Origin: Capitulum mitella
Lineage: Eukaryota; Arthropoda; Thecostraca; Pollicipedomorpha; Pollicipedidae
DNA: 64,000 nt
Direction of reading: 5' to 3'
NCBI GenBank assembly: GCA_030062745.1
Contig: CP099851.1
Span: 5,271,661 to 5,335,660 of the forward strand
The notes beneath the pieces are model-generated. The model made no database searches, was not told where the DNA came from, and saw nothing but the letters and a program-made list of their open reading frames with translations. Positions 1 through 64,000 of this stretch are shown here, piece by piece (the stretch's first letter is position 1; every line of letters begins with the position of its first letter). The position numbers were made by a program, and so were the translations under genes.

Positions 1-225
1 CCATACGTGGTCCGTTCCGGCCCTTTTTTTAAGCCTGAGAAAACCCCCTTCAGGATCCCTCTCACGGGGCCCTTCTCTGACCCCAGGGGGCAATCGTCCC
101 CACCGTCCTTCCCCCCTGGATCCGCGCCTGCTACTAGTAGCCTGCGCGTACCCAAATACCTACGCAGTACACGGTGGCGAGGATTTGCCATCAGTAGAAG
201 TACTTAGAGGGCTCCATTGTTTGTT

Positions 226-1523
226 ATCACGCGCACTGAAAGGAGGGTGGTCTTTTTGTGCCCCCCTCCCACACCTGTTTTTCTTGAATATCTCGAGAAC
301 CGATCGGACCTGGTTGCTGCTACTTTGTGACATTTATGACAATTGAATAACTCGTCGAATAACGCAGAAAAATCAAAAATCGGCCGGAAATATTTCAAGT
401 TTCAAGCATTTGAAGTCAGGCAAACATGAAAACGACGGTTATCGCTGACAAATGGAACTTTGTAAAAGAACTAACGTTCTTCCTAAAATTACCTTTTGAG
501 CACAATCAGGCGATGCCATTCGTGTATAAGTGATGGATGTGCCAAGACCAGAGCCAGGGTCAATAAGGGTCAAGGTCATCTGAGGTCAAGGCCAAACAGT
601 TTGTGACCTAATCCAGATTTGCTTCGCAACATGTCACTTTGTATGAAATATGCATTCAAAGACCCTAATAAAAACACGTGTGCGCACACTGATACGCTTA
701 CATATGCCAATGTCAGTGAAGTTCAAGGTCATTTAAGGTCAAAGTCCAATATCTTGTGAAGTGGTCCAGATTTGTTCCGCGACATGTCGATTTGTATGAA
801 GTATGCATTCAAAAACCCCAATAAAAAGACGTGTGCCCACATGGATACGCATGCATATGTACCAATCATTTCAGGTCAAGGTCATCAAGGGTCAAGGACA
901 ACTTTTTTGTGACGTGGTCCAGATCTGCTTTGCAATATGTCGACTTGTATGAAATTTGCATTCAAAGACCCTACTAAAACACGTTTGGAACATTGATACG
1001 CACATGTATATGCATATATACATATACATACATACATAAATATAAACGCCGGAAGTGGCCAAATGTACCGATGTTGGCTACCTTCACTGAAAATAAGCCA
1101 AAAGACACATGTTGCGCCCTCATTTACTCTGAAACTGTCGTGTTGCTCGAAATCTGATCCGCAAAAGACGAAAAAATGACGCCATAGGTCAATGACCTGA
1201 CATGACCTCGATCAAAAATCCTCAGTCAAGACTGCAAATGAATGGAAGTTGTCGCATTGCACGCTTTAACCGCCAAACAAACACCCTTTTCCCGTTTCGT
1301 TCGAAAAGTCGTACGGAATGGCATGTACGGTCCGAGAAAGTGTCCAAAGTTGACATTTTTCACCCCATTTGACCTTAAAGATATCGTCCTAGGGTCATGA
1401 AAATTGCACACAATGTAACTCGTTGTAGCCCCACCCTGTCCATCAAATTACATATTTCTAGCTCCTTCTGTTGCCGAGATCGGAGGGGGGCACTTTTAGT
1501 CCCCCTTCCGCTGCGCGTGTCAT
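226..1523. mobile_element. non-autonomous TIR-like element, ~1.3 kb
   Basis: The left end (atcacgcgcactgaaagga, continuing to gtgcccccctcc) reappears reverse-complemented at the right end (from 1523 leftward: atgacacgcgcagcggaag, continuing to gtgcccccctcc). That is about 40-45 bp at roughly 75% identity by eye. The interior is noncoding and holds three ~150-bp direct repeats. No transposase is seen. A target-site duplication is not obvious, so the exact ends are uncertain. Confidence 0.5.
541..1003 (+). repeat. three ~150-bp tandem repeats
   Basis: Copies at about 541-700, 701-852 and 853-1003. Shared blocks include tcaaggtca, gtggtccagat, cgacatgtcg, ttgtatgaa, gcattcaaagaccc and acacgtgtg. 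Each copy carries one tcaaggtca (570-578, 723-731, 876-884), the FTZ-F1/ERR-type extended nuclear-receptor half-site. Confidence 0.8.
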
Positions 1524-2036
1524 GCGAAAAAGGACCTCATACTTCATGAACACGTTTAATCTCACCATTCCTTAGCGGGGTATGCTTGGTACTGGTAGAC
1601 AAGTTTCAAATAGCTGGGCTGTCAATGCTTCAATCTTATGAGGCTGTGAAAGAGAATTGGTTTCTGGCTCATTTGGCATCCTGTTTAACACAGTTTGGTT
1701 TGGTCAATTTGGTCAGTTTGGTGGCTTACTAGAGGGAGGTATTCTTCATTAGCAAATTGTCGTTTTGTCACTCTGCCTTACATAGATAGTCTGATCGCAT
1801 TGAATCTGATTGACGAAGTAGTTGGTCCGGATGTTAAGATCATGACGTTTGGACCTGGATCGGCATTTAAATCACAGCTGATTTTCAGATTTGATCCGAA
1901 TCAAATGTGATTCACGGCTGCATTTTCAAAACTGATCTGTAATTAATGCGATTCACCCAAAAACATGTGACTCTTCATCCGGATCAGATCCAGGTCGGAA
2001 TCAAGCACAGGTCTGACTGGAGGAGGAAGAGTGGAT

Positions 2037-2063
2037 GAGAGAGAGAGAGAGAGAGAGAGAGAG
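2037..2063. repeat. (GA)n microsatellite
   Basis: Uninterrupted GA dinucleotide run of about 26 bases in the region left of the first spz3 exon seen. Confidence 0.95.
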
Positions 2064-2679
2064 TCCGTACGGTAGACAGATATTAAGACAGAGAGGCGTG
2101 AGGCAGGCTGACGGTGATTCAGCGTGTGTAACGCCGCTCCTGCGATGCTCACCGGCGCGCCACCTTCCCGGCGGCATATTGACAGCAGAGCTGCCTCCAG
2201 GGATGCTGGCCTGACAGCAGGAGATGCATTATACCCAGCGGCCACGGCACGGACAGAGCGCGTTCCGGCGCGGCACGGACAGACGGACAGAGCCGCGGGC
2301 ACGACTGTGAGACCGGCCGGGAAAGGAATGGCAAAAGGCGACGTGCCGGGCGGCCACTCCGGGGTCACTTTATTCTTACGTCATGGTTATGTCCCAAATG
2401 TTCAGCATGTGGAGTTTCGGCATAAGAGTGGCGCATTCTTTCCCTTTCTGTATTTTTGTTTTTCCTAATTCGTGCCACCGTTTTGCTCGGGTAATGGTGG
2501 TGTCAAAGAAACAAAATCCCAAGAATTATTTCCCCGCAGTATGACGCAATCTGTCTAGGTATTGTAGAATGCAATATTTGTCATGATAAAAGAACAAGGT
2601 GGGAACGTCCTTCATTATAACCAGACCATCGTAATCGTTTTCATTTAAATCATACGCACTTATTCAAAAATCGGTCATT

Positions 2680-2760
2680 ACTTGGAACTACACAATCGAG
2701 TGTAGTGGTCAGAGTCTACACAACAAGTTCTGCTTAGCACGGGCTCCGATCCCTAACATA
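2680..2760 (+). mobile_element. partial copy of a SINE-like dispersed repeat
   Basis: The block with gtctac, caacaagttctgcttagca and cgggctccgatc matches 46155-46230 at roughly 75-80% by eye, in the same orientation. Only the 3' body is recognisable here. Confidence 0.5.
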
Positions 2761-3229
2761 ACTCTATCAAACCACTCAGTTGAAATGTATACGAAAATAA
2801 ATCGGTCCTGTCGTTACGACCAGTTTATTGCGTGACCAACGACCTGTGCGATTGTCATAAGTTTCCCATGGTGTTGGACCTTTATCATTTATTGTTTATT
2901 GCTTATTGTTTACGACATTGCTGTTGACAGCCAGTCCGTGATTGACCTCATATGATGTTGCCACAGCCAATAGGCGGCTAGTGATGTATACATATATTAG
3001 GTATACCTCGCCAAACTCAGCTCGATTTTGTCGATTGGCTGCTTAAGCCAGACAACAGCATCTTCGTTTCTTACTTCATAAAATGAAGGGGATATCACTC
3101 TTGACACACAAAAACGTGGGCCTTCTATTCCAATATTGACTGTGCTGCTTGACACAGAGAAAGGCGAAGAAACATTCGTTGCATTATTGTAGCATGTCTT
3201 CCTGACAATGCCATTTTTGTTTGTTTCAG

Positions 3230-3370
3230 CACTGTGGCAGGTCTCTTAACGAAGTTGACGCGGGGGAAGAGGTCAGCTGAAGGTCTGGGTCAAGGTCAGA
3301 CGAAGGTCGACGGTGGTGAAGAGGAGCCGGCAAGACACGGCAGGGGGTTTTGTGACACCAACTGGGGAGT
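3230..3370 (+). CDS. spz3: spz3 exon (propeptide, furin-type site)
   Basis: Open frame between acceptor ttgtttcag (ends 3229) and donor gtaagt (3371). It is entered with one base of a split codon and left with two, which exactly completes the codon opened by the next exon at 6466. It encodes about 47 residues starting TVAGLLTKLT, then RGKR, an acidic tract (GGEEE) and a closing GFCDTNWGV that runs into FCALFKGW in the next exon. It contains no ATG, so a simple ORF scan misses it. Assignment rests on splice signals, phase and continuity of the Cys/Trp motif. Confidence 0.7.
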
Positions 3371-6300
3371 GTAAGTATATCGCCACCAGAAGGGAATGTG
3401 TGCGCGCGGCCACACCCAGCGACATCCGCACGCGCTCGTCTTGCACATCTTTTGCCGAATTATTCCGAAATTTTCTTTTTAAATCAAGAACCGTGACATC
3501 CAAGCACTCCTACTGTGTGCCGCTCTTTTCGGTGCATTGCTTCAGTTGGAAAATCGATTCTTCTTGAATAATGAGGTGGGGTTTCCCCAAAATTTTGGGT
3601 GGGGAGGCTCAGAAGAAAGCCGAATTGAAATATATGCCTTAACTTTATCGCTCTAAGGTAAAAAGAAGTTGTTTTGTAACTTATGCGCGAACTTTTCGAA
3701 GCGAATACTGTTACAATCAAAGTCAATGATAAGCAGAGAATAGGTTTTTCCAAAGATGGAGTAATTCTTCCCCAGGCACAGAACCAAAAGAAGCCAGAGG
3801 ACCTTTGTCTTGCCGTGCAACTCGTGATAACGCAATGGTGTCCCCTCTCAGTAGGAAACTACATTGTACTCATTTCATATGGTTCCGGGAATGCCCGCCA
3901 GCCTGTGCACGTACAACCGACAATACGTTACGCTGGGTTACGTTACATGTTGCGTGCGTGGTGTACGACAGACCCGGTCAGGCTGGAGGCAGGGGTCGGG
4001 GGGTATAACAGACCCGGTCAGGCTGGAGTCAAGGGTCGGGGGTGTACGACAGACCCGGTCAGGCTGGAGGCAGGGGTCGGGGGGTATAACAGACCCGGTC
4101 GGGCTGGAGTCAAGGGTCGGGGGGTGTACGACAGCGGCGGCGGGCGGCGGCGGAGCGTAAGCCACCCCCAGCCTCCCTCCACACGCTCCGTTCGCCGGCG
4201 CGCGGACCGGAGCCAGAGCCGGGACTCGGTCGGCCGGCTGCGATCGGAGCTCTTTAGCGGAGCGGCCGCCACCTGCCGGGCTGTCGGCGCCGCTAATGTG
4301 GACGGACTGGTCGATAGCCGGACCGCGGCGCAGTTCACGGCCCGCGGCCGCCGGCGGCCGCTCGCCGCCGGGCCGCGCCAGCGGGCGGTCCGCCGCTGTC
4401 CGCGCCGACGCCGGCCGAGTCGGCGGAGCTGCGCCGCCGGCGGTCGGCGCCTGGTGTCGGCCTGTCGGCTGCAGGGGAGACGCCGCCGGCGAGGCGCGAC
4501 TCTGCAGATTGCAGGATCGGCCCGACGCCGTGTCACGTGTTTCTTTGATGTTTAATTCTGCTCCGCGGTCACGGGCCGTCATGTGCACATTTTGCCAAGC
4601 GTTTGTAATGCTGAGAAGTCAGAACCAGATGTCTTACTGGCCTGGTATACTTCGCCACTGGCTCATTAAAACTTCGTCGATAAAAGCTGGCCTGCTGCGT
4701 CATATTGGTTAATGGCAGCACTAAAATGTTGCAGCCAGCTTCAAACGTCTAAGAGGATAAGAACATAGATGCATACAGGTGCGGTACATGTGAAGAATAC
4801 TTACATAGGTTTTTTGCAAATATGTGGATCCCTTGCAGTGATAACGTCAACTTAATAACTTCTCAGTATGTATCTCACATAACACGAAGTCTTCATAGTG
4901 AATTAAGACTGGAAGCAAGCAAGACTCCTTGCTTAATGGTTGTGTTACCCTACCTCTGAATGGTACGTTCAAGATTGTTTCCATGCCATCATACGTTTAT
5001 TACCATTTCCATGTTCACTGTACGTTTATCATTGCCTCCATATACATAATATGTTCATTATGGTTGCCGTGTACTAATGACACCGACAGTTCAAGGGAGA
5101 CTCCAGCTTTTTTGTCGAGGCTCGATCAGTGGAGGCCTCTTTAAAGTTGGATAGTCTTTAAGCTTCTTCTGTTTTTTTTTTATTTTCTCTATACATTTTG
5201 TGCATCTTTATTCCGGTTTCGACCTCGTCGAAAGTCTCTGAGACCTTTCATGGCGGAGGAGGATCCCATCGGGCTTTGGACCCGCCACGGATATAGACCA
5301 AGGCATACGCATTTGTTTTAGTGCGATGCTGCATTATTCGTGCTGTGGCAATTATTTTTGAGGACATTCTCCGTACACGAACACAGCTATCATCAGCAGT
5401 GATGATATCACTTCTGCAGCCCTCGAAATCAGCCGACCGAACGTTTATCCCACTCCGCCGGGAGCCAGCATGAGGAAAAAATAAAAATATCCTGTCGTGA
5501 TATAGTCCGATGCCGTCCGACCTCAACCAATGTTCTCCATTTACTACGGACAGAAACTGCTGCAGTCCTTCCGCGCGATGGCTCTAAGTATCGACGTTGG
5601 ACCTCGGTCAACCTGCTGATTCTCCACCTGACTTGCGTCCTGCAGTCACGCCATTCGAGCATTAACCGTGCTGACCAAAACCTCACGCCACCCTCGCATC
5701 ATCGGGCACGGCAGCTGTACGGAGCCGCGACTGTGATGCTGAGCGGAGCTGTAATGAACGGATCATGTTGCCTGTAACTGTAACCAGTTGTAACGCGTGA
5801 GCAGTGAATCACATGAGTTTTGGAAGGATTTTGTCAGAAATGAAACAAATGACTGCTGTGTCATGGCAGTTGACGCTATTATTTACACGGCGGGGAAACG
5901 CCATGCTACGTCATCTGCCATGCCAAGCCAGTCATTCATACCCACATATGGACATTATTTTCACTGTCAGGTTGAGACTGTAGAAAATGTTGCCGTAGGA
6001 AACTCCCTGCGTCAGATCTTTCTAAACGGCTGGCAATGTTACGAAAAACGATGGGCCTGATATGGATTGGACGCAGAGCTTCGGCTTCCTGAATTTAGCA
6101 CGCTCTCCTCTTTTCATCCAGCCTCTTCGCTGAAAAAGTAATGTTTGTTGCACTACTGAATCCCAGTCACGTATCTAGGATGATAAAGTTTTATGACCTC
6201 GTGTCTTCCGGGAAGGTATTTTTTGGGTTGAGTAGCGGACTCCACGGATGCCAGGACTCTGACGGAAAATAGGGAGTCGTAGATTTTGAAGGCATTATTC

Positions 6301-9300
6301 ACACTCAGGACCATGAGGCTAATATACTACAAGCGATCTCTCCTTCCCGCAGCCACGCCTTGCGTCACGCACAGGCTTTTGTTATCAACTGAGAAGTAAA
6401 CAAGTGCTCAGCAAAACATTGCATTTCTGTCTGTGTTTTCGTCTTATTATGCTTCTTTTCTACAGGTTCTGCGCCTTGTTCAAGGGCTGGTCCGGCGCCG
6501 ACAGTGACCCGGGAGAGATCAGCGAAAGGTCAGACTCGGGTGCGACCTCGGCGACCTCCGGAGAAGGGCCACTGACCCCGTGTCCCTCGGTGGTTGACTA
6601 CGTCACCCCCGTGTTCGCGAGGAACTACGAAGGTGTGTGGAGATACGTCGTGCAAATTCCGCACGAAGGATACTTCACTCAAACCATCGAGGTCACCAGC
6701 TGTGTGTAAGTATGATGGTGGAACAGTGTCGTAAGGACCGCTTTGTGATTAGTTGCGATTAACCAGAGTAACTTGTTAGCTTACGGAGAGGGTCACATCG
6801 GTCGGCGGGATATACCCATGACAGTGTGGCAAACATGATGTTTTAAACCGTTATATACAAGGTGCCGAGGACTGCGTGCATTTTTTTTCTTAATCAGATG
6901 TCTCCCGGCCTGTGATCCCTGTGAACAAACGAAATATGCATACCATTTCTAACATATCTTTGTGCTGTTTGCCTACCATATTTAAACTCATTACCTATGC
7001 CACATGAATGCGGAATGGGCGAGTATACTGTCGCGTGTCAAATGCCTCCAATTGCGGCGTCTGCTTCTTGACATGCATTCATGAACTAGTACATGAGAAG
7101 CAGCACGCGCTACTTGATATGTTGTTTCGCCAAGAACCTGTCATGAGGATGCCTACCTGGTTGACTTAATGTTATCAGACCCCTCTCTGATTTACCCATA
7201 TGACGCATCGGAATGGTTTAGGAATACTGGTAGCATTCAGGCTCAGGATGCTGTCGCTGAATATTAAATATCCTTTTATAAACCAGTTCAACGTATCAAG
7301 ATACTTTGGAACCCAACAGGCGCTTCTCTCATGCACTGGACTGCCAGCCTATTGTTGGAAGTGTTTCCTCAGACGCCTCGCAATTAGCATTTCTAGGACG
7401 ACGAGAGAACAACGGGCGACTTAATTTCCATTTTCGTTCCAATTCTGGAATGGAAGGCGCGCGCGACGGCGTCTCCCATCAGCGGACCTCGTACGTTCCT
7501 CGAGTGTCGCCGCCCGAGTCGGGGCCGAGACCCAATCATCGTTTCCGGCAGCTCCGCCCGGCCCGCCGTCGGCCCATTGTCTCCCAGGTGACCCGTTCTT
7601 CCGGCGCCGGTGACGGTTCGCCGGCGGCGGTTCCGCGTTCGACGTATGCGGATCGCGGCGGCCGCGGACGCCTCCGGCCGACTCCGAGGTCGACTCCGGC
7701 AGGCCGACTCCGAGGTCGACTCCGGCAGGCCGACTCGGCCGGCGTCCGTATTGATCAGGTGGACCTGTCGGTCGTTGCCGGGAGAGATCCGATCCCTCCC
7801 CCGCCTCACGCCTCGCCGGCGGCGGCCGGGCCCTGGCCGGGGCGGCGTGACATCGCGGTGTCCGCGTGACCGCGCCGTGCTGACGACCCGTTACCTGACC
7901 GTCAGCCCTGCGTCAGCCATTCCTGATTTGTCGGATGGTACTGCTCTTTTAGAGGCGCCGTCTGTTGTGGTCTTTAAATTATAGATATCGATTCCTTACG
8001 GAAGTCAATATCGACTTGGCTTGGTTGCAAGCAGCGCAAGTCGCTTTCGTCTGGAACTGTTTTGTTCCATTCCTCCTTTTCCCTTTTCATTTTTTATTTA
8101 TTTATTTTATTTTTTATTTCTTATTTCTATTCCGCCCTCAAAAATCAAAGGCCCTTGTCCAGCGCCCTCTCAGCCTCATTGCCTGTTGGTTTCTTCGTCG
8201 ATATGTATGTTTGTCCGCTGGTTTCTCCACTGTTGTCGTTCTTGTTATTTGCCATGGCATCTCGTGTGATCCTGCTGTTGTTGGTCTGCCATTCTGTCCT
8301 CCCTGTCGGCACACAGACGATTCGTGCTGGGTTCCTCGTCGGCCTCAGCACGACATTGAACTGAAATGTTCTAAGCCACCTGCCTGAACGTTTGATTTAG
8401 AAATGTCTCCTAGTCCTCGATTACTCGAATGCCTGTTACTTCCCTGTGTGATTTACCCTCGTTAACTGTGTGATGTCTCGGACACTTCTAAAAGCTCCCC
8501 TAACTGTGGTTTACGAAAGCTAAAGGTTCCGTCGTTCTGCGTTGGCGGCATTGCAGAACACTCTCCGTCTCGTACAAATGCCAAGTGGTTGCGTCTTCAC
8601 GGACCTAACTCGTGGTGCACATTGCAACCCACTGGGTGCGCTGCGGGTGCGGCCCGCGCCGGGGTGCGCGTTGCACCCCGCCGAGGACGATTGGGCGCGT
8701 CGTTTTCGACGCGTCGACACGGGGCGCTCCATAGCCATTAGCCACGCCCTGGCTCGTTAGTTGTGCCCAGAATAGCGCGCCGGCCGGCGGCGGCTGCCGA
8801 TACGGCGGCAGCCACCAGCTGGTGCCGGCCCGGCGGCGGCGCGGGCGTGGATCAAATCATGCCGCCGCCGCCGCCCGGCCCGGCCGGTGCGCCGCCTCAT
8901 GATCCCGGCCAGGAGCTGCCGTCCCGTCCGGCGGCCTGAGGCCTCGGCGCTCGGCCGGGCCACGTGCGCCCGGGCCGCCGCCGCCGCCACGGCTGCCGGA
9001 CGCGGCGTCACGTTCAGCTTCGCGCCGCCGGCGTGACGTGACGCCAACGGGCCGGTATCAGGGGACGGAGGGGCCCAATTTACCCCGTCACGGCAAGCCG
9101 GCGCCGCGCGGGCAGCAGCGTCACACCTGACGTCACTGATGCAGCTTTGATGGCCCCGCTGTCGGAGGGGGGGGGGGCTTCTGCTGACCGAGGTCGCAGC
9201 GTCTGCCTTTGTTCCCTGCCAACAGAGCGTGGCGGCCAGACGGTCTGACTGTAATGCAATTAGCCCCGAAAGGGAGGAGAGCGCTGTTTTGATGCTCGAT

Positions 9301-12099
9301 TAAATTTCTGCTCGGACGACAGACACTGTCTTCTGGAGGTCCTCCCAGAACTTTTGAGAAGCCATTTCCGTCTGGGGACGGAAATGCTTTTCTAATGGAA
9401 AACGCGACGAACAAAATTAAGTAAAACGCTTCCCAGAAACGCTTACTGAACCGTCAAAAACACGTTCGGGTTGCTGCCCTTTACGGGAATTACCTTTTGT
9501 CGTAACCACGGAAAGCATTCGGACATGTTAATTACTTGGGAAAATTAGCAGATGCAGAATGTAAGACCATAGCTCCACGGCCTGGTAATTATTACCAAAC
9601 GCTGTTGTTGATGGTAACTGTTGGTCCAGTGGCCGTGCTCTGGTTGACCTCAGGCCGAAACGGCGTCACCCGCTGGAGGGCTGTTGTTCAGTGACCGTCC
9701 CATGATGACCTCAGGTCGATCTGGTGTCAACTGCTGGAAGACTATTGTCCGGTGACCGCCCTCGGGCCTTCCTGGAGGATTGTTCAGTGGTCGTCCTCTG
9801 GTGACCTTCGGTCGAGCCGGTGTCGGGCTGTTGTTAAGTGATTATCGACCTGTTGTGACCCCAGGTCGAGCCGGTGTCACCTGCTGGAGGGAGCCTGCCT
9901 GTCGTCTCCCCGGTGGCTGTCTCTGCTGGTGGCCGAGATGTTCTACCCGCACCAGACGTTCCCGCTGCCGGCGGCCGCCCCCGCCCAGCGGGCGCCCGTG
10001 GCCGCCCAGCCACCGCCCGCAGAATCGGCCGACCAGCAGCTGCAGGAGAGGGCCGGGCAGCCGGCGGCGGCAGCAGCCGGCCGCGACTACTGCGACGGCA
10101 CCGACGAGCTCGGCTGTTACCAGGTGAGACCGAGGGGACGGACCAGCTCTGTTGCTATCAGGTGAGGCTGAGGGACGGACCAGCTCGGCTGCTGCCAGGT
10201 CAGACTGAGAGACGGACCAGCCGGGCTGCTTCTAGGTGAGGCTAAGGGGCTGGCCAGTGGGGCATAACTTACCCACGCACAGCTTCTCTCGTCTGCTCCT
10301 TCTGCTGTCCCCCGGAGCGGTGGGCTCGTGTGCCCTCCCCTGCTGTCTGCTGAGATCTCGTCTGGCATTCTCTGCTGCCTGGGATGCCATGCCGCCCGCT
10401 TGTTTTTTTTTTCGCTGAGCGGAAATTTCATCTGCTCACGTTTTCTACCTGCTGCTTGGTGATCTCCTCTAGTCTCCTCTGCTGCCCGCCGGTTGGTGAT
10501 TTTCTCTAATCTCCTCTGCTGCCCGCTGGTTGGTGATTTTCTCTAATCTCCTCTGCTGCCCGCTGGTTGGTGATCTCCTCTAATCTCCTCTGCTGCCCGC
10601 TGGTTGGTGATCTCCTCTAATCTCCTCTGCTGCCCGCTGGTTGGTGATTTTCTCTAATCTCCTCTGCTGCCCGCTGGTTGGTGATTTTCTCTAATCTCCT
10701 CTGCTGCCCGCTGGTTGGCGATTTTCTCTAATCTCCTCTGCTGCCCGCTGGTTGGTGATCTCTAATCTCCTCTGCTGCCCGCTGGTTGGTGATTTTCTCT
10801 AATCTCCTCTGCTGCCTGCTGGTTGGTGATCTCCTCTAATCTCCTCTGCTGCCCGCTGGTTGGCGATCTCCTCTAATCTCCTCTGCTGCCTGCCGATTGG
10901 TGATTTCCTCTTGCCTGCTCTGCTGCCCTCCGAGCAGTGGCCTCATCTGCGGCCGGCTGGGTACCCGCGAGCTCGTTGTTTTTGTTCTGCCGCCAAAACT
11001 GCCGGCCGGACGGGTTTTAATCAGCCGACCACTCGGCCCCGTCTGTGTATTTGTCCGATGGCCAGATGGTCGAGCCTCTGGTCGCTGCGGAAACGCCAGC
11101 GGCCTGGCCTGATAGATGCCGCTTCGGACGAGCAAAGTTCGGCGATAAGGCTGACAAAGAACGGAGCGCTCGGCCTCATGTAGTTTGACTCATTGTGCTA
11201 TTTGTTTTAACCAATGGGTGCCTTACTTAATGTGCCGCGTTCTCGACTGGCTGAGGTGATGTATTTTGGTTGCTTTGCCAGACATCTGGCTTTACTTATG
11301 AACATTCTGATCTCGTTTTGGCAGGCTTATTAGTTATACTCGTAACTAGTGTTACCGAACTACAAGCCAGCGGTCTGGCAATGTTGCTTATGACGCTGCG
11401 CTGGACCATGAAAGGGACCATCCTAGCTGTCATATGTTTTTAGTTTTTTTTTTTAATTTAGAAACAACACGAGAAATATTTAACCATATCATTTGACCTA
11501 GCACTCCCTCATAAGGGCCTGGAATGACCAATTTGATATCGAATTGGCAAAATTTGACAACCGCCTGCCGCGTTCTCATTCAAAACTCATGTTTTCCTAG
11601 CTATTAAACATAGTGGTGCTAATATCAATAAGCTTTCACTACTTTTTAATGGTTATGTATGATAACAGTATGACTTTGAGTTCATGTTCATTCAGTCATC
11701 TGGGTAGTCTAACAACTGCGTCATAACGTGGCCATGTTCATCTGTATTGATCTATAAGGCATGTCCCTGCCGAAGCTGCGCACTCAAAGTGAGGTGCCTT
11801 GGGATGCGAGGACCCCTCCCCCTTCTTTAGAGGCTGGACGTTTACCCTTTGCCTATACTAAAAGGAAGACAGTTCCTTTGATCGCTAGGCTAGGTTAGGC
11901 CCGCCCTCTGCCCTTGGCAAAGTTCCTGGTGCGTCGCTGCCCTACAGTACCCTACTGTGACGGTGTATCCCGCGCGTGCCGACAGGTCCGTCTCTACTAC
12001 GACTGGTTCCTGGTCCCCGGCAGCTGTAAGTGCTGGAAACAGGACGTGTTCGCCCAGTACCGGGCCGGACCACGCGCGCCCAAGAGCGTGGCCCTCTGA
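3230..12099 (+). CDS. spz3: Spatzle 3-like cytokine, 3' four exons (join 3230..3370, 6466..6705, 9865..10123, 11986..12099)
   Basis: Secreted cystine-knot cytokine of the Spatzle (arthropod neurotrophin-like) family, whose members act as Toll-receptor ligands. The four exons give 250 visible residues and every junction is phase-compatible (2-2, 2-2, 0-0). Order: a propeptide part with an R-G-K-R furin-type site (bases 3261-3272), then C-D-T-N-W-G-V-F-C, an acidic Ser-rich linker, then the knot beginning PCPSVVDYVTPVFARNYEG. Other motifs are WRYVVQIP, TQTIEVTSC, RCH, CLSSPRW, YCDG, GCYQ, RLYYDWFLVPGSCKCW. I recognise these as the Spz3 pattern, in particular VAE-FYP and LYYDWFL-PGSCKCW. A Pro/Ala/Gln-rich stretch of about 45 residues separates the middle cysteines. 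A start codon and signal peptide are not seen, so at least one upstream exon is missing. Exons are GC-rich and introns are not. Confidence in the family is high; the 3230 exon is the least certain part. Confidence 0.88.
3371..6465 (+). other. spz3 intron with 42/84-bp tandem repeat and CpG-rich block
   Basis: Gene-free intron. At 3959-4128 a ~42-bp unit (cagacccggtcaggctgga plus cagggtcgggg) occurs four times as two 84-bp dimers. It runs directly into a very CpG-dense block (about 4130-4545) with no reading frame I can assign; it may be an internal promoter or alternative first exon. The rest is unremarkable. Confidence 0.6.
6466..6705 (+). CDS. spz3: spz3 exon (first half of cystine knot)
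   Basis: Acceptor tctacag ends at 6465 and donor gtaagt starts at 6706. After a split Val codon it encodes FCALFKGWSG, a Ser/Asp/Glu-rich linker, then the N-terminal knot strand with PCPSVVDY, VTPVFARNYEG, WRYVVQIP, EGYF and TQTIEVTSC. The aromatic-rich W-V-I beta strand followed by TQTIEV-C is the Spatzle-family core. It ends with two bases of a Val codon completed at 9865. Confidence 0.92.
6706..9600 (+). other. spz3 intron with two CpG-dense blocks
   Basis: CpG-dense stretches at about 7450-7870 and 8530-9120, including two adjacent copies of a 26-bp gactccgaggtcgactccgg unit near 7680-7733. ORFs here are GC-composition artefacts without splice or family support. Around 8070-8150 is T-rich. 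Confidence 0.6.
9600..9889 (+). repeat. ~60-bp array copying the spz3 acceptor and exon start
   Basis: Units carry tgacctcag followed by gtcgannnggtgtca and ctgctggag. AG positions are near 9653 and 9714, then two degraded copies near 9775 and 9810, and the real acceptor at 9864. The last unit spans intron and exon. Confidence 0.8.
9865..10123 (+). CDS. spz3: spz3 exon (middle of cystine knot, low-complexity insert)
   Basis: Acceptor gaccccag ends at 9864 and donor gtgaga starts at 10124. It encodes S-S-R-C-H-L-L-E-G-A-C-L-S-S-P-R-W, then LSLLVAEMFYPHQTFP, a Pro/Ala/Gln-rich insert, and finally RDYCDGTDELGCYQ at phase 0. RCH, CLSSPRW and YCDG..GCYQ supply four knot cysteines. Both ends lie inside tandem arrays that copy the junction: copies of the acceptor upstream and three copies of the donor downstream. 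Confidence 0.9.
10106..10245 (+). repeat. 37-38-bp array copying the spz3 donor and exon end
   Basis: Units of gacggaccagctcggctg plus tnccag followed by gtgaggctgag. The real donor is at 10124 and copies are at 10162, 10199 and 10236 (spacing 38, 37, 37). Two of the copies read GTGAGG. Confidence 0.88.
10440..10905 (+). repeat. 37-bp minisatellite, ~12 copies
   Basis: Consensus made of tctcctctgctgcccgctgg and ttggtgattttctctaa, with small variants. It lies in the last spz3 intron. Confidence 0.95.
10906..11985 (+). other. distal part of the last spz3 intron
   Basis: No gene and no strong repeat seen. The final ~30 bases are in frame with the last exon and spell Y-C-D-G-V-S-R-A-C-R-Q. Confidence 0.5.
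11986..12099 (+). CDS. spz3: spz3 last exon
   Basis: Acceptor gccgacag ends at 11985; the exon starts at phase 0 and ends at TGA 12097-12099. It encodes 37 residues beginning VRLYYDWFLVPGSCKCW, the family C-terminal strand with the last two knot cysteines, then KQDVFAQYR and a short basic tail. I see no clear AATAAA in the following 1 kb. The reading frame stays open upstream of the acceptor and there spells a second YCDG-like motif (see findings). Confidence 0.92.
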   Translation, partial: VRLYYDWFLVPGSCKCWKQDVFAQYRAGPRAPKSVAL

Positions 12100-13005
12100 C
12101 CGGCGCCGAGCCCGCGCCACGGACAGCGACACGGACTGCCGTCAGCAGCACGGAGACAGGGGAACGACAGGGACGGGACGGAATGGGAGCTGCCTCCGGC
12201 CGTTCAGGGCGGACAGATGGCGTCTGAAACCGAAGTGCGAACCGAACCGAACTGAGGTGCGGCTGGAAGTGCGCTTTCAGCACCATTTTCGACGAGGCCG
12301 AGTTGCTGGCGCTGGAAACCGGTAGTCTCGACGACCTGATGTACTGAGTGCGGTGACGGTGGGCGTTTGTGTAAAGTGGCATGCGCTGTAATCGCTATGC
12401 GATCGTCTATGCCGCATCGCTTCACTGCCCTGTCCTTTCGTCCTCGCGAAAACCACCTGGTCCAGTGAACGGTTTTGCGATGAGAACTGACAGAGAGAAA
12501 TCTACGCCGGTTTGTTGACATGTACGTCGCGTCAGGTCGGATGTTGTGGAAATGAAGCACCGTGTCGTGCACCATGGGGAATTGTTTTGTTAAAACATAG
12601 CAGTTACAGGCATGTTTGCGTTGGGCTTGCAGTAATAGGTGTTGTGTTTTGTTAGTTCATGCTGCCAATGAATGTAGGATTTTTGTTTGTGTTTAATGAA
12701 CCCTACTTTGGGTAGCAGCTTTGGTGTTTTCAGACGTTCGTTGGTTATGTACAGAATCATTTTCCCTGTATTTTACTTCGAGTAGTCTGAAATTACATCC
12801 ACTTTGACAAATGTCCTGGGATATTGTATGGTGAAATGAAATATCATATTACAAAATTTGTTTGGGTAAAAAAATACAATAAGGTCAAAATATTTGGTAT
12901 TGAGACTTTATTATTATATCAATATCAGCACCGACTACAGACAAAATAGGCAGAGAACGAAATAGATCTTCACATAACGCTGTAAGCACTTTACGATATT
13001 ACATA

Positions 13006-13041
13006 GAATAAGTAAGAACGATACTCATTCTTACTTATTCT
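13006..13041. repeat. perfect 14-bp inverted repeat (hairpin)
   Basis: Arms agaataagtaagaa (13006-13019) and ttcttacttattct (13028-13041) with an 8-base loop. Confidence 0.9.
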
Positions 13042-13502
13042 CATGTATGGATATCACTCACGGTGTTACTGACCTCCGCACGTGGGTCCTTCCTTGTGTC
13101 AAGGTCATATCAGGCCAGCTTTGTGAACTTGGGTCCTTTATCTTTTTTGCCTTCCATTGACCTTGGAAAGGTCAGCAAGTGTTTGGAGACGCCGATTTAC
13201 AAAACAAGGTGTTTGGGCCTATCAAAAGCACTCTGTGGGTTAAATTCCTTGAAATCCAATGGAAGCCAGAATCCATTGGGATGACCTTTTTGAAGTCTCC
13301 TTTGAGCTCACTGTCTGACTAAAAATCGTCAAACCTGGTATCATCTCATAGTTAAAGGACCAAGCTGCAAGTGTGATTTCATTTCATTGCTTTAGCAAGT
13401 CAAAGGTGGGAATGGCTCTGTAGTCATACCCCCTGACCTGTTGAAGGCGTCCAAATGGCAAATACCAATGAGGGCCAATTAGTTTGGCCCAAGGCATCAG
13501 AA

Positions 13503-13835
13503 ATTGTATTTTAAACATTGTGTCAAAGCTGGAATCGTGACAATGTTTTGCTGACGTCGTTTAATATGTAATCTCTACTGAGGAGAAGACTCAACGCCTC
13601 ACACCCCGGCGAGGCCCCAAGAGAAAAAAAGGGCGGGGAGTACACGTACAAAAGAAGAAGAAAAAAAAAGGAAAAAAAAAAAAAAAAAAAAAAAAAAAAA
13701 CAAAAAAGCGCTCAGTATCAGAGGAGGGAGGGGGGCCCCTCCCTTTTGCAAAAAAGGGCAAATATGTGTGGAAGAAATGGGGGGAAAAATAAATGGTTCC
13801 CAATTAAAAAAACCCCCAAAAATTGAGAAGAAAAA

Positions 13836-13874
<39 letters not shown>

Positions 13875-13910
13875 TTTTTTTATTTTTTTTTTAAAAAATA
13901 AAAAAAAAAA

Positions 13911-13962
<52 letters not shown>

Positions 13963-14250
13963 GAGGTTATACAAACATAAATGGATAGCAGGATGCTGGG
14001 GTAAGACGGACCACTTGTGGTCCATCTTCCCTTTTTTTGTGCTGATTTTGACTCGTCCCCCTTTAAGAGCAGCACCACAAATTTCTTGAATTTAAATCCA
14101 GCGTTGACGTATCGAAAGAGGAAAGAATCACATGAGTGAAAATGGAGGCTGGTAGTGAGAAATACAATGGGCAATTAGTTGCCATGAATTGTTTTTAAAC
14201 ATTGTGTCAAGGCTGGAATCGTGGCAATGTTTTGCTGAAGTCGTTTAATG
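13503..14250 (+). repeat. direct repeats flanking the low-complexity block
   Basis: The block with ttaaacattgtgtcaa, gctggaatcgtg, caatgttttgctga and gtcgtttaat occurs at about 13512-13567 and 14197-14250, same orientation, ~685 bp apart. Confidence 0.8.
13630..13965. repeat. poly-A/poly-T low-complexity block
   Basis: Long alternating runs of A and T, some over 20 bases, with scattered G/C. It looks like a simple-sequence region poorly resolved by the assembly. Confidence 0.9.
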
Positions 14251-14924
14251 TAATTTATAAACTACATCTCCAGTTGGCGGCATTGCGTCAGGTTTTGGCC
14301 ATTGCGTCATTGCGTCATACACCAGGCCAGAGCAAATGATCCGACCTCGCAAGATGATTACCATGAAGGCCAGAACTAGATACTAGTGTTAACCCGCCAC
14401 TGACTGGGCGGGACATTTAACCCTTCTGCGCCCACCCTCGAGGACAAATTTCTTAAATATCGCCCAAAGAAATAAACGCAGCGTCTCGAAACTTTTTGTG
14501 CCTTTCTTACATGAACTATGCAGAGGCTGACAAAAAAAAAAACGTAAAAATGGAAGCAAGATCATCCTAGGTCATATCTAAATGACGTCATAAAGACCAC
14601 CATGTTTCGCGATTTGACGTTCGATCCCACTTCGCCTTCGTAATGTTAGTGCCTTTTACATTGCATAGTGACAGGAACTTGCAATCAGCATGACCTAGAG
14701 AATTCAATATAGAGCGCCAATGACCTCATGCTAGATCATCCCAGGTCAGATGTGCATTTTGCACTTTCCGGGTTCAGTGAGAATACATTTTACCAACGGA
14801 ACTGACCAAACTGATTTCCGGGTACGACCGTCTAGATTATCGCATTTTCTTGCACGATATTGCCCATACATAGAACTTGTGTTTGATGTCCCAAGATCGC
14901 ACGGTTCGGCGCTAACCATTTCAG

Positions 14925-15045
14925 TTTGAGTCAGCGAAATCGAGCTACGGCTTCTAGAGACAGACTGGGTTGTCTTAAGTGCCACCCCCAGTCAATGGAA
15001 GTTGGCGAAATACCCCAGTCAATGCCCGGGTTAAAAGGAACGATA
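14925..15045 (+). repeat. dispersed repeat, copy A
   Basis: Shares ggcgaaataccccagtcaat, tctagagacagac and ggttgtc with the reverse complement of 24240-24372. Two copies are seen in this window. Confidence 0.55.
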
Positions 15046-15689
15046 TTCGTTCCAAATCTGCTGTGGTTTTTGGAGCGTGGACAACAGCGTTTGATCAATA
15101 TGACCACAGACGTCCGACTCAGAATTATGGGAATATTTGTCAGACAGATGGTTTGCCGAAACACCAAAAGAATGAGGAAGAGCGGAAAGCTACTCGTAAC
15201 CCACCACTGACTGTGGTATCTATCACAATGGTGTGACGCCATTACCTGAGGGAACAAAAACTACTCCCTCCAGGATCTAAGAGAAAGGTTTCAGAGATTT
15301 AAAAACCATTACATAGCCCTGCATCGTACAAACTCGGAAAAGAATGGAAATTAAGTTCCGGGCCATAATCAGGCCACCAGTCATGCTCACATTTTGAAAA
15401 TATTGCTTGTTAATGACAGGCTAGCAAGATAAGATGTCGCTTGCCATTTGAAGCCTATGAAAAAAAGTAAATGAAATACTTCAGTTATATTATGCACAAC
15501 AATCCCGGCAATACCTTTTTGCTGTTCAGGTCACGGATCAAGGTTGAATGAGGCCAATATCCTGCAGTGTGTAATCTCAGGAGCTACCAGACCGGTCGGT
15601 GAAATCAGAAAATCCATAGCCCTACGTCACGCAATCGCGAAAAGCTGCTCCACGGCCTTCAAATGGCTGTCACAACTTGCGCTTTGACG

Positions 15690-16470
15690 GAAATTGGCAC
15701 TCACTACCGTCAGACCACAAATTCAAATTCTGCACGACATCCCCAGTTACAGAGGAAAATTTTGCGACCACTGTCTTCTCCCTGTTTCGAAAACCAAAAA
15801 TCACGGAATAGCCTTTGATCGCTCTATCAGGTGGGACTCCCACGTAGTCGCCGTTACCAGGCGCTGCTTGGAAACTCTAAGTGGTCGATCACATCCAAGG
15901 GACTTCCTGCCGTCGTCCGTCATCTCCGCTCTGGTCAATGCTCTGGTTCTCTCGCAGATCCGATATGGAACCTCAATATATGGCAATGGTACGCAAATAC
16001 CCGTCTCGCCTCCAGTAAATGATTAACGCAGTAGTTAAGTTCTTTTCGGCCTGAGAATATTGGATCATGTGTCGGATCTGCTACGGAGACCGGGCTGCCT
16101 CAGCGCGGATAACCTGATCTTGTGCCATAGGCTGTGCCTGGCGCACAATGTTCGATGCCTGGGCGAGCCTGAGGCTCTGGCCACTGAGATCTCATGTGTG
16201 GCGGAGCATCGCGACCGACAGACCAGGCAGGATGGCAATCTGCATGTCCCGAGATCTCGCACGGAAATAGGTCGGAGGCGTTTTTGCAGTCGTGCGGCGG
16301 GGCAGCTCAGCTCGATGGGACCCGGTCTGCCGCGGCTCCCCATCTCCCTGCTTGGTCGCCACCTGAGACGCCACCCGAGCGGAGAGCCTGGCGTATGCGC
16401 CATCCGACAATGTGCTGTTTTGTCGCGTCTCGTTTCTAGCCGCCGAAATGACTGTGATTGCACGTAATGT
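15690..16470 (+). pseudogene. non-LTR retrotransposon reverse transcriptase relic (3' part of ORF2)
   Basis: Translated fragments in the plus frames resemble the thumb and C-terminal part of jockey/CR1-like RT proteins. 15694-16026 has G-I-A-F-D-R-S-I-R-W-D-S-H-V, TRRC, LPSSVISALVNALVLSQIRY and YGNGTQ. 16060-16467 has DHVSDLLRR, LCLAHNVRCLGEPEALA and NLHVPRSRTE. Stops separate the pieces, the palm with the catalytic Asp pair is missing, and no endonuclease is seen, so it is a dead, 5'-truncated copy. Clade assignment is from memory of the C-terminal pattern only. Confidence 0.7.
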
Positions 16471-16479
16471 ATGCATGTG

Positions 16480-18170
16480 ACGACCAACTACCTCTTGCTT
16501 TGTCTTTTAGACATGAGGCCGTAATAGCCGCGAGCCCATCGCGGATGGCTTCGATAAGCTTCGACAGGCGTCTGGGTCTGAGTCTAAATTGAAAAGTCAC
16601 AAATCATATTCGGCCATGATCGCTTAATATGAGGTCAATATGTTATATACCAATCTTTTATGTCACAAAGACTAGTACTGAACTGCACTGCCTTCCAACT
16701 CATGCGTATAACCAAAGAATATTGAACAAACGAATTCAAGTGGGGTGGCAAAATCGTAAACATCGACAAAATCGTAACAAAGACGGCCTTAAAAGACCGT
16801 GCCAAAAATCATATCCTTGTATGTGCGAAATTGATGTAAAAAGGCACTGAAAGCTCGATATCGCTCCCTGTGTTCGTTTTTTCGGTTATCTCGAAAATTG
16901 GCCGGAGTCATCATTTGTTTCCTCAGCCAATGAAGGGTCAAATGCTCCAATGAATGCAAATCCAAAATACTTGTACTTCTTCCTCCTAATAAAACTGCAT
17001 TTTTCGGCACCTACCGTATTTCCCAGCAAACAGGAAACGCCTGTCCATCCTTTGAAAGGTATCATGTGAATAGATGATGGTCCTTACTGTTGTTCACTCT
17101 GAAAAAAGCACTGATGCATCTGCCATTTTTACTGCCGTGGGTAGCAGTTCTATTTCATAAGGCGCCATATTGCACTAATGCCTATATGGGGATTGGCACC
17201 ACACCATCACCACCGCCTTTTTACGAACACTTTGTCGCCCGTAGCTGCGTCAAAGCCATACAGTGATGTAATATTCCGACGGGCAAAGAGGCCTTTTCAG
17301 CGTTCATCAGGCATTCATCCGACGTCCAGCAGGCCGAGGGAAGGCTGATGGAGTCCTTCCACGCGCGAGTCGGCATCAGTTTCGTCCTCGCGCTCGAGAG
17401 ACGGTGACCGGCGTGCGGCAAACTGGCCACGCGGAACACCCGGCAACGACTTTCATCGACCGGCGGCGTCATTTGGGGAGAAGGGGAGGGGCAGGATCAC
17501 CTCGGGGCGATCGACCGCCGCCAGGCATCGAAGTGGAAGAGACGAGGACCAAATTTGACAGTCAGTTTCGGTGATCGCAGGCAGTGAGGCAGCGCCGGCC
17601 AGCAGGATTCGACTGGCAGGCCCGGAGGCGGGAGTCGGCTGGCAGGACGGGGCCAGGTGGGAGGGAAATGTACGACTGGCGAGCCGGTTTTAGCCAAGAC
17701 AGTGCGCTTTCAGAAGTTGCCTGGGAAGTTTGGCAGCTGCAGCTCGGACGGCAGCTTTTAGCTTGAGTTTCAGCGAGGCACTTTCCAATGCCATCGTTTT
17801 ATTGGTGCCTGAGAACACCTGCACAGCTGCACTGACGAAGGAATTTCCCATCCATTACTAAACCAGCGTTATCCCAGAAGACCAGCTGTGCCCACTCAGA
17901 CCAGCGTCAACGTCTCTTTCGTTAGTGTCTCGCTAGTGAACACAGCAGGTTACGAAAATGATGCAGATGGACTTGTTTGACTTTTCGCGTTCGCCTTGTT
18001 ATCGCGAAAGCTGCAGCGTTGTAATTACAACTAGCGCAGACGTGTCGAGATGGTGCACCGAACAAGAACAGAAATGAAATTGGCAGTGCTCAGTGACACT
18101 GCCATGGTGTCGATGCACAGAGGCAATCAGGGGTTCAGCGTGCCCCAAAGCCAGAGCCGCTTGTCCGCCT
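16480..18170. other. intergenic, nothing recognised
   Basis: No convincing gene or repeat seen; moderate GC with short chance ORFs. Confidence 0.5.
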
Positions 18171-18179
18171 AAAATTTGA

Positions 18180-18588
18180 AATCCGCTGCCCTGGCGGATT
18201 TACAGAGGCGCAATGCGCAGGAATCACCTCGGCCCCGGAGAGGATTGCACCGTCCAGAGCCGGTCGCAGCGTCCGCTACAAGTCCGCCCACTTGGAACCA
18301 ACTACCTCTGAACTCGTCCCTCCCCGCCCCCGCCACCGCCGCCGCCGCCGGGGCCCCGTCGCGATCGATGCGGCCGCGCAGGCGGCCGGCCGACCCGAGG
18401 TCAGGTCGTCTCCGCAGACGGCGCGGCGCCGGCCGTCGCCGCCGACGAGGCCAGTGAGGGCGACGTGTGCGCGGACGGCGGACGGCCGTCGGCGGCGGCG
18501 GACGGCGGTGTCGGCGGCGGCGGGCGTCGCTCCTCCGCCAATCGATGGCGCAGCAGTGCCGGCGCTGCGGCGGCCGCGGCTGAACAGG
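18180..18588 (+). promoter_or_regulatory. CpG-dense block with a good donor: candidate promoter/leader exon
   Basis: About 75% GC with many CpG. It ends at gctgaacag followed by gtgagc (18588), a strong donor on the plus strand. One frame is open for about 70 codons into that donor but would not match the phase of the exon at 25667, so a noncoding 5'UTR exon for the AKAP-like gene is the simplest reading. Transcript data would be needed to confirm. Confidence 0.35.
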
Positions 18589-18589
18589 T

Positions 18590-19040
18590 GAGCTGGAGCC
18601 AGGTGCGGCCGGCCGGCGGCGAGCGGCCGCACCACGGGCACCGCACCAGGCCGAGCGTCCGGGGAGCAGCTGCGGCTGAACCGGCAGCAGGGGAGCAGCG
18701 GAGACTGGGAGAGCAACAGGGGAGCGGTATCGAGGGAAGGTCGCAGCTAGGTGAGCATCGGGAGCAGCCGCGTGGAATTAGCCGGGAGTAGATCACGGGA
18801 GCCGCTGCAGCTCAGGGCGGATCAGGGATGCTGCCGCAGCTCAGTTCTGGTGGGGAGAATAGCCAGGGCTGGTTGAGTGTGAAAAGAGTAACTTGAGCTT
18901 GACGAGATCAGGAGAGCTGTCAAAGCTCAGGGCGGACAGGGAGATTTATCAGGGTTAGCGGAGGATCAGGAAGGCTGGGGCTGGGCAAAATCAGTGGAGC
19001 TGCCAAAGCTGGATAGGACCAGAGGAGCTGCTCTGACTAC
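18590..19040 (+). repeat. degenerate minisatellite after the 18588 donor
   Basis: Imperfect repeats built on ggatcaggggagctgc, cgcagctcagggc and gggagcagc. Units are too diverged for a firm period. Confidence 0.5.
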
Positions 19041-19059
19041 GAGAAGATCTTAGAAGAGT

Positions 19060-22000
19060 CCCAGTTGAAAACATAGGTATCGAGATTTCACGGCTGAGAG
19101 AAACAGTGCAGACCAGACAGAAAATGAAGCAGACCTGGTTTCGGCAAAGGAAGAAATCATGATGTTTAAGTAGCGAGAAGTGAGTACAGAAATTTGCACA
19201 GCGAGACTCGGAAAGCACTGGCCAGTATTGCCGGGACTCGTGTTTTATCGTCGAGCTCTTCGCTATTGTTTTCTTTCCGATCTTTCGTAAATTCAGTGGC
19301 AGGCTTGTGTTTTGGAGAAAGAGGATGTTGTATTGCGTGTTTTTAAAAGGTAATGCATTGCTTTTCCGCTGCATACGAGAAGGCACTAACGTACGCATTT
19401 CAATTAAAATGCATCTGAGAAGATTGCCCGGGCCAAAACCCTGATATGTTCATTTATTGCTTTCATATGCTTTTGCCATTCCGTCCAATATTTTTGTTCC
19501 GAATATATTGATAGGACACCGATGGATTCGGCACGCCGGATGTCTACAGCTATTTCACATGTGAAACATGCAAGAGGTGATGCGCTGATATATGGCCTCA
19601 GGTCTGGCCAAGTGAAAATCAGTAGCATACAGGACGAGAAAATTAGAGGAAAATGTTGTGCTCTTTTCTCGTAGCAATTCAGCTTTTTTTTAAGCTTCAG
19701 CTAGCCTGATTTGCGACTTACCCTGGGGAGCCCTCACACAACATGACATTATTGTTTTTGTACTGGCCGAATACAATGCTATGTAAAAGTACCCGGGGGT
19801 TGACAAACTTTCAGCGGAAAGAAAACGGACTTGTTTTATGCACAGCTTCCTTTTATCTGTTACTCGCCTGTGCCGGTGAATGTGGCTTGGAAATGAGAGG
19901 ACGAGAGACGACAAAAGGACATGCTGAGAGGAAACTGGACGTTGATATCGGCCCAAGGCACTTCAGAGCGTCTTTCTTTCATTTCCGGGAATTTTATTTT
20001 CCTTGTCCTGTTTGTTCAGCATGAGATTTCGAGATGCGGGCGGAGCACTCGCCTGTTTGCCTTCGTTCAGCCTCGTTCCACGATCGATCCATGATCAAAC
20101 AGAGGATTCTCCGCATTACACCCCACACTGGTGGCGGTCAAAACTGGGCCACTGGATGACGTTTTCATGCTCGCCTCAGCTGGCCGTCACTGAATGGCGT
20201 CAAGTAAGTATTATACAAGGCGTCGTGTTTCCGTTTCTCTTCGCCGCGCAATATCGTGCAGTTTTTGCCTGTCTCCTCGGTAGCCGGAACTTGCACTTGC
20301 ACTCAGTTGTGCAAAAGCTTGCGCTCGTCTCGGGGACCAAACACTGCTCAGAAAGTGGGAAGAAATTTCCTTAACAATCCTGATGCGAGAAACAGGTGCA
20401 TTAAACATTTTATCTTGGCATAGTTCAAACGCTACAAAATTGAAGGAGGTGAGAAGTTTTAACGTCTCAATTCGTATCATATGTGGTTGTGCACGTAAAA
20501 CAGCACAGACGCATACGCTAGACATCTGATTGGCCAGAGGCCGAAAATTGCGCCGAGAAGAGCCGCGCGAACGTGCTTGATTTTCGTGTCGTAATTTACT
20601 GAGTTGTAATACATGTCACTGCTGCCGTTGCTATATTCAGACAGATCTTAATACCAGTCCAGATTTCCAATATTCAGACAGTCATTAATACCAGCGCTCC
20701 AAATGACGGCGTTAAGCTCAGTGTCTACACCAAGCCTCGGTCGCTGTGCAAACTTAGACTGCGTCGTACACAACTGGAATAAAAAAATTGACTAACTTTG
20801 TCAAAACGCACATAAACAGGCAGCCCTACATGACCTTTGATGTGCTCTCCAAGTCATACCACGACCATCCCCGAGGTCCTGGGAACCATTTCTGTTCCGG
20901 CCAAACAGGATTTGAGTGACTCAAAACCATGCGTGTTAAACCTTGGTGTAAGCCGTGGTGAAACCATGTTAAACCTTCATCGGGTCGTCAGTCGGCGTAC
21001 TCCCACTGATAAACTGCGCTTAGATATATTTAAGAGTGTGAATAACGATGGTGCAATTGGTTTCGTGTTTTGCGATGTCTTCGTCGTATTACTGTTTATT
21101 GCCCATCTCCCTTCAAGGAAAAGTGACTGGGAAGACCCATAACGGTATCCATTGTTTCCGTCCAAGCTCTTCAGTAGGTAACCCTCGCTACAGGAGTTTG
21201 GTTACTTTGATGTTAGGAAGCTCGCAACCCGACATGCTTCCTATCAGTCACCACAACGGGAGGGCTGGAGGAGTTTCTTGCGGTTTTCGTGAGGTTTTTA
21301 CGAGTCTAGCCAATTGAGGTGTGGAGCGTTAATGCTATGATATGGAAGCTGCATGGAAACAAAATGCACTCATGTCACAATGTCCTGAAATCTGGCCTCA
21401 TGCTGGACCCAAAATATTCTCGATCAAAGCCAAATTTGTCGACTTTTAACAACCCTCTGTGTATGAAGGAGAGTGGGGGCGGGGGTGAGAAGTTTCACAT
21501 GGCAGAAGCTGATAAGGACCTTAACTTTGCTTCCATAATGAGCTCCTTCTTCAGTTCCGTGCGCGGGACCAACATCAAACACCCGTGACATTATCTCTCG
21601 CGCGACAATTTCATGCCTGGATGACTGCAAAGCTCGCAAAGAGCTGCTCTGGATAAAACAATGCAGCCCTGGAACTGTCTAAATTGATGACGGTTGTCTG
21701 AAGCACTCCTTGGCGACAGGAAGCTGGTGCGAACTGGACGTCTTTTTAAACCATCCCTGCCGTCCTGAACTGTAAGCCGCGTGCTTCTGCTTCAACGACT
21801 GGCATGCTTTGGGTGCCTCATTTGGAACTTGTAGCCTCTAGTCCGCTATCTCGAGTGGTGGGATATACCTGTTCACTGTAGTTCCTATGGTGGGACCTGC
21901 ACTGAGTAGTACTAGACCTTCTAAGTGCCAAACTGAGCCCAATAGTCCGGGACAAGTTCTGGGGGAGGGCGGGGGGAGGCAAAAGAACATGGGGCCTGCC

Positions 22001-25000
22001 AGACGGAGAAGATGAGGAACAATGTAGGAACCATGTCCACATTACCCATACATGTTTCGTGTCGTATTAGATCACCGAGTTATAGCGTTGTTCTCAGGTG
22101 CTCTCATTGTGGTTTTGAACATGTGATATGGTCTGACTTCTTTCTCAGTCGCCCAAAGAGATAAGAGGTAAATTTTTGAAACAATGCATTTTGGACATAG
22201 CCTTACAGTCACGGCCGTCGTTGGCTTTCGTAATGTCAGCGACCTTTCCAAGATCTAGTTGGACCGTTGGCTTTAATGGGTCTAAACAAGACTTGGAAGA
22301 GGTCAATCAATAATCTGTACCCACAATTTTGATTATGACCAGTAATGTTGCCCTTCTCAGATATGCAAATATAAACTATAATGAAAACAGTGACGATAAC
22401 AGCATACGCAGAAAACGCGATGAGGAGCTCTTTGTGACCAGAGAAGTCACTTCCTAACCTGAATAGTCACCCCATACGTCCTTTGCATTGCTAAGAAGCA
22501 TGCTGTGCGATCGTTTTCGTTCCAACGCCTAATCCGGATTAGGAGATGAATAGAATGGGGCAATAACGGACCAAAATAAAACCCACCTCGCCTTGTGGAT
22601 TGTGAACAATGGCAATGTCTGGCGATGATTAACCCGCGAGCGGCCGATTTAGCCCCAGTCACGGCTTCCTGCTATAAATTCAGAGCTGCTGAAGCCAGTA
22701 ACGTCCACTTTCCAGAACCCAAGACTGGCTTGCAAGAAGCTCCTTGTGAATGCCATGAATGTCAAATATGAGGCCGTGAAGACAAAAATGACCTCCAGGT
22801 CAACGACAGTAATGCTTGTGCTCGTTGTGCTGACGAAGTTTTTTCTTTTTCTGGGGCAAATGCACCTTTAGCGATCAAAGCAGTGAAGAAACACATGAAC
22901 TGATGTTTCTTGTGATATTCTTCGCCACAGTAAATGTCTCAGGTCTAATCACGGCCTGATTTAGTCTCATAGCCCGAGGCAAACTCTGATATTTTTTCAA
23001 TGGTGTGAACTACTGCGAAGTAATGAGGTATGCTGATACCGGAATTTGTCAGAGACTGCTTGCTGCATTGGCTTGCACATTGCTGCACCGTACTATGTCT
23101 CAAGAGCAGGAGGAGCCTGTCGGTTCCGGGACGTTGGCCTGTTGCGTCATCACCAGTTCCGAGTTTGATACATTGATCACTTCCGGGGCCTTTGGGTCAC
23201 TGGCCATCGATTCCGACATAAATGTTCGATAGCCCATGGCTGTAGCTCGTAACCGAAACCATCAGTCTGTCCCAACACAGACAGGGAGGCAAGTAAAAGA
23301 CATCACATCCTCAGCTACTTGGCAGTGACAAAAATCTTCCAGTACATACAAACTCAATCACCAATAACCAAAAGCCGATAACATAAAAATAATTGCGACT
23401 TCTTTCCACCCGATGTGAGGAGGATCGCTGTGCTGCGTGCAACGTCACTGGTCCGCAGCGCTACAGAGAAAGGTTTGAATTTTCTGCTTCCAAATCACTT
23501 CCTTACCTCGTGTTCTTCGCCGGGCCGAGCTGAGACTGTGGCTTTGTTAGCCGCTGCACTGTTTCTCTGGTGGTCGGCTCATACCGCTCAGCTCACGGAT
23601 CTGTGATGAGGACACAGGGACCTGCGCGCTTGATTCCGCTGAACAATCCTGCTAATGGCCAGCTGATGCCAGCTCAGGTCCTGGACCTGAGGAACGGCCG
23701 CGAGTGAGTTTGGAAACTGAACAGCCTCATATGTTGAACAGCCTGTCGATGCATAGAGATATCCCATACACTATCTCTTCTTTCTCTCTGTCACTAGGGC
23801 TGCCTGTCAAGTGTCGCCGCCCCCTAATGTCTTGCTTCATTCCACAGTGAGCATTTGAACTCGAACGTTCTCGCATTCAACGAACCAAAGTTACAGAGTT
23901 ACTACAGTTCGCTACAGACATGCGCCTGGATCCGATGTAATGTAGGTTATTCTTGTTTTGTATCGAACCTTTCACTGACCTGGGCATGTCGCTGTGTAAC
24001 CTCAGAAAGACAGTTTCCCACCAGAACAAATCACGTTGCGGAAAAGACGCAACCTTGTCAACTGAGAATCGGACGCAAAACGAGGATAGCCCGCATTTCA
24101 ACGGGATCCGGACACATGCATATTTGTCTGAAGAGAAGATCTGGTGGGAAAATGGTAACCGGTTACCAGGACATTATATTATTGCCAAAGTCATTGTCCG
24201 TTTCCGCCATAGTTCCGTCGTGCTCGGTGTTGCCTGGGGTATTTCGTCTGGTTATAATAGGCATTGACCGGGGTATTTCGTCACCTCTCATCGGCTGGGA
24301 GACGTCAAACGCACCCCCCCCCCCCCTCCGTCTTTCTAGACAACCAAACGTTCGATTCGGCTGATACAAACGCTGTTCGATAGCGACGAAGTTTGCGATC
24401 TCGTGACAAATACATTTTTACTTTTGGATCACTGATAACGTCACAGGAAGCACCATCTGACCCTAGGTCATAAAGACCAAGGTCATAGATTGGGCCAAAT
24501 TTGGCCTCCGTTAAAACGCGCCCTCCAGTGCATGTTTTCTGGACCATTTGACACGGAGGTTCCAAAAAAGACACCTGCAAAGAGCCTTGGGTGCAAGAAA
24601 GCCTTGAAATGGCCACAGTTATCATGCACATGTACACTGCAGTATTTTGTAGTTTCAGACTCGGAGCACCACGAGCACGAGCCAGTGAGCTCCATCTGAC
24701 ATCTTCGGATGGCCCTAAAAGTCAGTTTGTCTCATGTCACACATTCCCTCAGAATGCCGCACATCTTTGCAAAGGCCTGCCGACACAAAACTACCGACGA
24801 TGGCCAAAGACGAGCTCCGCGAAAACATTTTTGCTATTTCACACGTTGGCATCGATGTATGTTATCTCACATGCGCACGAATCATGCACGTCATAACATT
24901 TGCGGGAACCAACACGTCAGGCTCTCCAGCGCTCCTGAACCACGAGACAGCGTTCGAAGGAGGAGATTTTTCTTGGCACGACGTCCCTGCAATCTGAAGT

Positions 25001-25640
25001 TATTACCCGGGTTTTATATTGATCGGCCCTGGGAAGCCGTCGTTACGACATCCAATACCCGCCACGTCCTGATTGGATCGTCTGGCAGATTGAGCCAAAA
25101 CCCTGTATTTATGGCCTAAGGCGTAGATCACGAGGTTTCAGAAAATTCCGGGCATATCACGCATCTGATGTATCCGTCTGGCGCAGAAACGCCGTGAATA
25201 GGAAACCACCTCGAGTAGAATGTCATTTGTTCCGTGTATGAGGCCAGGAACTCGGCTTCAGCACTGAACACCTGGCGACGTACATCTGTATCCACTGCGT
25301 CTGTATCTACACATCTGTATCCAAGATATGTAAGCACTCGAAACGTGAAAAATGTTGTCAGTACACTGGGCGACAGGGGACAGTCCTCCATATCTTAGCT
25401 CGTGTTCAACCAATTGCATCACTTTTCTTCCGGTGTAAACTGTCTTCAGAGTCGGAATTACTTAGTCTAACGGCCAAACTCAACAGTCGAAGTGTTGCAG
25501 TCAGTGTGCTCGACCCCTCTTGTAAGCACGAGCGCTGAAACATTGCGCATCCAAGACAAAACCTCCAGCTAGCCGCGGTGGCCGCACGTGCCGCCACCTC
25601 CCAGAAACGCCTCCGGGCGACTAAACGCCGCCGGCGTCTC
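19060..25640. other. intergenic or first intron, no coding exon recognised
   Basis: If the 18.2-18.6 kb block is a leader exon, this is the first intron of the AKAP-like gene. It holds AGGTCA-rich noncoding sequence (about 22230-22330 and 24440-24500), a dispersed repeat at 24240-24372, and otherwise nothing I can name. Confidence 0.5.
24240..24372 (-). repeat. dispersed repeat, copy B
   Basis: Reverse-complement match to 14925-15045: gacgaaataccccggtcaat, tctagaaagacgg and ggttgtc, interrupted by a C-run. Confidence 0.55.
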
Positions 25641-25674
25641 CCCACTAACCCCAGCCCGTCCGGCAGGAGCGGCC

Positions 25675-25981
25675 ATGTCCGAGCGTCGCGCCGAGCGGCC
25701 GGCGGCGCGCCACGTCGACTTCCGGTTCCGGTGTCCGTCGCCGGACGGCGGTGGCCCGACGCGGCCCGAGGCCGTGCCGCTGCTCACGTTCTCGCCGTCG
25801 CCGAACCCCGAGCAGGACGGCAGCACGGGCCCGAGCTCGCCCGTCTCGCTGTCGTCGGCCTCGTCGCCGCTGGGCTCGCCGCGGCGGCAGCCGGCCGAGC
25901 GCCAGTGCGCGTCGCCGCAGGGCATGTACCGGGCGGCCGACCTGCTGCGGGGCTGCGCGCAGGTGCCCTACGTCGACTCCG
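25675..25981 (+). CDS. candidate AKAP exon 1 (Ser/Pro-rich N-terminus)
   Basis: The ATG at 25675 lies 8 bases after a good acceptor: a CTAAC branch-like motif, a pyrimidine tract, then gtccggcag ending at 25666. The exon therefore probably starts at 25667 with a short 5'UTR spliced from an upstream leader. It encodes 102 residues with SPSPNPEQDG, SSPVSLSSASSPLGSPRR and GMYRAADLLRGC, and ends at phase 1 before donor gtgagt (25982). About 75% GC. Confidence 0.75.
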
Positions 25982-28900
25982 GTGAGTGGCCGTAAGCGGC
26001 GGCGAGCCGCCGCCGCTGAGGGGCAGGGCGCCGGGTGGACTTGGTCCGTTGGTGCTAGAGTGGGGGGGGGGGTTGCGCGTGTGGTTAGCAGGTGACGTCA
26101 CCTTAGTTGCTGCTCTGTGTCTCGCGCGATCGGTGCCACGTTGTTTTCTGTAACCTTGATGTCTGCACTGGAACGCTCTTCATTGTAAGAAATGCTTGGA
26201 ATGCCGTGTCCAACGATTAAACAGGAGACAGCAGGAACTCTGCCGAAAACAAGTATGACGTGCATGAACCCATCCCCGCCCGACCCTACAGTATCAACAC
26301 CACATTTAAGCGAAAAATGCCGTATTGCCATCACCCACAAGACGCTGGACGACCTTGAGAACACCGCAGCGGAGGTGGCGTCTGCCCGTCTCCGCTGCCA
26401 CCTGCGAAATTAAAGATCTCCGTCCCGACGAACATGAGCTCGCTCCTTTCCCGCTACCACCTAAACTCAAGTTGTTCTAATGAAACCGACCAGCGCCAGG
26501 ATAAAGCAGTAGGAGCGATTTCCAGACTGCGTTGAATTCGCTCGGATCAGGCGCGTAAGCGTCATCACCTTACAGTCCACTGCAGCACAGCGGCGAAACT
26601 GCGTGGCCGCAATATTTATTGCAGGCCACGCCGCCGCCAGACAAGCGGAGAAACTATGGCAACCTTCTGGGAAGTGGAGGGGTGTGATGAAAGAGTGGGG
26701 CTGCCTGGCAAGTACCGCGATATGACATGACGTCCATTCTACTTTGGCGGATTGAGGGTAATCTTGGACAGAAACCATTTGGACGGCGTGCCCTTTCATA
26801 TTCAATCGTACATGCCATCATTTTTTTTACGTCGATGTGACTAATGCCTTTAAAGAGAAGCGTGCCATTCAATTGGAATCCAACTGTTCTTTCCAATATA
26901 TTTTCCTTCGTCTGAGTACTTTCAACCGTGACACCTGTTTCATCGTTCCACGTCCTCGTAACGCTGACGTGCAGAAATTTATAAGCTAAGCTGGCATTAG
27001 TGTGGTTTTTCCATGAAGAAGGGAATCCACTTGCATCCTGGCGGTGTACAGCTCTGCTGCTTTGCTCAGACACAGGTGCGTTCCCTTTTTGTCAAAAAAG
27101 TCACACTATTGCCAGCTTGGTAGAAATAAAAGCCACGCCTGATCAAAAAGAGAGGTTTCAAAATAACACGGTAACATTCATAACGCAGCTGGTCGACTTG
27201 TAACATGCTAGGCTGGTGTTAAAAATATTCGAAATGAAATCTAGGTCTTCGTCCGTCGCGGTTAATGAACCGAAAAATACACGCCGTCTAGGTGGACTCC
27301 GTGTGATGTTGGAAACAAGTCACCCGATCTGATACGCCCGAGGCCGGAATTTCCAAGCCTGACACCCTTTCTCGCGGCTTCTTTTTTCATCCAATCTTTT
27401 TCTGTGGAGCGGTTGGCACCAGCCTTCGCCGGCAGAACCGCATCTCTCCCTGAGGACGGGCGAACTTCAATGCGCCGTCGCTCTGCCGACGCGGCGAGAG
27501 ATTGAAAACTTGGCCGAATACCGAGTAGTACAGGCGAGCAGACAGGGTTCGGGTTCGGCCGGTCAGGAGGCTGCAGCTTTCTGCCTCAGACCAGTCAGCA
27601 GAGTTTTCCTCGCTGTCTCTGGCCAGGGGGCAGGCTTTGGCTCTCCGTCTCCGATCAATCGGCGAGCTGCCGTCCTCTGCGTCTGGCCAGTCAGGAGGAC
27701 CTGGTTCCTTGTCCTCGGTCAGTCGGGAGAATTTTCCTCGTTGTCTCTGGTCAGTCGGTAGGATGTGTCTCTGCCTTCAGGGGCGTAGCCAAGGGGCCAA
27801 GGGTGCCATTTCCTCCCTTGGGGTTCAGGATCTGCCTTTCTCTACGCAAAAAAATATAAGTAAATAGCATTTGCCGGACTCGAAAATCTAGACGACAAAG
27901 TCCCAGGAGTTTTCAGCTTTGAGAGACGATAGGTCCGTCGCGGCCCGCCTTCTAGGTGAAATCTTGGCTGCGCCTCTGCTCTGTCTCCAGCCAATCAGCA
28001 GGTTTGGCCTGTTCGCCTCGGCCTGATCTGCAGAGGTAGTCCCATACATATCAGCCGCCAGCAGGCTGGTCTGCGCGTATTCAGAAGGCTCCCTCCTTCT
28101 ACGCAGGAAGTCAGGGCTCCGTCTCCGGGTGATGGCCTAATGAACAGCTGAGCTGACGTGAACTGCCTCTCTTCCCCCGCCCTGCACCCGCTGCATTGTT
28201 CCCCATGCGGGGCCGGAGGCCGGATAATCAAAAACGCGACGGGGCGCGTGTATGGATATAGCCCCACGCATTCAGTCGCAGCAGCCGCCAGCTTTGGCCG
28301 ATTATTGCTGTCCGTCAGCGACACTCATGGAGGCTTATTGCCTGCCGACCCGCCTGCGTCGTCTCGTAATCTCGGCTCGTTGTCGATGCGTCCAAAGGGC
28401 CTTATTTCTCACTGGAAAAAGAGACCTGCCGTATGAGCAGCGTCGAAGAGCGGCGTGATTGCATCAGTAATGTCGCGTTTTTCTCTTGCAGCTGTTCAAG
28501 CACGCTTTATTACATTTAGCGAATGCATTCGTAAAGATGTGTAAATGAAATAAAGCGGCATGGGCGAAATGATTGGAGCGTTTCTCGCGATCTGTTCTTG
28601 TCATGCTGTTGGGATCAGTCCGTTTTTAGGATTTCATTTTTTGTTGCTCATACACGGATAGAACTGCAAGGATTACAGGGATTCCAGATGGTGTTTCCAA
28701 GTGGCACAGCAACATCTCGCACCAGCTCAGTTATGGGAAGCAAATTCACCAGGCTGTGATCAGTTCTGGATCTCCCAGGCTGGAACAGACAGCTTTACGA
28801 TTGTGAAACGTACTTAAGGGAACGTTTCACTTTTGACACGTGTTTTGTACTGAGGCAGTCGGGCTGTAATTCTTAGGTTCTGCTGTTAGTTGTTGCATGG

Positions 28901-31900
28901 TGTCAAGGGTGGATGCAGCACAATGGACGTAAGCAGAAGAACAGTATTGTTCCATGGTGGTAGGTGTCACGACATTAGGTAGGCTTTTGATGAGTTGTAT
29001 TTGTTGATAATCCCAGGCCTTTCTAAAAAATGGCGCTTAAAACGCGAGCATCAGCATTCTTCTGATCAATGCAATCCATTTCTGAAAAGTCGGCCGATGT
29101 GGGACATTTCCTTTGGGAAATGTTTTGTTAAACCCTCATCTTTGACAGCTCACCGAACGGAACGTCAAATGGTCAGCTGCAATGCGCTACAGTCGCACGG
29201 TCTTCCCGTTATCCTGCTATCTTTAGCCGTCCGAGAGAGGTTACAAACATCAACTGCAATAAATATTCACAAAGGAAATCCGCAAGGAACATGCACGATT
29301 CTTGTACCTTCTTTCCACAACAGACATTCTAAATGGCAACACCCCCGTACAGTATAAACATGGTACTGCAAAGCCGTGTTTCTGATTCAGTTAGTTTTTG
29401 TTCCGTTCCCGGTGGCAGGTAAGTCGAAGCATTCCAAGAAAGCGTGATCGCCATACTAAACGAAGGTCTCATCATGGCCTCCACCAGACTGCGCTTCGAT
29501 TTTCTGTCCGGTGCCCGCCTACGTATGTTGCCTACGTGGCTGTGCCTACGGTGTCCCGCCCGCCTACGCCTATGTGTCGTCGTTGCATGAGTCTTGTTCT
29601 TATCCTCGACACGTGTCTACGTGTCTTGTTCTTATCCTCGATACCTTGGCATGCACTGCTGCGATCTTCTTTCTCCCTGACAGTCAGCGGAACATTTTAT
29701 CAGCACCGGCAACAATCGTAGACTGAAATGGACGGAAACCTGCAGAGACACCCAGACGTGTTGGATTTCAACTTGTCTGAGATCATAAAGGTCATGGAAG
29801 GTGCTGGAAAGCCTTCAGTTTTGGCGTGACGTGACGAATGATGTGCATGTTCCTGTGTAACACATATATCTAATGTTGCTTTAGATACAGATATCATTAC
29901 GTATTATTGCATTATATATTGCGGTACAGGCAGGTGTGACTGATATGTATGAACTATGTAGATGGGTATGAATGGTACGGTATATTGTTGCAGTGCCGAT
30001 AGTATCCTTTTCACAGTCGCAATTTAATGCTGCGTCTTTACAGATAATCAAGAAAAATGCGCGTGTGGTCGCGCACATGACTTGTCTAAATTAAAACGTG
30101 TTCCTCTTCTAAGCTGTCGGCAACGTCCAAAGCGAGAGCGCCCATCGAAATCGATTTCTTGCCCTCGACAGACTGTCTGGCTGAATCTCGAGAAACATTC
30201 CAAGGCATCGCTAGTACTCTGCTGGTCGATTCCATACAATTTCGTGTCTGTGATATCCCCGAAGAGTGCAGCGCTGATGCAGTTTGCCGACGTCGTCGGA
30301 CTGGCGTATCACCGCCAACTAGGAACAGCAGTCAAAGGCGCGTGCCGCGAGTGCTAACTAGCCCGGAGCCCGTCCGGCCGACCGTTTGTATTCGGCGATG
30401 GCGGCGGCGCTTTGTTGGATGGATGCCTGCAGGGCGACGGCATCCATACACAGCTCGGCTAATGCTGACTGGCCTGACGAGATTCGGCCGAGCTCAGCAT
30501 TGTCCTATATCTTATTATGGTTCTTCTCCCAATGAGTCCCGCGTGGGTTGTTTTGAAATGATGCCATTTACGTTAGGTGTGTTTTTGCAGAGTGCCGAAG
30601 CTTTTCATTTTTCTGGAATGACTGCGATAAAGTTTCCAGTGATTTTTGTCAGGCTCCAATTGTCGTCAGATGTTAGTTGATCTCGAGAAGAACAATTCGA
30701 ATCGGAGATGGGTTAGGGGTGGGGGTGGGGGAGCGCTGCTGCAGCTGCAGCATCCAACAATAATTGCATCACATCCATGGATTACAGGGGAAATTAATCG
30801 CAGTTATTAACTGCGCTATGGGGAGGCAAACTACCGAAGCTGGAGCACCGCAGACTATTGTCTCGGACTTTCTCCAAAGCAATTATCCCTTTGAAGTTTG
30901 GTCATAGCAGTTGAATTACACTGCATATTTCAACAACGTAGACAGCGTCATGCGGAACGCGGTTGCTCTTTAGGTCATCATAGCATTATCTAACCTTTGA
31001 TGTTCCTTTGGTGCCGTGCATACACTGTCCGTATGGAATGGAAACCCCGTTTGCACACGAATGATATTCACTCGTTGCCTGAGTCATACAGGATGAAGTC
31101 AACTGCAGTGCTGAACGTTTCAGTTACATCAGGGGTGTAATTTTCCCAAATCCTTTGTGGGTGCACTTGGCCACCATGGCTGTTATATGGGAGAAGCCCT
31201 AGCAACCCTGACCCCACTGGAAACCAAACACTCCTCCAGTTTCGGCCACTTTATTTTCCGATGCCGAGAATTCCGGATTTTCGATTTTTGGGGGTAAGAA
31301 CATCGCAAAAGTTGCAAGCATAGATAATGGTGTCCCTTTGGGTACGCCTTTGGGTGCATTTCTGTGCTGCGTTTCTTTTTTGGTCATGTAGTGTACACCC
31401 AGACATGTATGCTCACCTGCTTTCTTTTTACATATATGGGTCATTTTCGTGTTGTTAAAAAATTAAAATTCCGCTTTTGGGGTCATAGACTGTTTTTTTT
31501 ACTTTTGGGCGCACAGGTCATGTTTGTGGGTGCACATTTTTTGCGCATGCATGTGCACCCACATAGAAATATAAAGTAACATCCCTGAGTTTCATTGATA
31601 AAAACTCCTTGTGGACATGACGCTCTTCCAGAGTGTCATTTGATTGTGCGTACGCTTTTGCACGACGATTTTCTTTCTGCGAATGGCTGGCAAGCCTAGT
31701 TCGTTATAAATCAACACGTTAACATCGGCAGATACAGTCTTTGATCTTAACAATGTTACATTACACCGACGCGATGATTGCATGAATTTTCATCTTTCTG
31801 CGCCAGCGTGTTGTTTTTCTAAGTATTTTCTCTCCTTGATATACCCGTTATGCTTATTTTCACGAACATTTTTAGGACCTACCTTGTTCAAACATACGTA

Positions 31901-33594
31901 TTTCCTCCACACATCAGAGGGAGTGTCTCGGCTGTATGTCTGCCAGCTGATATGTTGAGGTCTGTTGTTGTGCTTCAGTCAACGGCTCAACGAGGCTATC
32001 TTTCAGCCGGCAACTGAGCTGTGTTGTCATGTTTCAGCCGGCGTCTGGGCTGTGCTGTCGTGTTTCAGCCGGAAACTGAACTGTGCTGTCGTGTTTCAGC
32101 TGTCGTCTGAACCACATTGTCGTGTTCCAGCCAGCGTATGAGCTGTGTTGTGTTTCAGCTGTCGTCTGAGCTGCATTGTTGTGTTTCAGCCGGTGGCTGA
32201 GCTGTGTTGCCCTGTTTCAGCCAGCAGCTGATCTGTGATGTCGTGTCTCAACCAGCGGCTGACCTGAGTTGCATTCCAGCCGGCGACCCAGGAGTGTTAT
32301 CGTGTTTCAGTCGGCGACTTATATGTGTTGTGCTTCAGCCGGCGGCTGAGTTGTGCTGTCGTGTTTCAGCTGGCAGCTGATCCGTGCTGTGTTTCAGCCG
32401 GCGGCTGAGCTGTGTTGTCATGTTTCAGCCGCCGGCTGAGATGTGCTGCCGTGTTTCAGCCCGCAGCTCATCTGTGATTTCGTGTTTCAGGCGTCGGCTG
32501 AGCTAAATTGCCGTGTTTCATCTGGCGACTGAGCTGGATTGTCTTATTTCTGCCGGCGGCTGAGTTGTGCTGTCGTGTTTCAGCCAGCGGCTCCCTCAGC
32601 CCGGACGACCTCTCGCTGGAGCTGGAGCGGGCGAAGCTGCGGAACGACCCCGGCCTGCTGGCGGTGGCCAACCGCCTGGTGCAGGAGGTGCTCCGGAAGG
32701 CGCGCGAGGAGGCCGTCAGGCGGATCTCCCAGGAGAGCAAGGCCCGGACTCAGGTACGCGGGGAGACCGGCCGCGGACGGACCAGCACGGGGAGACCGTT
32801 CGAGGCCGGGTCTGCCGCCTGTAAGCTCACGAGCGCCCGGAGGAGGTACAAGGAGCAGGCACAGCGAAACCGAAGACTGGGAAGGAGGCAGGAATGTGTT
32901 TGGTAAAGAAAGGCCTGGGCAAGGTGCTCGCGTGGCCTGGGGTGATTATATTGGGAAAATATCCAGAGGATCAATGAGCACGCAAGAAGGATTAGCCGAC
33001 GACGAGCAGGCCATGACCTTTGGCGGCGCAGGCAGCTCGTTGAGGCCTGGGGAAATTCTGCTCGCAAGCAGGGGAATAGTTTCTGCGATACACTTGGCCG
33101 CAGCCCACAGAGTAACCGAATTATCTTGCATATGCACCCGCAGCCGTCACCATCCCCGCTTAAGTCCAGTTTTACATGTTTAATGCTGTTGATTAAGAAA
33201 TCTGGTGCGCTGTGCTAACTCGGTTAATCTTTTGTCTTAATCCTTCGTATCACCACAATATCCACGCCGTAAATGCCTTATAACTGGATCCGTTTGCCTC
33301 ACCTCTTCACATTTCGCGCTGGCTTCACCGCAGCTCTCCGGAGTTTTTCCCCTGTGCAATAGCCTGCCTCGGCGTCGTTTTTGCGCCTCGCGGCACGCTG
33401 CAGTGGCCGAGCTCGCCGTCGCTGAGCCGTCTGATTGTGTGCCGCAGGTCGGCTTCACCTCGTCGGAGCCGTTCCCGGCGGCGCCGCAGCCGTCCGCCGG
33501 CCGGCGGCGGCGGCGCGCCGAGTGGGAGCAGCGGCTGCGCGGCGTCTTCTACGCCTTCTTCTCCTGCTTCGGCCTGCGGCGAGCCTCGTTCTGA
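25675..33594 (+). CDS. candidate small A-kinase anchoring protein, 207 aa (join 25675..25981, 32584..32753, 33448..33594)
   Basis: Family not recognised. The three exons join in phase (1-1, then 0-0) into 207 residues from ATG 25675 to TGA 33594. Residues 1-102 are a Ser/Pro-rich, probably disordered region starting MSERRAERPA. Residues 107-153 form an acidic-to-amphipathic helix. A131-N-R-L-V-Q-E-V-L-R-K-A142 fits the published PKA-RII-binding consensus (small hydrophobic at 1, 4, 5, 8, 9, 12). Residues 178-182 are five Arg; residues 188-201 include an aromatic stretch (VFYAFFSCFG). The protein ends LRRASF, an R-R-x-S-hydrophobic PKA consensus close to the kemptide core. I infer anchoring of PKA by a protein that is also its substrate. 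It could instead be a coiled-coil scaffold unrelated to PKA. No signal peptide is seen. Confidence 0.75.
25982..31964 (+). other. first coding intron of the AKAP-like gene
   Basis: No internal exon recognised. It contains a ~45-bp imperfect minisatellite (listed separately), a short direct repeat of tcttgttcttatcctcga at 29592 and 29623, and a G-rich stretch near 30715-30735. The remainder is unremarkable. Confidence 0.6.
27530..28110 (+). repeat. imperfect ~45-bp minisatellite
   Basis: Recurring cagtcagcagagttttcctc, gctgtctctggccag and related variants from 27530 to about 27780, with diverged units again at 27975-28110. Confidence 0.65.
31965..32592 (+). repeat. ~31-bp array copying the AKAP exon 2 acceptor
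   Basis: About 19-20 units of gctgtgctgtcgtgtttcag plus ccggcggctga. Most units have a pyrimidine stretch and TTTCAG. The last unit is the real intron-exon junction and its ccagcggct is exon sequence. Confidence 0.92.
32584..32753 (+). CDS. candidate AKAP exon 2 (RII-binding helix)
   Basis: Acceptor gtgtttcag ends at 32583 and donor gtacgc starts at 32754. Two bases complete the split codon from exon 1, then come 56 codons: SGSLSPDDLSLELE, RAKLRNDPGLLA, VANRLVQEVLRKAREEAVRR and ISQESKARTQ. The acceptor is the last unit of a ~31-bp array in which every unit carries a near-identical tttcag. Confidence 0.82.
32754..33447 (+). other. second intron of the AKAP-like gene
   Basis: No repeat array and no additional exon seen. 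Short GC-biased ORFs are not supported by splice signals. Confidence 0.6.
33448..33594 (+). CDS. candidate AKAP exon 3 (poly-Arg, LRRASF C-terminus)
   Basis: Acceptor gtgccgcag ends at 33447; phase 0; TGA at 33592-33594. It encodes VGFTSSEPFPAAPQPSAG, five Arg, AEWEQRLRGVFYAFFSCFG and LRRASF. The aromatic VFYAFFSCF segment is too short and too flanked by charge for a clear membrane span. A Cys inside it could be lipidated, which is speculation. Confidence 0.78.
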   Translation, partial: VGFTSSEPFPAAPQPSAGRRRRRAEWEQRLRGVFYAFFSCFGLRRASF

Positions 33595-33597
33595 GGC

Positions 33598-33830
33598 GGT
33601 CGCGCCGGCGAAGCGCCGCCGCGCGGCCGTCAGTGAAGCAGCCCTCAATGAAGGGCCTGGATGTCATCAGAGGCCGGTGTCGGGTCGCTGTCGGTGAAGC
33701 GCCGCCGGGCGGCCGCCGGTAAAGCTGTCCTCGGTGAAGGGCCTGGGTGTCACCAGAGGCTGGCGCCAGGCCACTGTCGGTGGAGCAGCCCTCGATGACG
33801 GGCCGTCACCAGAGGAGCGGTGCCGGGCCG
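33598..33830 (+). repeat. ~80-bp tandem repeat just after the stop codon
   Basis: Three imperfect copies with ggtgaagcgccgcc, agccctcgatga, agggcctgg, gtcaccagaggc and cggtgccggg, beginning within 10 bases of the stop of the AKAP-like gene, so probably in its 3'UTR. Confidence 0.7.
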
Positions 33831-34444
33831 TCAGGCCTGCGAAACAGTTCGGCATCGCGACTGGGAAACAGAGCGCCCGCACCGGGCCGTGGCGGTTCGA
33901 GGTGGTGCGCGCCGAGGCACATTGGACTGGAACACAGCTGGCGCGGAGACGCAAGGGCCGAGAGACAGCCCGTACCGAGGCACATCAGGCTGGGGATAAC
34001 CCGCACCGAGACACGGGGACCTCCAGGCAGTCCGTGCAAAGGAACAGGTGCCGCGTCGGCGACTGTGGAAAACGCAAGTGATCTTCGACGTTAGGGGTCA
34101 TTTGTCTGCTCAGACACCGGTCGGCCTAGCAGCATGTGACTCGGAGGAAAGCCCACCATCACATCTTTCTCACAGTAAATGGGGATCTCAGCAAAGAGGC
34201 CGAGGTCCAGCCAGCAACTAGGAAATGAAGGGAAAACTTATCAGGGTAGCAGTGGACTGCTGGTGGTGTTTTCAGGAGTGAGACCGAGTTTCAAATGTGG
34301 CTGTGGCCAGGCGCCGTCTCTCTCCGTTCGTCATCAAGGAGGGGACATTGCGCCTCGAAGCTCCAGTGAACTTATGAAACATTCAGTTGGTGTCTGGGTC
34401 CATCAGGTCCGTGGTGTTGTCGAGCTATACGTTCATTTCGGGAA

Positions 34445-34450
34445 ATTAAA
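34445..34450 (+). promoter_or_regulatory. candidate poly(A) signal (ATTAAA) for the AKAP-like gene
   Basis: ATTAAA about 850 bases past the stop of the 207-aa gene, followed within 40 bases by a T/GT-rich stretch. Weak evidence. Confidence 0.25.
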
Positions 34451-34993
34451 GCAAGCTGCATGAAACTGTATTCATGAGCTTTTATTGCAATGTGTTCCTG
34501 ACTGTCTGGCCTATTCTCAACGTTGCCGAAAATCTTGCTGCGCGGTGTTAGCCTTATTTGCGTTATGTTACGAATGTTCCACGTTGGGTGAATACGTTAA
34601 GAAATGACATCGCCCAACAGCACAGCTCCATTAAAGAATTGTTGCTTTGCTTCAAATAGTGGCAATGCCTCGCTGTCCATTGCCCGCTTAGCGTCCAATA
34701 CTGTGCGCACACCTCGCCTGTGGCTGGCTGAAGTCGTAACTTACCAGACAAGGTAATCGCCCATTTTTAGACACGTTCACAGACTACGGACATGAAGTTT
34801 TCTCCAGGGAGCCGTCTCGATGTTTCGCAGAAGTGTTTGCGAAACTTATTGTAATCAGACTCGTGGTGCACCTGATTCGACTCTGGTTCAACGTGTTCAA
34901 GTGACTTGTCCTATGATTGTCAACCTGCTCTCGGACATTCACCAGTAACGTCCTGCACTACCCGTCAACTGGATCTGTCATTGGTGGCCAGCT

Positions 34994-35450
34994 CGGGTCC
35001 ACAGTGTCAGCTCAGGTCCTCAGTGTCAGCTGAGGTCCGCAGCGCCAGCTGAGGTCCACAGCGCCAGCTGAGGTCCACAGTGTCAGCTAAGGCCCATAGT
35101 GTCAGCTGAGGTCCACAGCGCCAGCTGAGGTCCACAGTGTCAGCTAAGGCCCATGGTGTCAGCTGAGGTCCACAGTGTCAGCTAAGGCCCACAGTGTCAG
35201 CTAAGGCCCACAGTGTCGGCTGAGGTCCACAGTGTCGGCTCAGGTCCACAGCGCCAGCTGAGGTCCACAGTGTCAGCCGAGGTCCACAGTGTCAGCTGAG
35301 GTCCACAGCGCCAGCCGAGGTCCACAGTGTCGGCTGAGGTCCACAGCGCCAGCTTAGGTCCACAGCGTCAACTAAGGACCACAGTGTCGGATGAGATCCA
35401 CAGCGCCAGCCGAGGTCCACAGCGCCAGCTAAGGTTCACAGCGCCAGCTG
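34994..35450 (+). repeat. 19-bp minisatellite, ~24 copies
   Basis: Unit gtccacagtgtcagctgag with variants (cagcgc for cagtgt, ctaaggccc for ctgaggtcc). Most units carry CAGCTG, an E-box core. Confidence 0.95.
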
Positions 35451-36221
35451 AGAACTTTGCGAACCTCAGGAATGTGCTGAGACAATAAGCCAACTATCAA
35501 AATGTCGGACAGGCGATGCGGGAGTTGTAGAGCGGAATGTGCTGTTACTGTGTCTGACGCTGGTAAGGTCAAACGAGCGGCTTGCGTTGTTGTCATGCTC
35601 CTCTGACGATAAATGTGTTGGAAAGATGTGAGCGCCGGTCGACGTGAGAGATGAATGTTATTAATGTTTCTAAATGAAGCTCTTTATGTGATAATGTACC
35701 TTTTCCATTGAAAATGATCGAGAGTTAGCAAGGTCGGTTTATGATCGGAGGACACAGCGTTAAGGAGCTCCCTTCCTGTTGCTGAGGGGCGTCGCAGGAA
35801 TCCAGTCGAAGAATTCATTAGCGGAACAATTTTGGCCCGTCACACGTGACATCTGAGTGTGACCAGTGGTGTTTCTTCCATTGAGGTAGATGAGGAACTG
35901 CCTCACCTGTAGTGCTGGGCATAACAAATATTTTTTGCTTTTGATTATTCGTACCAAAATTTCCTCTCAAGATTATAGATTACAGTTCTGAAGAACGCAG
36001 AACATCGATGGCAGCTCAACCTGTTCATTATTTTGAGAAAATTAAAGCACTTGTCTTTGGCGAACAGCACAAGTTCTCTTCGAAGCCCATTGGGAAAAAC
36101 TCTGAATGAAGAATTCCTCAAACGGCTGCTATATCAAATTGGCAGCGCGCTATTAGGTACTGATTCTGGCGCGTCGGACAAATTGATTATTGAGTGTCAT
36201 TTCATTGCATGAACTGGTCCT

Positions 36222-36290
36222 CCTCGTTACCTTAGTGGACAGAGGTTCGTACAGTCGCAAGGTTGTGGGTTCAAACCTCGACGCCACGAG
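36222..36290 (+). mobile_element. tRNA-derived SINE head or tRNA pseudogene
   Basis: B box ggttcaaacc, tRNA-like spacing, and terminal complementary ctcgt...acgag as an acceptor-like stem. The A-box region is degenerate, so I do not call a functional tRNA. Confidence 0.5.
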
Positions 36291-36787
36291 CTCTTGATCG
36301 GTGATAAGTGTGGTGTGGATTGGACACCGGGGCTAAAGGTAAGTTTCTGCCCGACGAAATCGCAAACAATCCTTTGTATAATTCCCACCAATGTAAAGAA
36401 TGTATCATCCTGTTTCTAACCGTACTTTCCACTACTTGATTTTCTAAAAAATAACAACAAAATCTTAACGATAACGTACCACACAGTAATACCGTTCTGC
36501 AGTCGACTGGCGGAGAACAACAATATTCCGCGGCGGAAAATGTAGTGCCGCCAAGGTTAAGGGGTTATTGACATCAAGGATGTGTAGACCCTGCATGCAT
36601 CTTCAAGCGATTAATGACGTCATATATAAGAAAATTCTATTCTGTTGCCACAAACTGAACTTGGAGGGACTGCTGAGTTATTACGCCTTTATATTATGGT
36701 ATAAGATAATTGTTGGGATATCTGATATCAGTATTATTACATTATGACATTTAATACTCCTAAGATTAGGTTGCTAGGTTGAGTTAT

Positions 36788-37145
36788 GCTGGGTTAGGTT
36801 AGATAAGGTTAGGTTAGGTTAGGTTAGGCTAGGTTAGGTTAGGCTAGGTTAGGTTAGGTTAGGTTAGATTAGGTTAGGGTAAATTTTTATTTATTGTTTT
36901 ATTTCACCTCCTAATATTTTCCAGTTTTGTTCCGTGATTTCTTGTGCTGGGCTAGGTTAGATAAGGTTAGTTTAGGTTAGGTTAGGTTAGGTTAGGTTAG
37001 GTTAGGTTGGGTTAGGCCAGGCTAGGCTAGGTTAGGTTAGGTTAGGTTAGGTTAGGTTTGGTTACTACGTTAGGCTAGGGTAAATTTTTATTTCTTGTTT
37101 TATTTCACTTCCTAATGTTTTCCAGTTTTGTTCCGTTATTTCTTT
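36788..37145 (+). repeat. duplicated unit: TTAGG array plus 70-bp tail
   Basis: Two TTAGG-type arrays (36790-36880 and 36951-37080), each headed by ctgggytaggttagataagg and followed by the same AT-rich tail (agggtaaatttttattt ... ccagttttgttccg). The ~160-200-bp compound unit is tandemly duplicated. Interstitial, not a chromosome end, because ordinary sequence lies on both sides. Confidence 0.9.
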
Positions 37146-37149
37146 TTCC

Positions 37150-40100
37150 GATATTTTATTTTACTGCTTTTTATTTTTTTGTATTTTTCAAATTGCAACT
37201 ACACTTTGCCATGTTTGTAGTATTTTTACTTTTTTATTATTATTGTTTATTATTATTATTATTATTATTTTTACAACGGTTAACTTTTTTATTTTAAAGA
37301 TAATTTATATCGCACTAGTTATTTCCGAAACTTTTTTATTACTCTTGATTTGACCTTGAGTCCGACCGACGACCAATCAGCGTCGAGATCTCACGTAAAC
37401 AAACTATTTAACGCAGAAACGTCAAAAATCCCTACGCCAGCGTCTGGCGGTTAGCATACCAGTGACGACGCAATCTGTTTCGGGGGAAATAATGTGTGTT
37501 TCAGGTTTTTCCGGCTGAAATCCTAAGTAATACTTATCAGTATTGCATTTGAAACGACATGCGACCACTACTACGATTATTTCCCCTCGAAGTAAGCGCT
37601 TGGTCAAAATCTTAGTGTTGACCGACACCGGACGCTAGAGCCCAAGTGAGTGTGCGCCCTAACCTAAACCAACCAACCAAGTGCATGAATTGCGCGTCAG
37701 TGAAAGTGTGGTGCCAACTCGTCTGATCCAGGTAGATCCGTACCCTGGATTTGTTACAGGTAGTGCTTAGTTTCATTTTTTGTCTGCCTGCAGTAGCAGT
37801 AGTAGAAGCGTAGAAGTAGCGCGTCGACCGACCGGAGAATGAGAGCTAAAGTATGTAAGAGTTATGGTTAAACTAGTTGTGGCCATGGCTCATGCATATC
37901 ATGATTACCAAGCGTACATACCATGATTGTGCCCAGTAAGATAATTGGGACTTTGGTGAGAGGGGGCCAAAGTTAAAATAAAAAGGCTTGACAATGTACA
38001 AGATAGGCAAGATGTGAATTCAGGCCATGCTGTGCTCTCCTGCTATGCATAACAAATGTTTTATAATCGAACGAAAAGACTGTACTTTTGTTTCTGACTG
38101 GAGTCCAACGCATTCATAGGTTGGCAAACACAGGAAAAAAGGGTATCTCACACAAGAGTCCCATGTTAAAACCCCACTTTTTTGGAAGTGATGCCTGCTC
38201 CATTAATACCTGAATTGACACTTCCGGGCGACGGACGTAAACAAAATGTACACACATCAGCGCTAACAGAAAAGGGCAAAGCTCCCTCCAAAGTAAACAG
38301 GCCAATACTCCCCGACTGCACTGAAATACGCGTGCTACAAAATGAAAATGAATAGTACAACACTTTTGTTCGAGGGCGGCGGATATACGCAAGGTACGGG
38401 AACATTCATAAACTACATAACCTGCCAGATGGGGATTGTTGTCAGCCTCCTGCAAATGGCTCATATCAGGATTTGAGGCAAAAAGTCACTGCGACCCAGA
38501 GAAATGTATGCCAATGTTTAGCACTGTTGATGCATGTTCCTGAATTAGTGCCAAAATGCTGGATCATGCTACACGTAAAATGAACCTGCCGTATGATTTT
38601 CTTCTTTTCTGATGCCGTGGTAATGGTGGGCATAAAACAACAAGAAAAGAAAGAAAGAAACCCCTACGATGCATATTAGGGTGACCGAAATTCAGATAAA
38701 AAACTGTCTGAAGCTGGTCAGCCATTATTTCCATCCCCGTGGCGAAATATTCCACCTGTGATGGTGCCTCACCCATTGTGGAACTCTGGCGCCGCCACTG
38801 AGTCAGACTCTGAGTTATGGACGACCCAGACGAAACGGAATCTTTGATGACCTGGAGTCGAGTGAGTCTGTTCGTGGTCAGAGTCGTACTCGAAGCAGCT
38901 GGTATACCACCTGGTCAGTTCTTGGCTCCCTTGCTGTGAGGGCTGCAGACAAGACCAAAACAACAAGACAAGCTGGGATCCATGCATGGCCAAGGATTTT
39001 GAAGTTTCCTTCCCACCTGCGGGTTCCCGCACGCCAAGGGGGCTCAAGACATCTGCACACATTGTTGTAATTTTCACCTTTAAAACCATTTACCGCGGCC
39101 AACACATGCCAAACACATACGCATACAGGTGAGTGTATTTGGATGCAGATGTTGCTGAGCTGAGCCTCAGAGCACCTTGCCTCGGCACGGGGAGCCTGGT
39201 GCAACCACAGCCTCGCCGGGCCCTCGTGCCAGCCCCGTGAGCCCGCCTCCACCGGCCCGAAGCAGTCACACACGCCTCGCGATTTCATCTGTCTCTGTTT
39301 CCCGGGATCGCGTCGGCGTCTCGGCGCCGACCCCTGCCGGGAAGCCGTGATTGGCCGGCCGGCTCGTAATCTCGTCCGACGTCGGCCGGTAACTGGATAA
39401 CTCACGCATCAGGAGGCCCTATGTGGTGAACATTAGGAGAAGATTGGGACATTTCGGAGACGGGATAGTCACTCAACGCAGGAGGAAATATAAAACACCA
39501 TCCCGAGCATTTGGGAAATGATCGAGACCGAGGCTCGATCGAGCTATGTATCATTAATGCGTACCAATCGGACCATTAACTTACTCTATGTTTTACATTT
39601 AGTAAATGAAACACAAATATTAGTCCGCATTAACATGTGAACGTTTAACGTCTGCTCAATAGGGTGGCGCATTTCTAAATGTTAGTTTTTGGCCAAATTG
39701 GGTCCATTAGCAGCTTTTTATTGAATTGAGATAATTGATAACGTAACCATATTTTTTGGATTCCCTCGATGAAAAAAGTCGCATGTACTTCCCAGATTCG
39801 CTGGACACATGGTTTAGAAGTTTCGGTCACCTAGAAACTGACCTGCATTCGACTTATGCACAACATGTGCCTGACCTCGTGCCGAAAACAAGAATATCAT
39901 CTCTGGAAACGACCAGGAGGTGACTTGGTGTTGCTATTGCAACCGGAACGTTGAGCATCTACTTACTGAAATTATCTGTGAGCTGAACCACCCTCGTGAC
40001 CCGGGGCTGCACGTGCCGACGTGCGCCGCGAAACGGCTTGTGTTACGGACGCCGGCGGTGGTGGAAGCTCTGATCGGCCGAGGAGTCTGAATGAAGCTAG

Positions 40101-40550
40101 GGGGCCGGTGGAGACCGGTGGAACTCGAAGTAATGAGTAGGAGTAGTGGACTAAGTAAGCCTGTAGGAGCTGACAGTAATAATAAGTACAGGGGGAAAGT
40201 GGGAGATGTGGCTCTCTTTCGTATCCCTCGGAGCTTAACGAGCGTCAGGCGGCGGCGGCCCGCGGCATCAGTTTTCTGCTCGCCTCAGTCGAGTTTAGCG
40301 ATCTGTTCGTGTCGGGTGCGTGTGTCGGGTACGTGTGAAAGCACCAATAACAACACCACCTTCTCTGAGATCAGTCACGGACGTATTCTCAGTTGGTCGG
40401 CCGTCTCCCTCGTTTGGTGGCGCCAAATTGCCAATTACGCGCCAAATTCTCCACTTCTTCGTTCATGCCAATCAGGGAGTTTCTGACAACGAGACCATGT
40501 TCAAAGCCGCAATGGAAAAGTTCTGACGTTCCGGAGCAGGCTGCGTATAA
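37150..40550. other. intergenic, no gene recognised
   Basis: Starts with a T-rich stretch (37150-37350). A short frame at about 39905-40090 (C-C-Y-C-N then EHLL) vaguely resembles a Cys/His tail of a retroelement protein but is too short to call. Confidence 0.5.
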
Positions 40551-40553
40551 TGA

Positions 40554-40901
40554 CGGCCTAGAGACAGAACTGCGAAAAAGCTGGAATTACTGTGGGAAGA
40601 GCGGTGCTCGCTGCAGAAGAGCAAGAAGCGAGTCAGTCACGCAAGTAAGGACTGAGAAAGAATCTCGGAAAGCCCGGACCAGCTATGGCACATCGGAGCT
40701 GTCGATGCTGTTGAAGACATCAAAAGAAACCGACTGCTCTTAGGCGATGCCGAGAAAGAAGGCATACAGTTTTACGAGGATCAATTAGGCCCACGTCAGG
40801 CAGCGATGAGTGGGAATGGTAAAATGTTCCTTGCCGAGAGAAAACGGCAACTCCTAAGACAACAGCCTGAACTGAGAAAGCGACTTGAGAACATCTCATA
40901 G
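40554..40901 (+). pseudogene. coding-like relic, charged coiled-coil-like, one internal TGA
   Basis: One frame of 116 codons, open apart from a single TGA at 40653-40655 and ending at TAG 40899-40901. It reads TAKKLELLWEERCSLQKSKK before the stop, then DIKRNRLLLGDAEKEGIQFY, EDQLGPRQAAMSGNG and KMFLAERKRQLLRQQPELRK. The heptad-like Leu spacing and dense Lys/Glu/Arg are unlike chance ORFs nearby. I do not recognise the family. It could be a processed pseudogene or a retroelement/transposon accessory protein. Confidence 0.4.
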
Positions 40902-41902
40902 ACATCCTAATTCTAAGCCAGTTTTAGGCCTCGCATTCTAGGCTGAGTCCTCTGCTGAAGCTCTTGCTAAGCCATTTTCCCGCGCAGAATTGCAGGACTT
41001 ATGGTAAACCAGTAAATGTTCCAAAATTATCACCCATAAAGCCGATACATGGGAGACGGGCTGTTGGTCTCCCGGCTGGGCATACGGTTTGCCGTGAGAC
41101 ACGCCACTGGACTCAACGGACCATGTCGCGACGTGTTTTGGCGCGCATGCAGCAGCTCCAGCTAACGATCGGCGGCGTCGAACGAACAGCTGACTTGCAC
41201 TGGCGCTGATGGTGATGTGGTTGAATGACGCGGCCGGCTTGAGAAGGTTGTGGGACGCGGTCAGGCGTGCCAAGCTGAGCCAGGCGTGCCGTGGGATCTC
41301 ACAACAGCCATGACAGTAGATGGTAAGGTGCTCGACATGAAGATGTTTTTTCGTAGAGATGTGCTTCTCAATTTGAAGTTTTGTCGTGGCTAACTACAGC
41401 GGTTACAGGAAGTACGGGTGATTGGACAGTTTTGTTCACACTGTCTCAACATTAAAGGAGCCCAGAGTACACCGTGCAGCCAGGCTGAGCGAAAGGCGCC
41501 GCGCTACTTAAACCTGTAAACTGGGGCCGGATGGTCCGACAGTTTTGTTACTAGCGCGAAGAGCAGGGCGGCGATTCCTTATCTCTGCGTTCCTGGCATG
41601 ACATTTGGGCCGTAATTCCTTATTTGTGTGTTCCTGGCGTTACATTCCTGTGACTACTTTTAGCCGTTCGTGCAGCAGTAACGGTTTCGACGTTCCTTGT
41701 TTCGACGTTTTCGACAATTTCGACGATCATTCGACGGCCGTCGCCTGCTCAGCCTCGTTTGGGCTCAGTCTCGCTCTGTCCAAATGCATTTAAAAGTGTG
41801 ATTTTTTTTTGTTTCTGAGATCACGGTTTTAAAGTAGGACACCGAAACGCGAAGGTGGGATACTTCTGAGAATGGCGCTGCATACTGAGACCAGTGACGA
41901 TT

Positions 41903-42246
41903 CTCAGTGAGAAAAATTGAGAACCGTACCCGTTCTCAGAGACCAGTAGGAGTTTTCGTTTTTTTATATATTCAGATGAGGTCACGTGTTTCCAACACCC
42001 TGGGAGGACTCATTTGAAAACGTTTCTACTGGAAACTGGTACCTGGTCTCATGTGAAACCACCTTGAACAGGTTTCACGTGAGGCCAGGTGGTTTCACAT
42101 GAGACCAGGTAGCAGCATCGAATGAAACCGTTCTCAAATGAGTCTTCGCAGGGTACTGAAAACGTGTGGTCTCATTTGGACCGGGAAAATGAGAAGCCCT
42201 ACCGGTCTCTGAGATTAGCTACCGATCTCACTTTTTTCTCAGTGTG
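41903..42246. mobile_element. foldback (MITE-like) element
   Basis: The whole ~340-bp segment is a nested palindrome. Outer ends cagtgagaaaaattgaga and, reverse-complemented, cactgagaaaaaagtgaga. Intermediate pair ccctgggaggactcatttga against tcaaatgagtcttcgcaggg. Innermost arms are 25 bp and perfect (42040-42064 and 42087-42111) around a 22-bp loop. No coding capacity. A target-site duplication is not clear. Confidence 0.75.
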
Positions 42247-42249
42247 GTG

Positions 42250-45200
42250 TGACATTAACTATCTCCTTGCTCTTCTGCTGTGAGCGCCTCTTCTGATCGT
42301 AGTTCCAGCTTTACAGTTAGCACCCCTGGTCGTTTCTAGAGATGATATTCTTGTTTTCGGCACTTGGTCAGGTACATGCTGTGCGTGAGTAGATCACAGG
42401 CCATTTTATAGGTGTGTGTAACTTCTAAATCACGTTTATTACGAAACTGGGAAGTGCTTACAACGATTTTTTCATCGAGAGAATCAACAAAATATGGTTA
42501 CATGATAAGTTATCTCAGTTAATCCCATCCCTGGCAGGGACACCTGGATCCGTCTCCCTTGGATGTTTTGCTTGCCGATTTCAGTTTTTTTTTGACGCAG
42601 CTTCACGAGACTTAATGACTTTCTTTAGCTATTCTTTATGCGTACTGTGACAAAATTTCGTAATTCTATTTTGCTCAGGGGCGGAGGCAGGCAACGTCTT
42701 TGGGAAGCACCTCATGCCGTTTTTGGCTCTGTTGAGGGTAAAAGGAAAATGGCTGTCAAAATGGCATTTTTAAGATGGAACTTAAAACTTTATATGGATA
42801 CATAGGTAAATAGTTTGGCAACATACAGACACAATTTTATTCGTCTGAGGTCACTTCAAAAGGTCAGGTCAGGGTTATAATTTAAAATTTGGTTCCATGG
42901 CAAACATTTTGGCGTTTTTTTTTTAATGCTAAACACGTAACACATACGACGTACAAGGGTGCTCTCTACTTGTGTACCAAGTTTCAGCTCGATATCAAGT
43001 CGGGTCACGGAGCTATGACCTAAAATGTCAGTGCGCGTACCCTATATCACAAGAGCCATAAAATCGAATTTGAGGAAATAGAGTGAATTCAAATGACTGA
43101 AACGTTTTCAGATAATATTAAATACGCACGAGATCATTCCAACTGACCATAACGTCAATGGAAGTCATTTAAAGTCAAAGATCGTAAGGTGATCTGAAAA
43201 ACATGTGACCACGGCGTTCCCCCTTGTTTCATGTCCCTGGCACCGCCTATGCTAACATTATACAAACATTGTAATGCGGTTTGTACTTCTTCAGTATAGC
43301 ATGACTAACAAAGGCCGAAAAAGCGCTTCTGACTTTTTTTATTAAATCAGGTTTTGAAGAACTAGTCCTCCTATTTTCAAAACCCTGTGAACGCGTACGA
43401 ATATTCTCAAAATTTCAAATGTATGGGCCAGTGGTAAAGTCTCATCCATAATCTCTCGATATGGGCGAATTTCATCAAAATCAGTCCATAAACAACGGAG
43501 TTATAAGAAGTCTAAAAATACCCCCATTTTGACCTTTGCCCCCTGTATCCACCCTCTTCAAAATTTTTGAAAACTTCTTATAAAAATGTAGTTTACGTCA
43601 TGGCAAATCGATTGCCGTTTTGATGGATTCGGACGAGTAGTTCTCTAGATCTCGGGGGGGGGGGAAATCCAACCCCTGCCGGGAATCGGCCATACCGTGT
43701 AGTCCTCCGGGAATAGGGTTTCCAAGAAGTTGCAAATAAATAGGGTTTCCAAGAACTAAGAAGTTGCTAGAAAGTCCCATGTGACCAAAACCTAACATCA
43801 TAATCTGTGCACGACCCCTAAAAACTGTTCAATTTTATTTGGTTAAAAACATCAGGGTGTATTCTAGTGAATCAGATCTTGGGAAAAACTTGGTCACCTT
43901 TTGGAAAATCCTCCAGCATGGACCCAAAACTGTTACGTAGCGCAAAACAAATTTCAGACCAAAAATAACGCCAGAAAAGGTCCATCGTATGCACTGGCGG
44001 GAACGGGAGTCAAGACAGCATCGCATCTGGATGCACATGGGAACTGGGCATGGGCACGGGAACTCATCCACAGTTAGAGGGGTATTGGGGACAAAAAAGT
44101 ATTTTGGGTCAGTTTTTCCCAGGCAACGCCCATAGGGGCAATACTGGATTCCAGAAAGTTGGGGGAGGGTGCAGCTGCCCCTCCCTCCGCCCCCCCCCCC
44201 ACGTCGCTGAAACTGGTTGTTGACTTGGGATTCACACTTTCTCTTTTCAACGGTTTGCTATTGAAAACCAGCACCTTCATAACTGCGCGTTTCAGGGAAC
44301 CCAAAAAACGTTTGAGCGAGGAAGGAAAGTCTTGGCGTAAATGGGCAAAATAGAAATGCCCAGAATAAGAAACCATCACTACAAGAGCATCAAAACTTTC
44401 TAGGCAGTCCATTTCAGTCATCCATCAGTCAGCATTTCTGAAACCACAATTCGGGGCAATTTCTGGAGAAATTGACTTACGACGTTCGAGCAGATTGCAA
44501 TTCCAAGAAATCTGAATATTGCTCTGGAGAAGTTCGCCCTCGGTGCTGCATGCATTAAATGGATAATTTCGTTCCTCTGAATTTAACTGTGGTATTGCAC
44601 GCTGATAACAAATGCGTTTGAAATGCTGTAGGTTTAATTTAATGCACCATAAACAGAGAAAAGGAGCTTGTTTCGTGAAGAAAAGGCACTGCGTTCCCAG
44701 ATTCGTGCCGAATTTACATTAAAATCAAGTATTCCTTTGAAAGACAGCCTTTAGAACTTCGATGTTCTCCTGCCTGAGACAGGATGTTCTTTGCCTTTTT
44801 TGTATAGTTTTTTTTTACATATGCCTTTGCCATTTTTCATGTACATCCTGAATTGACAAATCGCTAATCACGTTTCGGACGTCCATTTTTCCTGAGAAAC
44901 CCCCAAAAGCGTCAATATTCGGTCCGTCAAAAACTTGTAATCTTCGTCAGATATCGCCATTGATGATGACGCAATGCGAATTTCTGCTCGGTAACAGCGA
45001 GAGTGATATTGAACACCTGGAGGCGAATTCTGATCATTTGTCATGATGATCCACGGATGATGGGTATTGGGTATTGTTTAGGCATTGGTAGGCATTGTAG
45101 AGATGATAAACACTCGGATGAAAGCATGCAGGGGAACGGAGAGAGCATGCGACCAAGGCCGCTGGATTTAAAACTGTTCATTTTCCGCTGCGGGAGCGGC

Positions 45201-45540
45201 GCTGGTAACTGGCTTTTCGATAAACCCTCGCCCACTTAACCGTCCCGGCTGACGCCACTAAAAAGAGAGAGCAACCAGGAAAGGAGGAAGTTGCCGTCTT
45301 CACTGACGGTGCACCCAAACTCCTGATTCTCGCCTGTTGTTGCTGCCATCGGGTTTCGGAGGTATACGAGCGCCTGAGATCGCGTGGTGTTGCTATTTCC
45401 ATCATCGGTGCGTGCTCAGGCATGGAATTACCTCCGGCACTCAGTGTATCAACCCACTGCCGAGCCACTCCTTCAAGATGAGAGGCTTGATTGTTTTCCG
45501 ACGAGGCTTTGTTTAACGCTTGATGGAAGGTTTCACTACG
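42250..45540. other. intergenic, AGGTCA-containing noncoding sequence
   Basis: 42840-43200 is rich in aggtca/tgacct-type words and 44150-44210 has C/G-runs. No gene recognised. Confidence 0.5.
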
Positions 45541-45545
45541 CCGCG

Positions 45546-45547
<2 letters not shown>

Positions 45548-45599
<52 letters not shown>

Positions 45600-45625
45600 T
45601 ATAGATATAGATAGATAGATGGATA
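45548..45625. repeat. (AT)n followed by (AGAT)n microsatellite
   Basis: About 50 bases of pure AT dinucleotide, then agatat and agat units. Confidence 0.95.
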
Positions 45626-45956
45626 CTTTTTTTATATATACATGGAACTACTTAATGTCGAGTAATTATGAAAGTAACTAAAAAATAAAAGAGCAACTGA
45701 AAAAATATGACGGTTGTGCGATGTCATGTACATCCTGCCAACGCTTTAACCCACGTCCAACTGGCAATCGGCACCGTGCATGTCCAATCAGGGGGAGAGG
45801 CTGTTGACAAACCCCTGTTTAGCTCGCAAGCGCTATGTCGCAAGATAAAAATAAACATACGACGGGAAAGCTCGTTACAAGTAGAACTCGAAAGCTGGGC
45901 CATTTTTTTACTTTTGGAGAATATGTAAGCCATTTCAAGCCGTCGGGAAATCGACA

Positions 45957-46230
45957 GTGATCGGTAGCTCAGCTGGCAGCGCGCTGGTCTTCCCGTTCTG
46001 GCAAGACGGGTTCAAGTCGTCCTGACACTCGATATTTTGCTCGCGGGTCAGCTGGCAACTGGCCAACATAGCGTCGAACTGACTACCACACGGTCGTGTC
46101 GCACCCTTAACGGTACGTTAAACTTTCGCCACCAAACCAGTCGTTACCCGGAATTGCGCGGTCGGGTGTAGGGGTTTAAGTCTATGCAACAGGTTTTGCT
46201 TAGCACGGGCTGCGATCTCAACATCATCAT
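45957..46230 (+). mobile_element. tRNA-derived SINE-like element
   Basis: The head has an A box (tagctcagctgg) and B box (ggttcaagtcg) at tRNA spacing. The body continues to the ttttgcttagcacgggctgc block shared with 2680-2760. The head-plus-body structure and second copy support a SINE family rather than a tRNA gene. Confidence 0.6.
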
Positions 46231-48250
46231 ATGAAATTATTCGGACCAAATTCACAAAAAAAGAAAAATACGCCCCATTTACTGTCTTCTCATAGCTGGC
46301 TACAAAGACCCGAGAAACGTCCTGGATCTCAAGGTCCGTGAGGAAGAATTCACGAAGACTAGGTAAAGGTGCGAACGGATGGGTAGATATTCGGAGATAC
46401 CGATACGGATTTAATATCTCTGATTTGTTGAGTCTTTACTCGAATAGGTATGTGCTGCGCGGCACTAGAAGACACATGCATTGTACGGTGTAAACAAACC
46501 TTCCACTCCTTCCTTCACAACGAGAGTTTGTCCGTGATTGGCTCAAAGGTTAGCGTACCTTTGTATATGCCTACACTTTTTGTTTCTGTCCCATTGGCCG
46601 GTCAAGGTCGGGCCCAATCATAGGCCTATGATAATTTTTCCTCATCGTTATCTTCATCGTCCAGCCAATCACAGGCCCGTGACAATTTTTTTCTTCACCA
46701 TCTTCGTCGTCGACTTGTGTAATACTGTATTTGTGTTTGTGCACTTTTTTCAGGAAGTATAGCTGCATAACTGTGCCTTAAAATGCATTCCACTTGTCTC
46801 GTAGAGGGTCTTTAGGCCATGGGAATAACCTGAACAGCAGAAATCGTGGTTTTGTGGGGATACATTCGGTCTATTTGCGGATTCGCCTTTTTCGCAGGAG
46901 AGGGATCCAGTACATCCAGTACCTCCCTTCCCCCCAAGAGCGGGTGTCCGCTGTAGAGCGGTTTCTGCGTCACAGTGCCGCGGGCGCCGGAACCGTACGT
47001 TGGATGAAATTGACGGATACTCATTTTGGTGCTCCTTTGTTTTGGTGGAATAATCCCTGTAAAGTGGTGTCGTTTCACACTGCAGGCTTGCGTCCTGGTT
47101 TTTCATGTTAAATGTTTGAAAAAAATCAATGGTTACAGTTATAAACAATTGGTGAAGCCTTATTCACGCAAGCTCTTTTATTTGCAAACTTAACGACTTT
47201 TCATTTCATTTTTAACTTACTGGCATCATTTACAACGTTGAGAACCAGATCTGCCATTCTCTATCTGTTTCAGGTCATTCATCGCTGATTTTTAGGGGGT
47301 GCATTTTTGCTTCGGCTAGTAATTGGTGACCCGACCTCGGGTCAATGGTTGCACGTCAGTGATTAGAAGTTTTGACCGTCTCATACCCAAAACGTCGCGG
47401 AAAATGTTGTCAGTTTCTGAAAAACGACGACATGTGTTGAAAATGGGCATTACCTTGGGTCAACGACCCGGAAGTTTGCGAAAATCAGACAGCAGATTTA
47501 TTGCATCTTTTGAGACGGCTAGTCCTAGAAAGTTCTGTTTTTTTTTGAAGACGTTACGGAAGGCTAAACACGTCTGGACACAGGTCCACTGTGCCTGACC
47601 CAGATTGAAGATCTGACTCGACCTGAGGTCAATATTTTGATGCAAGATGTGAGAAGAATCAAGCAAAAGTTGCACAAAATTTCGTGGCGCTGCGTTTGTT
47701 CGTTCTCTCATAAGCTTGAAAGACCACGGGGTGGGGTGGGGTGTCAACGACCCCCCATTCGGGGCCGGAATAGACGAAATTAATCCATGTTTTGTATTAT
47801 GATAATGAATTCGAAAATAATTAACGATAGAACTGCATTTGCTCCGCTTCTCAAGCAAAACAATAATTCGGGTGAGCGAAATACTGTAACATATCATCTT
47901 GGAATCATTTCACATCTCAATATTAGCAGAAGTTTGATATTTGACTTTCAGCAGAAAATGATGACCTCTTCAACCCTCCCAAAACTTCGATGATTGTCCT
48001 TGTGATACATTTTTGTTCTCGTTGGGTCCGATATTAATAGTCACTACAAAACAGCCTCGACAACAGAACCCAAGTATTCCCGAGCTTTCACATCAAGACT
48101 GTCCGAAACAAGTTAAAACGCGCGTGGGTGACGTCACGAATCATTCAAACCATCACCTTTCCCTTCTTAAACAAAGATTTCGAATGCTATATACACTGTC
48201 TTGTGTCAAAGGCCTAGACGACTTGGGAGTCGTGACGTGCGGCAAGATGG
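46231..48250. other. intergenic, no gene recognised
   Basis: Aggtca-bearing noncoding repeat-like sequence around 47320-47640 and a GT-rich hairpin-like stretch near 47735-47765. Nothing else named. Confidence 0.5.
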
Positions 48251-48252
48251 CG

Positions 48253-48708
48253 TCAGGCGCGCAGCGCGGGGACCGCGGCGAATGTGCTGCGTCGTGCGCC
48301 GGCACTGCAAGCCGGCACCACTGGCGCTGCCGCCTTTTCACCAACTGCTGCGCCCATGTCAGGCGGAGCGTGAACATGCACTTCGAAGGAGGCAAGAACG
48401 TTATGCTCTACCGTGATATTGTCAGGCCGCCATGCGCCCTTGTCACGAATCAACACCGGATCATCTGCCTGCAGGCCAGGTTCCTGGCGAGGGCATATGA
48501 TCCTGGCCTCTTGCCGGAGCAGCATTCGGTTCCGATACTGCTCAGGCCTCGGCTCTGTCCTGCGTGAGTGAAAATCGATATCGCGCCCGTACAGCAGTCG
48601 TGCTGGAGACGGCAGTGCGTTGTCGACGGGCGTCACACGCGGTGTTCGAATGCCTGTCTGGAGCGGCAGGGAATCGCTGTAACGTTCCAGTACAATAGTC
48701 TGTATCAT
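48253..48708 (-). pseudogene. LTR retrotransposon (Ty3/gypsy-type) integrase C-terminal relic
   Basis: The minus-strand frame reads RVTPVDNALPSPARLLYGRD, then TEPRPEQYRNRMLLRQEAR and, after a decayed stretch, DDPVLIRDKGAWRP. The pattern 'P-A-R-L-L-Y-G-R' followed by 'G-D-x-V-x-I/V-R' is typical of the tail of Ty3/gypsy integrases. No protease, RT or RNase H is seen next to it and no LTRs were found. Confidence 0.6.
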
Positions 48709-48709
48709 T

Positions 48710-50350
48710 GCATTGCGCCACTTGTATCGTTTGTATTATTACAAACAGTACTTCAACACAGCTTCACTCCGTGTGTTACTAGGTTCCACTTTGAGTGAGT
48801 GCTTCATTCTCTCTCAGCTTCCGGCAGGCTAATGTTACCATCTGCACCGGTGTCCAATTTGGCATGTAGCGTGTGCTTGCAGAGGAGTCCCTTGACTTGG
48901 TGGTTTATCCCGCGCCCGGCCGGCCCTCAAAATGTCCTTCGCCCGTCCAGGGGAGGGGGCGGATATCCCCCCAGGATCTCAGGTCCTGTGCGTCGCACGG
49001 AAAAATGAAATACCAGCAAAGAGAACTCATCAAGGCGAGTCGAATGAGCAACTTTTTTATCTGGGTCGATACTGAGGGCATCAGAGGTCATGATAAGTCA
49101 GACAGCAAGAAAGTGAGATAAAAAAGGAAACTGACATTGTGATCTTGATGCTGGTGGAATACTAGGATGATTATGAACATGTCGAACACATCCACAGCGC
49201 AAATGACCCAACTTATCAATGGGGTCAGGTCAAGCCACGGCCTCATTTCATGCATGTTTGCGGCGCTATTGTGATGTAATAGCGCTATTACGCGCTTCGA
49301 CTCATCCGACGGTATAAGTAACAAGTTGGACTGTAAATTGTAGATTCATGCAGCATAGTACAACACTTGATAAGCATTTGCGACTACCCTGAAGGTCAGC
49401 CTGCGTCAAGTAAGGTCGCCAAAGGTCACTGACCTTTGATTTCTTCCGGCGACCTTAGGTAGGGTTATTGTTGCGGTGAACTTGATTTCGCCGTCTATTT
49501 CTATTCCAGAAAACGATGAATCATGGTTCTTAGGCATGCAGTTTTGGTTCCATGGAGATTGTACGTTGCGGCAACAGATACCAATATCGGCGGTCATGAC
49601 CTGAACCAAGGTCACGTATATTCTGGTAATATGACTGCAGCACATGTTATTGGACATGTTTTTGGCAATATCTGAGCACACAAACCCCGCGAAAAATTCG
49701 CTGAAACCTAAGCCATGTATCAAAAATGCTCAGAAGTGACCTCACTTGGGATCTCTGTCACTGGCTGCCAGATTACGCAAAGTCCAACTCGCCAATTTTA
49801 AATCCCGGCATCTAATCGGCGATGCTACGCTCGGGCCGCGATTGTGAAGACGTACGCAGGCCTATAGTACTGCACGCGCATAGACTCGCCTCAAGACACG
49901 CATGTTTACGCCTTTCGGCTACTGGGAAGACGTGGCGCAAGCCAAGCATGATTAAAGGTGGCGCTGATGAATATAGTCTGAACCACTACTCTGAAGCCCG
50001 GATGTGCTCTTGGAGACGCGTCGTTGCCATGGAGACGGCTGCTGGCGCACAACCTCGTCAGACGTTCTCGGCTACAGGAAGCCAGCCTCGTTAGTCGTCG
50101 CCTGTTAACTCACCGTTTCGAAAATTATTTATCCCTGTGAATGGGATCCCTAAAACGAGGTTGAGCTACGTTTCAGAAATATAATCTCTCACGCTGTATT
50201 TAATTCCGCTGGGCTTTACATACATACATACATACACACATACGTACATATGAAAGGTCTATTCAAACCAAGGAACAGTCACGACTGGTAAAAATCTCGC
50301 ACAGAGTAGGAGGAGGAAGGTGCGCACGCAGAAGAAACACAGTCAAGCAC
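48710..50350. other. intergenic, no gene recognised
   Basis: 49390-49760 is rich in aggtca/tgacct words. A (CATA)n stretch lies at 50218-50246. Confidence 0.5.
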
Positions 50351-50369
50351 CAAAACACTCACAAAGAAA

Positions 50370-51760
50370 ATACGCGCGAATAAAAGCTTGTAAAAGGCGG
50401 CACTGTCGAATATAGGTCTGCGATACACAGAGAGTTCATTAAATTGATCAGAACAATGACTGGTGACTTCCTGTAACGCTCGGCGTTGGCTCGGGATACC
50501 GTAAACTGCCGCGTTCTAGGCGGGGTGCGTGCTCCACTGGCGAGCTGTCCAGGCGGGTGCGGAGGGTGAGCCGTGCTGCCGAACATCTCGCTGGCCAGCT
50601 CGCGGAGAGTGGCCTCGCGGCGCTGGTGCGGCCTTTTCCGGCTCAGCAGCTGCCGACAGACAGAGGCGTAGTCTGGGTAGCGGTCGTACCCGGTGATGGT
50701 TTTGCAGGCTCGTTTTTGCACTTGTTCGATTTTAGTTTATGGCTCCTGTGTCAGGCCAGGGTGCCACAGCTGAGCGCAGTGTTCCGGTCAAATAAAGCTG
50801 ATGTAGATGTGGGAATGTCGTCCAGGTTCGCGTCCAGCGGCGTAACTTTTTCGTGTGTTTTCTTTCTTTACGAGGAAAGTACTGAAAACACGTTATCCAT
50901 ACCACATTTTAGGGTTTGATGAATTTGTTCCTCAGTACCAAAATTTGTCCCAATTGCACACCCAGGTCTGCGTGATATTATCGTGGGATGAAGAGCATAA
51001 ATAGCTTACGGGAGGTGCTGGCTGTGATATCTTTTACGTTGGCTGTCCATCTGAGACCAGATGTGATGCAGACCCCTGGAAGTTTAATTGTCAAGTCCAC
51101 GGGTACTGTAGGCCTGCGCTGTCGCCGACGTTGGTTTTCACTTGCGCGGAAGGCACTTCGGTACGGGACAAATTTGAAACCACTGTTTGAAACTTCTTTC
51201 CGTCTATTTCCGTGCCATTATTCTTGGCCCATGCTTCCAGAGATGAGGCGACTGACTGAACTTTGTTGAAGAAGTTATTAACATCATTTGCAGGCGACAG
51301 GACGACGATGACATGTCGTCCACACATTTTTAGCGATGCTGTTCGTTTCGGGATCAGTCGTTGATGTGAGCCAGAGATGCGACTGGCGCGGTCCCAATGC
51401 CCTGCGGCGTTCAAAAGCTCCGTTTCGCTCCGAGGAGACAGTTCTTTTCGCCAGCTGGCTCGGCGTCGTGGTTGGTTCGACACAGCTGAGCCGGACGACT
51501 TCCGTTGGCCGCTGAGGCTCGGCATCGTGGTTGGTTCGACACAGCTGAGCCGGACGACTTCCGTTGGCCGCTGAGGAAATCGGCCACTGTCGGGACGATT
51601 GAAGGTCGTATATGCAGTCCTAGGGGTTTTCTGAGAACTACGCTGTGGCTAACAAGCTCAAACGCTTCCGGGAAACTGATGGCTAGAACAGCAGCCGCTT
51701 GCGCAGAGTTGTTGGTATTCTTGGCCAAAAAGTCGTATAATGAGATGAGGTAGTAGCAGG
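50370..51760 (-). pseudogene. non-LTR retrotransposon reverse transcriptase relic
   Basis: Read right to left, the pieces follow RT order. 51745-51600: DFLAKNTNNSAQAAAVLAIS, FPEAFELVSHSVVL and LGLHIRPSIVPTVADFLSG, where the first motif-A Asp is lost. 51440-51105: V-Q-S-V-A-S-S-L-E-A-W-A-K-N-N-G-T. 50740-50400: QKRACKTITGYDRYPDY, RREATLRELASEMF and AERYRKSPVIVLINLMNSL, the conserved C-terminal block of jockey/CR1-like RTs. Frameshifts and a 59-bp internal duplication make it inactive. Confidence 0.75.
51459..51576. repeat. 59-bp tandem duplication inside the RT relic
   Basis: 51459-51517 and 51518-51576 differ at about one base (ctcggcgtcg against ctcggcatcg), so the duplication is recent relative to the decay of the element. 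Confidence 0.9.
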
Positions 51761-51769
51761 GCTGTGCAA

Positions 51770-54700
51770 ACCGCGGGGGGGGGGGCGGCGGCAGGTGCTC
51801 GTCAACTTCAGGCACAACATTTGACATTAACCCTATGGCGGCGCATGAAAAAAAAAACGAGGTAAAAATCACATTTGCCCCCCCCCCCCCGCCATCTGCA
51901 CAGCGGTTGCGACGCTCCTGGGTAGTGGACTGGCGCGAGGGATGCTCGGCTTCCGAACTCGAGGCTTTGAAAGAAGGGTTGTGACTTTCGCTTCCGTTTT
52001 CCACCAAGGGGTTCGCGATTGGTAGGTCGTCAAAGGGCAAGGCATCTTCATTTTTTTAATTAGGTCTATAAGCATGGTCTATAAGCATATCAGCAGGCTG
52101 GGGATTCCCAAAAAGTAATGGGTTAAGGGGGATCCACACAAAATTTCAAACCATTTCTTTTCAGTCACTGCCACAGGTCTAATATTAAAATAGCTTAATA
52201 TTGGGGGTCTGGACCCCCATCCTTCGGGGTCGCCAGTCATGCATGTAAGGATGCTTGAATAACCAACTGAAGTCAGCCAACAGTTCCTACGTGGCTGGTT
52301 CCCAGAGGTCAGGAAGCTGTTTAATGTCCTACCTACCGTGACCCACAGCCAATTTATCGCTGCCTGGCCCCAATTTCGACGCATACGGGCATTCCACTTC
52401 TTCATTAGCATGAGTGGCAATTTTACTATCCATGTCTCACTTTATACGGATGTACATCTTAATTTTTTACTTGTGGGATGGCCCATCTAGTCCCGCCATC
52501 ATATCCCGCACGAGTCCCATCAAAAAGCCCAGTCAGAGCCCATGCTCACCTAAGCCCATCAAGCCCACCCATTAACCAACTGGGCATGTTGGCTAACTGG
52601 GCACAAACAACCCTCAGCTAACAGTTTCCAACCACTCACTTCAGAGTACACAGCCGCAACTCAATGGCGGCCGATTGAATCCAAGCAAGAATTTGCCGGC
52701 CGCTAACACCTACCATAGCAATAAGCATGGAGTTACCCAGTAGCGCCAGGTTTTAGTACAGGTACAGGTACAGGTACGTAACCTGGTAGTAGTTTTTCTT
52801 TCTTCAAACCCAGCACTGTATTACTTTTACTGTACTTTCAAAATCTTTGACATCTTAGGGTCTAAAACATGCGGAATTTCTAAAACAAAATACCACTATA
52901 GGAATGCAAATTCAGGGTGACATTCTGCCACAGTTGATTAAATATTGTCCTAAGCGCAATACCAGGCAACCAGTACAACGTGCTCAGTAAACAAAGAGTT
53001 GGCGCTATACCATTTTGTACAAGTTATTAATAGAGGTTATAAAGCGGCGTGAATTTAGACGTGACAGAAGAGACAGAAAGTACAAGTATTCAGACACGAT
53101 GCTAACTACTGGTTTACCACAGAAACAGTGTTAAACAGCGCTAATGTAGCTGGGCAAAGGCGACTTATCGCAGTTTTCTTAAATAAATGGCCTGCTTTTG
53201 CATTCCTGATTCAAGCTTGCGCCGAATTTCTATCAGAGTCCACGCATTCCAGACCGGCATTCCATGCCAATATCGTTACCTACCATGGTGGTGAGTATAT
53301 AACTTTCTTGTCCTCTGCTGATTCCTAAGCATACACCTATTTGGCTACGCCGTGGTTTGTCGTTGAAGTGCCATTATGTTCCATTTTTTAATTCGTACAT
53401 AAGAGTACCGCGTCACGTTTTCCCCGATCTATCTCATTTATTGTCGCGACGCCCTGATATGTATGAGTAATATTAATGATTGCAGACGTCTAGCGTTGTT
53501 CTGAAAATAAATGCCGAGACGGAAACACCCCATGAAAGCGAGTCCGTTGCAACCCAGTGACATGGGCGGAACTGTGATGGAACAGCGGGATGCACGTGCA
53601 ACCCTATCTGAACAAAAACTTACTTTATCATTACAGCTTTGCAAGGAAAGAACGGGCTTCAAAATGGGATTTGCGTCCCATGGAAGTTGGAAAGGTTTCG
53701 ACTCTGCTCAGTGAAGCTGTCGGTGACGAGGGCAAAGTTTTGTCGGTACAACGCCCTGCGTCCAAAACGGCTAGATTTTGCGTCATTCGCCTACCTTTAC
53801 GTAGAAACGAGTCCCAAACTTCATCCCTCGCGATTTCCCGCACCGTATCGCAGAGCCGGTCGGCACAAGCACGTCCGACTCGCCCAGCTGGATTTCGTTC
53901 CCAGCGTTATAAATCCGTCCTGATCCAATTTGAGTCGCGGAGCCGGTCCGCCGAACAGCACCGTCCGATCCCCGGCCAAAAACACCGACCTTCCTGTTTG
54001 TGACAACGGCGCCCGGCTGCTGCGTGCTAAAGCCCAAATGGAGACCTCAGCGGTCGGCACGGTTTACCGCCCCGCTCAGGTCGATGTGAGCTCACCACGG
54101 CGTCAGCTCACCCGGCCGTTCTCATCACGGGGTTAGCTCACCCGGCCGTGCTCACCACGGAGTCGGCTCACCCGGCCGTGCTCACCACGGCCCCGGGGCA
54201 GCTATTCTGAGACGCCACCTACGTCTTCGCTGACCTCGAACGACTGTCGTCCGCGGCTGCAGATCTGAGGGGCCGCCCGGAACCGCCGGCCCTGGTTCTG
54301 CCGACCCTGTGACCTTTTCAGGGCGGAGACCGCCTGCGGCTGTGTCGCTCGGCCGCGCAGAAAACTGGACCGCCTGGGGCAATCGACGCCGTACTCCGGT
54401 GCAGCCATGTGATCGCTCACCGCCGCGCCCCGGGGTTCTGCAGAGAAACTGTACGCTACATGGCTTTGTTACGTGATGCGTGTCATCAGCGGTGGCGACA
54501 CCAAGGGGACGTGTGACGGGGAGCCTGTCTCAGATCTTTGGGAAATTGGAGGTCATTATTTTGCCGTCGCCAAGAAAAGAGCAGCTTAAAATAGTTTCGC
54601 CTACGGTATACAGCATTTCCTTGCACCGACGCAGCCAGGGGAGAGGGGTGGAAGCGGGGCCCCGCCCCCTCCCTTAGGCCTGCATTTTTTCTTGTTTAAT

Positions 54701-57440
54701 AACATGGTCGCAGCGAACGAGGTGTCTTGCCCTATTCCAGTGACAGTGATCCATTGATTCCATTGACAATGACAGTGACGGTGATCAAAAGAACTTTCTT
54801 AGTGAAACCCATTGCATATCGTCGTCCCAGTAGGCGGTTTTCGTATCATTTCAGTTCTCACTGAGCTCCGCCCCCCTCCTCCCTTCAAGAAAATCTTGGC
54901 TGCGCCCGTTTCGTCGCTTTCGCGTTACAAGTTCATTCCTGTTTGATCCTGCGCAGGAGTGAAAATTGGCTTCGGCCGAACTCACGAGAGAGGCCAAAAG
55001 AACCAGACGAGCCGCATCAGTGCCGTGTATTGATCAGCCTGCGAGGTCACCATTCACCTGGACTCAGTCGATCGCTGGAAGCCCCGGACACCGCCAGGGC
55101 GCGTCACCACGTTGACGTCACGCGGAAGACTGGACCAGTCCGGCACACAGTGATGACGTCAGAGTCCATGCCGCTAGGCACGAGAGTAGGACTCGAGTAT
55201 GAACGCGTCGGTAGTACTCATCAAACAGACGCGGCAGTGCGCGAGAATATTTCGTTTTTGATTCGTATTCCTCCCACGTCGTAACAAGGCTGTAATGCGT
55301 CGCTGATGGGATCGATAAAATCCATTTCTGATCCAGCGTGTCTCCAATTCCAGTTCCAATCCATCCAGTGACGAATGCGTCTTGTCCATTTCCTAGCCGG
55401 CAAGCCCACACGAGTGTCCCGAGTGATACAACGCTGACCCGATTACATCCCACCAGGGTTTAGAAGAACATACGATTATACGGGATGCTACGTACAGGTC
55501 ACGGGTAAGATGCACGTGGACTGCACTTCATGGCAAGGATGTGTCGAACATCCACGGTATCCCATGTGCGTCGTGGGCGGCCACGTGGTTCAGCTGCACT
55601 TCCTGATTGAGTCGGCGGCGCGACGAGCCTGGAAAATTCAGCTGCTCGTTGCTGCCTCCTTCGGTCGGTGCCCCGGTCGTTCACGAGGGTACCTGTGGCG
55701 GCCGCAGTGGCTCGTCCAACTCGGCACCGCGGGCTGCAAGCTCTGAGTCCGACCGGCGCAAGATTCCCCTCTAGTCGTCACGCAGGTCCCAGCGGACGCC
55801 AAGGGGTGGAGGCTTTGAGTCCGGCTGGCACAAGATTTTCCTCTCCCGTGGTCAGACACGTCCAGCCGGCACTGGGAGGCTTTGCTACTGGCTCACACAC
55901 GATTCACACACCTGTTCACATCTCACGTTCTCTCATCACATCACCTGACCTGTTCACACCTCTGACGGGGAAGCTGACTCGTAGGAAATGCGCAGGCAAT
56001 TGTTCATATCAACAGATATTGCAGGGGCACTACGCATGATGCGCATGCATTGTCATGCGAACGCCCGCCAAGAAAAAGGGGGATAAACTGTAATGTTATC
56101 ACACGAAAGCCGAAAAAAGGGATAAACGAATTTCTGTTCAACGTCTGTGAATTGTTGAAATCACGCGTAGTGGAAGTTTTGCTTGTTGGTCTTGTGTTAA
56201 CCACGAAGTTGAAGAAACTGTCGTGGGACATGTTCTTAAAACTACTCTGAGCTTGTTTTAGGTATGCCTTGTGTTTCGACCTTCACGCAAATAGCAGAAG
56301 CGAGCTGTCCAAAAATATGCGTCTTCTCTTCAATCACATTTAGCAAATCTGTTTGATGCATCGCATGCCCTTTTGATTGCTATGATTGACGGGAATTAAA
56401 GAATAAGTGCGCGATGAGTGCCAAAAATTCCAGTAAAAATGCTTCTTTGAAAAAATTTAAACAGAAAATGCTTTCAAAGAACTACTCTGCAACTGCTCAT
56501 GAAAACTGTTTATGAAAAATAATGACTCCACGCCAGTCGGGGTAAAAACTCACCCTAGACACATATGACCGTCGCTGTGATGGCTGCCTTCACCCGCTGA
56601 CGTCCGTGTTTGCGAAGTTCGTGAAATTACGTCAGAAAATTCGAGCACGTCGGCCACAGACTTATGAAATATTCATCTCCCGTACCCAAATGAGTTCGCA
56701 AAGCCAGCGGAACTACTTAGCACGCTCAGGATTTTTGGCCCTTTCCCAAACCGTTTATCGCTTGAAGCCTATTGCCTAGAAGTGGAGTCGATTACTTTTA
56801 ATCAACCTTGGAGCTAGTCTGGACCAATGCTGGACCAACGGAACGCTGATACGGACAACTGCCATCCAGCACAGACTGGAACCCATCCCATTAACCACGA
56901 TGTCATTGTGCTTAGGACTTGAGATTACGTAATTCTCAAGAAATTACCGAATACCGACGCAGTCTAAAAGGTTCCGGAGCTTAACAGAATCTTACCACTA
57001 ATGAAATATCGATATACGTCAATGAATGAACAACGGCCACTGCAACCTGCTTTGCCTTCAACTCAGTGCGACAACCCAGACGGCGGGGGCCGCCAGACGT
57101 CAATCAAAACAACCCCATCCGCCGCAACAGTCACATCAGGCAGAGGTCAGCGACCTGCACAACATCTCCCTGTCTGCTGTTTCTTCCACTGCCCTTCCCC
57201 CTTTCCCGACACGCACGCCCCCTCCCCCACCCTACCACACCGGTGGCGGGGCCGTGTACTCGTGCAGTAATCACCCATCGTACCGACCGACCGTGTCACC
57301 TAGCCCACCAGATCAGACTCCCGGCTTCACTCAAACCCCTAGACTACGCGCCGCTTTGGTCTCAGACGCGACCCCGCGCCGAAACTCCGGCAACGCCGGC
57401 GAGACTGCCGAGAACGCCGCCGCAACACTACCCTTTTCGT
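51770..57440. other. intergenic, no gene recognised
   Basis: C- and G-runs at 51775 and 51880. A 31-bp array at 54085-54190 (ctcacccggccgtgctcacc plus acgg) has about 3.5 copies. A diverged ~64-bp duplicate at 55735-55850 carries gagtccg-ccggc-caagattttcc. GC-biased ORFs at 53.5-54.4 and 55.5-55.9 kb have no family or splice support. Confidence 0.5.
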
Positions 57441-57446
57441 CGCTCC

Positions 57447-57452
57447 TTTATT
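57447..57452 (-). promoter_or_regulatory. candidate poly(A) signal for PKN
   Basis: AATAAA on the minus strand, 411 bases past the PKN stop codon. Position and orientation fit; no transcript evidence. Confidence 0.4.
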
Positions 57453-57862
57453 TTACAAAATGAAGTCAAACCCTAGCCAGTTCCGTCCAAGCGCCGATAC
57501 AAAACACTGCGGATGGTAACAAATTTCGTCAGCAGGCCGCCGGGCGCCAATTACAAAACAGCGAGGCGCCGGCGCGCCCGGCTCAAGGCACCTGTTTGCA
57601 ATAACATACCATCTCCGCACGCGCGCGCGCACTACGCCGCTCGTCTACGCTGCCTACACGACTCGTCCTGGGCCCCGGCCCAGCAAACAACGTCCGGGGG
57701 GGGGGGGTCGGCGCCCCCACGGCCACTGCCGCGCAAGCGATAACACCAGTTAATAGCTGTATTACACAACACAAAATAGACGCGGCATTAACAAGCACAT
57801 GGTGAAGTCGGAGCCGGCGGATGACAGCTGCTTGAGCGGGCGGCCGTGGCGCGGCGCCGCCG

Positions 57863-62714
<4,852 letters not shown>

Positions 62715-62732
<18 letters not shown>

Positions 62733-63017
62733 CTGCCGGACACGCGCGTTCACGTCAGCACACACACAGACATACAGAGGCACCGGCGGCTCCTGCCCGA
62801 CATACGTGCTCAGGTCAGCACGCACACAGACATACAGAGGCACCGGCGGCGGCTCCTGCCCGACATATGTGCTCAGGTCAGTACGCACACAGACATAAAG
62901 AGGCACCGGCAGCGGCTCCTGCCGGACACGCGCGCTCATGTCAGTACGCACACAGACATAAAGAGGCACCGGCAGCGGCTCCTGACGGACAGACGTGCAC
63001 AGGTCAGCACACACAGA
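62715..63017 (-). repeat. ~60-bp array copying the acceptor of the PKN P-loop exon
   Basis: Five units. In plus sense each has ggcaccggcggcggctcctg followed by ccgacata-gtgctcaggtca and cgcacacagacat. The first unit is the real exon start and acceptor. Confidence 0.92.
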
Positions 63018-64000
63018 CATACACTCATCTTGCTCATGGAAACCACTGCCGGAAGCAGGTCAACGTATTCATATTTATTCACGAACTGCTTGCTCCTAAT
63101 TACACATGAAAAGGTTATAGCACGTCGTACTCTCAGAGTCCATGAATGTATGCAAACATCTCCCACCACATCACGCCGGTAAGGGCGTAAAAACGCATCA
63201 CAGCTGCCTCCAGTGTATGACATGGTCTCCTCTGCACCAGAGCGAACCTGCGCATTCGACCGAGCCCCACACGATGTCGCTCGCCCGGCCTCTCAATCAG
63301 ATGTTGCACCATCCCCGGACATCCCCATGGGCCCGGCGCTGCATCAGGCGGGCCGGGACAGGCCGCGGCCCTGAGCTGGCGCAGCTCGTGCTGGCCGCTG
63401 CCGGACCGCGGCGGGGCGACCCCCGTCCGCCGCGCGGCCACCTCGACCTTATCACGCGCAGCAACGAGGCCGTGCGCCCGGTATGGCCCGTCTGGGCGGC
63501 GAGCGGCCCTGTCCGGCCTGCATAATTCAGCCGGCCGCGGCACAGCCTAGCGGCGCTCACGGCCGGCGGCGCTCAACGCACATCCGACGCCCGCGCCGTC
63601 CGCCGGCGGCCGCCCCGGCCGGGGAGCCGCACCCCGGCACAGGGTTACCGGGGTCAGAGGTCAGCTGGGTCAGAAGGTTCAGCCGCAGCCGGTCTGACGT
63701 CGGAGGAACGACGTCACGGGGCGTCGCGACCGCTGCCAGAAGCTGATCTCACGCCTCAGAGTAATGCCGGGAGATCCCGCATCCAGTGAACAGCCACCCT
63801 CTAGCCAGGAGGCTCCACAGCCCAGCATAATCCGAGGAGGCCTCACAACTAGCCATACTCTACAGAGGAGCCGAGACCCGCCGAGCCGTGTTCCCGGGAG
63901 GGACGGAGGCCACACGCCCAGCCATACCCTCCGCAGCCACACTGTCCGCAGGCCTCACACCCTGCGGCACTCCCGAGGAGGGAGGGAGGGAGGGAAGGCG
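63018..64000 (-). other. upstream PKN intron/flank, no exon assigned
   Basis: GC-rich from 63300 on. Minus-strand frames such as one with SGSGQHELRQLRAA look protein-like by composition but have no PKN landmark and no confirmed splice phase, so no exon is called. Confidence 0.45.

Follow-up and report, generated by a model that had tools for sequence, protein, structure and literature searches.

Six exon edges in the 64,000-nucleotide stretch of arthropod DNA analysed here (the window) have their sequence duplicated in the adjoining intron, in copies that span the exon-intron boundary. The arrays are probably mirages: minisatellites that originated locally, when junctions already present were duplicated in tandem, and that were then tolerated. 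The copies, their location and their excess at junctions are shown, as is the local origin of three arrays. The first-pass annotation held that the pattern had no described name; this has to be amended, as excerpts of two papers on lancelets call tandem repeats spanning a 5′ or 3′ exon-intron boundary mirages (PMC3087553, PMC3902484).

The copies were found at all six proposed junctions (Table 1), both by gapped alignment and by an ungapped test in which a copy must span the exon edge. The latter took in the 18 definable junctions of the window; a spanning repeat with exonic as well as intronic sequence in its unit was observed at 6/18, and the remaining 12 scored 0 to 14. By the same test, the exon share of the unit is 10-32 bases at the six junctions. 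Most copies are not exact, being ~70-96% identical to the terminal unit. Exonward, none of the six junctions has a copy at threshold (scores 0-11), so the array terminates with the true boundary. This result is less certain for 32584 and 62732, which are unproven as junctions. The idea that six junctions end intronic arrays stands as far as the arrays are concerned; the doubt over these two junctions comes from the AKAP-like edge having no homology support and from the array at PKN 62732 being open in frame.

Table 1. Exons and boundary-spanning arrays in the window. Scores and shifts are those of the ungapped spanning test; TRF, Tandem Repeats Finder.
Feature	Positions	Strand	Score	Basis and remarks
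Exon 2 acceptor and exon-start copies, spz3 intron 1	9640-9864	+	25	shift 150; gapped copies
spz3-like exon 2	9865-10123	+		frame runs on from Spaetzle exon 6466-6705 and into exon from 11986
Exon 2 donor copies, spz3	10124-10257	+	24	TRF 10103-10248; gapped copies; unique in genome
Array of ~31-bp units with TTTCAG	31956-32583	+	48	TRF 32001-32592; gapped copies; unique in genome
Possible AKAP-like exon	32584-32753	+		open frame, high third-position GC
PKN exon E, acceptor 58759	58619-58759	-		reading frame
Exon E acceptor copies, PKN	58760-59269	-	50	shift 104; gapped alignment
PKN exon C, acceptor 61460	61309-61460	-		reading frame
Exon C acceptor and exon-start copies, PKN	61461-61604	-	29	shift 64
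PKN exon A, kinase-domain start, acceptor 62732	62574-62732	-		reading frame; kinase exon beyond donor side
Exon A acceptor array, 60-63-bp units	62733-63023	-	59	TRF 62716-63023; gapped copies; unique in genome

In the spz3-like gene, the first and last ~25 bases of exon 2 form the exon parts of the two arrays, respectively. Gapped alignment gives three spanning copies at the 9865 acceptor (9640-9680, 9706-9738 and 9791-9824; AG retained in 2/3) and three, with a period of ~37 and GT in 3/3, at the 10123 donor. We take exon 2 to belong to spz3 partly on the basis of known spz3 sequence; the Spaetzle match of the exon at 6466-6705 (Pfam E 9.9e-5) is below its cut-off. Intron 2 also holds a second 37-bp array at 10451-10928, which may be left over from the donor array (P 0.045). 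Fifteen copies, 13 of them with AG, span the supposed AKAP-like acceptor. The exon start at 32584 is putative, with an alternative AG at 32600, and the best family match of this exon, RII_binding_1, is not significant (E 0.78).

In the PKN gene, exons E and C are presumed to be such from known PKN sequence. Three copies with ~32 exon bases accompany the 58759 acceptor, all with AG (58832-58885, 59035-59080 and 59212-59269; identities 52/54, 41/46 and 50/56), and two decayed ones the 61460 acceptor (61499-61533, 32/35, and 61574-61604, 24/31; AG in 1/2). The 62732 acceptor sits in an unconserved linker. Its array contains four acceptor copies with AG in 4/4, and the frame is open through all four; it is therefore possibly coding. 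Exon D shifts frame near 59,860, which may be an assembly indel error, and an upstream PKN exon was not recognised among the 114 of 203 open frames scanned upstream of the window. The window also contains TTAGG arrays, which, like its genes, point to an arthropod, and a PH_PRMT_N match (47463-47909) that is below its cut-off and was not used. Nothing reached the gathering score in an Rfam search, and ARAGORN found no tRNA.

To what extent do these arrays exceed chance? The window background consisted of 8000 random positions, judged by the presence of any array or, in a one-sided version, of an array that ends there. Copies were found at 5.1% and 1.8% of them, respectively, so that 6/18 junctions corresponds to binomial P values of 1.9e-4 and 4.6e-7. 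With background positions lying no more than 2 kb from a junction, P is 0.007 (any) and 1.5e-5 (one-sided). When the junction set was shifted circularly, six was reached in 0/150 trials, the highest value being 5. A restricted set of 14 junctions with conserved coding sequence on both sides, placed partly by known sequences, has copies at four, with P 8e-5 (one-sided) and 0.004 (any) against the window, and 1.8e-4 and 0.011 against 15 random stretches of the genome. The claim that arrays occur on exon edges too often for chance is thus upheld for spanning copies; their exact register on the edge would need no special cause. The comparison of Tandem Repeats Finder arrays with exon edges, proposed as a genome-wide check and run here in the window, gives a weaker result: that program alone overlaps 3/18 junctions (P 0.15).

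The pattern extends beyond the window and is rarer outside than inside, since kinase exon edges elsewhere in the genome also exceed background. Outside the window, copies are found at 8/79 such edges, counted by rule and including two doubtful ones, both donors. The figure for nearby positions is 0.8% in the one-sided version and 2.9% for any array; these positions, being spaced 10 bp apart, lack independence, and some of them fall inside the arrays. Against the any-array background, P is 0.002 overall and 0.015 for the first batch; the second batch alone is not significant (P 0.21). The count becomes 7/78 without the doubtful L063 donor, and 6/77 without both donors (P 3.6e-5 one-sided, 0.024 any). 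These edges derive from 115 of 138 kinase matches, the 23 left out being 13 rows that cover the whole domain, the match from the window itself and 9 more set aside by hand. Regions were picked before their sequence was seen; 42 of 91 were examined (20 + 11 + 11), 11 of them trimmed to ~500-bp flanks. A candidate site was present at 60/61 and 26/27 edges. Seven of the 60 were removed by hand as non-credible junctions when scores were already visible; none reached threshold, and their inclusion gives 8/86. Finally, paralogues located on different contigs have copies at the same acceptor.

The copies tend to keep their splice signals. AG or GT is retained in 39/45 copies against 32.0 expected (P 0.01). 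AG columns are identical in 63/68 cases versus 981/1191 for other columns (P 0.03 by Fisher's test, the triplet being masked when copies were detected), a difference that is not significant when tallied by array (10 arrays, P 0.23). In the first column count, CAG columns stood at 0.95 versus 0.835 and branch-site columns were also high; the branch-site excess was set aside because alignment ends inflate the figure, and the CAG part was repeated with masking. Scored with an approximate matrix, copied sites resemble real ones. Between -45 and -15, CTNAY is present at 8/11 mirage acceptors versus 16/39 other acceptors (P 0.09). An exon share above 0.6 was found in 0/11 acceptor units (values entered by hand); each therefore retains a long intronic part. 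Decoy sites are tolerated, one of the options offered earlier, in the sense that the copied AG/GT is not lost faster than the remaining unit. GC content was considered as a cause: it is 0.574 in the 200 nt upstream of mirage acceptors versus 0.579 for others, and 0.671 versus 0.613 at the exon start.

Searched against the genome, skipping simple repeats and very common words, the spz3 10123, 32584 and PKN 62732 arrays each match themselves alone. The view that the arrays were born locally is thus confirmed for the three searched, and their uniqueness speaks against a dispersed element in these cases. As for mechanism, a short segment straddling the boundary of exon and intron would have been duplicated in tandem. 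At acceptors, where most of the arrays found sit, the unit usually comprises a motif resembling a branch site, the AG and 10-32 bases of exon, together almost a full 3′ splice module. Growth would be intronward only, exonward growth being expected to alter the protein, and arrays would come to be registered precisely on exon edges because an overlapping array could not otherwise grow harmlessly. The exon-proximal module would still yield normal mRNA, probably via exon definition, and the array would be tolerated because this module still works.

The feature calling for a cause is frequency, not register. Births might be uniform along introns, with selection cutting the arrays off at the edge, where, thanks to an exon copy that scarcely changes, they could be recognised for longer; a process specific to junctions would then not be required. 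This account, possible but rather doubtful in our opinion, agrees with a minisatellite-rich genome (54 loci in 15 random 10-kb stretches), with a looser background of 10% close to window junctions and with an edge register that follows from selection alone. However, the one-sided kinase excess is about tenfold, whereas a single copy that decays more slowly should raise detection no more than roughly twofold, by an informal estimate. The excess over uniform birth suggests that junctions also gain or retain duplications more readily than other intron sites. Seeding of repeat birth at splice sites is possible. That junctions, and acceptors above all, are hot spots in this lineage where tandem duplications arise or persist, with branch-site-to-exon modules kept as working 3′ splice sites, is unlikely; if true, it would provide a standing pool of spare splice sites and a source of shifted exon edges and new introns. 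It is improbable that selection retains the copies as spare or regulatory 3′ splice sites. Signal retention and matrix scores would fit, but the by-array result does not, and only 4 of the 38 copies found by a motif search (including a probably fortuitous match at position -1460 from the AKAP edge) would yield a product that is in frame and open, and these four belong to PKN 62732.

These same four copies are what favours reading some arrays as coding repeats rather than introns, which we consider quite improbable: the other 34 are not both in frame and open, and unit differences at PKN 62732 fall 10, 4 and 4 by codon position, with no sign of coding constraint. Under the Rogers model, the introns themselves would have arisen when an AGGT segment of an exon was duplicated in tandem, and the arrays would be remnants. 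The end of spz3 intron 2 does resemble that of exon 2 (P 0.012, uncorrected); yet 13/14 intron-end versus exon-end comparisons are above 0.05, the next lowest P values being 0.066 and 0.084, and since sequence from both intron and exon is present in the units, the junction would predate the array. This origin is very unlikely. Assembly artefacts, to which the frame shift in PKN exon D might lend some colour, are hardly credible in view of inexact copies and of their recurrence in paralogues on different contigs.

The reading as mirages can be set against known systems. Introner elements are dispersed repeats carrying splice signals. The present arrays also carry splice signals, but many dispersed copies were not found for the three searched against the genome, each of which is unique. 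In potato RdRp, a duplicated intron-exon stretch supplied the branch site, tract and 3′ site, according to excerpts of the source (PMC4974935). Intron gain of this type (ATP2A1, potato RdRp) likewise involves short tandem duplication of splice signals, whereas the present duplicates lie within existing introns and 1/14 intron-end comparisons is below 0.05. With about one in ten exon edges having a mirage (8/79 in kinases), how mirages arise, how they are spliced and what they contribute to intron gain would be open to direct tests, and gene finders in such genomes confront stacks of credible decoy splice sites. The pattern is already known in lancelets, and is here met in an arthropod; mirages occurring in both would be a recurrent feature of animal genomes. 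In the excerpted lancelet papers, mirages are described in Adh3, the globins BflGb6 and BflGb9, TnC and PGBD5, with normal splicing and somatic instability reported (PMC3087553, PMC3902484). They share with the present arrays the boundary-spanning and intronic position and AG/GT signals in many copies. The arrays described here differ in that they belong to an arthropod, sit mostly at acceptors and have been measured against a background.

Eighteen exon-intron junctions of the window were set by reading frames, consensus sites and homology, in part with the help of known protein sequences, and each was examined for recurrence of the edge-spanning sequence in the intron. Such tandem copies, carrying the splice site and the exon edge, are named mirages in lancelets. 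Copy scores of 24-59 were obtained at 6/18 junctions, and of 0-14 at the remaining 12. A score of 20 was reached by 5.5% of 20,000 random window positions; 8000 more draws gave 5.1% when any spanning copy was counted, and 1.8% when copies had to lie to one side of the position alone, as they do where an array ends. Because an array should have one terminal unit per side, the one-sided background would be the fair one under uniform array birth.

Against random window positions, the binomial P of 6/18 is 4.6e-7 (one-sided) or 1.9e-4 (any); against positions at most 2 kb from junctions, it is 1.5e-5 or 0.007. Among 150 circular shifts, a count of 6 was never attained, the highest being 5. In 15 random 10-kb stretches of other contigs, the background was 6.6% (any) and 2.2% (one-sided). 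The excess of copies at exon edges claimed in the first-pass annotation is therefore borne out. Tandem Repeats Finder arrays by themselves overlap 3/18 junctions, which is not significant (P 0.15).

Copied junctions and other features of the window
Feature	Position	Strand
spz3-like gene	exons 6466-6705, 9865-10123, from 11986	+
spz3 copied acceptor	9865	+
spz3 copied donor	10123	+
possible AKAP-like exon, copied acceptor	32584	
TTAGG-type arrays, two, interstitial	36792-36878 and 36953-37064	
PKN kinase gene	six exons recognised, 62732 to about 57,860	-
PKN copied acceptors	58759, 61460, 62732	-

By our reading, 14 of the 18 junctions lie within coding sequence conserved on both sides. Copies are found at 4 of these 14, giving P 8e-5 (one-sided) or 0.004 (any) with the window background and 1.8e-4 or 0.011 with that of the random stretches. 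An AKAP-like exon is possibly present, its edge being without homology support. One PKN exon has PKN2 as its best solved relative (E 1.6e-24). The PKN 62732 edge falls in a linker that is not conserved; across four copies, the array at this edge is in frame and stop-free. Three of its units differ at 10, 4 and 4 sites by codon position, with no sign of coding constraint; two readings are possible for this array, a mirage and a coding repeat.

PKN exon D shows a frame shift at about 59,860 (open frame 59649-60212), either an assembly indel or a genuine frameshift. The regions 58001-64000 (PKN introns) and 8001-12000 (spz3 introns) have a strong A/T strand asymmetry, the sense strand being T-rich. 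The unit of the two TTAGG-type arrays corresponds to the telomere unit of arthropods; together with the genes of the window, it suggests an arthropod.

The window's contig measures 23 Mb, in a genome of 477 Mb in 16 contigs. A Pfam kinase search of this genome gave 138 matches, and 42 loci around partial matches were sampled, with exon edges placed by rule and seven removed by hand. Copies occur at 8/79 edges (4/53 in a first batch, 4/26 in a second), against a background, taken from 2536 positions at a depth of 100-560 bp in the flanks of these edges, of 2.9% (any) and 0.8% (one-sided); P is 0.002 and 2.4e-7, respectively. The first batch alone gives 0.015 (any) and 5e-4 (one-sided). The second gives 4e-4 (one-sided) and 0.21 (any), with array-rich flanks (34/374 positions). 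Two of the eight copied edges are doubtful: the L044 donor, whose copy lacks GT, and the L063 donor, which is not credible as a donor. After their removal, 6/77 remain (P 0.024, any; 3.6e-5, one-sided). Copies are more frequent in the window than in the first batch (6/18 versus 4/53, P 0.014), and the window therefore overstates the genome rate.

Acceptors carry copies more often than donors (11/50 versus 3/47, P 0.04). Of 11 acceptor arrays, 10 have units of 31-70 bp and one has units of about 104 bp; the exon share of the units is 0.23-0.53 (values entered by hand). A branch-site-like CTNAY motif lies 15-45 bases upstream in 8/11 mirage acceptors, 16/39 other acceptors and 93/750 intron windows; the difference between the two acceptor groups is not significant (P 0.09). 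In two kinase pairs, L055 (C9) with L058 (C7), which we take to be GSK3-like, and L051 (C8) with L052 (C12), presumably MAK-like, the paralogues lie on different contigs and have copies at the same acceptor. Such same-edge copies could give an age for the arrays or point to more than one birth; since intron similarity between the paralogues is weak, inheritance and independent birth are indistinguishable.

As to origin, genome searches with three arrays, those of the spz3 donor, AKAP and PKN 62732, found no match besides the array itself, in agreement with the earlier view that arrays were born locally and not by transposition. A Rogers-type origin of the introns left no general sign at intron ends in 14 comparisons. 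In one of these 14 (P 0.012), the end of spz3 intron 2 (11940-11985) is similar to that of exon 2, a likeness that an origin of this intron by tandem duplication would predict. The same intron holds a second array (10451-10928) of 13 copies with the 37-bp period of the donor array; the relation between the two has P 0.045. We conclude that the arrays would result from local tandem duplication across pre-existing junctions.

The core dinucleotide is kept in 26/30 window copies (22.1 expected, P 0.07) and 39/45 overall (32.0 expected, P 0.01). When the triplet was masked in detection and alignment ends were removed, AG was retained in 30/34 copies, with 63/68 identical columns for AG versus 981/1191 for others (Fisher P 0.03; 0.23 counted by array). 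The copies are therefore not purged, and a constraint on the copied sites is at most hinted at. A motif search found 38 acceptor copies, one probably a chance match; for 16 of them, the distance to the genuine site is divisible by three, and an open in-frame product is possible from just 4/38, all at PKN 62732.

The arrays are genuine and belong to a kind of repeat that has a name but has been little studied. The first-pass annotation was mistaken in stating that the pattern had no described name, as the lancelet papers call such repeats mirages (PMC3087553, PMC3902484). There, they are described in Adh3 and the globins BflGb6 and BflGb9 (PMC3087553), and in TnC and PGBD5 (PMC3902484). The former reports somatic instability at Adh3 and, from RT-PCR, splicing that appears normal (PMC3087553). 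The literature searched, which is far from all of it, yielded no case in animals other than lancelets. Within it, mirages in a probable arthropod, with a measured excess, appear to be new, and a new animal group seems to join the lancelets.
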